From assembly GCF_014696435.1 (NCBI RefSeq), contig NZ_JACJQG010000003.1:124001-188000 (forward strand): 64,000 nucleotides of DNA, given 5' to 3'. The notes beneath the pieces were generated by a model that searched no databases, was not told where the DNA came from, and saw nothing but the letters and a program-made list of their open reading frames with translations. The DNA comes from Calothrix anomala FACHB-343 (lineage in GTDB: Bacteria; Cyanobacteriota; Cyanobacteriia; Cyanobacteriales; Nostocaceae). The position numbers and the translations under genes were made by a program. Positions 1-64,000 of the stretch are shown here, one piece after another; position 1 is the first letter of the stretch, and each line of letters starts with the position of its first letter.

Positions 1-1
1 G

Positions 2-145
2 CGCGAGTCTTATGATATGTTCGGCATTGTCTATGAAGGACACCCTAATCTAAAGCGGATTTTAATGCCTGAGGATTGGGTAGGCTGGCCTTTGCGGAAG
101 GATTACATCTCGCCTGATTTCTACGAGTTGCAAGACGCTTACTAG
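2..145 (+). CDS. ndhJ: NAD(P)H-quinone oxidoreductase subunit J, 3' end
   Basis: The window opens inside this gene; 47 codons remain before the TAG at 143-145. The tail reads [17 protein letters not shown], then [17 protein letters not shown], which is the conserved C-terminal part of the NdhJ/NuoC (30 kDa) subunit of complex I. In cyanobacteria NdhJ belongs to the hydrophilic connecting domain of thylakoid NDH-1 and is usually the last gene of ndhC-ndhK-ndhJ, so the other two are expected just upstream. A GC-rich hairpin follows about 50 bp after the stop. The family call is firm; the N-terminal part is outside the window. Confidence 0.88.
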
Positions 146-198
146 ACAGTGTTGATTGCTGAGTGTCAGCAGTGAGAATTGTGTTATCTCATCCCTAA

Positions 199-230
199 CC
201 CCTCTCCGGCGGCGGAGGGGGGTATTGTTT
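199..230 (+). terminator. Possible terminator after ndhJ
   Basis: CCCCTCT at 199-205 pairs with GGCGGAGGGG at 211-220, followed by a T-rich stretch (TATTGTTTTT). It lies 54 bp after the ndhJ stop and fits a Rho-independent terminator. The first part resembles a common cyanobacterial dispersed repeat, so it could be repeat-derived. Confidence 0.45.
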
Positions 231-272
231 TTAACACAAAGGTTCGCAAAGGAGGGGAGATATCTGATACCA

Positions 273-304
273 ATTCAAAATTCAAAATTCAAAATTCAAA
301 ATTA
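273..304. repeat. Heptamer STRR (AAAATTC)n
   Basis: More than four perfect copies of the 7-mer AAAATTC. The 146-609 gap holds this array, a hairpin repeat and a short CAGTCAA run (about 510-533); no coding signal was seen there. Confidence 0.8.
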
Positions 305-350
305 AGAAAGCCAGATGTAATACCAATTCTCTGTGAAGCTGCACATTAAC

Positions 351-403
351 GCCCGCAGGCTAGAAGCCTGGGGCTAAACAAACAAAGCCTGCAAAAGCAG
401 GCT
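351..403. repeat. Dispersed hairpin repeat (CAGGCT type)
   Basis: Two short stems lie side by side: CAGGCTAGAAGCCTG and AAGCCTGCAAAAGCAGGCT, joined by GGGGCTAAACAAACA. Related sequence recurs around 50643-50670, at 57275-57330, and in the core of the 161-bp elements at 39816 and 45354. It looks like a mobile palindromic repeat, not a gene. Confidence 0.55.
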
Positions 404-609
404 AAATTATATGCATCTTCATATTGAATTGGTATAACAAGGTTTCCAGACTTTGCATCTGTTGCTGAATTTTGGAGAATTGGTATAAATTGCATAACTA
501 CTAATAAGGGCTGTCAACAGTCAACAGTCAACAGCCCTCACAATAGATAGATTGTGCAACTTAAAAGCAGATTAGCTTATCTGAGTGGGAGAATGCAGTC
601 TAGATGTCA

Positions 610-1575
610 TCACCAAAATAGATGATTGAGGAAATTACGAAATAGCTTGATGCCAGTGGGTTCTTGGTAATTTGGCGGTAATAAAGCTAGCATTGCATTC
701 TGTAATAATACTATGGCTGCATCGACTTCTTGACGCTTGGGTATGCTGCTGTGAGGAAAGTATAAAGGTTCGCCAAAGCGAATAGTTAATTTTTTCCGGA
801 AAAATAGGTCATGAGTACCAATTAATGCTATAGGTACGATGGGTACGCCAGATTTAAGGGCGTAGATAACAGTACCCCGCTTTAAGGGAACGTGTAATTG
901 ACCTTCAGTATCTCCTAATCTGCCTTCAGGAAAGAGAACTATACCATCACCCCGCTCTATGATTGTCATCACAATATTGTCTATTTGTCGTAGGGTTTGA
1001 ATATCTTTACCTGTAGGTACGTTCTCTTGAATTGCTGTGGCTAATTCTACTAAGTCTTGTCGTCCTGCTTGTGCTTGTGCAATTACAGCCGATTCTTCTT
1101 TCCAGATCCTAGCTAAAGGAATGACACCGCCAGCAAAGCGGAGGATGAGGCGTTTCCACCACTGATTGTAGAGTGTGCGAGCATCACCTAGTATGTAGTA
1201 GTAAGGATGGGGAGGAATTTCGCTGAGTAAGAGAAAGGGATCGATATGGTGAAGATGGTTAACAGCTAAAATTGCTGGTTTTTGCGGCAGTTTGTCTAAA
1301 TATTCTACTCGGATGCGAAAGCAAGTATGAATGAGCGATCGCAAAACGAAACGCCGCACTTCACCGCTAACTCTCGGTTCTGAATCTTCAACAGTCATGG
1401 CTGTTAATTGCTGGAGAGTTTTTGTCATCATTTCCCGCACAGATGGATCGACAGATGCGGCTAAACCTTCTCGTACTCGCTGGATGGCTGCGGCTGTTAT
1501 CGGTGGTAAACTGTGTGATTGTGTTTGCTTTTCTTGGACTGTAAAAGTTGCTTCTTCAGGGTAGTTTTTAATCAC
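610..1575 (-). CDS. 1-acyl-sn-glycerol-3-phosphate acyltransferase family protein
   Basis: PlsC/LPLAT-family acyltransferase, expected to move an acyl chain onto a lysophospholipid at the membrane. Both family blocks are visible. The catalytic HX4D motif appears as NHLHHIDPF (residues about 106-114 from the GTG at 1575), and the phosphate-binding motif as VLFPEGRLGD (about 213-222), followed by the hydrophobic block VPIVPIALIG. A ~90-residue N-terminal extension precedes the domain. The longest open frame starts at a TTG (1611) with no ribosome-binding site; I prefer the GTG at 1575, but the true start is uncertain. It is divergent from the hydrolase gene at 1687, and the two could share a promoter region. 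Both touch acyl lipids, which suggests but does not prove a joint role in lipid turnover. Confidence 0.78.
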   Translation of the reverse strand: MIKNYPEEATFTVQEKQTQSHSLPPITAAAIQRVREGLAASVDPSVREMMTKTLQQLTAMTVEDSEPRVSGEVRRFVLRSLIHTCFRIRVEYLDKLPQKPAILAVNHLHHIDPFLLLSEIPPHPYYYILGDARTLYNQWWKRLILRFAGGVIPLARIWKEESAVIAQAQAGRQDLVELATAIQENVPTGKDIQTLRQIDNIVMTIIERGDGIVLFPEGRLGDTEGQLHVPLKRGTVIYALKSGVPIVPIALIGTHDLFFRKKLTIRFGEPLYFPHSSIPKRQEVDAAIVLLQNAMLALLPPNYQEPTGIKLFRNFLNHLFW

Positions 1576-1686
1576 AAATTTTCTAAAATTATTTTTACTA
1601 TTGATAAGCAAATCATAGTTATTACAACTAGGTTATTCACCAATCTCTAGCGAGAAAATTTAAAAAAATTTCTCAAAATTAACAAT

Positions 1687-2535
1687 ATGATTTACCACAG
1701 TGAAGATACTTTTAAAGGACTAGGAGAATTGGCTTTGTATTACCAAAGCTGGTTACCAGAGGGTAAATTTAAGGCAATTTTAGTCATTGTGCATGGGTTG
1801 GGAGCGCATAGCAGTCGATTTGGCAATATTATTGAACAACTATTACCTAAGGAATATGCTATTTACGCTTTTGATATGCGGGGTAATGGGCGATCGCCGG
1901 GACAACGCGGTTATATTAATAGTTGGGCAGAATTTCGTGAAGACTTAAGAATTTTTATTGAGTTAATTCACAATAAATATCCAGATTATCCTATATTTAT
2001 TATGGGTCATAGCTTAGGGGGTGTGGTGGTCTTAGATTATATTTTGCGCCATCCCCAAGAAGCTAAAACCTTAAAAGGCGCGATCGCTCTTGCACCAGCA
2101 ATAGGTAAAGTCGGTGTATCCAAATTTCGCTTACTTTTAGGTAAGCTACTCTCCCGGATCTGGCCGCAGTTTAGTTTAAGTACTGGTATTGATTTATCTA
2201 CTGCTTCGCGGGATGAAAAGGTGTTAGCTGCTTACACCGCAGATCCTCTCAGACATACTCTAGGAACTGCACGGTTAGCTACGGAATATTTTGCTACAGT
2301 TGATTGGATTTACGCCCATGCTAATGAATGGCAATTACCATTATTAATTCTTCACGGTGGAGCCGATAAAGTAACTTTACCAGAGGGGAGTGATATATTT
2401 TACCAATTAGTAAATTACAAAGATAAGCAGCGATTATTGTATCCAGGTGCTTATCATGAATTACAAAGTGATATAAATTACCGCGAAGTAATCACTGATT
2501 TAGAAAATTGGCTAGAAGAACATCATAATTTGTAA
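1687..2535 (+). CDS. Alpha/beta hydrolase, monoacylglycerol lipase/lysophospholipase-like
   Basis: A 282-residue alpha/beta-hydrolase of the Hydrolase_4 (serine aminopeptidase S33) group. Visible: the oxyanion block VHGLGAHSSRF (35-45), the FDMRGNGRSPG strand typical of lysophospholipase-like members (62-72), the nucleophile elbow GHSLGG with Ser109, then HGGAD near 223-227 for the acid and YHEL near 255 for the histidine. The length fits monoglyceride lipases. There is no signal peptide, so it is likely cytoplasmic or membrane-associated. The substrate cannot be read from sequence; a neutral lipid or lysophospholipid ester is the family expectation. It is divergent from the acyltransferase at 610-1575. 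Confidence 0.75.
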   Translation: MIYHSEDTFKGLGELALYYQSWLPEGKFKAILVIVHGLGAHSSRFGNIIEQLLPKEYAIYAFDMRGNGRSPGQRGYINSWAEFREDLRIFIELIHNKYPDYPIFIMGHSLGGVVVLDYILRHPQEAKTLKGAIALAPAIGKVGVSKFRLLLGKLLSRIWPQFSLSTGIDLSTASRDEKVLAAYTADPLRHTLGTARLATEYFATVDWIYAHANEWQLPLLILHGGADKVTLPEGSDIFYQLVNYKDKQRLLYPGAYHELQSDINYREVITDLENWLEEHHNL

Positions 2536-2861
2536 TTTGTCAGTAGGTTGGCGTAATTAAATATAATTAGCAAGGGCTGTCATTAGTCATTAGTCATGAG
2601 TCATTGGTAAGAGGTTTAATTCTATTTATGTTTTGTAATATAATTTTGTTGATATATACCCTCTTACTTAACTTAGTAATGACAAATTTTTTGTCATCGT
2701 CCTCAAAGTAGATTGGGATAAAACTTTTAGTAAAATTTGAGAATTTGTTTTAGGTGAAGGGTTGCGGTTGCAGTCAATGGTGTGAATTGTACTCTTTAAT
2801 GGCGTAAAATTAACACCTGTTAGTAGCTAATTTCCCATTAAATTAGAGACAATTGGTATAA
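2536..2861. other. Intergenic, no gene seen
   Basis: AT-rich, with a short CATTAGT heptamer run (2580-2606). No convincing open frame. The histidine-kinase remnant begins at about 2862. Confidence 0.5.
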
Positions 2862-2993
2862 ATTCAAATCACAGATAAACGCAAAAGGTATTAAACCACA
2901 ATTATTACTCTAAGTCTTTGATTCTTTCCGTCAAAGAGACAGCATGATTACCAACAACTTTGGGGGTTTAGAGTTGGGACTAGCGATCGCGTG
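2862..2993 (+). pseudogene. Remnant of a histidine-kinase ATPase domain
   Basis: Reading with one frameshift and one stop gives IQITDKRK / GIKPQLLL*VFDSFRQ, then RDSMITNNFGGLELGLAI. This matches the G1-F-G2 region of a HATPase_c domain, normally like ITDTGKGI...VFDRFRQ.DSS.TR.FGGLGLGLAI. The stop lies at 2911-2913. The homology ends in a HIP1 site (GCGATCGC, 2983-2990), and the next gene starts right there with TVKLPL, the usual last strand of the same domain. About 25-30 codons between GLAI and TVKLPL appear deleted. The rest of the kinase upstream is gone. Confidence 0.7.
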
Positions 2994-3449
2994 ACAGTTA
3001 AATTACCACTACTATTAACATCAACTTCCACAATACAGGTGGAAGCATCAACCAAAGAGATGGGAACTTTGCAGGGAATTCAAGTATTAGCAGTAGACGA
3101 TGAAGCAGACAATCTTGAATTAGTCACCTTCATTTTAGAAGAAGCGGGTGCTACTGTGACTTCAGTATCTTCCGCCAAAGAAGTTTTAGAGGTACTCAAT
3201 CAAAAAGTACCAGATATATTGTTGGCTGACATTGGAATGCCAGAAATGGACGGCTATATGTTACTACAGAAAATTAGAGCCTTACCGCCACAACAAGGGG
3301 GAGAGATAAAAGCGATCGCTTTAACCGCCTATGCAGGTGAAATCAATCAAAGACAAGCCTTGCAAGCCGGATTTCAGCTATATCTTTCTAAACCAGTCGA
3401 TCCAGACGAGTTATTAGTAGCGATCGCCCAAGTTTTGCAAAGTGATTGA
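2991..3449 (+). CDS. Response-regulator receiver domain protein, tail of a decayed hybrid kinase
   Basis: 152 residues from a GTG; an ATG at 3060 (MGTLQGIQVLAVDDE) is an alternative start. The CheY-like domain covers residues about 28-150 and is intact: acidic pocket D36-D37-E38, phosphoacceptor D80 in LLADIGMPEMDGY, switch T112 in ALTAYAG, and K134 in LSKPV. No output domain follows. The first residues, TVKLPL, match the end of a histidine-kinase ATPase domain, and the preceding 130 bp is a kinase fossil, so this was once the C-terminal receiver of a hybrid kinase. Whether it is still made as a free single-domain regulator is unknown. The intact residues argue for recent decay or retained use. 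Confidence 0.72.
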   Translation: MTVKLPLLLTSTSTIQVEASTKEMGTLQGIQVLAVDDEADNLELVTFILEEAGATVTSVSSAKEVLEVLNQKVPDILLADIGMPEMDGYMLLQKIRALPPQQGGEIKAIALTAYAGEINQRQALQAGFQLYLSKPVDPDELLVAIAQVLQSD

Positions 3450-3460
3450 ACAAAACAGCT

Positions 3461-3540
3461 AACAGTCAACAGTCAACAGTCAACAGTCAACAGTCAACAG
3501 TCAACAGTCAACAGTCAACAGTCAACAGTCAACAGTCAAC
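3461..3540. repeat. Heptamer STRR (AACAGTC)n, about 11 copies
   Basis: About eleven nearly perfect copies of the 7-mer AACAGTC, directly after the receiver gene. It matches the short tandemly repeated repetitive sequences known from heterocystous cyanobacteria. The open frame across it (repeated NSQQSTV) is an artefact. Confidence 0.9.
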
Positions 3541-3582
3541 ATTCAGCAGATTTTGCATAGTCCAAAAATACGATAATTTATT

Positions 3583-4353
3583 CTACCAAGGCAAGCGGCT
3601 GCCATCCCAAGAAAAAAATTGTCCGCTATCACCATCTTGAAGTTGTTCTATTACATTCAATAATTGGGTAACAGTTCGTTCTACAGAAAATAACTTTTCT
3701 GGTGGAACATGACTCTGAAAGGGACGAGACAGCCTAGTATCAGTTGTCCCTGGATGTAGTGTGACTACAAAAGTTTTTGGACAGCTTCTAGCATATTCAA
3801 TTGCGGCTGTACGCATGAACATATTTAATGCAGCTTTGGAAGCACGATAACCATACCAGCCGCCGAGATTGTTATCGCCAATACTTCCAATTTTAGCAGA
3901 AATACTGGCAAAAACGCTGCGTTCTTTATGTTTAAATAAAGGCAATAAATGTTTTGCTAATAAAACAGAAGCAATACTATTAACTTGAAAATATTGCAGT
4001 AAATTATCGGCATTTATTTGGCGTAAACTTTTTTCTGGTTGGATATTTTCTGCATGTAATAATCCAACACAATTAACTAATAAATGCAGCTTATTTACTT
4101 GGGTACGGATTTTCTCAATCGCTGCTGCTATTTCCGATTCTTCTGTAATATCGACAGATAAACAAATTAATCTTTCACGATTAGCATCAGCTAAAGTAAT
4201 TAATTCTCCGGCTGATTCTGCTTGTCGATAAGTAGCATAAATTCGGCTAATTCTCTCATCTTGCAAGAGTTTTTTGACAAATCCCAAACCAATACCTTGA
4301 CTAGCTCCTACAATTAATGTATTTACTTCATTAATCTCATCAATAAAAGACAT
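3583..4353 (-). CDS. Short-chain dehydrogenase/reductase
   Basis: Classical SDR of 256 residues from the ATG at 4353; a GTG at 4365 would add four residues. The N-terminal nucleotide-binding motif reads LIVGASQGIGLGF, an acidic LSVDITEE segment follows, then LVNCVGLLH in place of NNAG, and the active site appears as S-x-K-I-G-S...YGYRASKAALN with Tyr and Lys spaced as YxxxK. It resembles the C-factor-like SDRs. An NAD(P)H-dependent oxidoreductase in the cytoplasm is expected; the substrate is unknown. It stands alone, convergent with the receiver gene and separated from it by the STRR array. Confidence 0.8.
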   Translation of the reverse strand: MSFIDEINEVNTLIVGASQGIGLGFVKKLLQDERISRIYATYRQAESAGELITLADANRERLICLSVDITEESEIAAAIEKIRTQVNKLHLLVNCVGLLHAENIQPEKSLRQINADNLLQYFQVNSIASVLLAKHLLPLFKHKERSVFASISAKIGSIGDNNLGGWYGYRASKAALNMFMRTAAIEYARSCPKTFVVTLHPGTTDTRLSRPFQSHVPPEKLFSVERTVTQLLNVIEQLQDGDSGQFFSWDGSRLPW

Positions 4354-4470
4354 AATATTATTCACAACTATTGTTTAAGGAATATTAAAAAGTGATAATT
4401 ATCACCCATGAAAAACAGGACTTACGCAAAAATTACCAAAAACCTTAATTTATTGAACCGCCAAGACGCC

Positions 4471-4545
4471 TTCTCTGCGAGAGGCTTCCGCCAACGCGAA
4501 GCGTCTCGTTCGCGCAGCGTCTCCCCTTGGGAGAAGAGAAGAACG
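4471..4545. repeat. Dispersed palindromic repeat (GCGAGAGGC type)
   Basis: TCTGCGAGAGGCTTCCGCCA, then ACGCGAAGCGTCTCGTTCGC and GCAGCGTCTCCC: nested short palindromes of a kind common between cyanobacterial genes. Shorter relatives lie near 26800-26830 and 60690-60725. It is noncoding, although an open frame crosses it. Confidence 0.55.
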
Positions 4546-4585
4546 CCAAGAACGCTAAGAATTTGTAGAGGGTGTGTAAGTTTTC

Positions 4586-4636
4586 ACAAATGACAAATGA
4601 CAAATGACAAATGACAAATGACAAATGACAAATGAC
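4586..4636. repeat. Heptamer STRR (ACAAATG)n
   Basis: About seven perfect tandem copies of the 7-mer ACAAATG, just downstream of mnmE (which ends at 4642 on the minus strand). Confidence 0.88.
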
Positions 4637-4641
4637 TCTAG

Positions 4642-6036
4642 TTACTTACCAATACAGAACTTACTAAAAATCCTATCTAACACTGATTCTGTAACTTCCT
4701 CGCCAGTGATTTCTCCTAACGCATGAATAGCATCTCGTAAATCAATTGTCCAAAAATCAAAAGGTAATTCTTGCACTATTGTATTCTGCATTTGCTCTAG
4801 AGAAATTTGTGCTTTTGTTAATGCTGCGGCTTGTCTTTGATTGATTGCTAAATCCATATCAGCAGCTTGAACTTTCCCCGCTTGAACTATTTCTAAAATT
4901 GCATTTTCTAAATCTTCAATACCTTGATTTTGTGCTGCTGCTGTAAAAATTGTCAATGAGAAATTAGAAATTTCCGATTGCAGTTTATCTTTGACATCTG
5001 CTGGGACTAAATCAATTTTGTTAATTACCAAAATTAAAGGACGGTGTTGCACTTGTTCGTAAATTTCGCGATCGCCTTCCGTCCACCCTACAGATGCATC
5101 AATGGTCAATAGTACTAAATCTGCTGCACTAGCCGCACGGCGCGATCGCTCTACACCAATCTTTTCTACTTGGTCTGTCGTCTCCCGAATCCCGGCTGTA
5201 TCTAGCACCTGGACGGGAATACCGCCCACAACTAACTGCGATTCCACAACATCGCGGGTAGTTCCCGGTAAGTCGGTGACAATAGCGCGATCGCTCCGGC
5301 TCCAAGCATTTAGTAAGCTGGATTTCCCTACATTCGGTCGTCCGACAATTGCCACTTTTAAACCAGTGCGTAGCAGTTCGCCTTGATCTTTAGTTGCCAG
5401 TAATTTTGTAATTTCTGCGGCGATGCGATCGATTTCTGATATGATAGCTTTACAATCCAGCGGAGGTAATTCTTCCTCAAAATCAATCCGCGCTTCAATT
5501 TCCGCCAAAATATCCAAGCAGTTAGCGCGTAACTGACGGATCGGATGAGCTAATTTACCTTGCAACCCAGCTAAAGCAGATTGAGCAGCTTGTGGCGATC
5601 GCGCTCCTACTAAATCGGCAATTCCTTCAGCTTGGGTTAAATCTAATCGTCCATTTAAAAAGGCACGCAGAGTAAATTCTCCTGGTTGCGCGAGCCTAGC
5701 ACCATTTTCCAAGCACAGTTGTAATACTTGCTGTACCGCCATAATTCCCCCGTGACAATGAAATTCCACCACATCCTCACGGGTGTAGGAACGGGGTGCT
5801 TGCATGATTAACAACAAAGCTTCATCAACCAGTTGTTGCGTTTTCGGGTGGTGGATGTAGCCGTAGAGAATGCGGTGACTTTCCCAAACTTGACGCCCAG
5901 GAGCATGAAAGAGAATTCGGGCGATCGCGATCGCTTGAGAACCAGACACCCGCACAATACCCACGCTACCCTGCTGGGGGACAACAGCAGTTGCGATCGC
6001 GGCGATGGTTCCAGTAGTAGCAAATATTTCCGACAT
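4642..6036 (-). CDS. mnmE: tRNA uridine-5-carboxymethylaminomethyl(34) synthesis GTPase MnmE
   Basis: MnmE (TrmE), the GTPase that with MnmG modifies the wobble uridine of certain tRNAs. The start is the ATG at 6036 ([18 protein letters not shown]), giving 464 residues, normal for the family; the TTG/ATG codons just upstream are less likely. Visible in order: an N-terminal folate-binding domain ([40 protein letters not shown] in segments), then the GTPase domain with P-loop GRPNVGKSS, switch [10 protein letters not shown] and NKID, and the invariant C-terminal FCIGK whose Cys is essential in the family. Several HIP1 sites lie inside the gene. No operon partner is evident. Confidence 0.95.
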
Positions 6037-6353
6037 GAGCGCCCTTTGCAGCAAATATAATACGAGCCTAACAGGTACTTTGGCATGATGTAGGGAAAGG
6101 ATTCAAGGGGCGTTGGGACTTCCCATTAAAACAATCATCAATCGTTGTGTAGGCACAGGAGCAGGAGGAAAAAGACTATTAACAGTTAATAGTCAAGTAG
6201 AATAGCTTATTGTCTCTTACCACGGAGAGAAGCCAGGGGATCGATGCCTTCTATACTAATTAATGGTGAGTATTTAAACTAATAGGAGAGCAATTAGCAG
6301 GGTAAGATTTACCTGAAGAGTAGATAAACGCTCTGATAGAGAGGGGATTCACT

Positions 6354-6554
6354 GTGGAGCAAAAAGTTAACTGCGCCGTAGACTGCGTAAACGGTTGTGT
6401 TTTAGGGGATAAATGTCCCAACCTTGAATTTAGAGAAGCAGCAGCACAATTTATTGAAGATACTTCATTAGATAAAATGCTGGAAATGGCAGAAGAGCGA
6501 CTGCGGCGAAAAATGATGGAACCGCCAAAATGGGTTTTACCAGACGATCAGTAG
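6354..6554 (+). CDS. Small Cys-rich protein, unknown function
   Basis: 66 residues from a GTG, with AGAGAGGGGA about 9 bp upstream. Four cysteines near the N-terminus are spaced C-x3-C-x3-C-x5-C (CAVDCVNGCVLGDKC), enough for a zinc or iron-sulfur site, followed by a charged helical region (LDKMLEMAEERLRRKMMEPP). It looks like a small cyanobacteria-restricted protein, but I do not recognise a family. Metal binding is inference from the cysteine spacing only. It stands alone between mnmE and the EEP-family gene. Confidence 0.62.
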   Translation: MEQKVNCAVDCVNGCVLGDKCPNLEFREAAAQFIEDTSLDKMLEMAEERLRRKMMEPPKWVLPDDQ

Positions 6555-6740
6555 TCTTCTGCTCGATTATCGCTGATAACTGCTGGGCGATCGCCTGAAG
6601 TAAATGTTCGTGTTGTGTGTGGACAGCTCGTTGTGTTCGTTCAATCGGCTGTCCTTTCATTATCAACACACTTTCCGAAAAATAGAAAATATTTCTTGAG
6701 GTTAATTGATGAGTTCATATCTGATGTAATTAATTAACCA

Positions 6741-7721
6741 ATGACTCAACGAATAATATTATTTGTCGCCACCGCTACCCTGTTAATTTTAGGATTTTTA
6801 TCTTTAGGTAGCTATATAGCTTGGTTTTATCCCCTAGAATTAGTCTCGCACTTTCGCGTTCACTATTTAATTTTATCTTTAATCTTCACTGCTATTGTAG
6901 GCATTCTCTGGAAAACACGCCATCTCAAAAGTAAAATAATAGTTCTCGCCGCTTTATTATTAATAGGTTTAAATTTAATTGAGGTGCTTCCTTGGTATCT
7001 ACCTCATGCGCAACAATTAGCAGGAAATACAACTCCACAAATTCGGCTTTTATCTTTTAATATAAATATTCAAAATAAAGATGACAAAAACGTTATTAAT
7101 GTCGTGCAGGATAATCGTCCTGATGTAGCTTTATTTCTAGAAATTACTCCTAATATTTTCAACACTTTAAAAACAGGATTAAAAAATACTTTACCCTTTA
7201 ATTTTAGAAGTCCTGGAGGCGGATTGGCAATATTTAGCCGCTTACCTATTCAAGATGTCAAAGCAGATAATTTTAATGGTAAAGGCGGTCATAACTTAAT
7301 AGCAACTTTAACATTAAATCAACAGCCTATAAAGTTAATTGGTACTCATCCCCTAGTACCTGTCACAAGAAATAATTTTCATAGACGTAATCTTCAGTTA
7401 GCAGCTTTGAGTGATTATATTCGAGAAATTAATCAACCATTAATTATTATGGGGGATTTTAACTTAACACCTTGGTCACCTTATTATCGCAGATTTATCA
7501 AGAAAACAAATTTGCATAATACGCGCTTAGGTTTTGGTATTTTACCAAGCTGGCCGCGACCAGCAACCCATGTACATCTACCAAACTGGGTGATTCCCCT
7601 GTTAAATATTCCTATTGATCATTGCTTTGTCAGCAAGCAATTTCGTGTTGCAAAAATTTATACAGGAAGCAATGCTAATTCTGACCACGCACCCTTAATT
7701 ACGGACTTAGTTTTAAGTTAA
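6741..7721 (+). CDS. Membrane-anchored endonuclease/exonuclease/phosphatase family protein
   Basis: 326 residues. The first ~95 form three hydrophobic segments (IILFVATATLLILGFLSLG; HYLILSLIFTAIVGIL; IIVLAALLLIGLNLIEVLP), so the protein is anchored in a membrane. The rest is an EEP-fold domain: LLSFNINIQN, FLEITP, GTHPLVP, the metal-binding MGDFNLTPWSP and the C-terminal NSDHAPLITD with the catalytic His. Members cleave phosphodiesters in nucleic acids, phospholipids or inositol phosphates. The membrane anchor suggests an envelope or secreted substrate, which is inference. Gene order gives no further clue. Confidence 0.8.
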   Translation: MTQRIILFVATATLLILGFLSLGSYIAWFYPLELVSHFRVHYLILSLIFTAIVGILWKTRHLKSKIIVLAALLLIGLNLIEVLPWYLPHAQQLAGNTTPQIRLLSFNINIQNKDDKNVINVVQDNRPDVALFLEITPNIFNTLKTGLKNTLPFNFRSPGGGLAIFSRLPIQDVKADNFNGKGGHNLIATLTLNQQPIKLIGTHPLVPVTRNNFHRRNLQLAALSDYIREINQPLIIMGDFNLTPWSPYYRRFIKKTNLHNTRLGFGILPSWPRPATHVHLPNWVIPLLNIPIDHCFVSKQFRVAKIYTGSNANSDHAPLITDLVLS

Positions 7722-7734
7722 AAACCAATAGATA

Positions 7735-8469
7735 CTATGCAATTGTATCTGGATCGATGCCTAATTCTCGTAGTTTTGCTGCCAAGCGATCGCTTCTTTG
7801 CTTTTCTTGTTCAGCACGTTGCTTTTCTTGTTCAGCACGTTGCTTTTCTTGTTCAGCACGTTGCTCTTCTTGTTCAGCAAGTTCTTGTGGTGTGACAGCT
7901 AATTGTCCTTCAGCCGTAAAAAACCGTAACTTTTCTTGCTCAATTCCCAAATATAACTCTAGCTGTTGACTCCACAACCACCCATCAGAATTTGCTTCTA
8001 TTGCTTGATATTTACCACCTACTAAGACAAAACCAGCAAATTCTAAATTCTGCGGATCGAACCAGAAGTATTCAGGTGTGCGAAACGTATCTTGATAAAT
8101 TTGTTTTTTTAAGCCTTTATCTGTTAAAGCTGTAGAATCTGATAATAGTTCGATAATTACGTTGGGATACTTACCATCTTCTTCCCAAAGCACCCAACTT
8201 TTACGCGGTTTGCGTTCAGTTCCCAACACGACAAAAAAATCTGGGCCGCGAAAATCTTCTGACTTGCGCTGGCGTGGGCTGTAGTAGATTGTAATATTGC
8301 CAGATGCATAAAAGTCATTGCGGTTTCGCCACAACAACTCCAGACATTGAATCAGCAATGTCATTTGTAGACGATGTAAGTCAGTTTCCAAAGGCGGTTC
8401 GTCACTATATAAATCCCCTTTAGGAAATATAACATCATCTGGTGTGGCTAAATCTTGGGCAATAGACAT
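7735..8469 (-). CDS. Uma2 family endonuclease (DUF820)
   Basis: 244 residues. The body matches the cyanobacterial Uma2/DUF820 family, a PD-(D/E)XK-like nuclease fold: the stretch GPDFFVVLGTERKPRKSWVLWEE, given here only by its ends GPDFFVV and WVLWEE, then NVIIELLSDSTA and YFWFDPQ. The C-terminus is a coiled coil of tandem heptapeptides (EEQRAEQ, EKQRAEQ x3), encoded by a 21-bp DNA repeat at about 7796-7876, and ends in the common KLRELGIDPDTI tail. Genomes of this group hold many copies of this family and their role is not settled. It is convergent with the EEP-family gene, 13 bp apart. Confidence 0.85.
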   Translation of the reverse strand: MSIAQDLATPDDVIFPKGDLYSDEPPLETDLHRLQMTLLIQCLELLWRNRNDFYASGNITIYYSPRQRKSEDFRGPDFFVVLGTERKPRKSWVLWEEDGKYPNVIIELLSDSTALTDKGLKKQIYQDTFRTPEYFWFDPQNLEFAGFVLVGGKYQAIEANSDGWLWSQQLELYLGIEQEKLRFFTAEGQLAVTPQELAEQEEQRAEQEKQRAEQEKQRAEQEKQRSDRLAAKLRELGIDPDTIA

Positions 8470-9066
8470 GGCGCTAATCGTCTCACTGCTATAAGTTTAG
8501 CCTAGTACCGCAAGGCGGAATTCAAAATTCGTCTTGGAAAGTTTGCTCAACGGGGGGAACCCCCGCACGCAACTTTCCGCAAAATTCAAAATTCAAAATT
8601 AAGACAGAGTAAGCGTTTCGCTGATTTGGAATGGTATGTTTATTTACGCCGTAATTTACTACTAGCAAAGAGCGATCGCTGATTACTCCAGCAAATTCAC
8701 TATTTTTGTATCTCATAGCAATTCTCTGTAAACTTGCACTTAATAATTGCTTCTTTTCTCTTGGCGTACTTGGCGTACTTGGCGGTTTAAATAAATATTA
8801 AGTCCTTCATCATAGCGAATTAATATAATACCAATTTAAATAATGTAGGCGACACATACATATATTCAAGAGGGCATGGCATTGCCAATGCCCCTACCAA
8901 TGTGTTAATTTTTTGACAAATTAATATAAATAAGTAGATGTAAATAACCCAAATTATTTTACGAAACGTAAATAGACTTAAACGTTGGGTTACCCTACCG
9001 GAAGCCGCTCCGTGTCTACGTTCCTCAACCCAACCTACATCCACTTACCAATGACAAATAACTATC
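8470..9066. other. Intergenic repeats, no gene
   Basis: Holds a short AAAATTC heptamer run (8577-8601), a TTGGCGTAC repeat (8761-8785), the dispersed hairpin at 8872-8893, and an inverted repeat with arms GTTGGGTT (8979-8986) and AACCCAAC (about 9026-9033). The open frames here are short and repeat-derived. Confidence 0.6.
8872..8893. repeat. Dispersed hairpin, GGGCATGG family, copy 1
   Basis: GGGCATGGCATTGCC followed by AATGCCC forms a short stem; the flanks (ATATTCAAGA and CTAC) match the other four copies at 43955, 46680, 53113 and 60263. Confidence 0.7.
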
Positions 9067-10689
9067 CTAAATATCTAAGCCACTAACTATCAAATCAGGT
9101 GGATACTCAACAGTAAATTGATAATTTATCTCTCTTTTTTCTTCAGCTTGCAAAGTTAAATCCCATTCCAACATCCCCATTTCTCCCAGTTGAATTTGCG
9201 GATTAGTACGGGTGAGACGTACCTTTAATTGCTCGTTACGACTAACTGGTAATTGTTCCGTAAGTATTAAACGAGCTTCTTGATCGAGCAAGTTAGTAAT
9301 TGTCAACCGGTAACCATAAGTTATTCGTCGTTGACTGCTCATCATTTTTTTATCAACTTGACGAGTAACTAAATCGCGCTCAATTTTTAACCCTTCATCA
9401 ATACCTAAATTAATTTTGAATTCTTCTCCTGGTGCAATATGTCCTAAATTGGTTGCACCTACAAACATATTGTCTCGAAAAATATTCGCTTTACCTGGTA
9501 ATAAAGTTGCACCGTTGGCACTATTTTTCACCTTAGCTTGGAGATAGGCAAAGCTGACTAATCTGGGGATAGCAATATAATCACAATTACTAGGATAGTC
9601 ATCATTAAAAATTGTCGTTTTATGGGGTGCGCCATCGCTGGGAATATTACCACCACCATTCAGTTTAAAGGTGACTACGCTTCCTGCTTGAGATACTTCA
9701 GCAACTACAATTTCTGCTTCTATAGGACTTTCCTGGAGAATATCGTCGTCTGCTTCCTCAATTTCGCTAGTCGCCGCTTGTGCCATCATGGGCATTTGTA
9801 TAGCTCTACGACTTATAAAGTCTACTGGCGGACGGGAATGAGCATTTATATACCAGGGTTCCAGCTTTGGAGGTAATGTACCTAATCCTGGTTTAGCTGT
9901 AGAAAGGGTGAGAGCTACACCTAGCCAATCTTCGCCTGTGCTTTGGGTGACTTCAGCTAAGTAAGTAAGATTAACAATATTAGTACTAATGTTAAAGCGC
10001 AAATCATACAGTGGAGTCCAACTAGCACGATTCACTACATAAGAAACCTCTAGTTCAAAGTCTCCTGCACCAGCTACTTCCACCGCTATAACTAAACTCA
10101 CACTTTCTTTCGGGTGGGGTGTTTGGATTTTTTGCAGTGAGGCGTGGAGAACTTGTAATTGCTTGTCTAGTTCTTCTTGTTGGGTTTTGCATTCCCCAGA
10201 AGCGATCGCATATTCACCATACTGGCTACCTAAAAAATTGAGAAAATCTAGAGTTTCGCTGAGGCTGAGATTTTTCCGCGACAAACTTTGAGCAAAGGGT
10301 TCTTCTGTTTTTTCTCGCAAGCCAGCAATAAAACTAGACTGCAAAGCTAAGGCATCGATTTGTGCTTGCAGGTGGCGTTTTTCGGCTTCTAACTGCTGAA
10401 TTTGTCTCGTGAGTTGGTTTACCCTGTCTACAACTGGTTCAGCCGTGTAAATGCGATCGCTACTAACGCCTAACAACCTCACCCCTACTGTACCTTTACC
10501 GCTAACCCTCACAGAATCAGTTTCTAGAGTTACTGGTAGGGAAGTCAGGACTAATTCTTTTTCCTCTCCTGTCAAGGAAACCCTAGCCTGTCTTGTGACT
10601 AGGGCGCGATCGCTGTATACTGTCACAGCAACAATCTGGCTGTCTACAGTTTTACGTAAAGAATTTGTTTGTGAATTGTCAGTTATCAT
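9067..10689 (-). CDS. MuiA-like protein (DUF4140/DUF4139)
   Basis: 540 residues. The N-terminal part (about 15-110; VTVYSDRALVTRQARVSL, SVRVSGKGTVGVRLLGV) matches DUF4140, followed by a coiled coil with RQIQQLEAEKRHLQAQI. The larger C-terminal part (about 200-535) is DUF4139, with ELEVSYVVNRASWTPLYDLR and LTYLAEVTQSTGEDWLGVAL. This is the architecture of the 'mucoidy inhibitor MuiA' family. The biochemical function is unknown; the name comes from an effect on capsule when a homologue was expressed. No signal peptide is visible. An acidic, low-complexity insertion (EEADDDILQESPIEAEI) interrupts DUF4139. No operon partner. Confidence 0.8.
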   Translation of the reverse strand: MITDNSQTNSLRKTVDSQIVAVTVYSDRALVTRQARVSLTGEEKELVLTSLPVTLETDSVRVSGKGTVGVRLLGVSSDRIYTAEPVVDRVNQLTRQIQQLEAEKRHLQAQIDALALQSSFIAGLREKTEEPFAQSLSRKNLSLSETLDFLNFLGSQYGEYAIASGECKTQQEELDKQLQVLHASLQKIQTPHPKESVSLVIAVEVAGAGDFELEVSYVVNRASWTPLYDLRFNISTNIVNLTYLAEVTQSTGEDWLGVALTLSTAKPGLGTLPPKLEPWYINAHSRPPVDFISRRAIQMPMMAQAATSEIEEADDDILQESPIEAEIVVAEVSQAGSVVTFKLNGGGNIPSDGAPHKTTIFNDDYPSNCDYIAIPRLVSFAYLQAKVKNSANGATLLPGKANIFRDNMFVGATNLGHIAPGEEFKINLGIDEGLKIERDLVTRQVDKKMMSSQRRITYGYRLTITNLLDQEARLILTEQLPVSRNEQLKVRLTRTNPQIQLGEMGMLEWDLTLQAEEKREINYQFTVEYPPDLIVSGLDI

Positions 10690-10701
10690 GGTTCAGTAAT
10701 A

Positions 10702-10829
10702 TTGGGCATTGGGCATGGAGCATGGGGCATGGGGCATTGGGACAAAAACAGTTCTCAATTTTGAATTTTGAATTTTGAATTTTGAATTTATTCCCCTAGC
10801 CCCTAACCCCTAACCCCTAGCCTCTAACT
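10702..10829. repeat. Cluster of three heptamer STRRs
   Basis: Three different 7-bp arrays follow each other: GGGCATT-type (10702-10740), TTTTGAA (10757-10789) and CCCCTAA/CCCCTAG (10793-10829). They fill the gap between the MuiA-like gene and the LysR gene and run into the 3' end of the latter. Confidence 0.8.
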
Positions 10830-11775
10830 CCTTTTCATTCTGGAATTGCTCAAAAGTACCCCAAGAAAAAGACGTATTTTGCTCGATAAAGTTCTTGGCT
10901 GCATTAATCAAGTAATCATAATAGGTACGAGCGACAATTGATAACTGTTTACCAGAAGGGTAAACCATGTACCAAGTACGCTTAATCGGAAAGTGCTGTA
11001 CATCCAAAATACTTAATTCAGAAGATTCAGCAATTAAAGTATGACGAGATAATACAGAAATTCCTAAACCGCCTGCGATCGCTTGTTTAATTGCCTCATT
11101 ACTCCCCAATTCTAATTTCACATTTACGGCTACTTCATGTTCGTCAAACAGGCTTTGGACAGCCCGACGAGTACCTGAACCAGGTTCTCGCATAATAAAA
11201 GGTTCTTGCGCCAGACGCTGAATGGGAATATTTGTCTCCTTCGCCAATGGATGATTCACTGGTGCAAATACAACCAGAGGATTATCTAAAAATGGCTGAC
11301 AATTCACATCAATATTTTCTGGGACTTGGCTCATAATATACAAGTCGTCCAGATTATTCACCATTCTTTCTAAAATCCGTTCGTGGTTTGTGACTTGCAG
11401 GGAAATATCTATGCCTGGATAAAGTTGACAAAATGGCCCCAATAAACGCGGCACAAAATATTTTGCGGTTGTAATTACGGCTAATTTTAATTGACCCTGT
11501 TTTAGCCCTTTCAAATCGGCTACTTTCATTTCAAATTGGGCTATGGTGTCAAAAATTTGCCGACAAGTAGCAAACAACTCGCGTCCTGCTTCTGTTAAAT
11601 ATAGGCGCTTACCAACCTGCTCAAATAAAGGCAAACCGACCGATTTTGTTAATTGCTTGATCTGCATGGAAACGGTAGGCTGAGTGAGGAACAATTCCTC
11701 AGCAGCACGAGTAAAGCTACCGTGACGTGCTGCCGCCTCGAACACCTTCAACTGGTGTAGCGTCGCTTGGTTCAA
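10810..11775 (-). CDS. LysR-family transcriptional regulator, CmpR-like
   Basis: 321 residues with an N-terminal winged helix (LHQLKVFEAAARHGSFTRAA, then LFLTQPTVSMQIKQL) and a LysR substrate-binding domain (LKLAVITTAKYFVPRLLGPF ... MREPGSGTRRAVQ ... ELGSNEAIKQAIAGGLGISV). The start is a TTG, supported by AGAGGAG 8 bp upstream and by the family N-terminus. The sequence is closest, from memory, to CmpR/CcmR-type regulators, which respond to 2-phosphoglycolate, 2-oxoglutarate or related signals of carbon status. It is the last gene after ccmO on the same strand, so a role in controlling ccm, ndhF4-ndhD4-cupB or bicarbonate uptake is likely but inferred. It does not look like the RbcR (Ycf30) branch. 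Confidence 0.85.
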   Translation of the reverse strand: MNQATLHQLKVFEAAARHGSFTRAAEELFLTQPTVSMQIKQLTKSVGLPLFEQVGKRLYLTEAGRELFATCRQIFDTIAQFEMKVADLKGLKQGQLKLAVITTAKYFVPRLLGPFCQLYPGIDISLQVTNHERILERMVNNLDDLYIMSQVPENIDVNCQPFLDNPLVVFAPVNHPLAKETNIPIQRLAQEPFIMREPGSGTRRAVQSLFDEHEVAVNVKLELGSNEAIKQAIAGGLGISVLSRHTLIAESSELSILDVQHFPIKRTWYMVYPSGKQLSIVARTYYDYLINAAKNFIEQNTSFSWGTFEQFQNEKELEARG

Positions 11776-12060
11776 GGGTGATTCTCCTCTAAGAGCGATA
11801 CTTTAGACATAAATCTAGTATCACTGAACACTTGCATTCGCGATAGCATTGGTCATACAAAAGTTCTGATTCATAAGTATAGATATTACTCTATGAACCC
11901 TATTACGACTTAGATCTTTTCCTTATAGGGGGGAACGGTTATTATCAAAACAACAAAGCAAAGCGTAAGATGCCTTCCAGCTCCAGATGAATGCTGAATA
12001 TTGAATCCTGAATGCGGATTGCCTACGATCCATTATTCCTAATTCATCATTCACCATTCA

Positions 12061-12834
12061 TCATTCTTCCAAAACCTTGACGGGTAACTGTGCTAAATCT
12101 GGTAACTCAAGCGTTTCAAGTTCCGCAACTTGCTCTCGAATATTCACAGGGATGTTGATTGGTTGACGTTTTTCTATCCAGCAACTTGCCAGTGGTAGAG
12201 TCTGTTCTAATTCATCCAATGGTCTAGGAATCACCATTACAGCGTTCAACTCTCCAATTCTTTCTGCCTCATACATTCCAGCTTCTACGGCAACGGCAAC
12301 ATTAGCTACAGAACCACGAATAATGGCTGTACACAAACCCGCACCAATTTTTTCATAAGCTGCTAAATGCACATCAGCTGATTTCAGCATGGCATCGCAG
12401 GCTCCTACCATCGCCGGAAATCCCCGCGTTTCCACCAAACCAACGGCTTGATTACTCAAACGGCTATAACTGCCGTCCTCCATAATTTTACTGAGAGTAG
12501 TGGTAATGGGTAACACTATATCTAAATTAGGGTAAGGACGGGGAATAACTAAGCTAGATACCAATTGACCAAATTGTTCTGCAGTTTGCACGCCAGCTTC
12601 TACAGCCAAACGCACATCAGCGATCCCACCACGAATAATGGCTGTGCAATGACCGCCACCAATTTTTTCATAGCCAACTAAATGTACCCCTGCGGATTTT
12701 AGCATCATATCCGCAGTCCCTACAATTGCGGGAAAACTTAGGGTAGATACCATACCCAAAGCGGTGTCTTTGAGGTTATCTCGCCGACGTGCAGCTTGAA
12801 CAGTGCTAATAGCTCTTTGATTAGATGTTTCCAT
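12061..12834 (-). CDS. ccmO: Carboxysome shell protein CcmO (tandem BMC)
   Basis: 257 residues from the ATG at 12834, with GGAG 7 bp upstream; an upstream start at 12855 lacks such a site. Two bacterial-microcompartment domains lie in tandem: about 25-110 (ALGMVSTLSFPAIVGTADMM, pore region YEKIGGGHCTAIIRG) and about 128-213 (AVGLVETRGFPAMVGACDAM, pore region YEKIGAGLCTAIIRG). This is the CcmO architecture; it forms a pseudohexamer (trimer) in the beta-carboxysome shell and is needed for shell assembly in model species. The C-terminal ~45 residues are an acidic tail. It lies 131 bp downstream of ccmN. Confidence 0.93.
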   Translation of the reverse strand: METSNQRAISTVQAARRRDNLKDTALGMVSTLSFPAIVGTADMMLKSAGVHLVGYEKIGGGHCTAIIRGGIADVRLAVEAGVQTAEQFGQLVSSLVIPRPYPNLDIVLPITTTLSKIMEDGSYSRLSNQAVGLVETRGFPAMVGACDAMLKSADVHLAAYEKIGAGLCTAIIRGSVANVAVAVEAGMYEAERIGELNAVMVIPRPLDELEQTLPLASCWIEKRQPINIPVNIREQVAELETLELPDLAQLPVKVLEE

Positions 12835-12965
12835 GTGAAGTCTCCGGATACTCACAGAAAGAATAAAGGTTCAAGGATGAAAGCATAATGAATATTAAAT
12901 TCTTAAATTAGCTATAATTTCATCCTTCATCCTTCATACATCAGATGACATCTTACAATTAACAC

Positions 12966-13754
12966 TTATTCAGACCGATCGTCAGAGATGGGTTCATTTA
13001 GAGATTGTCTATGGGGAAATAATGTCACTAATAACCTTTGAATGCTACCTGTACCATAAATTTGTGTGCCAAAACTGTTGGCTGATTCGCTAGTAGCAGG
13101 TTCATTAGATTCTGAAGATTCTACTGCAGCAGGTTCTAAATTAGAAGCACCCAAAGACGGGGTTTCTTCTACAGCCGGAGATTCATTTACCTCTGGAGTC
13201 GCAGGCTGAGATTCTGAACTAGATTGATGTTGTAATTCTAGGAAAAATCCCCCAGAGATAGTAGTAGAGGAAGTCGTTTTTTCCCCATTACTACTTTTAC
13301 TCTTGTCTCTTTGCCTGCCAATTAAAGTCCTTTGTTCTTTTATCGTCTGGGTATTGCTAGAAGCATTAATTGCTGCTGGTTCCGGTTTTTTCGCTTCAAT
13401 TTGTCGGCTAGAGTCTCCCAAAATTGAACCAGGGGGAATTACTTGTCCCGGTGCAACTGAACAGTGAAACACTGTGGTAGCGGAACCAATACAAGCATTT
13501 GTACCGATTGTACCTTGACCAACCATGAGAAAACCGGCTCCCAAGTTTACTCCTGCTTCTATTTCTAGGGTTCCTTCATGAATTTGCAGAATCGAACCCA
13601 TACCAATACAGACTCCTGGGCCAATGATGATTTTGCTGTTTGCAGCCGCTTGGAGTATCACCCCTGGTGCGAGTACTGCACTAGGATGAATAGTCACCTC
13701 GCCACTAATATAAGAGTCAAAGTTATTGCTGAGGCGCAGTGGCGGCACAGACAT
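12966..13754 (-). CDS. ccmN: Carboxysome assembly protein CcmN
   Basis: 262 residues from the ATG at 13754, which has GAGGTG 9 bp upstream; the GTG at 13766 overlaps that site and is unlikely. The N-terminal ~120 residues form a left-handed beta-helix of hexapeptide repeats (VTIHPSAVLAPGVILQA, IGPGVCIGMGSIL, LGAGFLMVGQGTIGTNACIG). A long low-complexity linker rich in Ser, Glu and Pro follows. Near the C-terminus is a short amphipathic segment, YGTGSIQRLLVTLFP, the encapsulation peptide by which CcmN recruits shell proteins onto the CcmM-Rubisco core. A short Ser/Asp tail follows it. Its place between ccmM and ccmO fits. Confidence 0.92.
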   Translation of the reverse strand: MSVPPLRLSNNFDSYISGEVTIHPSAVLAPGVILQAAANSKIIIGPGVCIGMGSILQIHEGTLEIEAGVNLGAGFLMVGQGTIGTNACIGSATTVFHCSVAPGQVIPPGSILGDSSRQIEAKKPEPAAINASSNTQTIKEQRTLIGRQRDKSKSSNGEKTTSSTTISGGFFLELQHQSSSESQPATPEVNESPAVEETPSLGASNLEPAAVESSESNEPATSESANSFGTQIYGTGSIQRLLVTLFPHRQSLNEPISDDRSE

Positions 13755-13898
13755 GGAAATTGTCACCTCGGAAGCCGGAAAAATGAGAAATTGAGGAAGA
13801 TATAAAGGATGCAGACAATGAAAATGTGGCTTGCCGCAGGCTTGGATGAAAAATCACATTTTATACTTCATCCTTTATACTTTCTACTTCCATACTAT

Positions 13899-15551
13899 CT
13901 ATGGGCGTTGAATAATAGTCTCTAGTACCCGACGTTTAGCTTTAGGATCGATACCAATCAGACGCACATATTCACCGGCGTATTCTGCCAGGTTCGCTTC
14001 TATGGCAGCGATCGCTTCTCTTTCAGAATTAGCTTGAATTGTGCCGGTACTTGTCCAGGAACCAGTGCGGAAGCGTCTTTGGTCTACATGTTCAATGCTA
14101 ATTTTATTCCCAGCTGCTATTAATTGCCGCAACTGCTCTACTACTTCTCCACTTAAGCGGGTGCTAGTTGCAGGTGCTGTAGCTGTAGCTGTTGCGCCAC
14201 CGCTAAAGGAGGATTTCTGGCTGCTAGCTGGTTGAGCAGGGCCATTGGGACGTTGGATAATGCTTTCTAATACCCGACGCTTGGCTTTGGTATCAATACC
14301 AATTAAACGTACATACTCACCTTGATGGTTATTGATGCAGTCTTCTAGTGCTGCAATAACTTCATTGGTGGAGATAGAGTTAATTGGCTGACAGCTTTGC
14401 CAAGAACCTGTGCGGAAACGACGCTCGTCTACATGTTCTGTACCGATTTTGTAACCGCCTGCCAACAGTTGGCTAATTTGTTCTACGGTTTCGGCACTGA
14501 TGCGTCCATTGCTAGCGCCATGACCGTTAGTACTAGCTTTGTAGCTACCATTAGATTGAGCAGCAGGAGCTTTAAAGGTAGCTGGTGCGGCAACAGTGCC
14601 ATCGGGACGTTGGATAATAGTTTCTAATACGCGGCGTCTACCGTTGTCGATACCGAATAAGCGTACATACTCGCCTGCGTGATCTGCTAGACAACCTTCT
14701 AAAGCTGCGATCGCTTCTCCCAAAGATCTCGCATCAATCGGCTGACAACTAGTCCAAGAACCTGTGCGGAATCTTCTTTGATCTACATGTTCCGTGCCAA
14801 TTCTATACCCTTGCTGTAACAAATAGCGTAATTGCTCTATTGTTTCTGCACTCAAACTTCCGCTTGCCACTTCACTACTCCTTTCCAGCTCTAAAACAGT
14901 AATGCCATTTCTTGTAGAAGATTTTTTTATTTCGTCCCGAATGGGCGCAATACATTTACTATCCGCCACACACAGATAGCCAGCCCGTAGTGCTTGATTA
15001 ATGCCCACTACGTGATGGGTAAATTCCTGATCTCGCGCTTGCACATCAGGTAAGCGATCGGCTTGTTGCTGATTGGTAATAATCGCTCCTGAAGGTACGT
15101 ATTTACCAGGGGGAATTTCGACATCTTGAATTAAAGCGTGCATCATGACGATGCAGCCTGCACCCACCCTGGCATTAAATACTGTAGAGCGAAAGCCAAT
15201 AAAGGAATTATCCCCAACATAAGCTGGCCCGTGAATTAAGGCCATATGGGTAATGGAAGCATTTTTTCCAATCCAGACCGAGTATTCTGCTTGGTCATCA
15301 CCAATTACTCGGCCTTGCTCCAACCCATGAATTACTACACCATCTTGAATATTAGTATTTTCACCAATGAAAAAAGGTGTACCTTCATCCGCTCTAATCG
15401 AAGTCCCCGGAGCAACGATGACATTTGCACCTATGCGCACGTCTCCAATCACTTTGGAAAACGAATGTACAAATGAGCTGTCATGGATTGTTGGCTCAGC
15501 TAAGTTCCTCGACCACGGGGTTGGGGGTGCCACCGTGCTGCTGACTGCCAT
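13899..15551 (-). CDS. ccmM: Carboxysome scaffold protein CcmM with three SSUL domains
   Basis: 550 residues; AGGAGG lies 9 bp before the ATG. Residues about 20-200 form a gamma-carbonic-anhydrase beta-helix with the metal histidines in VIHGLEQ and [12 protein letters not shown]. Then come three Rubisco-small-subunit-like (SSUL) modules at about 233-315, 354-440 and 466-550, each with HVD(Q/E)RRFRTGSW and EYVRL(F/I)GID and ending VLE(T/S)IIQRP. Linkers are Ser/Ala/Gly-rich. CcmM links Rubisco to CcmN, the shell and CcaA. Each SSUL carries few cysteines; SSUL1 and SSUL2 have SCQPI, where SSUL3 has STGTI. A strong internal start at 14870 would give a 323-residue SSUL-only form (CcmM35-like). 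Confidence 0.95.
14868..14886 (-). promoter_or_regulatory. Internal ribosome-binding site and GTG for short CcmM
   Basis: On the minus strand GGAAAGGAG (14886-14878) is followed by 7 nt and then GTG (14870-14868), in frame at codon 228 of ccmM, right between the carbonic-anhydrase domain and the first SSUL. Predicted product: 323 residues, about 35 kDa. The same trick yields CcmM35 in Synechococcus elongatus. Confidence 0.75.
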
Positions 15552-15572
15552 CGCGAGATTCCTCCTAAATTT

Positions 15573-15718
15573 GTCAATTGTCAGTTGTCAGTTGTCAGTC
15601 GTCAATTGTCAGTTGTCAGTTGTCATTTGTCTTTTGTTGTTTGTCATTTGTTTGTTGACTAATGACCAATGACTAATGACCAATGACTAATGACCAATGA
15701 CTAATGACCAATGACTAT
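15573..15718. repeat. Heptamer-based repeats between ccmL and ccmM
   Basis: TCAGTTG-type heptamers (15573-15655) pass into ATGACCAATGACTA 14-mers (15660-15715), i.e. double heptamers. They lie between ccmL and ccmM within the ccm cluster. Confidence 0.8.
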
Positions 15719-16017
15719 CTATATTGGTCTTTTTTGCTGTAAATGAGACGATCTTCAACATGAATAGTATCAATTATCGCCACTACCGCAGCATCTAACG
15801 GCCGATGTTCGTTACCAGGAACTTGACGAGCCGCACTACCACGACTGAAAAGTACCCACTCATCTACTCCTGCGCCGACAATATCTGCTGCTACTTCGTA
15901 CTTTGGCAGGAGGTTCCCTTCTTCATCTACTAATTGCAACAACAGTAGTTTCACACCTCGAAGACTTGGCTCTTTTTGCGTGCTAACTACTGTTCCACGA
16001 ACTTTAGCAATTTGCAT
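15715..16017 (-). CDS. ccmL: Carboxysome vertex protein CcmL
   Basis: 100 residues of the EutN/CcmL family, which forms pentamers that cap the icosahedral vertices of the shell. It begins MQIAKVRGTVVSTQKEP, continues with LLLLQLVDEEGN, and carries the conserved VGAGVDEWVLFSRGSAAR loop. It ends just upstream of the heptamer repeats. It starts 6 bp after ccmK1 ends, so it is probably translated from the same message. Confidence 0.95.
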   Translation of the reverse strand: MQIAKVRGTVVSTQKEPSLRGVKLLLLQLVDEEGNLLPKYEVAADIVGAGVDEWVLFSRGSAARQVPGNEHRPLDAAVVAIIDTIHVEDRLIYSKKDQYR

Positions 16018-16023
16018 TACAAG

Positions 16024-16368
16024 TTATGGTCTTCTGCCGAAAGGACGAATGGCGTTTACATTTTCCCGGAATTGTTCTACATCTTCTGTATAACGAATTG
16101 GCAGGACGTATTCTAAGTTTTCATGAGGACGGGCAATGATGTGGGTAGATAGAACTTGTCCGCCGTTAACGCGCTTTACTGATTCCACCCCAGCTGCTAC
16201 TGAGGCTTGGACTTCGGATACATCTCCCCGAACGATGACGGTAACTCGACCGCTACCAATTTTTTCATAGCCTACTAAGGTGACGCGAGCCGCTTTCACC
16301 ATCGCGTCTGCTGCTTCTACTACTGCGGGAAAGCCTAGCGTTTCTACCATTCCTACTGCAATCGACAT
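16024..16368 (-). CDS. ccmK1: Carboxysome shell protein CcmK (CcmK1-type)
   Basis: 114 residues, single BMC domain forming flat hexamers of the beta-carboxysome facets. It shows [20 protein letters not shown], the pore segment [15 protein letters not shown] and [19 protein letters not shown]. It has a C-terminal extension ([14 protein letters not shown]) longer than that of its neighbour; this longer form is the CcmK1 pattern in the K2-K1 order. It lies 97 bp downstream of ccmK2 and has AAGGATT upstream. The numbering of paralogues is by position and length. Confidence 0.9.
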
Positions 16369-16465
16369 TAGTTTTAATCCTTAATGACAGTTTTTAACTC
16401 TGGACAACACAAGCACTCAAGAAGGCAACCCCGTTAATCAATTATCTATGGTTGTAATGGGTTTT

Positions 16466-16774
16466 TTACGTGCGGAACTGTTCTACAGCTTCTGTATACC
16501 GAATTGGTAAGACGTATTCCAGGTTTTCATGAGGCCGGGCAATGATGTGGGTTGATACTACCTCACCACCGTTAACTCTTCTGGCTGCTTCTACCCCAGC
16601 TGCTACTGAGGCTTGGACTTCTGATACATCCCCTCGCACAATTACTGTGACTCGTGCGCTACCAATTTTTTCATATCCTACTAATGTTACACGAGCGGCT
16701 TTCACCATCGCATCAGCAGCTTCTACTACTGCGGGGAAGCCTTTAGTCTCAATCATTCCAACTGCAATTGGCAT
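16466..16774 (-). CDS. ccmK2: Carboxysome shell protein CcmK (CcmK2-type)
   Basis: 102 residues, single BMC domain, first gene of the ccm cluster; AGGAG lies 7 bp before the ATG. It is very close to ccmK1 through the domain, but the pore segment reads [11 protein letters not shown], with Ala where CcmK1 has Gly, and it ends at EQFRT without the extension. Near-identical paralogues of this kind form the bulk shell layer. The promoter for ccmK2-K1-L-M-N-O most likely lies in the 592-bp region upstream. Confidence 0.92.
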
Positions 16775-17366
16775 CGCAGAACTCCTACAAAATTAATCCG
16801 ATCGGTACTGTGCTTTGAAATTTTTGACGGGGAAGCTCATCTTGAGCTAAGAAAACACTTCCAAATTAAGCATAGGAAAGCTTGGCGTTCCTGGCAATAT
16901 AAATCACTATAATAGTTTATAATAAAATCGTTTAAGAAAACTTAACAAAAATTAATGCTGTCATTTTGTTAATGAAATTTCACGGATTGCTAGAGCGGCC
17001 AATTCAGCTTTATAATTTTTTAATTACATTTGTCAAACTTAGATTAATAAAGTTTGTAATTTCTAATCAAGAGTGGCTACGGCAGTCTAGATGGTTTATC
17101 TGAACCGTCTTTCCCGCTTTTATCTTGATTTATCCAAGCATCGGCTAAAAGTTATATAAGTTTTTATAATACCAGCTATAAATTGGCAATGTATAAGTAG
17201 GAATTCTCAGGCTACAACTAAACTGTAGTTACGGAATTAAATAATTTTATTCTGTTAGATTCCAATTTTACTACCTGTCTCATGTCAAGCTAATTAGAGA
17301 AAATATATTTCAGAAAAGTTGTTTTAAAACGAGGCATTCCATACTGAGTCGTCAAAGGAAATTTAA
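16775..17366. promoter_or_regulatory. Divergent control region between ccm and ndhF4 arms
   Basis: 592 bp, AT-rich, with no open frame of note, between the ccmK2 start (minus) and the ndhF4 start (plus). Both carbon-concentrating arms must be transcribed from here. AT-rich stretches such as TTATAATAAAATCG (16917-16930) could hold promoters or LysR sites, but I cannot point to a single convincing operator. Confidence 0.5.
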
Positions 17367-19223
17367 ATGGATCATTTTCTCTACATTACGAGTTGGTTTG
17401 TGCCTTTTTATGGTTTAATAGGTGCTATTTTGACTTTGCCTTGGGCAATAGGAATTATTCGCCAAACAGGGCCAAGACCAGCAGCATACCTCAATTTGTT
17501 GACAACTATTGTGGCATTTGTCCATAGTCTGTTGATATTTCAAAATATTTGGGATAAAGAACCAGAAACTGTAATTTTTCACTGGTTCCAAGTCGCAGAT
17601 TTAGATTTATCCTTTGCCTTAGACATTTCCCCTGTAAGTATTGGGGCGACGGTTTTAATTACCGGGTTAAGTTTTTTAGCCCAAACTTATGCTCTAGGCT
17701 ACATGGAAAAAGACTGGGCCTTGGCGCGGTTTTTTGGGCTATTCGGACTTTTTGAAGCCGCACTGAGTGGTTTAGCCATCAGCGATTCATTATTTCTCAG
17801 CTATGCGCTGTTAGAAGTTCTGACTTTGTCTACATATTTGCTGGTAGGATTTTGGTACGCCCAGCCTTTAGTAGTGACAGCCGCGCGAGATGCATTTTGG
17901 ACAAAACGGGTAGGAGATTTGTTACTGCTAATGGGAGTAGTGACCCTTTCTTGTTTAGCAGGGAGTTTGAACTTTTCTGATTTATATGAATGGGCGCAAA
18001 CAGCTACCTTAGATCCAGTGACTTCGGCTTTGTTGGGATTGGCGTTAATTGCCGGGCCTGCGGGTAAATGTGCCCAATTTCCCCTACATTTGTGGTTAGA
18101 CGAAGCAATGGAAGGGCCGAACCCAGCTTCTGTACTGCGGAACTCATTGGTAGTAGCAGGTGGGGCTTACGTGCTGTATAAAATGCAGCCTTTGCTGTTC
18201 CTTTCTCCTGTGGCTTTAAATGCCTTGGTAATTATGGGTACGGTGACAGCAATTGGGGCGACTTTAGTTTCCTTAGCGCAAATTGATATTAAGCGGGCAC
18301 TATCTCATTCTACCAGTGCATACATGGGCTTGGTATTTTTGGCAATGGGGTTACAGCAAGGCGGTGTGGCTTTGATGTTGCTGTTAACTCATGCGATCGC
18401 AAAAGCTCTATTATTTATGAGTTCGGGTTCGATTATTTCTACCACCCACACTCAAAATTTAACAGAAATGGGCGGTTTGTGGTCGCGGATGCCAGCTACA
18501 ACCACGGCCTTTGTTGTTGGTTCGGCGGGGATGGTAACCTTATTACCACTGGGTAGCTTTTGGGCAATGCTAGCTTGGGCTGATGGCTTTGTCAGTATTA
18601 GCCCTTGGGTGATTGGGGTTTTAGTCATCGTCAATGGATTGACAGCGTTAAATTTAACCAGGGTATTTAGATATATCTTTTGGGATAAACCGCAACAAAA
18701 AACCCGCCGCGCGCCAGAAGTCGGTTGGCAGATGGCTTTCCCGATGGTAACTTTAACCATCCTCACACTGTTACTACCTGTAATGTTGCAGCAATGGTAC
18801 TTACTACCAGATTGGGAAAGTGTGAATTGGTACGTAGTGGGAATGTTAGTCTCTTCAACCCTGCTAGGTGTAGCTATCGGCGCGACGATGTATTTAGATA
18901 AAGCATGGTCGAGGTCGAGAATTTTGGCATGGAGATTTATCCAGGACTTGTTAGGTTATGACTTTTACATTGACCAAGTGTATAAAGTGACCATAGTCAG
19001 TGCTGTAGCCATACTATCGAAGATTTCCGCTTGGAGCGATCGCTATTTAATCGATGGCGTAGTCAATTTGGTGGGATTTGCTGCTATCCTGAGCGGACAA
19101 GGTTTAAAGTATAGCATTTCTGGACAATCCCAAGGTTATATGTTGACCATTCTCTTCGTCGTCAGCATCCTGGGTTTTTTCATTAGCTGGTCATTAGGAC
19201 TACTGGATAAGTTACCTTTTTAG
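17367..19223 (+). CDS. ndhF4: NAD(P)H-quinone oxidoreductase subunit F4
   Basis: 618 residues, a Nqo12/NuoL-type membrane subunit with about 15 hydrophobic segments. The Proton_antipo core shows LLVGFWYAQPLVVTAARDAF, GPAGKCAQFPLHLWLDEAME, then GPNPASVLRNSLVVAGG and LAQIDIKRALSHSTSAYMG, and a C-terminal lateral-helix region. AAGGAAA precedes the ATG. Together with ndhD4 and cupB this is the signature of the NDH-1MS' (NDH-1 type 4) complex of thylakoids, the constitutive CO2-uptake form that couples electron flow to CO2 hydration. The D4/F4 rather than D3/F3 assignment rests on cupB being next and on the absence of cupA/cupS. Confidence 0.9.
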   Translation: MDHFLYITSWFVPFYGLIGAILTLPWAIGIIRQTGPRPAAYLNLLTTIVAFVHSLLIFQNIWDKEPETVIFHWFQVADLDLSFALDISPVSIGATVLITGLSFLAQTYALGYMEKDWALARFFGLFGLFEAALSGLAISDSLFLSYALLEVLTLSTYLLVGFWYAQPLVVTAARDAFWTKRVGDLLLLMGVVTLSCLAGSLNFSDLYEWAQTATLDPVTSALLGLALIAGPAGKCAQFPLHLWLDEAMEGPNPASVLRNSLVVAGGAYVLYKMQPLLFLSPVALNALVIMGTVTAIGATLVSLAQIDIKRALSHSTSAYMGLVFLAMGLQQGGVALMLLLTHAIAKALLFMSSGSIISTTHTQNLTEMGGLWSRMPATTTAFVVGSAGMVTLLPLGSFWAMLAWADGFVSISPWVIGVLVIVNGLTALNLTRVFRYIFWDKPQQKTRRAPEVGWQMAFPMVTLTILTLLLPVMLQQWYLLPDWESVNWYVVGMLVSSTLLGVAIGATMYLDKAWSRSRILAWRFIQDLLGYDFYIDQVYKVTIVSAVAILSKISAWSDRYLIDGVVNLVGFAAILSGQGLKYSISGQSQGYMLTILFVVSILGFFISWSLGLLDKLPF

Positions 19224-19237
19224 TCAATGGTCATTAG

Positions 19238-19257
19238 AGACGCGATGAATCGCGTCT
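19238..19257. repeat. Dispersed hairpin, AGACGCG family, copy 1
   Basis: Perfect palindromic hairpin with arms AGACGCGAT and ATCGCGTCT, followed by GTACAATTGTCTCCCTTGTC. It lies in the 91-bp gap between ndhF4 and ndhD4. Other copies: 29607, 34603, 49307, 61809. Confidence 0.8.
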
Positions 19258-19314
19258 GTACAATTGTCTCCCTTGTCCTTTTTCCCTTCACCATATCCTT
19301 AAGTAGTTCTTTGT

Positions 19315-20814
19315 ATGCTGAGTGCGTTGATTTTAGTACCCTTATTGGGTGCGGCTATAATCGGTTTTTGGCCGCCGGGGATGAATGGTAAAGTATCCCG
19401 TGGGCTAGCGCTGCTATCTGCGATTATCGCTTTTGTGTGGTCGATAATTTTAGCAGTTCAATTTAATCCAGGGCTAGTTAATCAACAGTTTGTAGAATTC
19501 CTACCTTGGGTAGATGCTTTAGGTTTAAATTACAATCTGGGCGTAGATGGTCTATCCTTGCCGTTGCTAGTGTTAAACGGGTTGTTAACTTGCATTGCCA
19601 TCTACAGCAGCGATGAATCTCTGCAACGTCCAAGATTGTATTACTCGTTGATATTGCTGTTAAGTGCTGGGGTAACTGGTGCGTTTCTTGCTCAGGATTT
19701 ACTGCTATTTTTCCTGTTTTACGAAGTTGAACTTATACCCCTGTATCTGTTGATTGCTATTTGGGGTGGAGAAAAGCGGGGTTATGCGGCTACTAAATTC
19801 CTGATTTATACAGCAATTTCCGGGATTTTGATTTTAGCGAGTTTCCTCGGTTTAGTTTGGCTGAGTGGTGCTACTAACTTTGCTCTGGCTTCTTTGAATG
19901 CCAAGACCCTACCATTAGCAACGCAACTGTTATTATTAGGCGGACTTTTAGTTGGTTTTGGGATTAAGATTCCTCTGGTTCCCTTTCATACATGGTTACC
20001 AGATGCCCACGTTGAAGCTTCTACACCAATTTCGGTGCTACTGGCTGGGGTATTGTTGAAATTGGGAACTTATGGCTTATTGCGCTTTGGCATGAACTTG
20101 TTACCAGAAGCTTGGAGTTATTTAGCTCCCTGGTTAGCAAGCTGGGCTGTAGTCAGTGTACTGTATGGTGCATCTTGCGCGATCGCCCAAAAAGATATGA
20201 AAAAAATGGTGGCTTATAGTTCCATTGGACACATGGGCTATATCCTCTTAGGCGCATCTTCGGCTACACAATTAAGCACTTTAGGCACTGTGATGCAGAT
20301 GGTCAGCCACGGGTTGATTTCTGCACTTCTGTTTTTACTCGTAGGAGTTGTGTATAAAAAAGCAGGTAGTCGCAACCTAGATGTCATCCGGGGACTGCTA
20401 AATCCAGAAAGAGGTATGCCTCTGATTGGTAGTTTAATGGTGTTAGGTGTCATGGCTAGCGCGGGGATACCGGGAATGATTGGATTTATTTCCGAATTTG
20501 TCATATTTCGCGGTAGTTTCCCAGTTTACCCGGTGCAAACCTTGTTATGTATGATTGGCACGGGTTTAACAGCAGTTTACTTCTTAATTCTCGTCAATCA
20601 AGCCTTTTTTGGGCGCTTATCTGCCCAGGTTATCAATTTACCACGGGTGTATTGGAGCGATCGCCTACCATCGATAGTTCTAGCTGTGGTAATTGTGGTT
20701 TTTGGTATCCAACCAGCTTGGTTAGCGCGCTGGAGTGAACCAACAATCACTGCAATGGTGAATCCACAAAATTCTGTAACCACAGTAGCCTTGGATCGAG
20801 CAAACAAAAATTAA
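19315..20814 (+). CDS. ndhD4: NAD(P)H-quinone oxidoreductase subunit D4
   Basis: 499 residues, Nqo13/NuoM-type proton-pumping subunit with about 14 membrane segments. Visible: LPWVDALGLNYNLGVDGLSL, LLFFLFYEVELIPLYLLIA (conserved membrane Glu), GFGIKIPLVPFHTWLPDAH and KKMVAYSSIGHMG. It lies 91 bp after ndhF4 and is very likely co-transcribed with it. In cyanobacteria NdhD4 pairs with NdhF4 and CupB in the CO2-uptake NDH-1 form, as opposed to NdhD1/D2 in the respiratory form. Confidence 0.9.
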   Translation: MLSALILVPLLGAAIIGFWPPGMNGKVSRGLALLSAIIAFVWSIILAVQFNPGLVNQQFVEFLPWVDALGLNYNLGVDGLSLPLLVLNGLLTCIAIYSSDESLQRPRLYYSLILLLSAGVTGAFLAQDLLLFFLFYEVELIPLYLLIAIWGGEKRGYAATKFLIYTAISGILILASFLGLVWLSGATNFALASLNAKTLPLATQLLLLGGLLVGFGIKIPLVPFHTWLPDAHVEASTPISVLLAGVLLKLGTYGLLRFGMNLLPEAWSYLAPWLASWAVVSVLYGASCAIAQKDMKKMVAYSSIGHMGYILLGASSATQLSTLGTVMQMVSHGLISALLFLLVGVVYKKAGSRNLDVIRGLLNPERGMPLIGSLMVLGVMASAGIPGMIGFISEFVIFRGSFPVYPVQTLLCMIGTGLTAVYFLILVNQAFFGRLSAQVINLPRVYWSDRLPSIVLAVVIVVFGIQPAWLARWSEPTITAMVNPQNSVTTVALDRANKN

Positions 20815-20821
20815 AATACAG

Positions 20822-20867
20822 CGATTGGGTTTGTAGTAACGATAATGCAATACTACAAACCCAATCG
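20822..20867. other. Perfect 17-bp-stem hairpin between ndhD4 and cupB
   Basis: CGATTGGGTTTGTAGTA (20822-20838) pairs perfectly with TACTACAAACCCAATCG (20851-20867), with a 12-nt loop. No T-run follows, so it is not a classic terminator. It sits 7 bp after the ndhD4 stop and 115 bp before cupB. It may shield or process the message. Confidence 0.7.
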
Positions 20868-20981
20868 TCAATTTGGTCAATAATAAATAATGAAACCTTG
20901 ATAAAAAATCTTTAATTTCATTTTTTTCATAACAAATCGCTAATGACTAAATAACAGTTTTACTTTTTTGGAGCAAACATC

Positions 20982-22112
20982 ATGGTAACTATTCAAAACA
21001 AACCCTATAACAACCCCCTAGCTGAATATATAAAGCGCCTACAAACAGGAGAAGCACTACTTGCTGACAGTCCAGAGAATGTTTTAGAAGTAGTTGGAAT
21101 CCTCAAAAGTTATGGCGTGGTTTTAGATGAATATTCAAAAAATCTGATATATATTGCCGATCATCAATTTCTCGTGTTTTTTCCCTTTTTTAAATACTTC
21201 AATGGCGAATTTTCTTGGCAGAAATTATTCCGGCATTGGTGGCACGATCGCATTAATTTTGAGTATGCTGAATATTGTATGAAGTCCATGATGTGGCATG
21301 GTGGCGGTGGACTAGATAAATATTTGGATACCAAGGAATTTCAACAAACAGCCCAAGCTGTAATTACGGCTAAATTTAAAAATAATCCCTTCGTTTTAGG
21401 AATCAATCAACTGTTTCCTGACTTTTTAATTGAACAGTTGCGAGTCTCTGCATACTACAGTGGTTTGGGGCAATTTTGGCGCGTCATGGCTGATATCTTC
21501 TTAAATCTATCAGACCGTTATGACCGAGGCGAAATTAAGACAATTCCCCAAGTTGTAGAACATATTAAAGCAGGTTTGGTTGCAGATGCAACTAGACCAA
21601 TTACTTATGCAGTCAAAATTGATGGTAAAGTTTACGAATTGCTGCCGAAAAAGGAAGGTTTAACCTTTTTAGCAGACACCGCTATCCCTTATGTTGAAGC
21701 TGTTTTCTTCCGGGGAACACCTTTCTCTGGAACAGTTACATACAACGCCCAAGCATATCAAATTCCCCCAGATCAAGCGCGCTTTCAATATGGTGCATTA
21801 TATGCCGATCCGTTACCAATTGGTAGCGCTGGGATTCCGCCTACTTTATTAATGCAAGATATGCGGCATTATTTACCAGAATATTTGCATGAATTGTATC
21901 GTCGCAGTCCTCGCGGTGAAGATGATTTGCGAGTGCAAATATGTATAACTTTCCAAAAATCGATGTTTTGTGTAACCACAGCCGCGATTTTAGGATTGAT
22001 GCCTTATCCTTTAGATAGTGAAGAGCCATCGGAACAAAAAGCCAATCAAGTATATTTGGAAAAGTGGATGGAACGTTTCCAAACTTCTCGCTTGTTAGAT
22101 GTTAATCAATAA
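20982..22112 (+). CDS. cupB: CO2 hydration protein CupB (ChpX)
   Basis: 376 residues, CO2-hydration protein (ChpX/ChpY) family, with GGAG 8 bp before the ATG. Recognisable segments are LAEYIKRLQTGEALLADSPENVLEV (given here as LAEYIKRLQTG and SPENVLEV), WHDRINFEYAEYCMKSMMWH and LPEYLHELYRRSPRGEDDLR. No membrane helix is evident. CupB is the subunit of the NDH-1MS' complex that converts CO2 to bicarbonate at the expense of redox energy, with His and Cys residues thought to bind zinc. The choice of CupB over CupA rests on the ndhF4-ndhD4-cup order and on location next to the ccm cluster. Confidence 0.88.
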   Translation: MVTIQNKPYNNPLAEYIKRLQTGEALLADSPENVLEVVGILKSYGVVLDEYSKNLIYIADHQFLVFFPFFKYFNGEFSWQKLFRHWWHDRINFEYAEYCMKSMMWHGGGGLDKYLDTKEFQQTAQAVITAKFKNNPFVLGINQLFPDFLIEQLRVSAYYSGLGQFWRVMADIFLNLSDRYDRGEIKTIPQVVEHIKAGLVADATRPITYAVKIDGKVYELLPKKEGLTFLADTAIPYVEAVFFRGTPFSGTVTYNAQAYQIPPDQARFQYGALYADPLPIGSAGIPPTLLMQDMRHYLPEYLHELYRRSPRGEDDLRVQICITFQKSMFCVTTAAILGLMPYPLDSEEPSEQKANQVYLEKWMERFQTSRLLDVNQ

Positions 22113-22150
22113 GCTATTACGTGTTGACTGTTAATAGTAAAAAAGGTGCA

Positions 22151-22180
22151 AGTTAGCCTTTGACTACGGTTAGGCTAACT
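22151..22180 (+). terminator. Hairpin after cupB
   Basis: AGTTAGCCT (22151-22159) pairs with AGGCTAACT (22172-22180), 38 bp after the cupB stop. No clear T-run follows, so termination is only probable. It separates cupB from the MpaB-type gene. Confidence 0.45.
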
Positions 22181-22384
22181 CAATTAAAAGCTTAGTAGAG
22201 GTTGGGGGAAACCTGCTTTTATAGCTGTAGTCACATAGGTTTGGATATCTTGAAAGTGTAAATACTAGGAATAGCAATAGTTTTACCTTCTGCCTCCTGC
22301 CATCTGCCATCTGCCTGCTGCTATAAACAGTACATTTGGTATAATCAGGGAAATTTTAATGATCGAGCGCAGGAATAATTTTCA

Positions 22385-23242
22385 ATGCTTTTTAATCGCT
22401 ACAAATATCTCGATGTGATTCAGCAGCTAGATCCTGTGAAAGATCATCACCAGATATATACTTTAATGTACGGTTACGAATTTCCTTGGGAAATGACAAG
22501 GGCAATGGAAGTGGCTTTAATGCGAACTTATTGTATTCCTAAGATTTCGCAACTATTGGATAAGACAGGGCAATTCTATCACCGTCCACAAAAACGCTAC
22601 GATGATACAGGCATAATTATCGGAGAAATAGCCAAGTGGGGTTACGATAGCGATCGCGGTAAACAAGCGATGCAAAGAATGAATGCAATTCATTCACGCT
22701 TTAAGATTGATAATGCCGATTTTTTATATGCACTCTCTACCTTTATTTACGATCCAATTCGCTGGAATGCAAGTTTTGGTTGGCGCTTGATGTGCGAACA
22801 AGAAAAATTAGCAACTTTTTACTTCTGGCGGGAAGTAGGTAAGCGGATGCATATCCAAGATATTCCGGAAACCTATGAAGAATTTGAACGCTATAACAGC
22901 GATTACGAAAAAGCTAACTTTCGTTATTCACATACAAATAAACTTGTAGGCGAAGCCACCCGCGATTTATTTTTGAGTTGGTTTCCGGGGTGGATGAGTT
23001 TTGCGTTAAAGCCTGCGGTTTATGCCTTACTCGATGATACCATGCTCGATGCTTTTGGGTTTGAATATCCTCACCCATTTTTGCGATCGCTTTTAGCAAA
23101 TATCCTGAAAATTCGGGCGAGATTATTACGTCTCTTCCCATCACGAAATCAGCCATATTTCTTTATCGATCATCCAATTCGTAGTTATCCCAATGGTTAC
23201 GATATAGCTAATATAGGCCCAGAACCCAATAAAAAACAGTAA
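22385..23242 (+). CDS. Oxygenase MpaB family protein (DUF2236)
   Basis: 285 residues, AGGA 9 bp before the ATG. The sequence follows the DUF2236 / MpaB / rubber-oxygenase (Lcp-like) family: HHQIYTLMYGYEFPWEMTRA, MRTYCIPKISQLLDKTGQF, then KRYDDTGIIIGEIAKWG, MNAIHSRFKIDNADFLYAL, and a C-terminal FLSWFPGWMSFALKPAVYAL helix. Family members studied are haem-containing oxygenases or membrane-bound oxidases acting on terpenoid or lipid chains. Substrate here is unknown. It lies 272 bp after cupB on the same strand; a hairpin between them makes co-transcription doubtful. Confidence 0.78.
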   Translation: MLFNRYKYLDVIQQLDPVKDHHQIYTLMYGYEFPWEMTRAMEVALMRTYCIPKISQLLDKTGQFYHRPQKRYDDTGIIIGEIAKWGYDSDRGKQAMQRMNAIHSRFKIDNADFLYALSTFIYDPIRWNASFGWRLMCEQEKLATFYFWREVGKRMHIQDIPETYEEFERYNSDYEKANFRYSHTNKLVGEATRDLFLSWFPGWMSFALKPAVYALLDDTMLDAFGFEYPHPFLRSLLANILKIRARLLRLFPSRNQPYFFIDHPIRSYPNGYDIANIGPEPNKKQ

Positions 23243-23352
23243 AACTTTGTAAATTTACAAAAAATGCCAAGAAATCTTCCCTTCTCCTTTGCGTCTTTGC
23301 GCCTACCCTGCGGGAACGACTCCGTCGAATGCGTGAAAAAAATCTTATAATA

Positions 23353-25380
23353 CTACAAATTCAAATTTAATAACTTAGATATCGCAGGTAATAATTGATT
23401 AGCAGTTCTTACCAAAGTCGCTGAACTTGGTAAACCTGCAAGCGTACCTATCAAAATCTTCAGAGAAGTTCTAGCTATCCGCCGCATTCTTCCTTCCTCT
23501 GGATATTTCCCCGCTTCAGCTAACGCAATTACCTGCTCTAAAGCCTCTGCTTTATCTTCCGGTTCTAACTCTATATTTGTGACAATTTCTGTTTGCAATT
23601 GTTGCAGTAAATCTGCTAATCTAATAGCTTCTGGAGCATCTAAAGTTTGCAATTGGGCAATACTATTACTCAATAAATAAGTAGCATCGGTAACTGTCAC
23701 TTCGCCTAAATCAATACCTTGATTAATGTGAATACTTTGTTCGCCAATATTAATTGGATGACTAATAATTATGGCATCACTTACCTTTTCTACATATTTA
23801 CCATTAGTAATCACAAATCTCTCACCACTGCGAGAAATTTTGGTTTCTTCTTGCGCTGCAATTAAAGCTGCTTGAATTACTATATTATCAGGCTGAAGAA
23901 TTAACGCTTGACGGAATTGTTCTTTAGCCGCTTCAAATCTATCTTGCTCCATTAATTCTTGTCCATAACTCAGCAAAGCTTGGACAAATCCTTCTTTATT
24001 ACGGATTGGATCGACTTTATAAGCTCTCGCATAAAGTTCTACAGCTGCGTCAAAATCTTTCACATCTATGCAAACTTCCGCTAGTCGAAATAGTGCATCA
24101 AAGTGATTGGGATTAATTTGTAATACTTGTTCGTATAGCTGTAGCGCGTTTTCAATATGATTATTTTGATATAATTTTGTTGCTTGTTGATAAATGCGAT
24201 CGCTTGGTGAATCAAGTTTAGCTAATTCCCAAATTTCTCTGCGCAATGGATACCGTTTAATCAGCCAACGCCGCACTAATTCAACAGTAACTTTGTAATT
24301 ATTTAAATAATATAATTCTGGTAATCCAGACGTTCCTAATTGCTTAAAAAATCCCCATTCTAGCAAGCGTTCTTCTGCGGTATGAAATGGCTCAGTTAAC
24401 ACCACACCACACTGTACAAGCTGTGTTAAAGGTTCGCCTTTAACTACAGAATTTGTTTGCTGTTGCGCTTGTGCTGCGGCGGAAAACACCACTCTTTCTG
24501 CAATCGGTAAGCCATCGCGGAACCATGCTAAACCAGCTTCGCCAATTTCAATCGCTGACTCAACAATATTATCTACATCTTGGCGATTTACTATCCAGCG
24601 TTGCTCATCTCTAGCTTGAGAAAATAGGGCAAAACAAATAACTTGTGTAAAATAAGGATGTCCTGCTGATAATTCTAAAATTCTATCAATTGCATCAGCT
24701 TGATATGTCAAAATACCCTCAGCAGGTTTGACAATTAATCTTTCTGCACTGTGTCTATCTAAAAGGCCAATTTCTCTATGGGGAGCTTGCCTAAATAAAC
24801 TGAGTAAATTAGGCATATCATATAATTGTCGCCCCACTACGGGAATAATATAAAGTTCCTTGTGCCAATAAACAATTGACTGAAGACAAGGGAAAAAATG
24901 AGAAATTGCCGAATTTTCTTCAGAGTCGCCTAAAACATCAAATTCATCTAGTAATAGAACTAAATTCTTACCTGCTATTAGTTGATAAATTTGCGGTAAG
25001 AAGTCGTTGAAAAATATTTGTGCATCTTCAGCTAAATCGCTTTTTGATGGTAGCAAAACTTGGCTTGGAGATAATTCGAGAAAATCAATAATTTCTCTAC
25101 CTAACTCATGCAAAACTTCACTGAGAGATTTTTGACTTTTACCTTCCAAAGATAAAGGGACAAATAAAAATTCTTCGAGAGTGATGAAGTTAGGAATTTG
25201 TGACAATATCGAAGATTTACCAATTCGGCGCTGACCGTGGAGTAAAATTACTTGTGCCTGTTGATTCAGATTATCTTGGATAAAATTAAATAAATCTTCA
25301 CGGCCAAAAAATAACTCTGGTTCGTAAATTGGGCGACCAATAATGTAAGGATTATCTTCCCAATCGCTTGCAGACACCAT
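23353..25380 (-). CDS. STAND-like ATPase with TPRs and hydrophobic C-terminal tail
   Basis: 675 residues from the ATG at 25380 (MVSASDWEDNPYIIGRPIY), which has GGGGAGGG upstream; a frame 21 codons longer exists. The AAA/STAND-like NTPase has Walker A GQRRIGKSS (about 49-57) and Walker B LVLLLDEFDVL (about 140-150). A winged-helix-like stretch follows, then TPRs (about 415-500; ALQLYEQVLQINPNHFDAL, AAVELYARAYKVDP). The last ~120 residues have LEPEDKAEALEQVIALAEAG and end in a helix rich in Leu, Ile, Gly and Ala (ILIGTLAGLPSSATLV). It lies 70 bp after a second such ATPase. A signal-sensing NTPase is likely; the target is unknown. Confidence 0.7.
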   Translation of the reverse strand: MVSASDWEDNPYIIGRPIYEPELFFGREDLFNFIQDNLNQQAQVILLHGQRRIGKSSILSQIPNFITLEEFLFVPLSLEGKSQKSLSEVLHELGREIIDFLELSPSQVLLPSKSDLAEDAQIFFNDFLPQIYQLIAGKNLVLLLDEFDVLGDSEENSAISHFFPCLQSIVYWHKELYIIPVVGRQLYDMPNLLSLFRQAPHREIGLLDRHSAERLIVKPAEGILTYQADAIDRILELSAGHPYFTQVICFALFSQARDEQRWIVNRQDVDNIVESAIEIGEAGLAWFRDGLPIAERVVFSAAAQAQQQTNSVVKGEPLTQLVQCGVVLTEPFHTAEERLLEWGFFKQLGTSGLPELYYLNNYKVTVELVRRWLIKRYPLRREIWELAKLDSPSDRIYQQATKLYQNNHIENALQLYEQVLQINPNHFDALFRLAEVCIDVKDFDAAVELYARAYKVDPIRNKEGFVQALLSYGQELMEQDRFEAAKEQFRQALILQPDNIVIQAALIAAQEETKISRSGERFVITNGKYVEKVSDAIIISHPINIGEQSIHINQGIDLGEVTVTDATYLLSNSIAQLQTLDAPEAIRLADLLQQLQTEIVTNIELEPEDKAEALEQVIALAEAGKYPEEGRMRRIARTSLKILIGTLAGLPSSATLVRTANQLLPAISKLLNLNL

Positions 25381-25450
25381 TCTCGCCAAACCCTCCCCAG
25401 AGGAAGTAATCAGTCTGTAACTTAAGCATAAGGCAGGTGACAATTACTTC

Positions 25451-26719
25451 TCAAGTAGGGTCACCCCCCAGTTTACGCACAATCCATACTAAAGACTGGA
25501 CTATATCTTGATGTTGCCATACCCAAGCGATCGCTTTTTTAACTGTATTCGCTTGTTCTCGGCTCATCAAATTGAGAAATACTTTCTCTCTTCCTTCTAG
25601 TTGCGCTTCATTGGTATGGTAAATTTCTTGAATTACCCACCATTCCATCATCGATGAGTTAAAAACGTAAACGCTTTTACCTTCTTCAAATGTCCGCAGA
25701 ATTACACCCCTTTCCTCTAAATCAATTAATTCTCGGCTTCTTTGACTAAAAACTAAATCAATATCCCCTAAAGCATAGCGCGTGTTTCTATTTAAACGCC
25801 CTTGCAACCTTACCAGTGCAATTAACATTAACAAAATCTGTTCTTCTTCTGTAGAAAATCTCCAGGTATCGCGGAAATATTGCTCCGTAGCGCTTTCAAA
25901 ATCTCTGGTAAAAGTTTGCAAATTAGGAGTTTGTCCAGCTTGGATACTGTCATAGAGTAGATAACCAGCATTTTGCAGTAGTGCTGGATGTCCATCTATG
26001 ATATCTAAAACCCCTGCTCTTAAGTTACTAGAAATGGGTATGTTCAGCCTAGCATTGACTTCATTGGGTGGTAATGGTCTCAGGAGGCGGAAAAGATAAT
26101 GGTTATACCAAGGTGAACCACCAGGGGTAATTGTTGGGCCTAGTTCATTCAGGCGGCGAAAGGTGGTAACAATAGTTGAGAGATATTTACCTTCATTACT
26201 GTGAACTGCTAAATCGCGGAACTCGCTCAAGAAAGTGAGCATTTGCGTTTCCGTGTATTGATCATTAGGGTGAAGCGCTGCATCATAATCATCTAATAAC
26301 AGTAACAAGAACTTTTCACGCTGCCCAATTTTCCGCAGCATCCGCCGTAAATCACCTTTTTCTACCTTGTCTTCCTGTAATAACTGCTTAATCTCAGTTT
26401 GCAGTGCTTCGTCACCTTCAGCTTCATCTTGCAACAAACTGAGGATTTCACGCCAGAAACCAGAGGGAGTAAAAGGACTTATCCCCGTACAGTTCATAGA
26501 AATGATGAATGCTTTAGTTGCATCTCGTCCCCGCGCTTGCCAAACTACAGGTGAAGCTAAGTATTTCAATAGGGAAGACTTACCCATACCAGGACTACCA
26601 TATATAGCCAGGTGAGCGCGGCGAGAAATTTGATCGAAAGCGGTTCTTACTTCAGAATTACGCCCGAAAAAGTAATCTGGAGGTACCGGGCCACCAACAT
26701 AGAAAGGATTTTGTGACAT
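25451..26719 (-). CDS. STAND-like ATPase, partner of the downstream ATPase
   Basis: 422 residues. It opens NPFYVGGPVPPDYFFGR, a typical lead-in of cyanobacterial AAA-like/STAND ATPases, then Walker A GSPGMGKSS (41-49) and Walker B FLLLLLDDYDAAL (137-149). A helical region with FSTEEEQILLMLIALV follows, then a small winged-helix-like part and a short tail (NTVKKAIAWVWQHQDIVQSL, VWIVRKLGG) that is amphipathic with several Trp. The same tail style occurs in other cyanobacterial STAND proteins, from memory. It is the first gene of a two-gene minus-strand unit; the 21-bp array at 26920 lies just upstream of its start. Confidence 0.7.
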   Translation of the reverse strand: MSQNPFYVGGPVPPDYFFGRNSEVRTAFDQISRRAHLAIYGSPGMGKSSLLKYLASPVVWQARGRDATKAFIISMNCTGISPFTPSGFWREILSLLQDEAEGDEALQTEIKQLLQEDKVEKGDLRRMLRKIGQREKFLLLLLDDYDAALHPNDQYTETQMLTFLSEFRDLAVHSNEGKYLSTIVTTFRRLNELGPTITPGGSPWYNHYLFRLLRPLPPNEVNARLNIPISSNLRAGVLDIIDGHPALLQNAGYLLYDSIQAGQTPNLQTFTRDFESATEQYFRDTWRFSTEEEQILLMLIALVRLQGRLNRNTRYALGDIDLVFSQRSRELIDLEERGVILRTFEEGKSVYVFNSSMMEWWVIQEIYHTNEAQLEGREKVFLNLMSREQANTVKKAIAWVWQHQDIVQSLVWIVRKLGGDPT

Positions 26720-26726
26720 TTAATGT

Positions 26727-26766
26727 AATGGGGTCAATAGTCAACAGTCAACAGTCAACAGTCAAC
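26727..26766. repeat. Heptamer STRR (AACAGTC)n
   Basis: About five copies of the AACAGTC heptamer, starting 8 bp from the ATPase start codon, i.e. in its 5' leader on the opposite strand. Confidence 0.85.
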
Positions 26767-26919
26767 GCTGACAGCTTAATTACATTATTAACTCGTTGAC
26801 GCGTTGGCGAAGCCCACCGAAGGTATCGCATCTTCCTCACGCGATAATCAGCAACCCCATAAACTGTCACTGTGGGAAAGCGTAGCTTCGGGCTACTTAG
26901 GTGTTAGTTATTGCGATTG

Positions 26920-27108
26920 CCGAAGTGGCTATTGTCTTGTCCGAAGCGGCTATTGTCTTGTCCGAAGTGGCTATTGTCTTGTCCGAAGCGGCTATTGTAG
27001 TATCCGAAGCGGCTATTGTAGTATCCGAAGCGGCTATTGTAGTATCCAAAGCGGCTATTGTAGTATCCAAAGTGGCTATTGTCTTGTCCGAAGCGGCTAT
27101 TGCAAAGC
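26920..27108. repeat. 21-bp tandem array, 9 units (array 1)
   Basis: Nine contiguous 21-bp units, no spacers: CCGAAGYGGCTATTG followed by TCTTGT (units 1-3, 8) or TAGTAT (units 4-7); the last unit decays. Unit starts: 26920, 26941, 26962, 26983, 27004, 27025, 27046, 27067, 27088. Because 21 is divisible by three, open frames run through it on both strands; I regard these as artefacts. Confidence 0.93.
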
Positions 27109-27179
27109 TGAAAACCCTTTCCTGTGGTCATAATACTACCTTTGCAGGGGTAAGGGTTGTTTTTTAGTTTAGCAATTGG

Positions 27180-27209
27180 GCGAGGAAAAGAGCGATCGCA
27201 CTTCCTCGC
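27180..27209 (-). terminator. Possible terminator after metF
   Basis: GCGAGGAA (27180-27187) pairs with TTCCTCGC (27202-27209), 38 bp after the metF stop on the minus strand; a HIP1 site fills the loop. A run of A's (T's on the minus strand) is not adjacent, so confidence is modest. Confidence 0.4.
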
Positions 27210-27246
27210 TTTACAGTTAGCTAAAAAATGCGATCGCCTTTGCTGT

Positions 27247-28176
27247 TTACTTAGTTAATACCAAATTAACTGGCTTAACTCCCGCTAAATCTAAAATTTG
27301 GGGAATTAAATCTTCTCGCTTTACTGCCATCATGTGTACGCCTTGACACAATTGTTGGGCAATTTGTACTTGTTCGGCAGCAATTTTTACGCCTTCTTCT
27401 AGCGGGTGTTTGGCTTTAGCTAACCTATCAATAATGTGCTGGGGAATATTTACCCCAGGAACGCACTTATTAATAAATTGGGCATTTTTTGCCGATTTTA
27501 ACAGAAAAATTCCGGCTAAAATTGGTTTATTACAGCCTGCAGCTACGCTGTACATAAACTTTTCTAACCTATCAAAGTCTGTAATTAATTGACTTTGAAA
27601 AAATTGCGCTCCTGCTTGTAATTTGCGTTCAAAGCGGCTTTGTAAACCTGATAAACTCGCACATTGTGGATCGACGGCTGCACCTACAAATAAATCGAGT
27701 GCGCCATCAGTTAAAGGTTGTTCGTTAGCATCAATACCTTGATTAAGTTTGCGAATTAGTTGCAGCAAACGAATAGCTTCTAAATCAAAGACGCCTTTAG
27801 CATCTGGGTGATCGCCAGCTTTTACTGGGTCACCTGTTAAAGCTAATATATTATGGATACCTAAAGCATGGGCACCCATGAGGTCTGCTTGTAAACCAAT
27901 GCGATTGCGATCGCGGCAAGCCATCTGACAAATCGGTTCAATTCCATGTTGTAATAAAATTGCCGAAGCTACCAACGAAGACATCCGCAATACTGCTCGG
28001 CTACCATCGGTAACATTGACAGCATGAACCCTCCCCTTAAGAGTCGCCGCCATATCAAGCATGTGTTTTGGATTTCCGCCTTTAGGTGGTGCTACCTCGG
28101 CAGTAATTAAAAATTCGCCTGCTTGTGCAGCTTGGCGAAAGCCATTCAAGACTGTCGGATTTTGAGTATCAGACAT
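27247..28176 (-). CDS. metF: Methylenetetrahydrofolate reductase family protein
   Basis: 309 residues, the TIM-barrel flavoprotein that reduces 5,10-methylene-THF to 5-methyl-THF for methionine synthesis. Visible: FLITAEVAPPKGGNPKHML near the N-terminus (catalytic Glu), GSRAVLRMSS, ALTGDPVKAGDHPDAKGVF, QFFQSQLITDFDRLEKF and KPILAGIFLLKS. The length is normal. It is a single gene; the 21-bp array lies downstream. The distant cyanobacterial branch of MetF diverges from the E. coli enzyme, so the exact activity is inferred. Confidence 0.88.
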   Translation of the reverse strand: MSDTQNPTVLNGFRQAAQAGEFLITAEVAPPKGGNPKHMLDMAATLKGRVHAVNVTDGSRAVLRMSSLVASAILLQHGIEPICQMACRDRNRIGLQADLMGAHALGIHNILALTGDPVKAGDHPDAKGVFDLEAIRLLQLIRKLNQGIDANEQPLTDGALDLFVGAAVDPQCASLSGLQSRFERKLQAGAQFFQSQLITDFDRLEKFMYSVAAGCNKPILAGIFLLKSAKNAQFINKCVPGVNIPQHIIDRLAKAKHPLEEGVKIAAEQVQIAQQLCQGVHMMAVKREDLIPQILDLAGVKPVNLVLTK

Positions 28177-28383
28177 AACATTCAGAATTTCCAGTTTCTT
28201 TCAGGGTAAATCAATTTACCCCTATTGAGATGTTTTATAAAGTAAACCTTAAATTCTTGGTTGCGTTATGGCAATGCTGAACGTATCTATAAATCTCGTG
28301 CTTTACAGCTAATTTTCATGCACTCAAAGCCTCAAATCCTATGAATAGCCATAACACCAGGCTACTTTTGAAAATCAGGGAAA

Positions 28384-28399
28384 CCACTAAAAATAGTGG
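28384..28399 (-). terminator. Small hairpin after trpS
   Basis: CCACTA and TAGTGG arms around AAAA, 50 bp after the trpS stop on the minus strand. A short TTT follows in that direction. Weak. Confidence 0.3.
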
Positions 28400-28447
28400 C
28401 TTCCTAACTTAATATTTACTTTACATAACAGGCTCTCAAGGCAATCC

Positions 28448-29458
28448 TTAATGAGGTATGGTGTAGCCTAAAGCAGCTTTAACTTCTGCTAGAGTTTGGT
28501 TAGCAACAGCTTCGGCTTTTTGCTTTCCTTCCCGCAATACCGACTCAAGATAACCTTTATCTGCCATAATTGCCTGATATTTTTCTTGAATTGGTTTCAA
28601 GGCTGCGATCGCAGTTTCGGTCAATAATGGTTTGAATTGTCCCCAACCCATATCTTGACATTCTGCTGCCACATCTTCTTTGTTTTTACCAGACAACAGC
28701 AGATATAGGGTTAACAAGTTATTACACTCAGGACGTTCTGGATCGTCAAAAGTTAAACCCCGAATTGGATCGGTTTTACAACGCTTAATTTTATTAGCAA
28801 TTTGCTCTGGCGTGTCTAACAAATTAATCCGGCTTAATTCTGACGGATCGGATTTTGACATTTTCCGCGTACCATCAGTTAAACTCATCACCCTTGCGCC
28901 TTCCTTACGAATCAAAGGTGCTGGTAGCTTTAGCACTGGTTGATCCGGTTTCGCAAATAAATGATTAAATCGATTGACGATATCTCGCGTTAATTCTAAA
29001 TGTTGCTTTTGGTCTTCACCCACTGGCACAAAATCTGCCTGATAAAGCAGAATATCAGCCGACATCAGCACAGGGTAATCCAATAAGCCGACACCGACAT
29101 TTTCCCCTTGTTTCACAGCTTTTTCTTTAAACTGGATCATATCTTGCAGCCAGTTAAGGGGAGTAATGCAATTGAGCAACCAGGTAAGTTCGCTGTGTGC
29201 CGAGACGTGAGATTGTACAAAAATGGTGGAATAATTTAAATCTAGACCACAAGCTAAATAGAGAGCAACGAGGTTATAGGTATTAGATGCCAACTCTTTG
29301 GGGTCATGTGGCACCGTAATTGCGTGTAAATCAGCGACAAACAGATAATTGTCGTAATCACTCTGGGCTTCCACCCAGTTACGAATTGCTCCTAAGTAGT
29401 TGCCTAAATGTAAATTTCCAGTTGGTTGAACTCCCGACAGAACGCGCTGCTTGCCCAT
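28448..29458 (-). CDS. trpS: Tryptophan--tRNA ligase
   Basis: 336 residues from the ATG at 29458 (MGKQRVLSGVQPTGN); the frame's TTG three codons upstream is less likely. Class I signatures are clear: the HIGH-type motif in PTGNLHLGNYLGA and KMSKS in RKMSKSDPSE. SADILLYQADFVPVGEDQKQH and the C-terminal region with EGKQKAEAVANQTLAEV fit bacterial TrpRS. It charges tRNA-Trp. A single gene with no operon partner. Confidence 0.95.
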   Translation of the reverse strand: MGKQRVLSGVQPTGNLHLGNYLGAIRNWVEAQSDYDNYLFVADLHAITVPHDPKELASNTYNLVALYLACGLDLNYSTIFVQSHVSAHSELTWLLNCITPLNWLQDMIQFKEKAVKQGENVGVGLLDYPVLMSADILLYQADFVPVGEDQKQHLELTRDIVNRFNHLFAKPDQPVLKLPAPLIRKEGARVMSLTDGTRKMSKSDPSELSRINLLDTPEQIANKIKRCKTDPIRGLTFDDPERPECNNLLTLYLLLSGKNKEDVAAECQDMGWGQFKPLLTETAIAALKPIQEKYQAIMADKGYLESVLREGKQKAEAVANQTLAEVKAALGYTIPH

Positions 29459-29535
29459 AAATTTCAAGTTAGTTATCTCAAATCCGCCCTATCCAAGGCG
29501 GCAATTACAAAACACATTTAATTTTGACATTTTCT

Positions 29536-29600
29536 AGGGGCATTGGGCATTGGGAATTGGGCATTGGGCATTGGGCATGGGGCATTGGGCATTGGGCATT
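29536..29600. repeat. Heptamer STRR (GGGCATT)n
   Basis: About nine copies of GGGCATT with a few variants, upstream of trpS. Confidence 0.85.
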
Positions 29601-29606
29601 TGTTAG

Positions 29607-29626
29607 AGACGCGATGAATCGCGTCT
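29607..29626. repeat. Dispersed hairpin, AGACGCG family, copy 2
   Basis: Same hairpin and same downstream sequence (GTACAATTGTCTCCCTTGTC) as at 19238. Confidence 0.8.
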
Positions 29627-30585
29627 GTACAATTGTCTCCCTTGTCCCCCTTCCTAGCCCCTAGCCCCTAGCCCCTAGATCTACTTTAGATATCGATGGG
29701 GATTGTTGCGATATTGTAATTATCTCTGCAATGATTATTCAGGATAAGAGCGATCGCCTGACTTTTGATTTTTACAACACTGATATAATGCAGCATAAAT
29801 CAGCGTGCTATTGACAATTTTAGCGGGGAAATTACTTTTTTAATTCGTTAGGTAGAGAATTTACTTGAGGATTATTTCGGCTAATTTGTATTAATTGTTA
29901 ATAGGTATTTTATTTTTTCTAAGAGAAAAAACATCAACTTCTCGGGGTTTGCAGTAGCAACACAGTACTAAATTAGTCAATTTTAGGTGAATTAAATGGC
30001 TAAGACTAGCAAAAAGCTGATTGATTGTATTTATTGCAGATTTTAATACTTTTTTGGCTATAATTAGCAATCTTATTTCTTTTTTGTCAAAAAAACAACT
30101 AATTCAAATTTAATAATTTCTATAAACTAGTCTTTCAATTCGCTCGATATTAATGCATTGATGCTGAATACGCATTTTTTGACTGTATTTTTTATACTAG
30201 TATTTAGAATTGCTATGTTATCTACAAGCTAGATTTTTTCATTATTTTGCCTAATAATAAGTTATTGTCATAGCTAAATCTGTTTACACATGTGATTTAT
30301 AATACAAATACCATGATAAATAAATAACTTTACCGAAACTTCATAATATTATCCAAAAAGCGTGGCAATATAATTTGCAGGTTGCTAACTATATTGGATA
30401 AACTAACAACTAATAATTAAACAATCAGGATGCATTCCCCATATTTGGCAAAGTTTGAGGAATGACATAAATCTTTTTTGCTTATTCCCTAATCGTAAAA
30501 AATACTAGCCCAGATTTTCATCTTTAGAGAAAAATTTGTTGGCTTTTTTCGTTATTGATTGATCTTTTTTTAGGTGATGTTTTTT

Positions 30586-33483
30586 ATGGAAATAATTCCA
30601 GACAATGCTCAGTTAATTATGACCGATGAAGCACAAATAACTGACCAACAAACCGAGACAAATAGCGACTCAATATTACCGGCGTTAAAAACCAACGATC
30701 CTGAATTTGATAGTCTTTGGGGTTTAAAAATTACTGGAGCAACAGAAGTATTTAATTATACTCAAGGTAGTAAAGATGTCATCGTAGCTGTTGTAGATTC
30801 TGGTGTTGACTACAATCACGAGGACTTAGCTAGCAACATCTGGAAGAATACTGATGAAATAGATAACAATGGTATTGATGATGATGGTAATGGCTATATT
30901 GATGATGTTTATGGTTGGGACTTTGGTGATGGAGACAAAGATCCCATCCCGGACAAGCCTATTAACGAAAGTTCTCAACGCGGTCATGGAACTCACGTTG
31001 CCGGTATCATAGGTGCTGTAGCCAATAATGGTCTAGGAGTAGTAGGCGTCAGTCCGAATGTTTCAATCATGGTTACGAAGCATTTCCGTAACAGCGACAG
31101 TAAAGAATATTTATGGAACGTAGCCTACGGTATCTATTATGCGATCGAGAATGGAGCAAAAGTCATCAACCTCAGTTTCAGCTCCAAATCTTTAAATCAA
31201 GATGAAAAAGATGTTCTCCAGTATGCCTACGAGCGTGGCGTTTTAGTCATAGCCTCCGCAGGTAATGATGGTAAAGATAATGATATTGAGCCTGTTTATC
31301 CTGCTAACTTCGATCTACCTAATATTATTACTGTTGCCGCTTCAGATGATAAAGATCAACTAGCCATTTTCGGTAAATATGCTTCTAACTATGGTAAAAA
31401 TTCTGTAGACCTAGCAGCACCTGGGAAAAATATTGAAAGTACCCTACCCAATAATCAATATGCTGCATGGGATGGAACATCAATGGCTGCTCCCCAGGTA
31501 GCTGGTGCTGCGGCTTTACTTTTAGCTGCTAACCCTAATCTCACATTTTTAGAACTGAGATACGCCTTGCTCTCAACAGTTGATAAAAAAGAGTCTTTGC
31601 AAGATAAAGTCAATACTGGCGGTCGTTTGAATGTGCTGGCTGCTTATCAACAGGTTGTAGGAAATACTCAACCCCAGACTGATAGTACTAATAACAATAC
31701 AACCTCTACTAGCTCAGAAATTGTTATTCAAGCAGAGAACTATAATAGCGCTCAAGACTTCACACTTGGCGATAAAAATAACAAATATCGCCGCGATTAT
31801 AGTGTTGATATCCGAGATAGCACTGATGGTAGGGGCTTTGATGTTACTGGAATTCAAGCTGGGGAATGGCTGAATTATATTTTTAATCTCAGTGATAATC
31901 AATTCTATAACATTTCATTGCGAGTTGCCCCTGTTGGTCTTGGTCAACAAATCAAAGCGACTTTTAATAACAATCAAGAACGCATCATCAGTTTTGATGC
32001 TACTAGCGGCGATAATGTTTGGATAGATGCGACGATCGCCAAAGGAGTGAGTTTAAATGCAGGGACTAATCAACTGCGTCTAGATATGCTCACCGGTGGT
32101 TTCAACCTTAACTACATTAAGCTAGTGCCGACAAACACAGCTTATGGTGGTAGTAACATTGACAATATTTCTGGCAATGCTAGTAATAACTCCATCTATG
32201 GCGATGCTGGTAACGATAACCTCAATGGTGGTGCTGGCAATGACACTATTTATGGTGATGAGGGCGATGATAATATTAATGGCGGAGATGGTAACGATCG
32301 CCTATTTGGTGACTCAGCCACTGCTGTAATCGGTTCTGCTAAAGACACCATTTATGGCGGACAAGGTAATGATGTCATATTTGGGGGTGAAGACAATGAC
32401 TCCCTTTATGGTGAAAATGGCAATGATACCCTTGATGGTGGAGCGGGTGACGATAACCTCATTGGTGATGTTGGTAATGATAGCCTGATTGGCGGCTTAG
32501 GCAATGACAGCCTTAATGGTGGTAGTGGTAACGATATCCTCAATGGTGCGCTGGGTAGTGATATTCTCAATGGTGGTAGTGGTAACGATACTGTTAGTTA
32601 TAGAAATGCAACTGCTGGTGTCAATGTCAACTTGGGGGCGGGTACGGCTAGCGATGGACAAGGTAGCAATGATACTTTAATTAGCATAGAGACGGTTATT
32701 GGCTCTAATTTTGCTGATATCCTCACAGGCGGAGCGGGGAATGATACCCTTAATGGTGGGGCTGGCAATGATACTATTAACGGTGGTGCAGGTAACGATA
32801 CTGTCAGTTATAGAAATGCAACTACTGGTGTCAGCGTTAATTTGACCACAGGTACAGCTAACGATGGACAAGGTGGTACTGATAGTTTAAGTAATATTCA
32901 GGCTATATTAGGTTCTAATTTTGCCGATATCCTCATAGGCAGCTCTGGTAATGACACTATTGAGGCTTACGCTGGTAATGATACCATCAACGGTGGAGAA
33001 GGTTACGATACTGTCAGTTATAGAAGTGCTAGTAGTGCTGTTAATGTTAACTTGGTAACAGGCAGAGCAAGCGATGGACAAGGTGGCAGTGATACTCTAA
33101 CTAGTATAGAGGCGATCGCAGGTTCTAATAATAACGATATCCTTACAGGTAATAACGGCAATAACGTTCTTACAGGTAATAACGGTAACGATACCCTCAT
33201 TGGCGGTGCTGGTCAGGATACCCTCATTGGTGGTTCTGGTGCTGATAGGTTCGTGTTTAACTTAGTCTCAGAAGGAATTAATGTCATTACAGACTTTTCT
33301 CCCTCACAAGGAGATAAGATTGTGATTAAAAATGAGACTTTTGGCGCGACTAGTTTTAACCAGTTCAGCTATAACTTAGCTACAGGTGCTTTAATCTTTA
33401 ATGAAACTCAGTTTGCTACTCTCAACATTAATTCCGGCTTTATTGCCAGTTCGGATATTATTATTGAGTCTCCAATAATCTAG
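30586..33483 (+). CDS. Secreted subtilisin-like protease with CBM6-like and RTX domains
   Basis: 965 residues from the ATG at 30586, which has AGGTG 9 bp upstream. No signal peptide. The S8 protease domain (about 35-370) has Asp in AVVDSGVDYNHED, His in RGHGTHVAGI and Ser in DGTSMAAPQVAGAAALL. Next is a beta-sandwich (about 380-525) with IQAENYN, AGEWLNYIFNL and GGFNLNYIKL, as in CBM6/35 carbohydrate-binding modules. The C-terminal ~420 residues are RTX nonapeptides (GGAGNDTLNGG, GGSGNDTVSYR), interrupted three times by a near-identical VSYRNATxGVxVNL...GTAxDGQG module. This fits type I secretion with calcium-driven folding. No exporter gene is nearby. Confidence 0.9.
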   Translation: MEIIPDNAQLIMTDEAQITDQQTETNSDSILPALKTNDPEFDSLWGLKITGATEVFNYTQGSKDVIVAVVDSGVDYNHEDLASNIWKNTDEIDNNGIDDDGNGYIDDVYGWDFGDGDKDPIPDKPINESSQRGHGTHVAGIIGAVANNGLGVVGVSPNVSIMVTKHFRNSDSKEYLWNVAYGIYYAIENGAKVINLSFSSKSLNQDEKDVLQYAYERGVLVIASAGNDGKDNDIEPVYPANFDLPNIITVAASDDKDQLAIFGKYASNYGKNSVDLAAPGKNIESTLPNNQYAAWDGTSMAAPQVAGAAALLLAANPNLTFLELRYALLSTVDKKESLQDKVNTGGRLNVLAAYQQVVGNTQPQTDSTNNNTTSTSSEIVIQAENYNSAQDFTLGDKNNKYRRDYSVDIRDSTDGRGFDVTGIQAGEWLNYIFNLSDNQFYNISLRVAPVGLGQQIKATFNNNQERIISFDATSGDNVWIDATIAKGVSLNAGTNQLRLDMLTGGFNLNYIKLVPTNTAYGGSNIDNISGNASNNSIYGDAGNDNLNGGAGNDTIYGDEGDDNINGGDGNDRLFGDSATAVIGSAKDTIYGGQGNDVIFGGEDNDSLYGENGNDTLDGGAGDDNLIGDVGNDSLIGGLGNDSLNGGSGNDILNGALGSDILNGGSGNDTVSYRNATAGVNVNLGAGTASDGQGSNDTLISIETVIGSNFADILTGGAGNDTLNGGAGNDTINGGAGNDTVSYRNATTGVSVNLTTGTANDGQGGTDSLSNIQAILGSNFADILIGSSGNDTIEAYAGNDTINGGEGYDTVSYRSASSAVNVNLVTGRASDGQGGSDTLTSIEAIAGSNNNDILTGNNGNNVLTGNNGNDTLIGGAGQDTLIGGSGADRFVFNLVSEGINVITDFSPSQGDKIVIKNETFGATSFNQFSYNLATGALIFNETQFATLNINSGFIASSDIIIESPII

Positions 33484-33499
33484 CAAGCAAATTAGGTTA

Positions 33500-33624
33500 G
33501 TTAAGAGTCAACAGTCCAGAGTCAACAGTCCAAGGTCAACAGATGAAAATCAATAGTCTCAAGTTAAATAATACATAACAATTGACCATTGACTATTGAC
33601 TATTGACCATTGACTATTGACCAT
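33500..33624. repeat. Heptamer-based repeats
   Basis: Mixed AACAGTC-type (33503-33542) and TTGACCA/TTGACTA-type (33581-33624) heptamers between the protease and the iminopeptidase genes. Confidence 0.75.
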
Positions 33625-33643
33625 TTTCACCTAATTCCTACCA

Positions 33644-34594
33644 ATGTACGAACTTTACCCCGCGATCGCACCTTACAATGAAGGCTATTTACAGGTATCT
33701 GAATTACATAAAATTCATTTTGAAGAATCAGGTAATCCCCAAGGAAAGCCAATAGTATTACTACATGGCGGCCCTGGTGGTGGTTGTCCCCCTTTTTATC
33801 GTCAATATTTTCATCCGCAAAAATGGCGCTTGGTAATGTTCGATCAACGCGGTTGCGGTCAAAGCAAACCCCATGCAGAATTACGAGAAAATACTACTTC
33901 GGATTTAGTCAGCGATATTGAAAAACTCCGCGAACATTTAGGAATCGAAAAGTGGGCTGTATTTGGTGGTAGTTGGGGGAGTACTTTATCTTTAGCATAT
34001 AGTCAAACCCATCCCGCAAGGTGTACAGAATTAATTTTACGCGGCATATTTATGCTACGTAAAAAAGAATTGCATTGGTTTTATCAAGAGGGAGCTAGCT
34101 ATATTTTTCCTGATGCTTGGGAAGAATATCTTAAACCAATTCCCCCCGCAGAACGGGATGATTTACTCACAGCTTATTATCAACGTTTAACCAGCCCAGA
34201 TTTACAAATTAGATTAGAAGCCGCCCGTGCTTGGTCAATTTGGGAAGCTAGTACTAGTAGATTATTTACCGATACTGACTTGATGAAAAATTTTGGTCAG
34301 AATGATTTTGCTGAAGCATTTGCTAGGATTGAATGTCATTATTTTATTAATCATGGATTTTTAGAGGCGGAGAATCAGTTACTATTAAATGTTGATAAAA
34401 TTCGCCATATTCCGGCTGTAATTGTGCAGGGGCGTTATGATGTCGTCTGTCCGATGGTATCAGCTTGGGAATTACATCGGGCTTGGCCTGAAGCGGAATT
34501 TATTGTAGTTCCCGATGCGGGACATTCGATGAGTGAACCGGGAATACGCAGCGCGTTAATTGCGGCGACGAATAAGTTTGCATTTAATTCGTAA
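33644..34594 (+). CDS. pip: Proline iminopeptidase
   Basis: 316 residues, alpha/beta-hydrolase of peptidase family S33. Visible: the oxyanion motif LHGGPGGGCPPFYRQYF, FDQRGCGQSKPHAE, the nucleophile elbow GGSWGSTLSLAYSQ, then VQGRYDVVCP (acid) and VPDAGHSMSEP (His). The length and the sequence EWYRQEG-like block (LHWFYQEGASYIFPDAWEEY, 20 residues) match prolyl iminopeptidases that release N-terminal proline from peptides in the cytoplasm. It follows a secreted protease gene, but 160 bp of repeats separate them. Confidence 0.9.
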   Translation: MYELYPAIAPYNEGYLQVSELHKIHFEESGNPQGKPIVLLHGGPGGGCPPFYRQYFHPQKWRLVMFDQRGCGQSKPHAELRENTTSDLVSDIEKLREHLGIEKWAVFGGSWGSTLSLAYSQTHPARCTELILRGIFMLRKKELHWFYQEGASYIFPDAWEEYLKPIPPAERDDLLTAYYQRLTSPDLQIRLEAARAWSIWEASTSRLFTDTDLMKNFGQNDFAEAFARIECHYFINHGFLEAENQLLLNVDKIRHIPAVIVQGRYDVVCPMVSAWELHRAWPEAEFIVVPDAGHSMSEPGIRSALIAATNKFAFNS

Positions 34595-34602
34595 TTTGTT
34601 AG

Positions 34603-34622
34603 AGACGCGATTCATCGCGTCT
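34603..34622. repeat. Dispersed hairpin, AGACGCG family, copy 3
   Basis: AGACGCGATTCATCGCGTCT, 8 bp after the iminopeptidase stop; it may serve as its 3' hairpin. Confidence 0.8.
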
Positions 34623-34633
34623 GTACAATTTTC

Positions 34634-34883
34634 AGATTAATTTGTAGGGGCGGGGAAACCCATTGGTGTCAACTTAAGCTCAAACGCTTATCTCACGAGC
34701 TTTTATCTCGTTTCCAGCCTCCGGCTGGAAATGCGTATTGCGAGGCTCTGCCTCGAAAGCTGATAAATTGAGGCAGCAGCCCACAGATTTTCGCTCCCAC
34801 GCAGAGCATGGGAGCTAGATGGAATGGGGGTTTCGCGTTAAGTTGACACGTATGGGGGAAACCCCGCCCCTACAAATTAATCT
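34634..34883. mobile_element. ~250-bp inverted-repeat element (MITE-like)
   Basis: The two ends match as long imperfect inverted repeats. Outer arms AGATTAATTTGTAGGGGCGG and its complement, inner arms CCCATTGGTGTCAACTTAA versus CCCATACGTGTCAACTTAA (two mismatches); the TGTCAACTTAA core pairs perfectly (34667-34677 with 34838-34848). The ~160-bp centre holds smaller palindromes (CCAGCCTCCGGCTGG; GCGAGGCTCTGCCTCG) and no gene. A short relative of the outer arms lies at 57168-57193. Confidence 0.65.
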
Positions 34884-34905
34884 TGGTTCAAATGGATATA
34901 TAAAA

Positions 34906-35646
34906 ATGAAATTTTTGGGTATTGATTTAGGCTGGAAATCCCAACCCAGTGGACTATGTTATTTAGAATTAATTGATAATCAATTAGAGATTAGAGATTT
35001 AGATCGCCAAGAAGCGATCGCAGATATTCTCACTTGGATTGATAGTTGCGTACAACCACAAGAACCTGCGTTAATTGCTGTAGACGCACCTACTCTCATT
35101 CCTAACGCTACGGGGAGTCGTCTACCAGATAAACTCAGTCATAAATACTTTGGTAAATATCACGCTGGATGCTACCCGGCTAATTTGGGTTTGGCTTTTG
35201 CCGAGCGTACTGTCAACTTTGGTTTAGAATTAGAATCTCGTGGCTTTATCCACGCACCTACCATTGAACCGCAAAAACCCGGTAGATATCAAATCGAAGT
35301 CTTTCCCCATCCCGCAATCGTCAACTTATTCAATTTAGAACGCATTCTTAAATATAAAAAAGGACGCTTGAGCGATCGCCGTTTAGAACTCACTAAACTC
35401 TATAATCATATTCTCAACATTTTACCAACTCTCCAACCACCTCTGCATTCCCTGCGCCTCTGCGGTTCATTTATTTCCGAAATCCCCCACACAGGCGCAG
35501 CACTTAAAGCTGTTGAAGACCAATTAGATAGCCTAATTTGCGCTTATGTTGCTGCACACTGGTGGTATTGGGGCGAACAACGTAACTTAGTATTAGGCGA
35601 TCGCACTACTGGTTACATTGTCACCCCAAAAAATCTTAGATTTTGA
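34906..35646 (+). CDS. DUF429 family protein (predicted RNase H-like)
   Basis: 246 residues from the ATG at 34906 (MKFLGIDLGWKSQPSG). The frame is open further upstream, but that part lies inside the inverted-repeat element, so it is not used. DUF429 proteins have an RNase H-like core; here GIDLGWK, LIAVDAPTLIPN and a late VEDQLDSLICAYVAAHWW carry the conserved acidic residues. No function has been shown. The insertion element ends only 22 bp before the start codon and may have replaced its promoter. Confidence 0.78.
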   Translation: MKFLGIDLGWKSQPSGLCYLELIDNQLEIRDLDRQEAIADILTWIDSCVQPQEPALIAVDAPTLIPNATGSRLPDKLSHKYFGKYHAGCYPANLGLAFAERTVNFGLELESRGFIHAPTIEPQKPGRYQIEVFPHPAIVNLFNLERILKYKKGRLSDRRLELTKLYNHILNILPTLQPPLHSLRLCGSFISEIPHTGAALKAVEDQLDSLICAYVAAHWWYWGEQRNLVLGDRTTGYIVTPKNLRF

Positions 35647-35687
35647 ATCAATAATCTAAAATCCAAAATCTAAAATCTAAAATCGAT

Positions 35688-38252
35688 TTACTCCGCCCAA
35701 GCAATTAACCTTGGTTCGTAAGCATTCGACAGGTATGGGTGTTTTGGTAAGACGCGCAAAGACAAGCCTTGCAAACCAGAAGTGGTGTAAATAATATTCG
35801 CCGTATAAACACTTAACCCATCTGTATCATTACCTTGGTAATCCATAACCACAGGAATCGCATTCACGATATCACCATTGGCATCAATTGCCCCTTGGTA
35901 TAATTCCACCTGTACGTCGTTATTGTTCAAAGTTGCTAAATCTACTTTGGCTTTTACCGCTACAGTTTGGTTAACTTCAATATCTGAAACTGCGGATACA
36001 TCCACATCTTTGATTTTGATATTAAACCAATGGTCAGCGAGTTTAGCTTTCCACTCAGCTAATTCTTTAGCTGGGGCGTAGTTATTAGCAGTTAAGGTAT
36101 GATAGCGATCGCTTGCAGGGAAATAAGCTCGTTGTGCATATTCTCGCACCATCCGCGCTGTATTAAAGAACGGACAATTCAAGCGAATTGCGTCTTTCAT
36201 TTTTGCTACCCAAGCACGGGGTAAACTATCAGCATCGCGATGATCGTAAAATAGCGGCACAACTTCCTTCTCTAATAAATCGTAGAGTGCGTTGGCTTCT
36301 ACTTCATCTTGATAATTAGGATCTTCGTAATTTTCTCCATGTCCAATTGCCCAACCAGTACGGACATAATCGGCTTCATCCCACCAACCATCAAGGACGC
36401 TTAAATTTGGTAGTCCATTCATAGCGGCTTTCATTCCGCTTGTACCAGAAGCTTCACGGGGACGACGGGGTGTATTTAACCAGATATCGCAACCAGCCAC
36501 CATCAACCGCGATATATGAATATCGTAGTTGGGGACAAACACTACTTGTTTTTCTAAATGTTGTTCGCGGATAAAGTGATTGATTTCGCGGATTAATTCT
36601 TTACCGGGGATATCTTTCGGGTGTGCTTTACCCGCAATCACAAATTGCACCTTGCGGTTTTTATTCCCTAGTAAAATGCGTCTGATGCGTTCTAAATCGC
36701 GCATCCACAGGGTAGCGCGTTTGTAGGTAGCAAAACGCCGTGCAAAACCCACAGTTAAAACGTTGGGATCTAAAACTTCCTGTGCTTGAGCAATTTCGGA
36801 AGCCGAAGCACCGCGATCGCGTAAATGCTTGACTAAATGCTCGCGCACATACAATATCATATCCAAGCGGCAGCGCTCGTGATTGCGCCACAATTCCTCA
36901 TCGGGGATGGAGTCCATTCTCTCCCATAACTGATTATCTGGTGGTGCAGATGACCAATTGGGGCCGAGATAGCGATCGTACAACTCTTGAGTGGATTTTG
37001 CCACACAACTGCGAGCATGAACGCCATTAGTAATAGCGGCGATGGGTACTTCTTCTACAGGTACTTTCTGCCATAACCCTTGAAACATTTGGCGGGATAC
37101 CACACCATGTAGTTGCGCTACCCCATTAGAAAATGTTGCCATTTTCAGCGCCAACACCGCCATACTAAAAGGCCCGGATAAATCGCCTGTATTTTCTCTT
37201 CCCAGTCCTAAAAATTGTTCTTCAGGTAAGTCAAAGATGCCTGCATAATATCTCAGATAGTCCAAAATTTTCTGAGGTGGGAACAAGTCAATCCCGGCGG
37301 GTACTGGGGTGTGCGTCGTGAAAATATTACTCGAAGCTACAACTTGTCTAGCATCAGCGTAGCTCAAACCTTCTTCTTGAATCAATATGCGGATGCGCTC
37401 TAGGGCAGAAAAGGCGGCGTGGCCTTCATTCATGTGGTATGCAGTAACTTTATACCCCAAAGCTTTTAACATCTGTACGCCACCAATCCCCAGCATAATT
37501 TCTTGGTGGATACGCATATCGATGTCACCACCGTACAGTTGATCGGTGATGTCATGATCGTAGGGATTGTTCGGTTCTATATTGGTATCCAGTAAATACA
37601 GGGGAACTGTACCCACTTGTACCCGCCAAACCCTAGCGTAAACCTTGCGTCCTGGGTAATCTACCGCAATCCGCAATTCTGAACCGTCAGCATCCCGTTC
37701 CAGGTGCAACGGCATATTGTAGAAATCATTGATGGGGTAGCGTTCCTGCTGCCAACCATCGGCATTAAGATACTGAGCAAAGTATCCTTGTTGGTAGAGT
37801 AAGCCCACACCAACCAATGGTAAGCCTAAATCGCTGGCAGATTTCAGGTGATCGCCTGCGAGAACGCCTAAACCGCCAGAATAAACAGGTAGACAATCTA
37901 CCAAGCCAAATTCCGCCGAGAAATAAGCGTAACATTCCTTCGGTGACTGGCTGCGTTGTTTTTGATACCAAGAACGCTCTTGTAAATAATCTTCCAGCTG
38001 ACGCGCTGCGCGATCCATTTGTGCCAAGAAGCCTTCATCCTCCACAACTTCTGAAAGTCGTCCTTGGCTAATCGTTCCCAGCATTAACACTGGGTTATGG
38101 TGACTAGATTCCCACAAGTCAGGATCTAGACGGCGGAATAAATCCTTGCTCTCAACGTTCCAATCCCAGTGCAAGTTATATGCCAGCCGCCGCAGCGGTT
38201 CGAGTCGCGGCGGGAGAGAAGGAGAGACGTTAAATGTACGAATTGGCTGCAT
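35688..38252 (-). CDS. glgP: Alpha-glucan (glycogen) phosphorylase
   Basis: 854 residues from the ATG at 38252 (MQPIRTFNVSPSLPPRLEPL); GGAG lies 12 bp upstream. GT35 family of the shorter 'alpha-glucan family phosphorylase' type with the N-terminal DUF3417 segment (RRLAYNLHWDWN). Visible: YFSAEFGL, VYSGGLGVLAGDHLKSASDL, YHMNEGHAAFSALERI, and the pyridoxal-phosphate lysine in ASGTSGMKAAMNG (about residue 607) followed by LSVLDGWWDE. It releases glucose-1-phosphate from glycogen in the cytoplasm. The C-terminal ~130 residues form an immunoglobulin-like extension. Single gene. Confidence 0.9.
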   Translation of the reverse strand: MQPIRTFNVSPSLPPRLEPLRRLAYNLHWDWNVESKDLFRRLDPDLWESSHHNPVLMLGTISQGRLSEVVEDEGFLAQMDRAARQLEDYLQERSWYQKQRSQSPKECYAYFSAEFGLVDCLPVYSGGLGVLAGDHLKSASDLGLPLVGVGLLYQQGYFAQYLNADGWQQERYPINDFYNMPLHLERDADGSELRIAVDYPGRKVYARVWRVQVGTVPLYLLDTNIEPNNPYDHDITDQLYGGDIDMRIHQEIMLGIGGVQMLKALGYKVTAYHMNEGHAAFSALERIRILIQEEGLSYADARQVVASSNIFTTHTPVPAGIDLFPPQKILDYLRYYAGIFDLPEEQFLGLGRENTGDLSGPFSMAVLALKMATFSNGVAQLHGVVSRQMFQGLWQKVPVEEVPIAAITNGVHARSCVAKSTQELYDRYLGPNWSSAPPDNQLWERMDSIPDEELWRNHERCRLDMILYVREHLVKHLRDRGASASEIAQAQEVLDPNVLTVGFARRFATYKRATLWMRDLERIRRILLGNKNRKVQFVIAGKAHPKDIPGKELIREINHFIREQHLEKQVVFVPNYDIHISRLMVAGCDIWLNTPRRPREASGTSGMKAAMNGLPNLSVLDGWWDEADYVRTGWAIGHGENYEDPNYQDEVEANALYDLLEKEVVPLFYDHRDADSLPRAWVAKMKDAIRLNCPFFNTARMVREYAQRAYFPASDRYHTLTANNYAPAKELAEWKAKLADHWFNIKIKDVDVSAVSDIEVNQTVAVKAKVDLATLNNNDVQVELYQGAIDANGDIVNAIPVVMDYQGNDTDGLSVYTANIIYTTSGLQGLSLRVLPKHPYLSNAYEPRLIAWAE

Positions 38253-38812
38253 AGGTTGGCAAAACTCCAAGTGTAGCTAAGGTTATTTTTTACTGTCTTT
38301 ACCCAATGTTGCCAATTCTTTATACTATGTTTGTAAGAATGCCGTGACTTTGTTAAGCATTGAGAATTATTCTTATCAGGTTTGCTAGAGTTTACACCAA
38401 GCCGATTTCTGATATTAATCTGGCTGCTCAAAGGTATAGCTGGTATTGCAAAACTTAATTATTGATTGTAATTTAATACTCATGATGATTATATATCTAT
38501 GTATTGAATTTTCTCAGTATATAAGCTTAATTTTAGATTTTCCTAATAGCTAGATAATAACTGCCAAAAAGCTTGTCAATAGCCCGCTTCGCGAGTTTCA
38601 TCTCTCATCAAAACCATCGGCTATAAGTTAGCATCTCGCAGAAATTCTTAATTATTTTTTAAGAATTTAGAATCAAGATTTCTAGTAAACCAAGCAAAAA
38701 TTTTTGTCATATTGCTGTGCGATCGCCAGCCTAATTCCTTAAATAGCACATCTTGCACCCAACAAATCGCCATAATTCCCAAACATGAGGAATAAAATCA
38801 TAATTTTCTGCA
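38253..38812. other. Intergenic, no gene seen
   Basis: 560 bp, AT-rich, with a few short palindromes and no open frame worth keeping. It holds the glgP promoter region at its left end. Confidence 0.5.
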
Positions 38813-39127
38813 TTAAGCACCCAAATAAGAAGAATCTTGCGGATTGTTTTGCATACTTAAAGCCATAGCCGCCACACAAGCAATCTCAGCCGCTACTTGA
38901 TAAGCTTGTTTGATATTTAAGCCAGCATCTTTAGCTGTATTAGCACCAGCAGATTTTTGCGATCGCGATTCCTGCTTGACATCACCAGCTAAAACAGCTC
39001 GCTGCAAAATGATGTAAGCATCTAAATCTTCTGAATCATACTCACTTTGGAGCAGCAATCGAATCTGATGTTGAGCTGCAAGGCTCAAATAGCCAGAGGT
39101 TAAAGCTTGGTTAACAATTTCTTTCAT
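38813..39127 (-). CDS. Small protein of unknown function
   Basis: 104 residues; AGGT is 6 bp before the ATG. The N-terminal part (VNQALTSGYLSLAAQHQIRL, LLQSEYDSEDLDAYIILQRA) is helical and resembles a small cyanobacterial family found in many copies next to unrelated genes; the C-terminal part (AYQVAAEIACVAAMALSMQN) is Ala-rich and helical. No catalytic motif. I do not recognise a function. It stands alone between two long gene-poor stretches. Confidence 0.6.
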   Translation of the reverse strand: MKEIVNQALTSGYLSLAAQHQIRLLLQSEYDSEDLDAYIILQRAVLAGDVKQESRSQKSAGANTAKDAGLNIKQAYQVAAEIACVAAMALSMQNNPQDSSYLGA

Positions 39128-39612
39128 TAAAGACCTACTTTTTAAACTAAATCTGGAAGTTGAAAGCGATACCTAATTTTGGGCGATCGCTTTTTTCCGT
39201 TGCGTAAATTTCTCGCTCAAGAATCTCTCAATTTTCTTCAAAATTTATAACGAACGCCACTCAGCACGCATCACCCGAATGGGTTATCCCTCAAGTGGAT
39301 TTACAAATTGTTAGATATTATCCCTCATATAATTGTTAACTATGGTGAATATACTGAAGTAATTTGATAGAAAAAATTTTCCAGTATCAAATATTTTTCT
39401 TTGCTAGTAAAAAATATTATTTTAAACTGCATAAGAAGTTACAATCTTATCTCGATTGTTCTGGATATATATTAAATTTTAGAAAAAAATAATTTTTGCC
39501 AAAGCCAGACATTAAAAATAAGATGTGTTATATTCAAAAGCACCAATTGTGAAAAATCACTCTGGCAATTACCTGAGTGTTTTGTTTAATTTGTAAATCA
39601 TCTGCGTGCAAC

Positions 39613-39741
39613 ATGATTAGAGCAGCATACTCTAGAAATTCGTTGCAAGAAAGCCGTCATAGCAGTCGAGGAAGTGCTTACTTGTTTGCACCGATGGTGA
39701 ACTTCAATGTGATGGCTGAAGTCGGCGATACTCCACCCTAA
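39613..39741 (+). CDS. Possible small peptide gene, 42 residues
   Basis: An ATG frame of 42 codons: MIRAAYSRNSLQESRHSSRG, continuing with SAYLFAPMVNFNVMAEVGDT and PP. Codon use looks like that of real genes and the flanks are noncoding. The N-terminal half is basic and Ser/Arg-rich; the C-terminal half is apolar, then acidic. There is no strong ribosome-binding site. A short stem CACTC/GAGTG with TTTTG sits at about 39559-39585 upstream. I recognise no family; a secreted or signalling peptide is one guess among several. It may also be chance. Confidence 0.35.
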   Translation: MIRAAYSRNSLQESRHSSRGSAYLFAPMVNFNVMAEVGDTPP

Positions 39742-39815
39742 ATTTAAATTTATACATTTATAAATAACCAAAATAGTTTAACAATAACTACATGGCCGAT
39801 AAAGGTTAGTGATTT

Positions 39816-39976
39816 GGGAGCATCCCAAATGTGCAAAAACGCCCTCACCCTATAAGGGTGGGGCTAGAAATACGAAGCCTGCCTTCGCAGGCTATCAAAC
39901 TTTTAGCCTGCGAAGGCAGGCTTTGTTGGTATAGCAATACCCTTATAGGGTATTGCGTCAAAATTGGGATGCTCCC
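39816..39976. mobile_element. 161-bp inverted-repeat element, copy 1
   Basis: Ends GGGAGCATCCCAAAT and AATTGGGATGCTCCC are inverted. The interior has three nested hairpins: ACCCTATAAGGGTGGGG, a long stem GCCTGCCTTCGCAGGC / GCCTGCGAAGGCAGGC, and ATACCCTTATAGGGTAT. The same 161-bp sequence recurs at 45354-45514 with a few changes. No gene inside, so a nonautonomous (MITE-like) element is the best reading. Confidence 0.8.
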
Positions 39977-40124
39977 CAGCCGAATTTCCCTTGATGATAA
40001 AGTGTAGAGATAAAATTAGCATTGGCGCGTGGGCATGAGCTAGCGAGTGAATTAATTATATAGATGTGCAAATTTATCTAAATTAGCTTGTTTATTAATT
40101 GTGATGCTTGCACAAGATTTCTAT

Positions 40125-40287
40125 ACTTGATTTACAATCTGTATACTTGATTCGCGAATTAGAAAACTTGATTTACAATCTGTATACTTGATTTACGATT
40201 CGTATACTTGATTCGCGAATTAGAAAACTTGATTTACGATTCATTTACTTGATTTACAAGTCGCAAAACTTAATTTGCAGTGGGATT
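40125..40287. repeat. 20/21-bp tandem array, 8 units (array 2)
   Basis: Units start with ACTTGATT at 40125, 40145, 40166, 40186, 40206, 40227, 40247 and (ACTTAATT) 40268, i.e. spacing 20-21 bp. Two unit types alternate: ACTTGATTTACAATCTGTAT and ACTTGATTCGCGAATTAGAA(A); the second holds the palindrome ATTCGCGAAT. No spacers. Confidence 0.88.
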
Positions 40288-40605
40288 TTCAATAAAAATG
40301 AAACTACTCTAGAATAGCGATCGCATTTGGGTTTTTAGCTAATTGTAAAGTTTTTACCCAAGTATTAATACTGAATTTTTGCGTTTTTATTAAACAGTTA
40401 TTTTTCTCAATACCACGATAAATCATCAGTTATAGTCTACGTAAATATACTTAATTTGTATAAGTTTGTCTATTTAGCGCTAGTTGCAAGCTACAAGCGA
40501 GGGAAATTTTTGCATAACCTCCAGCAACTCAGAGATATATAGGGGTGAAGCAAGTAAATTAACTTTAGAACTAGTTAAAAACTTAGTACTTTAGGAGAAA
40601 TAGCA

Positions 40606-41112
40606 ATGAAAGGGTTAAAATTTGCCGTCGCTATAATTGCCTTAGCAACATTAACTCATGCTCCCAAAGCTGAAGCCACAAGCTTATTCAACAATCCCCA
40701 AACAGCAGCAGCAAAACTCATAGCACAAGTACCAGCAGAAAATAACGCTGAAGCTTCCCTCAAACGGGGAATTGAACGTTTAGACAAAGAAGACTATCAA
40801 GGTGCTGCAACTGAATTTAGCAATGTTTTGAAAATTGAACCGAACAATATTTATGCTTATGTTGGTAGAGGTGCGGCGAGGATGTATCTCAACGAATACC
40901 AATTAGCAAAATCTGACTTTGACAGTGCTTTAAAGATTACGCCTGATATTTCTTTAGCTTACTATTTTCGCGGTTTTACCAATTTGGCATTAAAAGATAA
41001 AGCCGCCGCACTCGCTGATTTACGCCAAGCATCTACTTTATTTAAACAAGAAAATAAATTAGATTTGGCGCAAAAAGCTGATAACGCCATTAAAGAAATT
41101 GAAGCTAGTTAA
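40606..41112 (+). CDS. Exported TPR protein
   Basis: 168 residues; TAGGAGA precedes the ATG. It starts with a signal peptide (KGLKFAVAIIALATLTHA, cleavage near AEA). Two to three tetratricopeptide repeats follow: ASLKRGIERLDKEDYQGAAT, IYAYVGRGAARMYLNEYQLA and LAYYFRGFTNLALKDKAAAL. Such proteins act as periplasmic or lumenal scaffolds; no partner is known here. It is followed on the same strand after 76 bp by a TPR-CHAT gene, with a heptamer repeat in between, so the two may share a transcript. Confidence 0.75.
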   Translation: MKGLKFAVAIIALATLTHAPKAEATSLFNNPQTAAAKLIAQVPAENNAEASLKRGIERLDKEDYQGAATEFSNVLKIEPNNIYAYVGRGAARMYLNEYQLAKSDFDSALKITPDISLAYYFRGFTNLALKDKAAALADLRQASTLFKQENKLDLAQKADNAIKEIEAS

Positions 41113-41116
41113 ATGT

Positions 41117-41151
41117 TAACTGTTGACTGTTGACTGTTGACTGTTGACTGC
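41117..41151. repeat. Heptamer STRR (GTTGACT)n
   Basis: Five copies of the heptamer (complement of the AACAGTC/CAGTCAA type) in the gap between the TPR and TPR-CHAT genes. Confidence 0.85.
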
Positions 41152-41188
41152 ATTTATTTAGGTTGTGGAGTATGCTGGAGAATTGGTG

Positions 41189-43930
41189 ATGAACTACCGT
41201 TGGCAATATCATATTCTTGCTTTTGTAGTCCCCTTGCTAATTCTCCAGTCTGAAGCTGTTTGCTTTGTTCCTCTTCCTCTGATGGCGCAAACAAAAACCC
41301 CACAAGAACGCAATAGCGAAGCTATCAAGCTTTTTTATTTAGGGCTTGAGCAGTACAACCAAGGTAAATATCAAGAAGCATTAGAAACCTTACAACAAGC
41401 ATTAATAATTGTTAGAGACATTCAAGCGCGTCAGGGTGAAAGCTTAATTCTTTATCAAATAGGACAAGTATATGAAAAATTGCGAGCTTACACCAAAGCA
41501 ATCGAATTTTATCAGCAAGCATTAGCAATTGGTAAAGAAATTTATAATCAGGATTTAGTAGGAAAAATTCACAATCAAATAGGCGAAGTTTATCGCCAGA
41601 TGCAAAACTATAATCAAGCTTTGCAAGCTTATCAGCAAGCTTTAAACTTTTACAAACAAATTAATAATCCTATCGGGCAAGGTTTAACTCTCAACTATAT
41701 TGGTCAAATTTACAACGAATTAAAAGAAGATCAGAAAGCTTTAGATGCCTATCAACAAGCTTTAGCTATTCTGATAAAACTCAATGATAAATTAGGGTTA
41801 GTAGCTACTTACAAAAATCTGGGATTTACCTATGAAAACTTAGGGGAATATAGTAAAGCTTTAGATGCTTATCAACAAGCTTTAGCCTTAATTCCGCAAA
41901 CTGAGTATCCCGTAGGCGCAGGAGCAATATTGGATAGTATTGCTAGTGTTTATACGATTATTGGAAAGTATACTAAAGCATTAGATATTTATCAGCAAGC
42001 TTTAGAAACTGCTAAAAAAGCAAATAATCAAGGGGGAGAAAGTTTAACTCTGCATAATATTGGTGGAGTTTACTACAGATTAGGACAATACCCACAAGCG
42101 TTAAAATTTTATCAACAAGCTTTAGCTCTTAGTAGACAAATTAGCGAAAAGGTAGCAGAAAGTAGTATTCTCAATAGTATTGGACTAGTTTATCAGCAAG
42201 AAGAAAAATATCAAGAAGCATTGCCTTTTTATCAAGCAGCTTTAAAAATTGTCCGCACAGATAATAATTTATCTACAGAAAAAGCAGCAGCAATTTTGAA
42301 CAATATTGGCTTGGCTTACAGAGGTTTGGGGGAATATAATCAAGCTTTAGATGTTTATCAGCAATCTTTAGCAATTATTAACCGTGGTGGCTCGGAGATT
42401 GGTAAAGGAACAACTCTCAATAATATTGGAGTAGTTTACTTTCATTTAAAAGAATATGGTAAAGCATTAGAATTTTCTCAGCAAGCTTTGGCGATTCGTC
42501 AACGGATTGGCGATCGCGCTGGAGTAGGAGATACCCTAAATAATATTGGCGCAGTGTATCAAAGTTTAAAAGATTACGATAAAGCCGAGAAAACTTTACT
42601 CGCGGCTCTGGAAATTTGGGAATCTTTACGTCAAGGTTTAACTGATGCTCAGAAAATTTCTATTTTTGAAAATCAAGCTAAAAGCTATCGGTTGTTGCAA
42701 GAAGTATTAATTGCCCAGAATAAAATTAATTCTGCCTTAGAAGTGAGCGATCGCGCTAGAGCTAGAGCCTTTATTGAGTTACTAGCCGCTAAACAATCAC
42801 AGACAGCAAACCCGCAGTTAGATATCAAACCTCTGACAATCGAGCAAATTCAAAATATCGCTAAAGTTGAGAATGCAACTATAGTTCAATATTCAATCAT
42901 CGATGATAAATTACTTTATATTTGGCTAATCAAACCTACAGGTGAAATTACCTTTAAGCCAGTTGATTTATCAAAAGCTACTGATACTCCTCTCTCACAA
43001 CTTGTGACTATTAGCCGTAAAGCTATGGGAGTATTAGATCGTGGGATTTTTCAACCCCAATCTAGCCTACAACCTAATCCAACTCAGCAGCTACAAAAAC
43101 TCTACCAAATATTAATTAAACCAATTGTCCAAGATTTACCAACAGATGCTAACGCCCGTGTTATCTTTGTTCCTCAAGAATCGCTATTTGTAGTACCTTT
43201 TGCCGCACTACAAGATGAACAAGGCAAGTATTTAATCGATAAACATACTATTTTAACTGCACCAGCTATTCAAGTTTTAGAATTAACTCGCAAGCAAAAA
43301 CAAAACCTTAACCAATCTCTGAAAGATGTGCTGGTGGTTGGGAATCCGATGATGCCAAAAATTCCCATTACAGAGGAAAAATTAGCACCGCTTCCTGGTG
43401 CAGAAAAAGAAGCAAAACAAATTGCTGAATTATTGAAAACCCAAGCGATTATTGGGAATAAAGCCACAGAAACAACCATTGTGAGCAAGATGAAGCAAGC
43501 CAGGATAATTCACTTTGCTACTCACGGCTTACTCGATGATTTTAAAGGATTGGGCGTACCTGGAGCGATCGCTCTCACAGCCAGCAATCAAGATGACGGC
43601 TTTCTCACCAGTAGCGAAATCCTTGATATGAAACTCAGCGCCGAACTCGTAGTTCTCAGCGCTTGTAACACTGGCGGCGGAAACATTACAGGCGATGGTG
43701 TCATTGGTTTATCCCGTTCTTTAATTACTGCTGGCGTACCCAGTGTCATTGTTTCTCTGTGGGCTGTAAATGATGATTCCACCGCCTTTTTAATGAGCGA
43801 ATTTTATCGCCAACTCCAAAAGAATCCTGATAAAGCTGTGGCGTTACGTCAAGCAATACTGACTACCAAAAAACAATATTCCCATCCTTTCGACTGGGCT
43901 GCATTTACCCTAATTGGTGAAGCAGATTAA
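41189..43930 (+). CDS. TPR-CHAT domain protein (caspase-like peptidase fold)
   Basis: 913 residues from the ATG at 41189 (GGAG 8 bp upstream); an in-frame GTG at 41165 is less likely. A signal-peptide-like segment (YHILAFVVPLLILQSEAV) begins the protein. About ten TPRs follow (residues 45-480), each with a KALDxYQQALAI-like core. The C-terminal CHAT domain shows the catalytic His in IIHFATHGLLDD and Cys in LVVLSACNTGGG, so the dyad is intact. CHAT domains are clan CD peptidases like caspases and separases; exported TPR-CHAT proteins are abundant in filamentous cyanobacteria and their substrates are unknown. A relative lies at 57719. Confidence 0.88.
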   Translation: MNYRWQYHILAFVVPLLILQSEAVCFVPLPLMAQTKTPQERNSEAIKLFYLGLEQYNQGKYQEALETLQQALIIVRDIQARQGESLILYQIGQVYEKLRAYTKAIEFYQQALAIGKEIYNQDLVGKIHNQIGEVYRQMQNYNQALQAYQQALNFYKQINNPIGQGLTLNYIGQIYNELKEDQKALDAYQQALAILIKLNDKLGLVATYKNLGFTYENLGEYSKALDAYQQALALIPQTEYPVGAGAILDSIASVYTIIGKYTKALDIYQQALETAKKANNQGGESLTLHNIGGVYYRLGQYPQALKFYQQALALSRQISEKVAESSILNSIGLVYQQEEKYQEALPFYQAALKIVRTDNNLSTEKAAAILNNIGLAYRGLGEYNQALDVYQQSLAIINRGGSEIGKGTTLNNIGVVYFHLKEYGKALEFSQQALAIRQRIGDRAGVGDTLNNIGAVYQSLKDYDKAEKTLLAALEIWESLRQGLTDAQKISIFENQAKSYRLLQEVLIAQNKINSALEVSDRARARAFIELLAAKQSQTANPQLDIKPLTIEQIQNIAKVENATIVQYSIIDDKLLYIWLIKPTGEITFKPVDLSKATDTPLSQLVTISRKAMGVLDRGIFQPQSSLQPNPTQQLQKLYQILIKPIVQDLPTDANARVIFVPQESLFVVPFAALQDEQGKYLIDKHTILTAPAIQVLELTRKQKQNLNQSLKDVLVVGNPMMPKIPITEEKLAPLPGAEKEAKQIAELLKTQAIIGNKATETTIVSKMKQARIIHFATHGLLDDFKGLGVPGAIALTASNQDDGFLTSSEILDMKLSAELVVLSACNTGGGNITGDGVIGLSRSLITAGVPSVIVSLWAVNDDSTAFLMSEFYRQLQKNPDKAVALRQAILTTKKQYSHPFDWAAFTLIGEAD

Positions 43931-43954
43931 AGCTACACATCAATATATTCTAGA

Positions 43955-43976
43955 GGGCATGACATTGCCGTAGCCC
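43955..43976. repeat. Dispersed hairpin, GGGCATGG family, copy 2
   Basis: GGGCATGACATTGCC with GTAGCCC, preceded by ATATATTCTAGA, 24 bp after the TPR-CHAT stop. Confidence 0.7.
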
Positions 43977-44009
43977 TACTAACAAATTTACACTAGCCGG
44001 AGCCTTAAG

Positions 44010-45317
44010 ATGTTGTCAATTATTGCACCATTAGCAATTATTGCGATCGCCATAATCTTTATGTTTAAGCGCATTGATGTGCGGTTAAGTTTAGGATTAT
44101 GTGCAGCAGGTTTGTTTATCATTGCAGGTAAATTACCGCAACTTTTCGTCACAATTAGTCAACAAATGACAAATGAAAAGACGGTAGTTCCCATCTGTAC
44201 AGCGATGGGGTTTGCCTATGTTTTAAAATTAACAGAATGCGATCGCCACTTGACGCACTTATTACTAGCACCTTTGCGTCAGGGAAAATGGTTGTTAATT
44301 CCTGGGGGAATTATTGCGGCTTACATTGTGAATATGGCACTCATTAGTCAGTCAAGCACAGCCGCAATTGTGGGAACCGTATTATTACCTTTACTACAAG
44401 CAGCAGGAATCGCCCCAGTTATCGGCGGTTCGCTGTTATTGCTGGGTTCTTCGATGGGTGGCGAGTTATTCAACCCAGGCGCAGTAGAAATCATCAAACT
44501 AGCGGATTTGACAAAACAATCAATCCCAATAATTGTAGGGCGGGTGTTACCTGTGAATCTTTTGGCAAGTATCACCGCCTTAATTGTATTTTGCATCTTG
44601 GTTTTCATCTTTTCTAAAAAAACAGCAGGCGAAATATCACCCACAACTTCCAGCGATGCCAATATGGAAGAATTAGATAAACCCTTTCGGGTGAATCTCA
44701 TTAAAGCATTTATTCCCTTACTACCATTAACACTGTTGTTTATCGTTCCTGCGTTTGTAAAGCTTCCCCAGGAATTTGATAATAGCGTGTCTATCGCCGC
44801 CGCAATGTTAATTGCAGTTACAGCCGCCGGCTTAACTACTCCCAAAGAATCGCCAAATCTAGCAGCAGCGTTTTTTGAAGGTGCAGGTTTTGCTTACGCC
44901 AACATCATTTCTATCTTTGTTGTCGCTACAATTTTTACAGAAGGAATCAAAGTTAATGGATTAATTGAACATCTCACCAATGCATTAGCAAATCGTCCAG
45001 TTGTCGTAGAAATTGCCAGCTTAATTTTACCTTTTACCTTAGCAGGAATTACTGGTTCTGGCAGCGCCTCTGCCCTAGCTGTGATGAATATACTCGTACC
45101 AGTAGCCATAACAATGAATTTAGATGCCATTCATATTGGCGCACTCACATCAGTAGCAGCACAATTAGGGCGCACCTTAAGCCCTGTAGCCGCAGTTGTA
45201 ATTATCAGTGCTACCATATCTCGACAAGCACCACTAAATTTAGTCAAATTAGTAGCAATCCCGCTTATTTGCGCCTTGGGAGTAACCCTAATAGCAACAC
45301 TATGCAACTTGATGTGA
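44010..45317 (+). CDS. DcuC-like C4-dicarboxylate transporter
   Basis: 435 residues, nearly all membrane-spanning (about 11-12 segments). It shows the ion-transporter block QSSTAAIVGTVLLPLLQAAG, GGSLLLLGSSMGGELFNPGA, and a matching late block GITGSGSASALAVMNILVPV. This fits the DcuC family (C4-dicarboxylate uptake/exchange), within the larger IT superfamily. In a cyanobacterium the physiological substrate could be succinate, malate or another anion; this is inferred. It follows the TPR-CHAT gene by 80 bp but a dispersed hairpin lies between. Confidence 0.75.
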   Translation: MLSIIAPLAIIAIAIIFMFKRIDVRLSLGLCAAGLFIIAGKLPQLFVTISQQMTNEKTVVPICTAMGFAYVLKLTECDRHLTHLLLAPLRQGKWLLIPGGIIAAYIVNMALISQSSTAAIVGTVLLPLLQAAGIAPVIGGSLLLLGSSMGGELFNPGAVEIIKLADLTKQSIPIIVGRVLPVNLLASITALIVFCILVFIFSKKTAGEISPTTSSDANMEELDKPFRVNLIKAFIPLLPLTLLFIVPAFVKLPQEFDNSVSIAAAMLIAVTAAGLTTPKESPNLAAAFFEGAGFAYANIISIFVVATIFTEGIKVNGLIEHLTNALANRPVVVEIASLILPFTLAGITGSGSASALAVMNILVPVAITMNLDAIHIGALTSVAAQLGRTLSPVAAVVIISATISRQAPLNLVKLVAIPLICALGVTLIATLCNLM

Positions 45318-45353
45318 GAAGAAATACCAATTCTGGCTCAAATTACACTACAT

Positions 45354-45514
45354 GGAAGCATCCCAAATGTGCAAAAACGCCCTCACCCTATAAGGGTGGG
45401 GCTAGAAATACGAAGCCTGCCTTCGCAGGCTATCAAACTTTTAGCCTGCGAAGGCAGGCTTTGTTGGTATAGCAATACCCTAGAAGGGTATTGCGTCAAA
45501 ATTTGGATGCTCCC
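45354..45514. mobile_element. 161-bp inverted-repeat element, copy 2
   Basis: Same length and nearly the same sequence as 39816-39976; ends GGAAGCATCCCAAAT and ATTTGGATGCTCCC. One internal hairpin reads ATACCCTAGAAGGGTAT instead of ATACCCTTATAGGGTAT. It begins 37 bp after the DcuC-like stop. Confidence 0.8.
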
Positions 45515-45697
45515 TCTTCCTTTTGCCTATTAAGGACTTCCAGAAAATAAACTATCCAATTTCCGAAAGCAGATATTTTTATTTTTCCCCCTGCCCCTCT
45601 GCCTACACATTGATAGTATATTTTTTAAGTTGGAAGTCCCTTAATTGGCGTCTTAGCGGTTGATTTTATCAAGGAAAAATCGCCTCAAAATGCAATT

Positions 45698-46369
45698 TTA
45701 TTCCACCTTGGATTTATACCAATCTTGATACCATTGCTCCATCTGCTGAATTTCAGCCGTTTGAGTTTTAATTATCGATTCAGCTAAATTCTTAATTTCT
45801 GATTTGGTAGATTTTTTACTAGCCATCTGTGCCATTTTCACAGCCATGCGATGATGGGGAACCATTTGCTGGATAAATTCTTTATCGAAATCTGGTGCAT
45901 TTTTCAAGGCGACTAAATCTATCTTCATTCCCCGCATCTTGCACTTCATTGACTGTGCTTGTTCACCTGTACCTTCAGGTTTTGGCTGCATATTTTGATG
46001 ATTCGTACCTGTAGCAGGTAAATCTTTTCCGTACCATGCTTTATACCAAGATTTCATTTGTAAAATTTCGCGGTTTTGGTCTTGTTTAATTGCTAGTGCT
46101 AACTTTTTAATCTCTGGATGTTGGGCGCGACTTAATGCCATCTCAGCCGTTTCTAAAGCTTGAGTATGATGGGGAATCATCTTTTCCATAAAATGTTGAT
46201 CTATTTGCCCCATCATCCCTTTAGGCGGATTAGCTTCTGTAGATTGTTGATGATTATTGTGTTCTGAGTTGGAAACTTGTGCTTGTGCGTTATTGAAAAC
46301 TAGTAATCCAGAGATAGCGCTACTAGCCAATAAACCAGCCAAGCTATAAAATAATTTGTCTGTCTTCAT
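45698..46369 (-). CDS. DUF305 domain protein, tandem, exported
   Basis: 223 residues; AGGAGG lies 5 bp before the ATG. Signal peptide LFYSLAGLLASSAISGLLVF, mature part from about residue 31. Two DUF305 (ferritin-like four-helix) halves: DQHFMEKMIPHHTQALETAE (about 57-120) and DKEFIQQMVPHHRMAVKMAQ (about 155-218), each with a M(I/V)PHH motif, and several Met and His between them. DUF305 proteins often sit beside copper-export genes. Here it is divergent from copA at 47031, consistent with a periplasmic metal-handling role, which is inferred. Confidence 0.85.
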   Translation of the reverse strand: MKTDKLFYSLAGLLASSAISGLLVFNNAQAQVSNSEHNNHQQSTEANPPKGMMGQIDQHFMEKMIPHHTQALETAEMALSRAQHPEIKKLALAIKQDQNREILQMKSWYKAWYGKDLPATGTNHQNMQPKPEGTGEQAQSMKCKMRGMKIDLVALKNAPDFDKEFIQQMVPHHRMAVKMAQMASKKSTKSEIKNLAESIIKTQTAEIQQMEQWYQDWYKSKVE

Positions 46370-46957
46370 AAACCCTCCTAATTGCAGGAGTTAACCACAA
46401 TTTATATTCATTAAACTAGCGAGAGATTGTGAGGAAGTTGTGAGATAAAAAATTTTCAGTTAACTCAATTAAAATACTCAGTAATTAAACAGCAGTACAG
46501 GAGAGAAATAATGAAGTTAGATATTTTTATCTGCGAAAAAATCCTACACTTTCAGCTTGACATTTCAAGATGAAATTGAGATGAAATATTGTTTTGTACA
46601 AGTTTCTTTACAAAAATTTAGCGATCGCGCTTTTTATCCAAATTTAAATACTGTTTGCGCTACATCAATATATTCTAGAGGGCATGGCATTGCCGTAGCC
46701 CTACCATCTGTCCCATGATTTTTGCAAATTGTTATTACCAACTCCAGGAACTTGAACAGAAATTCTTCCTGAGTTCAGTTACTCTATGCTAAATAGCTGC
46801 CAAGCTAATTAATCAAGGAATTTCTGCTTAGTTCCAATTTCCCTCTTTACACCATTTCTCTAAATTCAGGCTACAGATAATTCTCCCCCTGCTCCCTGCC
46901 CCCTGCCCCCTTGCAGCCTATGTGTAGCCATTTTTTGGAGAATTGGTATTACCCCCC
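46370..46957. other. Divergent region between DUF305 and copA
   Basis: About 590 bp. It holds the dispersed hairpin at 46680, a CCCCCTG-rich heptamer stretch (46886-46912) and no open frame. The DUF305 promoter must lie near its left end, the copA operator at its right end. Confidence 0.5.
46680..46701. repeat. Dispersed hairpin, GGGCATGG family, copy 3
   Basis: GGGCATGGCATTGCC with GTAGCCC, preceded by ATATATTCTAGA as in copies 2 and 5. Confidence 0.7.
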
Positions 46958-46989
46958 TTGACACTCCAGTTCACTGGAGGATTCAAGAT
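46958..46989 (+). promoter_or_regulatory. MerR-type promoter/operator of copA
   Basis: TTGACA (46958-46963) is followed by a perfect dyad CTCCAGT-tc-ACTGGAG (46964-46979) that fills a 19-20 bp spacer before TCAAGAT (46983-46989). An over-long spacer filled by a dyad is the hallmark of MerR-activated promoters. It lies 41 bp before the copA ATG. The merR gene at 50762 has a promoter of the same build. Confidence 0.8.
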
Positions 46990-47030
46990 GAAATTAATCT
47001 TGAACACAATTTCATAATTGGAGCTTGCAT

Positions 47031-49295
47031 ATGGAAAATGCCACATTAAAGTTACGCGGTATGGGTTGCGCAGCCTGTGCTAAAAGTATAGAAGATGCAA
47101 TTCGTTCTGTCCCTGGTGTGAATGAATGTATTGTCAATTTTGGAGCAGAACAAGCAACTGTAGATTACAATCCCAAAAAGACGGATTTACAAGCTATTCA
47201 AGATGCGGTGGATGCAGCCGGTTACGCTGCTTATCCCCTACAAGCACAAAATTTGCTGGCGGGAGAAGATGATGAAGAAAAACGACATCGTCAGCAAGAA
47301 TCCCGCGAATTACAGCGCAAGGTGACGCTAGGCGGCGTTATTAGCACTGTATTGCTAATTGGTTCTCTCCCGATGATGACAGGCTTAAATCTGCCTTTTA
47401 TCCCTACATGGTTGCATAACCCTTGGTTGCAATTAATCCTGACAACTCCTGTACAGTTTTGGTGTGGTTACTCGTTTTACGTAAACACCTGGAAAGCTTT
47501 GAAGCGTCATGCGGCAACAATGGATACTTTAATTGCTTTGGGTACAAGTGCTGCCTATTTCTATTCCCTATTCGCCACATTAGTTCCCGGCTTTTTCATA
47601 GCTCAGGGATTAATGCCAGATGTATATTATGAAACGGCAGCGATTGTGATTACCTTAATTTTATTAGGGCGATTGTTTGAAAATCGCGCTAAAGGACAAA
47701 CTTCCGCAGCAATTCGCCAGCTAATCGGCTTACAGGCGAAAACTGCGCGGTTGATTCGCAACGGTAAAGAAATCGATGTACCCATTGAGCAAGTAGCCAT
47801 TGGTGATGTCGTATTAGTGCGCCCTGGTGAGAAAATTCCCGTTGATGGCGAAGTAGTTACGGGGACATCTACAGTTGATGAAGCGATGGTAACCGGGGAA
47901 AGTGTAGCAGTGAAAAAGCAACCGGGGGATGAAGTTATTGGTGCAACTATCAACAAAACCGGAAGTTTTCAGTTTCGCGCCACCAGAGTAGGGAAAGATA
48001 CTGTCTTAGCGCAGATTGTGCAGTTAGTACAGCAAGCCCAAGGTTCAAAAGCACCCATTCAAAGATTAGCAGACCAAGTTACCGGGTGGTTTGTGCCGGC
48101 AGTAATTGCGATCGCTCTTTTTACCTTTATAATTTGGTACAACATCATGGGTAATATCACCCTGGCGTTGATGACTACAGTTGGCGTGTTAATTATCGCT
48201 TGTCCTTGTGCTTTAGGTTTAGCTACACCCACATCGGTAATGGTGGGAACGGGTAAAGGTGCAGAAAACGGGATTTTAATTAAAGGTGCGGAAAGCTTAG
48301 AACTAGCACATCAAATTAAAACCATTGTCTTAGATAAAACTGGCACAATTACCCAAGGTAAACCAACAGTTACAGATTTTCTCACAGTTAACGGCACGGC
48401 TAACGGCAACGAAATTCAGTTAATTCAATTAGCCGCATCCTTAGAACGCAATTCTGAACATCCTTTAGCCGAAGCAGTTGTCAGATATGCTCAATCTCAA
48501 GAAGTAATGTTAACAGAGGTGAGAGATTTTGAAGCGATTTCTGGGAGTGGCGTACAAGGTATTGTTTCTCACAAACTAGTGCAAATTGGTACCCAACGCT
48601 GGATGGAAGAATTGCAGATTCACACCCAAGCCTTGCAACCAGACAAAGAACGCTTAGAATATTTGGGTAAAACCGCCGTATGGTTAGCAGTTGACGGCGA
48701 AATTCAAGGATTAATGGGAATTGCGGATGCAATTAAACCCACTTCCACCCAAGCGATAAAAGCATTGCAAAAACTCGGTTTAGAAGTTGTCATGCTCACA
48801 GGTGACAACCGCCGCACCGCCGAAAGTATAGCGCGAGAAGTGGGAATTAAACGAGTATTAGCCGAAGTGCGTCCCGATCAAAAAGCAGCTACAGTCCAAG
48901 CAATACAAGCAGAAGGTAAAATTGTAGCAATGGTTGGTGATGGAATCAACGATGCACCAGCTTTAGCTCAAGCCGATGTAGGAATTGCCATTGGTACAGG
49001 TACAGATATTGCGATCGCAGCGAGTGACATTACCTTAATATCTGGCGATTTACTAAGTATAGTTACAGCAATTCAACTCAGCCGCGCCACAATTCGCAAT
49101 ATTCGCCAAAATCTCTTCTTTGCCTTTATTTACAACGTCGCCGGCATTCCCATCGCCGCCGGAATTCTCTTCCCCTTCTTTGGTTGGTTGCTAAATCCTA
49201 TCATCGCCGGTGCAGCAATGGCTTTTAGTTCAGTTTCCGTAGTAACTAACGCCCTACGTTTGCGTAACTTTCAAGCTAAAGGGGCTAGGGGCTAG
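47031..49295 (+). CDS. copA: Heavy-metal translocating P-type ATPase, copper type
   Basis: 754 residues from the ATG at 47031 (GGAG 8 bp upstream); the TTG at 47025 is not needed. An N-terminal HMA domain carries [12 protein letters not shown]; then a cytoplasmic linker, eight predicted membrane segments, the TGES motif ([11 protein letters not shown]), the metal-site [11 protein letters not shown] in helix 6, phosphorylation site DKTGT, HP motif [10 protein letters not shown] and hinge [14 protein letters not shown]. This is a P1B-1 ATPase: CPC plus a CxxC metal domain point to Cu(I). Export (CopA/PacS-like) versus import (CtaA) is not decided by sequence alone. The MerR operator upstream favours inducible export. 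Confidence 0.92.
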
Positions 49296-49306
49296 ACAAA
49301 TTGTAG

Positions 49307-49326
49307 AGACGCGATTAATCGCGTCT
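49307..49326. repeat. Dispersed hairpin, AGACGCG family, copy 4
   Basis: AGACGCGATTAATCGCGTCT followed by TTTAAA, in the 69-bp gap between copA and the cupredoxin-like gene. If transcribed it could lower read-through. Confidence 0.8.
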
Positions 49327-49364
49327 TTAAACAAGCCAAGCACAATAAAACAGGAGGTTTTTTC

Positions 49365-50000
49365 ATGGTGAAGAAAACAGCATTGATCGGTAGTATAGTT
49401 AGTTTTGGGATATTATTCGCAATTGCATCTAGTAAAGCAGTTGCGCAAACATCCCACGAAGCGCATTCATCGCCAACAATCCAAACCCAGCAATTTCAAA
49501 GAATTGAACAACCATTAGGAAATAAAATCGCCGTCACTCTTGGCGGATTGGGATTAATGGGCTTAGAAATTTGGTGGTTTTTGCTGAGTAAACCCAAATC
49601 TCAAAAAGCAGTTGCAACAAAAGAAAATATTCAAGAAGTAACCATTACTGTTGATGGCGGATACGATCCCAGTCGAATTGTAGTACAAGCAGGGAAACCA
49701 GTACGCCTGAAATTTACCCGCACAGATCCCAGCAGTTGTTTAGAACAAGTGATAATTCCCGACTTTCGCATCGCCGCAGATTTACCCCTAAATCAAGTCA
49801 CAACAATAGAATTTACACCCGACACACCAGGCGAGTATGCTTTTAGTTGTGGAATGAATATGTTTCATGGTGCGATCGCAGTTCAAGCTGCAGAAAATAA
49901 CTCAGAAAGAAACTTGGCGACAATTGCTAGTGTTGCTGACTTGCAAGAGCGAAAAGATTTTGCCGAAACTGATTCTTATTATTCGCGAAAAAGTACCTAA
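49365..50000 (+). CDS. Cupredoxin-like membrane protein
   Basis: 211 residues; AGGAGG lies 7 bp before the ATG. A signal sequence (TALIGSIVSFGILFAIASSK) and one more membrane segment (VTLGGLGLMGLEIWWFLL, about 60-78) precede a cupredoxin-type beta-sandwich (about 90-175; VTITVDGGYDPSRIVVQAGK, VRLKFTRTDPSSCLEQVIIP, TPGEYAFSCGMNMFHGAI). The Cys-x-Met-x-x-x-H-like end and the earlier Cys suggest metal ligands, but not a normal blue-copper site. Its place directly after copA suggests copper handling at the membrane. The stop codon lies at the first base of the 21-bp array. Confidence 0.8.
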   Translation: MVKKTALIGSIVSFGILFAIASSKAVAQTSHEAHSSPTIQTQQFQRIEQPLGNKIAVTLGGLGLMGLEIWWFLLSKPKSQKAVATKENIQEVTITVDGGYDPSRIVVQAGKPVRLKFTRTDPSSCLEQVIIPDFRIAADLPLNQVTTIEFTPDTPGEYAFSCGMNMFHGAIAVQAAENNSERNLATIASVADLQERKDFAETDSYYSRKST

Positions 50001-50188
50001 AAGTCGTATTTGGGTACCTAAAAGTCGTATTGGAGTACTTCAAAGTCGTATTTGAGTACCTCAAAGTCGTATTTGGGTACTTCAAAGTCGTATTTGAGTA
50101 CCTAAAAGTCGTATTGGAGTACTTCAAAGTCGTATTTGAGTACCTCAAAGTCGTATTTGGGTACTTCAAAGTCGTATTTGGGTACTCC
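50000..50188. repeat. 21-bp tandem array, 9 units (array 3)
   Basis: Nine contiguous 21-bp units beginning AAAGTCGTATT, at 50000, 50021, 50042, 50063, 50084, 50105, 50126, 50147 and 50168. The rest of the unit varies between TGGGTACCTA, TGAGTACCTC, TGGGTACTTC and GGAGTACTTC. No spacers. It begins at the stop codon of the cupredoxin-like gene and runs up to an IS605-like remnant. Confidence 0.93.
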
Positions 50189-50193
50189 AGAGT

Positions 50194-50640
50194 CACCAAA
50201 CACCTCGCGCCGTGGAAGCCCCTACATTCATGTATGGGGGTAAGGCGCAGGCGAATTTATTCGCTGTCAAAAAACTTGTGCTTCATGGGATAATCGGTGT
50301 ATGTTGAAATAGGCAAAGACACTGTGCAACCCCACAGAAACGGCTTCGCTAGTAGACATAGAGGCTGTCGCGTAGCCTTGATAGGGTAAAAACGTATTGC
50401 TTGCCAAAGGGCAAAACAGTGTGTTTTTGGGGCGTGGGGGTGAGTACATCACGCCAGTTGCTTTAAGTCGGGAAACCCGCCCAACGCACTGGCTCCTCTG
50501 TTTAATCGTAACCGCGTCCTCGCTCGACACGTTCGGGAGATAGTGTTTCGGAACCTGAACAGGAACCAAGCCGCTATTTCTCAGGGCTACTAAAAGCCCC
50601 CGGATTTATCCGTGGGGAATGCGTTACAACTCAATATTTC
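50194..50640 (+). mobile_element. Remnant or nonautonomous IS200/IS605-type element
   Basis: Hairpin GCCCCTACAT-tc-ATGTATGGGG (50218-50239) near the left end and CCCCCGGAT-tt-ATCCGTGGGG (50597-50617) near the right end are typical of IS200/IS605 ends. Sequence before the right hairpin (GGGAAACCCGCC..., CCTGAACAGGAACC, 50470-50570) resembles the 3' end of tnpB and its omegaRNA. No intact tnpA or tnpB frame lies between. Limits are approximate. Confidence 0.5.
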
Positions 50641-50691
50641 TCAGGCTTTGTTTGTTTAGCCCCAGGCTGTGAGCTGAAGACGTTAACGTTC

Positions 50692-50723
50692 TTGACTCTC
50701 CATCCAACTGGAGAGTCTATCAT
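50692..50723 (+). promoter_or_regulatory. MerR-type promoter/operator of merR
   Basis: TTGACT (50692-50697), an inverted repeat ACTCTCCA-n6-TGGAGAGT (50695-50716) and TATCAT (50718-50723) with a 20-bp spacer. The core CTCCA-n6-TGGAG is the same as in the copA promoter. It lies 38 bp before the regulator's ATG, so autoregulation is expected. Confidence 0.8.
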
Positions 50724-50761
50724 ACAATCGGTAATCATATCGCACTCAGGGTTTGGTAAGT

Positions 50762-51175
50762 ATGTTAGCTCAAGCAGAAGCAAAGCAGATAGGTGTCGTT
50801 GCTAAAGAAAGCGGCGTACCGATTAAAACTATTCGCTATTATGAAGAACTTGGTTTACTCAAATCATCAGGAAGAACAGAAGGCGGATTTAGATTATTTA
50901 ACGCTGATGTTTTAGAACGACTGCATTTTATTAAACGTGCCCAAAGCTTAGGATTAAGTTTATCCGAAATTAAAGAATTTTTAAACGTTCATGATAGCGG
51001 CGAATTACCTTGCGAACATATCAAGATGAGATTGGAAGATAAAGTAAAAGCTATTGATGAACAAATTCAGCAATTAATGATTTTGAGACAAGAATTATCA
51101 GGTTTGCTTTCCGGCTGGGAAATTAAACCAGATCAGCATCATTCCACTATTTGTCCCATTATTGAACATGAATAA
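50762..51175 (+). CDS. MerR-family metal-responsive regulator
   Basis: 137 residues from the ATG at 50762; the frame's TTG at 50753 is less likely. The MerR winged helix is clear (IGVVAKESGVPIKTIRYYEE, LGLLKSSGRTEGGFRLF), then the dimerisation helix with GELPCEHIKMRLEDKVKAID. Cys in ELPCEH matches the conserved Cys of ZntR/CadR/PbrR-type sensors; the C-terminal end STICPIIEHE holds the second Cys plus acids and histidines. CueR's CxGDxxxDCP loop is absent, so the metal could be Zn, Cd, Pb or Cu. The shared operator points to copA as target. Confidence 0.88.
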   Translation: MLAQAEAKQIGVVAKESGVPIKTIRYYEELGLLKSSGRTEGGFRLFNADVLERLHFIKRAQSLGLSLSEIKEFLNVHDSGELPCEHIKMRLEDKVKAIDEQIQQLMILRQELSGLLSGWEIKPDQHHSTICPIIEHE

Positions 51176-51196
51176 TCAAAGTTACCAAATAATATT

Positions 51197-51225
51197 AAGT
51201 AGAGTGGGCAATCCCCACCCTACTT
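51197..51225 (+). terminator. Terminator after merR
   Basis: AAGTAGAGTGGG (51197-51208) pairs with CCCACCCTACTT (51214-51225) with one mismatch, followed by TAATTT, 22 bp after the merR stop. Confidence 0.6.
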
Positions 51226-51329
51226 TAATTTGAGAAATCAAATATGAGTTTTATCGATGAATTTCCTACTACATACCCTAACAAAGCCAAAGATGTCTCA
51301 CCCTTACCAGATGCTGGAGAAATGAAAAA

Positions 51330-51791
51330 TTAGCTATTTGCGATTTGATCGTTAATCCTTTCAATTGCTACTGTGGGAGAGTCTGGCGAAATAAATGTTC
51401 CAAATAACCGTTCCCCATGTTTAAAAGCAGTAATTACAGGAAAAGGTGGGAAGATACGTGGTGCAGGAATACTATAGTAAATTTCTGGATTTTCGCGATC
51501 GCTGCTGATAGCAAGTGTATATTTATCACCATAAGCCTTTTCAACTTCTGATTTGATGTTTGCTACTTGCTCTTGAAACATTCCATCATCGTACTCAGTG
51601 TAAAGCGATGGAAGCATCAGCAAAATTACAGTATTGTCAGAGTGCAACACTGTGCTGTAAAAATTGTCCCGATTAACTTTTACCCAATCAGCAGCCAGCG
51701 CTGGAGATGGCAAAAACATCAAGCTACTCACAAGCACAAGCAAAAACATTGAAATTAATCGCCGTCCGATTTTAGCAATATTTTTCATCAT
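51330..51791 (-). CDS. Exported protein of unknown function
   Basis: 153 residues; GGAG is 5 bp before the first ATG, and 8 bp before the second (51788). A signal peptide (ISMFLLVLVSSLMFLPSPAL, cleavage at ALA-A) is clear, so the mature protein is about 120 residues in the periplasm or thylakoid lumen. The mature part (ADWVKVNRDNFYSTVLHSDN, TVILLMLPSLY, YTLAISSDRENPEIYYSIPA) hints at a thioredoxin-like fold but lacks a CxxC. It has no cysteines. I do not recognise the family. It is convergent with merR. Confidence 0.65.
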   Translation of the reverse strand: MMKNIAKIGRRLISMFLLVLVSSLMFLPSPALAADWVKVNRDNFYSTVLHSDNTVILLMLPSLYTEYDDGMFQEQVANIKSEVEKAYGDKYTLAISSDRENPEIYYSIPAPRIFPPFPVITAFKHGERLFGTFISPDSPTVAIERINDQIANS

Positions 51792-52067
51792 TGTTTCTCC
51801 ATATATCGAACTTATCTTGTATAAGATAACACTGCAAATCTTAAAAACAAGGACATTTAAAAAACTTCAAGAAGTTCAGCAAACTTTAATAAATTCAATA
51901 TATGAATTTACAACCCATGCACATGGTAAATTCATGATTATTGCCGTCAATTGAGAGATACAGCGAATTGCGAGTTGGTGAGGTACAGATAATCGTTGAT
52001 TGTAGATTGGCACTGCCATGCCCCGAAGCGCATACCTCATGTACCTGAAATATGCTGTAATGCTATT

Positions 52068-53003
52068 TTATGCAGCAACTTTGACTAAGCTAGAATTGTC
52101 TTCTAGAACCTCAATGAAAATTTGAGTAAGTATTAATGGCTGCATTTTTTTGAGTTCGCTTAACACATTATTAGCCTCCTGAATATTAAATTTGTAATAT
52201 TCAGTTAAGCTCCCAATGGGATAATTAAACTTTTGATAGCGGTGTTTGAAATATTTTTCTGCATTTCCTCGGTGTTCCCAAGTTCCGAGAACTTTGATAT
52301 TCAATATTTCTGGGTAATGTTTAACTAAATCTAGTTTAATTTCTGCTACACGTTCTTGAATATGTCTTGTAGTAACTCCAATTTTAGAGAGAATTCCCCG
52401 ATTGGTTTCAATCTCCAAAAAATAGAGTTTACAAGCTAAGACACGTTTAAGTTGAGCGCGGTACAGTCTTAAATCAGTGAGGCGATATGCTAAATCAGCA
52501 GCTTTTTTATGTTTAGCATGTTCAAAATCTAGCTCCAATTTCAGCAGTTTTTTTAGTAATAAAGGTTCCTGTAGTTCATTAAATTGAGTTAATTCTAGCG
52601 CTCCTACAGGAATTTTACCCAAATCGCTCAATTCATATTCAGGTGGTATTAAATATACATTTTTTCTCAACATTCCTGCTTTGAGCAACCCAGGCGTTAC
52701 TAAGTAAGAACTTATGGGATAATTTTTAGCTCCGTACTCCTGCCACAACAATTTTAACTGTGCCAAATCTTTTCCTGATAGCTGAATGTTAAAATCGTCA
52801 TACAGTGGCAGAGTAGGAAATTGCCTATTAGCTACAGGGCGACAAGTTTCTTGCTCGTGGGCGAAATGATGTTCTTTTACCTTGCCTTTTTTCGCAATTA
52901 AACTACCCTGGCAATAAGGGCACTTAAGTGAAGTCTTCCCTCTGGGGATATCTTCAATACATATCAATTTTTCCTCTATATCTACACCATATTTAAGCCA
53001 CAT
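52068..53003 (-). CDS. CoiA-like zinc-finger and GIY-YIG-like fusion protein
   Basis: 311 residues. The N-terminal ~55 residues hold a CoiA-like zinc site: LKCPYCQGSLIAKKGKVKEH, then HFAHEQETC (CxxC and HHFAH). The middle is helical. The C-terminal part (about 195-280; YFLEIETNRGILSKIGVTTR, then HIQERVAEI and LGTWEHRGNAEKYFKHRY) matches the T5orf172/Mug113 branch of GIY-YIG nucleases: KIG, the Arg of TTRHIQERV and the Glu of NAEKYFKH are all in place. It is likely a DNA-binding or DNA-cutting protein. It stands alone in a repeat-rich stretch, which suits an accessory gene. Confidence 0.7.
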   Translation of the reverse strand: MWLKYGVDIEEKLICIEDIPRGKTSLKCPYCQGSLIAKKGKVKEHHFAHEQETCRPVANRQFPTLPLYDDFNIQLSGKDLAQLKLLWQEYGAKNYPISSYLVTPGLLKAGMLRKNVYLIPPEYELSDLGKIPVGALELTQFNELQEPLLLKKLLKLELDFEHAKHKKAADLAYRLTDLRLYRAQLKRVLACKLYFLEIETNRGILSKIGVTTRHIQERVAEIKLDLVKHYPEILNIKVLGTWEHRGNAEKYFKHRYQKFNYPIGSLTEYYKFNIQEANNVLSELKKMQPLILTQIFIEVLEDNSSLVKVAA

Positions 53004-53112
53004 TTTTACACCGTGATTGAAGCTGAAAGTTGCTCTTACCAGTGTGCTGCAACTTTTTTAAAATGTCTCTATCTTTGGGGAGAAAATTAGATAATATCAA
53101 CATGTTCTAGAG

Positions 53113-53132
53113 GGCATGGCATTGCCATGCCC
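53113..53132. repeat. Dispersed hairpin, GGGCATGG family, copy 4
   Basis: GGGCATGGCATTGCCATGCC(C): the most symmetrical copy, preceded by ACATGTTCTAGA. Confidence 0.75.
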
Positions 53133-53430
53133 CTACAGTCTGTCGCATTGTTTTTTCAAATTGGTATAATATTAAATTAAAGAATGTTAGTAATACATCA
53201 AGTATTTTTTAGGATAAAAATGTTTTGACACTACGTAGCTGTGAAGTTATTTGTGTAAATTAGTATGATTAAGTTTAATTTAAATTAAATAAATTTGAGC
53301 GTAATTCAATACATATTGAAGTGTGAAGCCAAGCTGATACTTTTGTGCTGCTCAACACAGGAAGCTAGTACAACACGGCGTAAATAAAGCTACCATTTCA
53401 AACAGTCACAAGACTTGATGTATTAACCTT

Positions 53431-53493
53431 TTGACTGTTAACTGTTGACTGTTGACTGTTGACTGTTGACTGTTGACTGTTGACTGTTGACTT
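53431..53493. repeat. Heptamer STRR (TTGACTG)n
   Basis: Nine copies of TTGACTG, the reverse complement of the heptamer at 3461 and 26727. Confidence 0.9.
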
Positions 53494-53524
53494 TAATTAG
53501 CTTTTCATCGGTTAACAGGATTTG

Positions 53525-53758
53525 CTATGCAGCAGCTTCATCTTGGTTTAGCACCTGCAACCATTCCACAATTGTTTGACGTTGAACAGCATTTACCTTG
53601 ATACTTGCACAGCGTAGCGCGACTCTGGGGAAGATAGCGCGTAAATCGGCTAACATTTCCATTGTCTCGCAAGCTTCTAAGCAATCAGCTATGTAATCAA
53701 TGGATTCTAGGGTGAGCCATTCGGGTGTCGCTTCTTTGTCGCAAATATGATACTTCAT
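53525..53758 (-). CDS. Small protein of unknown function
   Basis: 77 residues. It begins MKYHICDKEATPEWLTLESI and continues DYIADCLEACETMEMLADLR, then a helical C-terminus (AVQRQTIVEWLQVLNQDEAA). Four cysteines and a strongly helical character; no recognisable motif. It looks like one of the small helical proteins widespread in Nostocales, so I keep it as probable. Confidence 0.55.
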   Translation of the reverse strand: MKYHICDKEATPEWLTLESIDYIADCLEACETMEMLADLRAIFPRVALRCASIKVNAVQRQTIVEWLQVLNQDEAAA

Positions 53759-54222
53759 GATAGGTCAGATTAGGCGATCGCATTTTCTATTCCCCAAAAG
53801 GGGATAAATTTTCCCAATACAAGTTTAATTAGTATAACTTACTACTATATAATTTCTCACCAGCCAGTCTAGTCTTGAGTTTTCTTCAGCTATCTGCTGA
53901 TGATGCTTTATTATAGCCCTCACTCCAGTCACCGAGCAGAAAAGAATAGTTAGTAATCAGCCAAGATGCTTTGTATCTCTGAAAATCTCTAATTTGAGAA
54001 TATTAGTTATAGGTAATTAGAGCAATTTACATTCTGGTTTACCGAACCCTACAATTCGCGTAAACCGTAATATATTTTCCCGCATAATTGAGTTCGGTAA
54101 TCATCATGAGTGCGGTGATAAAAACCGAATTTACACAAGTTTTCATCATGAATAATATAAGAATCAAAGCAACAAATTAAATCGTAACTCCAGTAAATAA
54201 ACAATTAGAGGTTAGAAAAAAT
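53759..54222. other. Leader region of hsp20, no gene seen
   Basis: 464 bp, AT-rich, without an open frame. I searched for the CIRCE repeat (TTAGCACTC-n9-GAGTGCTAA) and did not see one. The last 40 bp (AATTAGAGGTTAGAAAAAAT) hold the ribosome-binding site. Confidence 0.45.
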
Positions 54223-54642
54223 ATGGCTATTTTACGCTACAACCCATTTGCTGAAATCGCTACAGTGCAAAGTCAAATTGATAAAATCTTTGAAGATTTA
54301 CAAGCACAAACATTTAAGACTCCAGCAGCCGAATTGACGGAAACTGACGATGCCTTGTATCTCAGACTCGAACTACCTGGAGTAGCAGCAAAAGATGTAG
54401 ATATTGAAGTAACTGAAAATGCTGTTAAAGTAGTAGCAGAAAGAAAACTTGAAAATCAAGAGCGGACTCGTTCTGAATTTTATTACGGTAAATTCCAGCG
54501 TGTAATTCCCCTCAAAGCGAGAATTCAAAATACCAATGTTACCGCAGATTATCAAGATGGTATTTTGACTTTGACATTACCCAAATCTGAGCAAGAAAAG
54601 AACAAAGTTGTCAAAGTTAATCTAGAACAACCGACTGCTTAG
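54223..54642 (+). CDS. Small heat-shock protein, Hsp20/alpha-crystallin family
   Basis: 139 residues, close to the ~16-17 kDa cyanobacterial HspA. The alpha-crystallin domain (about 33-130) shows AELTETDDALYLRLELPGVA, AKDVDIEVTENAVKVVAERK and the C-terminal DGILTLTLPK. A short N-terminal arm (ILRYNPFAEIATVQSQIDKI) and a short tail complete it. It acts as an ATP-independent holdase and protects membranes and phycobilisomes under heat stress in model species. It is a single gene. Confidence 0.92.
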   Translation: MAILRYNPFAEIATVQSQIDKIFEDLQAQTFKTPAAELTETDDALYLRLELPGVAAKDVDIEVTENAVKVVAERKLENQERTRSEFYYGKFQRVIPLKARIQNTNVTADYQDGILTLTLPKSEQEKNKVVKVNLEQPTA

Positions 54643-54953
54643 TTTGAAGCTTTTTCCTCCAATGGTTGATTGAGATAACTTAGAGCTTGGTAATAATATC
54701 ACCAAGCTCTTTTATTTTGTATGACCGAAGAGGCGGAGGGGCAGGGGGACAAATGACCATTGACCATTGACAACTGACTGGAAAAGGCGGGGGGAACAAG
54801 CCCTTTCCCCTGGGTGAAGCGGAGCAGAACATGGGTACCAGCCCAGTTCATAAAGAGCGCTTATATGGGGCGGAGTCCAAGCTCCGCCCCGGTCTTCCCC
54901 CTTGCCCCCTGCCCCCTGCCCCCTGCCCCTTTTCCTCTTCTTGACCACCCAAT
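54643..54953. other. Intergenic, repeats
   Basis: Contains a possible hsp20 terminator (AGCTTGGTAATAATATCACC then AAGCTCTTTTATTTT, 54683-54717), TTGACCA heptamers (54753-54770), a GC-rich palindrome GGGGCGGAG...CTCCGCCCC (54868-54889) and CCCCCTG heptamers (54899-54930). Confidence 0.5.
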
Positions 54954-55628
54954 TTAATTGCTTGTGGTTTCTAGCCGTTGTAGGGAAATTCTGGCGGCTT
55001 CGGCAACGTGGGGATGGCTATCTTTTTCGAGGTATTTTAAGGCGGAGAGACTCTTGGGTGTGGGCAGATTACCTAAGGCTTCGGCAAGGCGTTGCCTTAC
55101 TAGCCAATCTTCGGCTTGGGCAAAGCGCAGAATGAGATCTACGGATTCGATGTCTTTAATTTCTCCTAAAGCTGCGATCGCAGCTTGTTGGATGATCACT
55201 TCTTTACTATCTAGCGCTTCAATTAAAATCGCATGGGCGCGGGGATCTTGAATATTGCCTAGAGAAACTGCTGCACTAAAGCGGACTAGCCAATCAGTAT
55301 TTTCATAAAACGCCCGTGATAGCACTTCAAAGGCTCTCGGATCGCCTAAATATCCTAAAGCTCCAGCAGCATCGGCTCTGATGCCATAATCTGGGTCAGT
55401 TTCTAGAATTTTGACTAAAAGCGGGTAACTTTCTGGTGTTTGTTTCACGCCCAAGGCGAAAATAGCCATTGAACGCAGTTGCAGAGAGTCGTCATTCAAC
55501 ACCTTTTTAATTAAAGGTACGGCATCTTCAGAAGGAACATCGCGGAGATTAGCCAAAGCCACCATGCGATCGCGTAAATTTGCACTTTCTAACTGAGCAG
55601 AAATTTCTTCTAAGGTTAAAGCTGCCAT
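54954..55628 (-). CDS. HEAT-repeat protein, NblB/CpcE-like
   Basis: 224 residues from the ATG at 55628 (MAALTLEEISAQLESANLRD). About six HEAT/PBS-lyase repeats: VPLIKKVLNDDSLQLRSMAI, LLVKILETDPDYGIRADAAG, WLVRFSAAVSLGNIQDPRAH and so on. This size and repeat type match NblB-like and bilin-lyase-like HEAT proteins of cyanobacteria, which handle phycobilins or help degrade phycobilisomes. HEAT proteins are also generic scaffolds, so the role is tentative. A second one of similar length lies at 61855. Confidence 0.72.
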   Translation of the reverse strand: MAALTLEEISAQLESANLRDRMVALANLRDVPSEDAVPLIKKVLNDDSLQLRSMAIFALGVKQTPESYPLLVKILETDPDYGIRADAAGALGYLGDPRAFEVLSRAFYENTDWLVRFSAAVSLGNIQDPRAHAILIEALDSKEVIIQQAAIAALGEIKDIESVDLILRFAQAEDWLVRQRLAEALGNLPTPKSLSALKYLEKDSHPHVAEAARISLQRLETTSN

Positions 55629-55718
55629 TTTTATCACTTTCTTTACTTATCTTTACTTTATAAAATTTTTTCTCATAAAGAGAACCTCATTCTAGGGCGG
55701 TTAACCAGATAAGGTTTA

Positions 55719-55750
55719 GTAGGGCATGGGGCATTGGGCATTGGGCATTC
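55719..55750. repeat. Heptamer STRR (GGGCATT)n
   Basis: About four copies of GGGCATT, followed by CTTGTCC/CTTGTCT heptamers (55758-55795). Confidence 0.8.
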
Positions 55751-55898
55751 TTCCCCCTTGTCTCCCTTGTCCTCCTTGTCCCCCTTGTCCCCTAGCTCCT
55801 CAACTACTACCCACCTAATACCCAATGTCTTACTTGTTGCCGATGACAACTAGAACTGAAAATTGATGCAATAAGTCTAGTTTTGACCAGCAGTACTC

Positions 55899-57035
55899 AT
55901 GACAAACCGCGTTTTGATTCTTGGAGGTAGGGGAAGGATTGGTAGCAGTGTTGCTCAGGATCTAGCCACCCACACTCAGGCAGAAATCACAATTACTGGA
56001 CGTTCCCCTGTGGCTGAGGGGGATTATGCTAAGTGGCTAAGTAGCAAAAATAACTGGAATTTAGGCACAAATGTACAGTTTTTATTGTTGGACTTGGCGG
56101 AAGTTGATAAGCTGCGAGAAGCGATCGCTAATTCCGATTTAATCATTCACTGTGCCGGGCCTTTTCACTACCGCGATACGAATGTTCTCCAAATTTGTAT
56201 TGAACAAGGCGTTAACTATTTAGATGTTAGCGATCACCGTTCTTATACGAGTAAGGCTTTAGAGTATAACGAAAAGGCTGTGGCTGCTAATGTCACAGCA
56301 ATTATTAATACGGGGATTTTTCCGGGTATTTCTAACAGCATGGTGCGGCAATGTGTTGAGCAATTCGACAAACCAGAAAAAATCCATCTTAGTTATTTAG
56401 TTTCTGGTTCTGGTGGTGCTGGCATTACAGTTATGCGCACAACTTTTTTAGGATTACAACATAGTTTTGAAGCTTGGATAAATGGTAATTGGCAATTAGT
56501 AAAACCCTACAGTGACCGAGAAATTATTAATTTTCCCGCTCCCTATGGACGTAGTGGAGTTTATTGGTTTGATATGCCAGAAACTTTCACAATGCCTCAT
56601 TCTTTTCCTTCAGTGAAAACTGTAATTACAAAATTTGGTTCAATACCCGATTTTTATAATCACCTAACTTGGATAGCTGCCCATATCTTTCCTAAATGGT
56701 TAATGCAACGTCGCAGCACGATTGAATTTCTATCTCATGTCAGTCATTTTATGACGGATGTTACTAATCCTTTTACGGGAATTGGGGTAGCAGTACGCGC
56801 AGAAGTTACCGGAATGAAAGATGGTAAAACAGGTATTTATTGTGCAAATTTAGTTTATGCAAATACCGCGTTAGCTTCTGGTTGTGGTACAGGTAGCATT
56901 GCGCAATTACTACTCGAAGGTAAACTGCAAAAACCTGGCGTTTTACCTGTAGAAGAGGCATTAACGACAGATTTATTTATACAAACAATGGCAAGCAGAG
57001 GCATTGAAATTAATCATAATTGGCTAGAAAATTAG
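55899..57035 (+). CDS. Saccharopine dehydrogenase-like NADP-binding protein
   Basis: 378 residues. The N-terminus is a Rossmann fold (RVLILGGRGRIGSSVAQDLA), with LIIHCAGPFHYRDTNVLQIC and VNYLDVSDHRSY as in Sacchrp_dh_NADP proteins. The C-terminal half (GISNSMVRQCVEQF, LVSGSGGAGITVMRTTFLG) fits saccharopine-dehydrogenase-like or trans-acting enoyl-reductase-like oxidoreductases. The substrate cannot be deduced; cyanobacteria do not generally use the saccharopine pathway. Probably cytoplasmic. Single gene. Confidence 0.78.
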   Translation: MTNRVLILGGRGRIGSSVAQDLATHTQAEITITGRSPVAEGDYAKWLSSKNNWNLGTNVQFLLLDLAEVDKLREAIANSDLIIHCAGPFHYRDTNVLQICIEQGVNYLDVSDHRSYTSKALEYNEKAVAANVTAIINTGIFPGISNSMVRQCVEQFDKPEKIHLSYLVSGSGGAGITVMRTTFLGLQHSFEAWINGNWQLVKPYSDREIINFPAPYGRSGVYWFDMPETFTMPHSFPSVKTVITKFGSIPDFYNHLTWIAAHIFPKWLMQRRSTIEFLSHVSHFMTDVTNPFTGIGVAVRAEVTGMKDGKTGIYCANLVYANTALASGCGTGSIAQLLLEGKLQKPGVLPVEEALTTDLFIQTMASRGIEINHNWLEN

Positions 57036-57718
57036 AATAAATCTTTCTAAGGGGGATTTAGGGGGATCTGAAAGGTTTTGCTACCCGCGACAGAACTTTT
57101 AAAACATCCTCTAAGGTTTGATGGTGAAGACTTAGGGAATTACAAAAAATCAATTATCCCAAATTGTAGGGGCGGGGAAACCCCGCCCCTACGAGGATTT
57201 GCTGGCGAATTAGGGGTAAGACTCCTCGCTTATCCCGCAATCCCGCCGTCACCCTCAAGGGTGCGGCTAATTGAACAAAGCCCACGCAGGTGGGCTTTGT
57301 AGCGTGAGCCCCAGGCTTTGAGCCTGCGGGCGATATATCGGGTAAGCGAGAGAACAATGTAGATCGCTATTGAGAAATCATACTCACCATTCGCCAAGGG
57401 TGTCTGAAAGTTGCATAACCTCACCCTGCTTAGAGCTATGTAAGAGTAAGCCATCAAATAACGGGGGTATTGTGGTTAATATATGCCAAAACTTAGCCAA
57501 ATTCATCAAATCTTTAGCATTTTTACCCAGCTAAAAAGCATAACTTAATTACTGACAGATGTTTTAAGTCAATAGACCACGCAGTAGGGGCACGGCATCA
57601 GCCAGATTATGATATGTACCAGAAAATTGTCGGTGCCGTGCCCCTACGAAAGGCTCTGTGGTTCAATTATCACCGAAACTGCTGTAATCCTCATCCAGCC
57701 ATAACTTCATCCTTTAAT
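57036..57718. other. Intergenic, palindromic repeats
   Basis: Holds GTAGGGGCGGGG-aaa-CCCCGCCCCTAC-type palindrome (57168-57193; related to the ends of the 34634 element), then GCCCACGCAGGTGGGC (57281-57296) and CAGGCTTTGAGCCTG (57312-57326). A pair GTAGGGGCACGGCA (57585-57598) and TGCCGTGCCCCTAC (57632-57645) flanks the start of a frame upstream of the CHAT gene. No gene seen. Confidence 0.55.
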
Positions 57719-60169
57719 ATGCGTTTTCACAAAATTGCTCTAAGTTTCCTCGCCCTAGTTATTGCCACAGCTTCCACACCGATAAATTTCAACCTTTCAG
57801 GAACGCCGGGAGAATTACGAGTACTGGCGCAAACACCACAAGCTAGGAAAGCCGAAGCTGATAGACTGTTTAAGCAAGGTATTCAGCAGTTTGATACCAG
57901 TCAATTTGAAGCAGCATTGCAATCTTGGCAACAAGCACTGATTATTTACCGAGAAATCAAAGACCGTAAAGGCGAGAGTTGGATACTTGGTAGTTTCGGT
58001 CTTGCTTACTATGCAATGGGAGACTACCCAAAAGCCATTGATTACTATCAGCAGAGTTTAGCGATCAGTCGTGAAATTAAAGACAGATTAAGCGAGGGAA
58101 CGGCGCTGGGTAATCTCGGTCTTGCTTACTATGCATTGGGAGACTACAATAAAACCATTGAGTATCACCAGCAACATTTAGCGATCGCCCGTGAAACTAA
58201 ACATAGATTAGGCGAGGGAAACGCCCTGGGTAACCTCGGTATTGCCTACCTTAACTTGGGAGACTACCCAAAAGCGATTGAGTACTTCCAACAGAAATTA
58301 GCGATCACCCATGAAATTAAAGATCGCAGGGGCGAAGGTGGGGCGCTGGGTAATCTCGGTCTTGCCTACTTTGAGTTGGGAGACTACCCAAAAGCGATTG
58401 AGTACCACCAGCAGAGTTTAGCAATTCTCCGCGAAATTAAAGACAGATTAGACGAGGGAATCGCCCTGGGTAATCTCGGTCTTGCCTACTATGCATTGGC
58501 AGACTACCCAAAAGCCATTGAGTACCTCCAGCAGAGTTTAGCGATCGCCAAAGAAATTAAAGATAGACTAGGCGAGGGAACGGCGCTGGGTAATCTCGGT
58601 CTTGCTTACCATGCATTGGCAGACTACCCAAAAGCGATTGAGTACCACCAGCAGAGATTAGCGATCGCCAAAGAAATTAAAGATAGATTAGGCGAGGGAA
58701 TCTCTTTAAACAATCTAGGACTTGCTTTCTACAAACAAGGTAATCTTCCCATAGCAGAGAAAACCTTGTATGAGGGAATTAATGTGTTGGAATCTCTGCG
58801 AGATAAAAAGTTAGCTGATACCAATAAAGTCTTATTTTTTGACACCCAAAGCCGCACCTATAGAATTTTACAACAAGTCCTCATCGCCCAAAATAAAACT
58901 GATGCTGCTTTAGAAATAGCCGAACGTGGTCGTGCTAGGGCGTTTGTTGAGTTGTTAGCATCTCGTGTATCTACTAATAATAAACAGGGGGATAAATCAC
59001 CGCTAGCACCGACAATTGCCCAGATTAAACAAATCGCCAAACAGCAAAATGCTACTCTCGTGCAATATTCTATTATTTATGATGATTTCAAAGTAGCTGG
59101 TAAACAACAAGCTAAAGAATCAGACCTCTATATCTGGGTTATTAAACCGAATGGGGAAGTCACATTCCGCAAAGCTGACCTCAAACCCCTGTGGCAAAAA
59201 GATAATACAACTTTAGAAGAATTAGTTTTTAACACCCGTGATTCTTTGGGTGTAGTTGATGACGACAGGAGTATTTTTGAATCACAATTCAATAACCCTA
59301 ATAATGAAAAAGCCCAACGAGAAAACTTACAAAAACTCCATCAACTATTAATTAAACCCATAGCTGACTTATTACCAACCAACCCCAATCAACCTGTAAC
59401 TTTTGTTCCGCAAAGTAGTTTATTTCTTGTTCCTTTTCCTGCACTGATGGATGAACAAGGTAAACCAATAATTGAAAAACACACTATTCTTACCGCCCCA
59501 GCAATTCAGGTGTTAGACTTTACGCATCAATTAGGCGCAGGGAGACAGACTAATTATAATAACGCCTTGATTGTCGGTAATCCTACCATGCCTTTTGTGT
59601 CTACAAAACCAGGCAAACCTGCAACAAAGTTAAAGCCACTCCCAGGGGCGGAACTAGAAGCAAAAACAATTGCTCAGATGTTAAAAACTCAGCCGATTTT
59701 GGGTAAAGAGGCGACGAAAGCAAATATATTGCAACGCTTATCTTTATTCGATGTAATTCACCTAGCTACTCACGGTTGGGCGGATGATAACCGGGGTTTG
59801 GGTAGCTGGATTGCTTTTGCACCATCGGGTAAAGATGATGGGTTACTCAAGGCTGAGGAAATTTTAGATTTAAAATTAAAAGCGCAATTAGTGGTTTTAA
59901 GTGCTTGTGAAACGGGGAAAGGTAAACTTTCCGGTGATGGGGTGATTGGGTTGTCGCGTTCGTTGATTTCTGCGGGGGTTCCTAGCGTGTTGGTGTCGTT
60001 GTGGCAAGTACCGGATGCAGCGACACAATATTTAATGGTGGAGTTTTATAAAAGTTTGCAAACTCAGCCGGATAAGGCGTTGGCGTTGCGTCAGGCGATG
60101 TTGAAGACTAAGGAGAAGTTTCCAAACCCTGTGAATTGGGCGGCGTTTACATTGATTGGGGAAAGATAA
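57719..60169 (+). CDS. TPR-CHAT domain protein, second copy
   Basis: 816 residues from the ATG at 57719; the frame is open 35 codons further upstream, but that part crosses a palindromic repeat. Signal peptide IALSFLALVIATASTPINFN. Eight TPRs (about 45-390), seven of them near-identical 40-residue units (GNLGLAYYALGDYPKAIEYH, QQSLAIAKEIKDRLGEG), repeated in the DNA every 120 bp, which suggests recent expansion. The CHAT domain has His in VIHLATHGWADD and Cys in LVVLSACETGKG. It is a probable exported cysteine peptidase with unknown target, homologous over the CHAT half to the protein at 41189. Confidence 0.88.
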   Translation: MRFHKIALSFLALVIATASTPINFNLSGTPGELRVLAQTPQARKAEADRLFKQGIQQFDTSQFEAALQSWQQALIIYREIKDRKGESWILGSFGLAYYAMGDYPKAIDYYQQSLAISREIKDRLSEGTALGNLGLAYYALGDYNKTIEYHQQHLAIARETKHRLGEGNALGNLGIAYLNLGDYPKAIEYFQQKLAITHEIKDRRGEGGALGNLGLAYFELGDYPKAIEYHQQSLAILREIKDRLDEGIALGNLGLAYYALADYPKAIEYLQQSLAIAKEIKDRLGEGTALGNLGLAYHALADYPKAIEYHQQRLAIAKEIKDRLGEGISLNNLGLAFYKQGNLPIAEKTLYEGINVLESLRDKKLADTNKVLFFDTQSRTYRILQQVLIAQNKTDAALEIAERGRARAFVELLASRVSTNNKQGDKSPLAPTIAQIKQIAKQQNATLVQYSIIYDDFKVAGKQQAKESDLYIWVIKPNGEVTFRKADLKPLWQKDNTTLEELVFNTRDSLGVVDDDRSIFESQFNNPNNEKAQRENLQKLHQLLIKPIADLLPTNPNQPVTFVPQSSLFLVPFPALMDEQGKPIIEKHTILTAPAIQVLDFTHQLGAGRQTNYNNALIVGNPTMPFVSTKPGKPATKLKPLPGAELEAKTIAQMLKTQPILGKEATKANILQRLSLFDVIHLATHGWADDNRGLGSWIAFAPSGKDDGLLKAEEILDLKLKAQLVVLSACETGKGKLSGDGVIGLSRSLISAGVPSVLVSLWQVPDAATQYLMVEFYKSLQTQPDKALALRQAMLKTKEKFPNPVNWAAFTLIGER
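57937..58700 (+). repeat. 120-bp in-gene repeats encoding near-identical TPRs
   Basis: Six to seven units of about 120 bp, each with GGGTAATCTCGGTCTTGC, CATTGGGAGACTACCC and GAAATTAAAGA. DNA identity between units is high, so the array is young or kept uniform by conversion. Confidence 0.8.
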
Positions 60170-60262
60170 TTCGTCATTTGTCATTATTTAGGGAATCTCT
60201 AGTATCGATAGATTTTTTGTGAGGATACGGGGTTTTGCTGTGTCCTGACAATATATTCTAGA

Positions 60263-60284
60263 GGGCATGGCAGTGCCAGTGCCC
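60263..60284. repeat. Dispersed hairpin, GGGCATGG family, copy 5
   Basis: GGGCATGGCAGTGCCAGTGCCC, preceded by ATATATTCTAGA, 94 bp after the TPR-CHAT stop. Confidence 0.7.
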
Positions 60285-60394
60285 CTACAATCTGTTTTTT
60301 TTGCTGAAAATGTGCCAGCTTTATCATTTACACATATTGAGGACTGATTTTTAAATTTTGTGTAAACAAAAAAGGCGATCGCTTTCTCGTTTAT

Positions 60395-60646
60395 CTCAAT
60401 CAAATACTCATTTTTCTGTTTTAAGTAAGCAAAAAGCCATTTTACCTTCTCATTAAGCCTTAACGAGTTCTAATTATTGTGTTTTCCGCAAGTAAAATAC
60501 TATTTCACCTACTCAAAAAGCCATAACGCTTACTCGTTTCGGTAAATCGCGCACTCCTAAAGGTGTTTTCCGCAAGTGAAAAGCCATATTGGTTACTCAT
60601 TTTGGTGTTTTCCGCAAGTAAAAAGGTATATTACTGGCGCAAAAAT
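60395..60646. repeat. Degenerate 21-bp-phased array, about 12 units (array 4)
   Basis: Sub-repeats keep a 21-bp phase although the units have diverged. GTGTTTTCCGCAAGT occurs at 60479, 60563 and 60605 (84 and 42 bp apart). AAAAGCCAT occurs at 60432, 60516 and 60579 (84 and 63 bp apart). In register, TACTC or similar recurs mid-unit. All distances are multiples of 21. No open frame of note. Confidence 0.75.
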
Positions 60647-60854
60647 GGCAATGTATGACAAGAAGCAGGTGTGTAGCTAGGCTTTATTGTTTTTGGCGAT
60701 GCCGAAGGCGAGCTACGCCTACGCATTTTTTCTCAAAACAAATTGGGTAATTGAATATAGACACCTAAAAGGTAGTGATACCAATTCAAATACCTGAAAT
60801 AGGTGTAATATTCTCTTTCCTCCCCCTGCTCCCTGCTCCCTGCCCCCCTGCTTC

Positions 60855-61775
60855 TTACCCTCTTTCCTGCAAAAACGCCTCAAATGTCAATCTATCAGGT
60901 AACGAAGTTTGCGCGCCTGGTTTTGTTGCAGCTAAAGCACCCGCAGCTGCACCCCACATAACCGCCTGATGTAAAGATAATCCTTCATAAAGTGCGGCGG
61001 CTAAACCACCATTAAAAGCATCGCCCGCCGCAACCGTATCTACAACTTGAATGGGAAACACGGGTACAAAAAAACTTTCTTCAGCCGTGGCGCAGAAAAC
61101 ACCTTTTGCACCAAGTTTGACGATCGCACATTTCACACCCCGTTGTAATAAAATCGCCGCAGCTTGTTTTGCTGATTCTTCATTACTTACTGGAAACCCT
61201 ACCAATTGACCCGCTTCTACTTCATTGGGTGTAATGATATCTACTAGTGGATAAAGTTCATCTGGCACATGAGATTGCGCTGGTGCAGGATCGAGAATCA
61301 CTTTTACCCCTGCTTGATGGGCTGCTTTCGCCGCCGCTACCACAGCTGCAATGGGAATTTCAAATTGTAAAAGTAAGGCGGTGCTATTTGGTAATAAATC
61401 AGATAATCGTTCTACATCTTCGTGATTTACACGCCCATTGGCACCAGGAACAATAATAATTTGATTTTCACCTTTGTCATCAACAGCAATCAGCGCCACT
61501 CCCGAACTGACATTATCGTCAATAGAAACATTGCTAGTATCTACACCAGAATTTTCCAAATTGTAGAGTAATTCTGACGCAAAACTGTCTGTACCTACGC
61601 GCCCTACCATATAAGTAGGAACTTGTAAACGTGCCAATGCAACGGCTTGATTTGCGCCTTTACCTCCGGGAACTTGCACAAAGTTATGTCCTAATAATGT
61701 TTCTCCCGCCATTGGTAATTGGGGAACTGTGGCGACTAAATCTATATTAATGCTGCCAAAAACAATAATACTCAT
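60855..61775 (-). CDS. rbsK: Ribokinase
   Basis: 306 residues, PfkB-family sugar kinase. It starts MSIIVFGSINIDLVATVPQL, has the first PfkB signature in VQVPGGKGANQAVALARL and the second in VDTVAAGDAFNGGLAAAL with the catalytic Asp; LILDPAPAQ-like (VILDPAPAQSHVPDELY) and TPNEVEAGQLVG blocks are typical of RbsK. It phosphorylates D-ribose at O5 for entry into the pentose-phosphate pathway or nucleotide salvage. No ribose transporter gene is adjacent. Confidence 0.9.
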   Translation of the reverse strand: MSIIVFGSINIDLVATVPQLPMAGETLLGHNFVQVPGGKGANQAVALARLQVPTYMVGRVGTDSFASELLYNLENSGVDTSNVSIDDNVSSGVALIAVDDKGENQIIIVPGANGRVNHEDVERLSDLLPNSTALLLQFEIPIAAVVAAAKAAHQAGVKVILDPAPAQSHVPDELYPLVDIITPNEVEAGQLVGFPVSNEESAKQAAAILLQRGVKCAIVKLGAKGVFCATAEESFFVPVFPIQVVDTVAAGDAFNGGLAAALYEGLSLHQAVMWGAAAGALAATKPGAQTSLPDRLTFEAFLQERG

Positions 61776-61808
61776 GATAAGTAATTCGGCGTAATTAAAT
61801 ATAACTAG

Positions 61809-61828
61809 AGACGCGATTCATCGCGTCT
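61809..61828. repeat. Dispersed hairpin, AGACGCG family, copy 5
   Basis: AGACGCGATTCATCGCGTCT followed by GTACAAGATGTC, between the HEAT gene end and rbsK start. Confidence 0.8.
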
Positions 61829-61854
61829 GTACAAGATGTCTTCCCTTGTTCCCT

Positions 61855-62514
61855 TCAAGAAATTAAAGTTTCCATTGCCGCGCCGACTACGCGATGATCG
61901 GTATCTTGTCTGAGTTCTGCAAGAGCTGATTTGGCTTCAGGGTTATTAAAGTGCTTGAGGGCATAAGCAACTCGCACTCGGATATATTCAGATGCAGAAT
62001 TTTTCAGAATTAGAAGTTGAGATAAAGCGGCTGCAGACTGGCGGGAATTTGCTAACCACCCCAAAGCATCAACAGATGCTTCCTGAACTGCTGCATCGTC
62101 GCCGTCTAAGCCCAAAAGACAAACTTCTAGAACTTCTTCCGGGCAATCCATTTCTACTAAGGCTGCTAAAATACTACGACGTACTAACCAGTGATCGTCT
62201 CGCAAAAATGTTTGCACCAAATGAGAGGCAGAAACTTTGCCAAATAAGGATAGGGAATTACAGGCTTCGGCGCGGACGTTGGGCGTGTTATCAAATTTGA
62301 TCATTTGTAACAGGGCGGCAAAGGATTCTGAGGTTTTTTGCTTACCTAATTCCCTAGCTACAAAGGTGCGTACCAAAAATTCTGGATCTTGAATGTGGCG
62401 GCTAAGTAAAGGAACAGCGACATCAGCCGGATAATCTTGCAGGGCGGAAATTGCCTTCAGGCGATATTGAAAATCTGGGTTTTGCAGATCGGTTTCGATT
62501 TGACTGAGATCCAT
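61855..62514 (-). CDS. HEAT-repeat protein
   Basis: 219 residues from the ATG at 62514 (MDLSQIETDLQNPDFQYRLK); upstream in-frame codons are less likely. Six HEAT-like repeats: AVPLLSRHIQDPEFLVRTFV, LLQMIKFDNTPNVRAEACNS, HWLVRRSILAALVEMDCPEE and so on. It resembles the HEAT protein at 54954 in size and repeat type but not closely in sequence. Phycobilin handling or scaffolding is possible; nothing in the sequence decides. It starts a possible minus-strand run after the 78-residue gene at 62548 (33 bp gap). Confidence 0.72.
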   Translation of the reverse strand: MDLSQIETDLQNPDFQYRLKAISALQDYPADVAVPLLSRHIQDPEFLVRTFVARELGKQKTSESFAALLQMIKFDNTPNVRAEACNSLSLFGKVSASHLVQTFLRDDHWLVRRSILAALVEMDCPEEVLEVCLLGLDGDDAAVQEASVDALGWLANSRQSAAALSQLLILKNSASEYIRVRVAYALKHFNNPEAKSALAELRQDTDHRVVGAAMETLIS

Positions 62515-62547
62515 AAAATTGATGATAATTTGCACTCTTAAATTAAG

Positions 62548-62784
62548 TTACAGCTCTTCAGGAATGGGAAAGCGTTCTCCTTTGAGGTAAGCATTAAAGT
62601 GCTGCTTAAAGTACAGTGTACTGGTCATATTTGCTTCGTCACTGCGATCGGGTGTAAATTCATAGATGGGCACTTGTTCGCGAATTAGTTTAATCAAGTT
62701 GGGATGGAGTTGTTCAAAGAATTCTACCCTAGTTGTTGTCGTCTCAAATCTTAAGCGTGCTGGATGACCGTAGCCTAGTTTCAT
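62548..62784 (-). CDS. Small protein of unknown function, possibly truncated
   Basis: 78 residues (MKLGYGHPARLRFETTTTRV, EFFEQLHPNLIKLIREQVPI, YEFTPDRSDEANMTSTLYFK). The frame stays open 22 codons further upstream (SWVARLLFSATATWARDCPW, LPW) with no start codon, and that stretch looks protein-like, so the N-terminus may be lost or start at a non-standard codon. No recognised domain. It lies 33 bp upstream of the HEAT gene and is likely co-transcribed with it. Confidence 0.55.
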   Translation of the reverse strand: MKLGYGHPARLRFETTTTRVEFFEQLHPNLIKLIREQVPIYEFTPDRSDEANMTSTLYFKQHFNAYLKGERFPIPEEL

Positions 62785-62964
62785 CCAGGGTAACCAGGGA
62801 CAGTCTCGCGCCCAAGTTGCAGTAGCACTGAATAGTAGTCTGGCAACCCAACTTTAAGGGGTAAAGAAACGAACCACGAAGACGCGAAGCACTCAAAGAA
62901 AGAGGAAAAGAAAGAACTAGAAAATTTGATGCACCCAGCAAAGTTAACTTGTCAGAGTACTAGG

Positions 62965-63411
62965 TTAATTGTTAACTGATTCAACTAGACGATTTAAGTA
63001 TCTTTCAATTAACAGAATGGCAACTATGTCATCTATCGGTCGCGGTGGTTGTCGCATACCCTGCGGTAATAGTTTGGTTAGTCCTTTGGGGGGGTACATT
63101 TGCCAATAGCGATCGCGTGCTTCTAAAGTAGAGTAACGTTCATCGACTAAAGCAATATTCAATGGTTCGGCTAATTCTTGATTCAGCCGCTTTTTCCATT
63201 GCTTGGCTGTAGTTTGGTCGCCCATCACCATTAAGGATACAGCAAACCTCTGACGTAGTTTTTCAATAGTCGCGATCGCTTCATTTGCAGGTACCACCTC
63301 ATGATAATGAAGTTGTCTATCTATACCGATGACTGCTAACCCACATTTATCGCGACCGGGATCGAAGCCTAAAATTACTGCTTCTGTCGGTGATGATTCA
63401 CGGAGATTCAT
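62965..63411 (-). CDS. YqgF/RuvX-like RNase H-fold protein
   Basis: 148 residues from the ATG at 63411 (MNLRESSPTEAVILGFDPGR). RNase H-like core: ILGFDPGRDKCGLAVIGIDR (first acidic strand), LMVMGDQTTAKQW, LVDERYSTLEARDRYW (second acid) and RPIDDIVAILLIERYL (last acid), as in YqgF and RuvC-like nucleases. It is not the canonical RuvX (no KRVGLA-type start) but a cyanobacterial paralogue normally found beside a DUF3084 gene, which is the next gene here. A nuclease role in DNA or rRNA processing is inferred. Confidence 0.78.
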   Translation of the reverse strand: MNLRESSPTEAVILGFDPGRDKCGLAVIGIDRQLHYHEVVPANEAIATIEKLRQRFAVSLMVMGDQTTAKQWKKRLNQELAEPLNIALVDERYSTLEARDRYWQMYPPKGLTKLLPQGMRQPPRPIDDIVAILLIERYLNRLVESVNN

Positions 63412-63422
63412 AAGTATTTCCA

Positions 63423-63453
63423 ATTCAAAATTCAAAATTCAAAATTCAAAATT
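63423..63453. repeat. Heptamer STRR (AAAATTC)n
   Basis: Four copies of AAAATTC, overlapping the upstream edge of the YqgF-like gene; the same heptamer as at 273. Confidence 0.85.
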
Positions 63454-63607
63454 AAGAAATTTAGACATATTCAGCAAGAATAGAGCTTATATTCTGCTTC
63501 CTGCTTTTCTCAAACTTGTATAATTTTTAATTCCTAATTTAATTATTGACTATAAGACTCATATTTGATTTGGAGAAAAAAACTCAGTACACTTTTATTC
63601 CTTCTTA

Positions 63608-63638
63608 CCTGTTCCCTGTTCCCTGTTCCCTGTTCCCC
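63608..63638. repeat. Heptamer STRR (CTGTTCC)n
   Basis: Four copies of CTGTTCC, 28 bp downstream of the DUF3084 gene end. Confidence 0.85.
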
Positions 63639-63665
63639 GAATCAAAGCGGATTCCTACTATTTTT

Positions 63666-64000
63666 TTAAGTACTAAAAATAACTTGTCCGTTAAATATAG
63701 CTATTAGTTTTACTCTCAATGGCCCGGCGGTAAAAGTGTCCTCAGCTGCGATCGCTTTAATTTCTAATGCTTGCTCAAATTGTCTTAATTGGGCGACAAA
63801 CCGCAAAAAAGTACCATCTATTTGTACCGTTTCGACGATCCCCGCATTCCGGGCGCGAAATTGGGACGCAGAAATCAGTAAATCCAGCCTCTGTCTTAAC
63901 TGATAAGATGTCATGGTTTTGGGATCGGCGGTAGTCGTCGCTAGTACCTGTCCCTGAGAAAAGACGAGTTGATTTTTGGCTGTATCCGTAAAGAATTCTA
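63666..64000 (-). CDS. DUF3084 domain protein, C-terminal part
   Basis: The gene runs off the right edge of the window; 111 codons are visible. The frame reads EFFTDTAKNQLVFSQGQVLA, TTTADPKTMTSYQLRQRLD, LLISASQFRARNAGIVETVQ, and ends AIFNGQVIFST. This is the C-terminus of the cyanobacterial DUF3084 family, whose full-length members begin with membrane and coiled-coil segments. Function unknown. Its neighbour, the YqgF-like gene, is the usual partner. An internal ATG at 63914 is not the true start. Confidence 0.8.
   Translation of the reverse strand, partial: EFFTDTAKNQLVFSQGQVLATTTADPKTMTSYQLRQRLDLLISASQFRARNAGIVETVQIDGTFLRFVAQLRQFEQALEIKAIAAEDTFTAGPLRVKLIAIFNGQVIFST

Follow-up and report, generated by a model that had tools for sequence, protein, structure and literature searches.

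The window analysed here is a stretch of 64,000 nucleotides from Calothrix anomala FACHB-343 (positions 124001-188000 of contig C68, in a genome of 9.24 Mb and 144 contigs). Four tandem arrays lie in it among genes whose Pfam matches are STAND/AAA, MTHFR, TPR, CHAT, cupredoxin, MerR and PfkB. Neither rep nor par, the usual companions of iterons and centromere sites, was found among these Pfam-matched neighbours. The MTHFR protein encoded in the window shares 99% identity with the MTHFR proteins of Tolypothrix sp. FACHB-123 and Calothrix brevissima NIES-22. The units of the arrays are contiguous, with no unique spacers of the CRISPR kind, and no Rfam match was found in the window. According to the original prediction, all four arrays share a period of about 21 bp; arrays 1 and 3 are clean in this respect, whereas array 2 advances in steps of 20/20/21 bp and array 4 is a degenerate 3 x 21 repeat.

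Array 1 (26920..27108, plus strand), recognized from TRF, the sequence and the Pfam matches of its neighbours, consists of nine 21-bp units of the CCGAAGCGGCTATTGTAGTAT type and is flanked by the genes for a STAND NTPase and for MTHFR (metF). It was reported by TRF at 26920-27102 with period 21, 8.7 copies, 91% matches and zero indels. The array is contained in an 88-aa open frame that was scored as a gene by our own crude ORF caller, so it was entered in the array list by hand; it is counted as intergenic because the frame was read as spurious, and annotators should be aware that it can be mistaken for an 88-aa gene. A terminator-like hairpin with a T-run (27138..27167, plus strand), which is a weak consensus match only, stands 3' of the array, where the fold of 27105-27170 had z -2.39. 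One terminator-like match was found around the array against 0.6 expected, and four promoter-like matches against 1.1 expected.

Array 2 (40122..40276, no strand assigned), recognized from TRF, the sequence, dispersed relatives and a duplication, has seven to eight units, whose 20/20/21-bp steps average about 20.3 and not 21 bp as judged by eye. TRF placed it at 40122-40259 with periods 20, 41 and 61, and its strongest intergenic lag was 61. It is a near-21 relative, not a clean 21-bp array. Around it, promoter-like matches numbered 7 against 2.5 expected and terminator-like matches 3 against 0.5. The region of array 2 and the TPR gene, at least 2585 bp long (39816-42400, perhaps further), is 99.96% identical to contig C134 from about position 7467, which reflects either a very recent duplication or assembly redundancy.

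Array 3 (49992..50188, no strand assigned) contains nine 21-bp units of the AGTACCTCAAAGTCGTATTTG type and was reported by TRF at 49992-50185 with period 21, 9.2 copies and 89% matches. It starts within the final codons of the cupredoxin gene (ORF 49365-50000), and its promoter-like and terminator-like matches were not above chance. Similar arrays occur on contig C116 of the same genome and in G013, G002 and Nostoc sp. NOS (G numbers denote the genomes compared). Among seven relatives, the distance between the conserved flanks of the array 3 site is about 70 bp in five (G002, G004, G006, G008, G010), as against about 800 bp in C. anomala; it is about 900 bp in G003, and G001 is also without the cupredoxin gene end. 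The site is rearranged and not cleanly filled, so none of the seven offers a clean empty site. Two more dispersed short repeats, 50193-50274 (~80 bp) and 50450-50505 (~55 bp), lie 3' of the array and have copies in this and related genomes.

Array 4 proper (60307..60632, plus strand), delimited by lag similarity and copy alignment, comprises about 15 diverged units in 21-bp register; the lag-42/63 similarity covers this whole span, and the sole TRF find was 60410-60528 (period 63, 75%). It is housed in a dispersed element, here called element 4 (about 60296..60731, ~435 bp, plus strand), which belongs to a set of at least 17 near-full copies in the genome, the window copy included, with 81-100% identity and with additional partial copies; this count is a lower bound, 40 of 91 candidates having been scored. 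In G001, 17 matches cover at least 320 query bases, and other copies lie on plasmids of Tolypothrix PCC 7601, PCC 7712 and Microchaete diplosiphon NIES-3275. The PCC 7601 plasmid copy sits behind a close relative of the window CHAT-TPR gene, and the CHAT-gene locus there compares as 587 versus 608 bp, a difference of 21. The copies are dispersed, non-coding and share a common leader and tail, as in a MITE that carries a minisatellite. Possible terminal inverted repeats (GCGCCAGC on the left, GCTGGCGC on the right) were seen by eye in only part of the copies. As regards a target-site duplication or a clean empty site, the single site set against its G001 counterpart proved to be rearranged and not clean. 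Beside a G001 copy of the element (L250, about 13750-14650; L089, 1865-2162) there is a tandem unit of ~296 bp, part of which resembles another many-copy dispersed repeat. The flanks of one G001 copy (L229) match two different C. anomala copies (L084 and L092) with identities of 96.7% and 91.4%, a pattern suggestive of a rearrangement by recombination within element 4.

The prevalence of the 21-bp period was surveyed with a metric that records repeats of intergenic segments over lags of 15 to 69 and excludes every segment whose identity exceeds 62% at some lag between 1 and 14; genes were called by the same crude caller. In 1.62 Mb of the C. anomala genome, 10 intergenic segments were found at lag 21, 15 at lag 42 and 13 at lag 63, against 0-2 at each other lag. 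The same lag picture was obtained in 400 kb of G001 (where stretches were partly chosen by hits), 200 kb of G013 and 200 kb of G008, the last with few arrays. In the surroundings of MTHFR at 80 Nostocales loci (1.48 Mb), 22 of 25 clusters were 21-type and were found in 17 of the 80 loci, one of which (L274) overlaps the G001 stretches. When the five Nostocales sets were pooled (3.9 Mb), 55 of 68 intergenic clusters with periods from 15 to 69 were 21-type, a class that occupies 9 of the 55 lags tested, and the figure was 49 of 61 when the partly hit-chosen G001 set was omitted. The best lags of the 13 other clusters were 17, 23, 23, 28, 28, 28, 29, 30, 33, 36, 39, 61 and 61, and the lag-61 cluster of the C. 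anomala genome is taken to be array 2 of the window itself. In this survey the period of 21 is therefore far commoner than any other from 15 to 69, as the prediction required, but not the commonest of all: 7-bp arrays outnumber 21-type arrays by 248 to 19 in the C. anomala genome, and 9-bp arrays are also frequent. These 9-bp intergenic arrays, many of the GGGGACAAG / CTTGTCCCC type, numbered 42 in C. anomala, 25 in G001 and 14 at the 80 Nostocales loci, with none in G013 and G008.

The units themselves are diverse. From 58 arrays, array 1 among them, 49 gave a usable 21-mer consensus, and these fell into 25 unit families at a cut-off of 15/21 matches, with no motif common to all families; the claim of one period across unlike units is thereby confirmed. 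A distant common origin, of which the loose resemblance of unit starts had been taken as a hint, finds faint support, as family consensuses match at 10.28 of 21 positions versus 10.12 +/- 0.06 after dinucleotide shuffling, and 20 pairs reach at least 13 matches versus 8.2 (range 4-13) in shuffled sets. The spacing of 10-13 kb seen in the window was not supported as a pattern, the survey density of 21-type arrays in this genome being about 1.2 per 100 kb. Outside these sets, 350 kb from G032 (another family of the same order) and from plasmids of Gloeothece PCC 7822 and Allocoleopsis PCC 7113 contained five arrays, none of them 21-type, which is weak evidence of absence because only about 53 kb of it is intergenic. 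Nor was any 21-type array found in the 100 kb surveyed on the Tolypothrix PCC 7601 plasmid, though element 4 lies elsewhere on the same plasmid. An array of the CAATGCCATTGCATCGACTAA type with 21-bp units recurs 1.4-3.8 kb before MTHFR at seven loci of several Nostocales genomes (L303, L311, L320, L324, L329, L336 and L338), in six of the seven within a divergently called gene pair. Taken together, the arrays are a class of non-coding intergenic arrays across Nostocales that is defined by its 21-bp register and not by its sequence; some families travel within a longer dispersed element, as array 4 does, and others keep one interval across the genus, as array 1 does. No description of 21-bp arrays in cyanobacteria was met in the open-access literature searched, and we found no described element that explains those of Nostocales.

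In the arrays studied, the bases vary widely and the spacing hardly varies. Among 442 spacings between successive units in the 58 arrays, 409 were 21 bp, 7 were 20, 1 was 23, 2 were 40, 2 were 41, 6 were 42 and 15 exceeded 45, while adjacent units differed at 6.57 of 21 bases (2741 differences in 417 pairs, which are not independent mutations). The spacings were measured with a 21-mer profile for each array, with out-of-phase hits allowed and 150 bp searched on each side; the 58 arrays had been preselected as 21-type by a finder that favours unbroken lag-21 runs, a bias that the out-of-phase search cannot remove. As a baseline, alignable intergenic DNA of C. anomala and G001 showed 925 substitutions and 102 gaps in 15,713 columns, or 9.1 substitutions per gap. 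In the alignment of 17 element 4 copies (347 columns, mean identity 0.870), the only gaps were a single block of 21 bp, present in 3 copies, and 6 bp close to where one copy is truncated, against 257 substitutions among 8 disjoint copy pairs (one copy unpaired); the window copy is without one 21-bp block that most of the aligned copies possess. The 36 non-self matches of at least 320 query bases (16 in C. anomala, 17 in G001, 2 in G002 and 1 in G005), drawn from the 17 first-look candidates scored per genome, differed in net length from the query by +21 in 31 cases, 0 in 3 and -1 in 2, where net length may mask compensating gaps. The step is shorter, 20 to 20.7 bp, in array 2 and in a few other arrays. 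The mismatch:indel ratio given by TRF was 74:1 for heptamer arrays, 17.8:1 for 21-type arrays and 2.8:1 to 9.9:1 for other periods, and with laxer settings 10.1, 5.2 and 2.6 to 3.1, respectively. Heptamer arrays are thus even poorer in indels, so the rigid register may reflect how such arrays arise or are detected.

Position is kept between relatives, as the prediction required, for array 1 and for the locus of array 4. Of the 9 genomes compared within the genus, 8 have an array in the STAND-MTHFR interval (C. anomala, G001-G006 and G008), and no array like array 1 was found in that interval of G007. The array adjoins MTHFR in C. anomala and G002-G005 and lies about 3.4-3.5 kb away in G001, G006 and G008; its unit consensus is clade-specific, its unit number is variable and its steps are 21 bp or multiples. 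The arrays differ between species and between copies by whole units. As for gene context, 18 of the 51 arrays that could be placed (of 58) lie in gaps between convergent genes against 7.4 expected (p=1.7e-4), a tally that counts some orthologous arrays more than once, and this enrichment hints at an insulator or terminator role. The STAND, TPR and CHAT neighbours noticed earlier are real in the window; the link does not extend to the other copies inspected, such genes not having been met beside ten other element 4 copies. Pfam matches (E 1e-8) of the left-hand genes of these 10 of the 17 copies were WD40, cation ATPase, exosortase, HAD hydrolase, transpeptidase, LuxR-type regulator, signal peptidase, kinase-GUN4 and acetyl-CoA synthetase, and one gene had no match. 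Among the copies whose neighbours were inspected, a CHAT gene stands beside element 4 only at the window copy and at its PCC 7601 plasmid and G002 counterparts.

The main rival to any functional reading is that the arrays are neutral or selfish minisatellites, produced by a process that duplicates in 21-bp steps (with another working in 7-bp steps) and turned over by unequal exchange, with no reader. This explains much with less, and we regard it as a serious possibility, though not a probable one. It accords with the differing unit numbers in one and the same interval and with the element 4 copies, which by eye have swapped unit types while the register stayed fixed. That heptamer arrays are as stiff or stiffer also fits, and a preference for convergent gaps would be expected of tolerated insertions. 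It accounts less well for the way in which substitutions have accrued in element 4 with a single 21-bp block as the only array-internal gap, and for the retention of 21 in diverged arrays, since a growth step alone cannot remove later indels.

Spacing could also be guarded by coding. If the arrays were remnants of heptapeptide repeats (7 codons being 21 bp), frameshifting indels would be purged, and array 1 does lie within an open frame. As a general explanation, however, coding is unsupported: 36 of 47 arrays had an open frame against 33.7 expected, none of 39 showed a codon-phase skew, and all six frames carry stops in the 17 copies of element 4. Heptapeptide coding was accordingly rejected and is considered highly improbable, while a single array could still be coding.

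Under another alternative, the arrays would be bodies of non-coding RNAs, with a promoter before and a terminator after. The hairpin after array 1, the promoter-like excess there and the excess of both signals at array 2 are in line with this, as are the inverted repeats followed by T-runs with which, by eye, several element 4 copies end. A few arrays also fold well: for 24 families the fold z fell below -2 in 4 on one strand and 2 on the other (lowest -4.3), and the element 4 consensus, against a column-shuffled null, gave z -2.4 on the plus and -4.3 on the minus strand. The mean z of the families was nevertheless only -0.64 and -0.65 on the two strands, and among 20 copies of element 4, of the 32 and 50 pairs predicted on the two strands, just 2 and 1 had changed at both partners, so that covariation was scarce on either strand. 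With array 3 at chance level and no Rfam match besides, RNA structure was rejected as a general guardian and also for element 4, and we judge the transcript reading improbable. Intrinsic curvature was likewise rejected as the cause: calculated from wedge parameters, it was above that of random sequence in most of 19 families, with no excess over column-permuted arrays (mean z 0.23). The idea that two helical turns per unit place every copy on one face of the DNA therefore gains nothing from curvature, nor from any 10.5-bp rhythm in the units.

A hidden 7-bp rhythm of modest strength appears in the unit consensuses. Over the 25 family consensuses, the 7-bp harmonic had z 3.1 against a dinucleotide null and 4.0 against permutation (3.9 and 4.6 in purine/pyrimidine coding); its sign agreed between the 9 families from C. 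anomala, G001 and G008 and the 16 from the other sets, and 8 of the 25 families ranked at or below 0.57. The 10.5-bp base harmonic was depleted in the same consensuses (z -3.5 and -2.7). Variability along unit positions in 41 arrays gave z 1.08 at 7 bp (no peak), 1.61 at 10.5 bp and 2.23 at 5.25 bp. In element 4, column permutation gave p=0.003 for period 7 in between-copy variability and p=0.026 in base power, and one heptad place holds A or T in all 48 consensus heptads; a stronger reading of this period (z 20; p<0.001) was discarded as its null was too weak, and column permutation took its place. Against dinucleotide shuffles, lag-10 identity of the units was depleted (z -3.4), and lag-10 complementarity (z 2.9) and dyad symmetry (z 3.0) were raised.

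This rhythm, together with the abundance of both array kinds in the same genomes, is what would be expected if old heptamer (STRR) arrays had diverged into units of three heptads, and for this reason the earlier suggestion of growth from 7-bp STRRs is half alive in an older form. A visible continuum is missing, however. Lag-21 runs split cleanly by lag-7 identity, with 33 at 0.1-0.5, none at 0.5-0.6 and 82 above, and lag-7 identity averages 0.28 over the 58 arrays. Plain lag-7 identity of the units is not raised (z 1.2 and 1.6, with z 2.4 and 2.6 at lag 6), and in degenerate heptamer arrays identity declines with distance (0.77, 0.69, 0.61, 0.52) with no bump at 21. An origin from visible heptamer arrays was rejected on account of the clean gap, and descent from older ones seems to us a doubtful prospect, of about the same standing as the transcript reading.

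Instead, it is tentatively proposed that the arrays may be a DNA-level scaffold held in 21-bp register and perhaps read in 7-bp steps, a compound reading that we consider plausible but somewhat short of probable. Selection acting on the double-stranded DNA itself would maintain the register, as suggested by the lack of support, on testing, for the two other usual guardians of spacing, coding and RNA pairing. With less certainty, a putative protein or filament might bind along the array and read it in 7-bp steps; after three steps, and two turns of the helix, the reader would again be on the face where it began (3 x 7 = 2 x 10.5 = 21). As no length below 21 bp holds whole numbers of both 7-bp steps and 10.5-bp helical turns, such a reader would call for a period of 21 and not of 14 or 28, and would also explain the presence of a hidden 7-bp rhythm and the lack of a 10.5-bp one. 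Reading of DNA as a track would account for the tolerance of base changes and the intolerance of indels other than whole units. A bound array could then insulate convergent genes from each other or end transcription between them, or it could serve as a chromosome-organising site.

Several known systems resemble the arrays in part. The STRR (short tandemly repeated repetitive) heptamers of cyanobacteria and other bacteria are likewise intergenic, tandem, abundant in the same genomes and rigid in register; the 21-bp arrays differ in having no visible 7-bp identity, many families and, in some cases, a place inside dispersed elements. Plasmid iterons and tandem centromere sites also consist of head-to-tail units near two helical turns that align a protein on DNA, and the heptad arrays of omega/CopS repressors step by 7 bp. 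Iterons and centromere sites lie next to rep or par genes and have a single unit sequence in common, whereas the 21-bp arrays have diverse neighbours and 25 unit families. A small RNA of Nostocales with tandem direct repeats is alike in order and repeat layout; its unit is longer and it is transcribed, whereas the 21-bp arrays gave no positive signal of transcribed RNA in sequence tests. BrickBuilt of Porphyromonas gingivalis is a 23-nt minisatellite inside a MITE, present as 19 dispersed segments (PMC4596501), which compares with at least 17 near-full copies of element 4. Both have a leader, an array and a tail, both are intergenic, and both gain or lose whole units between strains at the same site (PMC4596501). 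In that description, BrickBuilt appears with 23 and not 21 nt, as one unit family in one species, with terminal inverted repeats, which are doubtful in element 4, and with repeats drawn as long stem-loops, whereas the 21-bp arrays have no general fold signal (PMC4596501). BrickBuilt is the nearest in anatomy to array 4, and the STRR heptamers are the nearest in genomic setting, but from neither would one expect a single period in 25 unlike families.

Tandem repeats of bacteria are usually regarded as debris of slippage. In the 21-bp arrays, length is conserved while letters vary in many species of one order, and this therefore points to a rule on DNA geometry. The arrays thereby offer a concrete way into a long-standing question, namely why the intergenic DNA of cyanobacteria is so full of heptamer-based repeats. 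It is even conceivable, although rather unlikely in our estimate, that a putative protein or filament of heterocystous cyanobacteria steps along DNA by 7 bp, assembles on the 21-bp arrays wherever 3 x 7 bp coincides with two helical turns, and uses the abundant heptamer repeats as a second kind of track; if this were true, the unexplained heptamers of bacterial genomes would gain a function.
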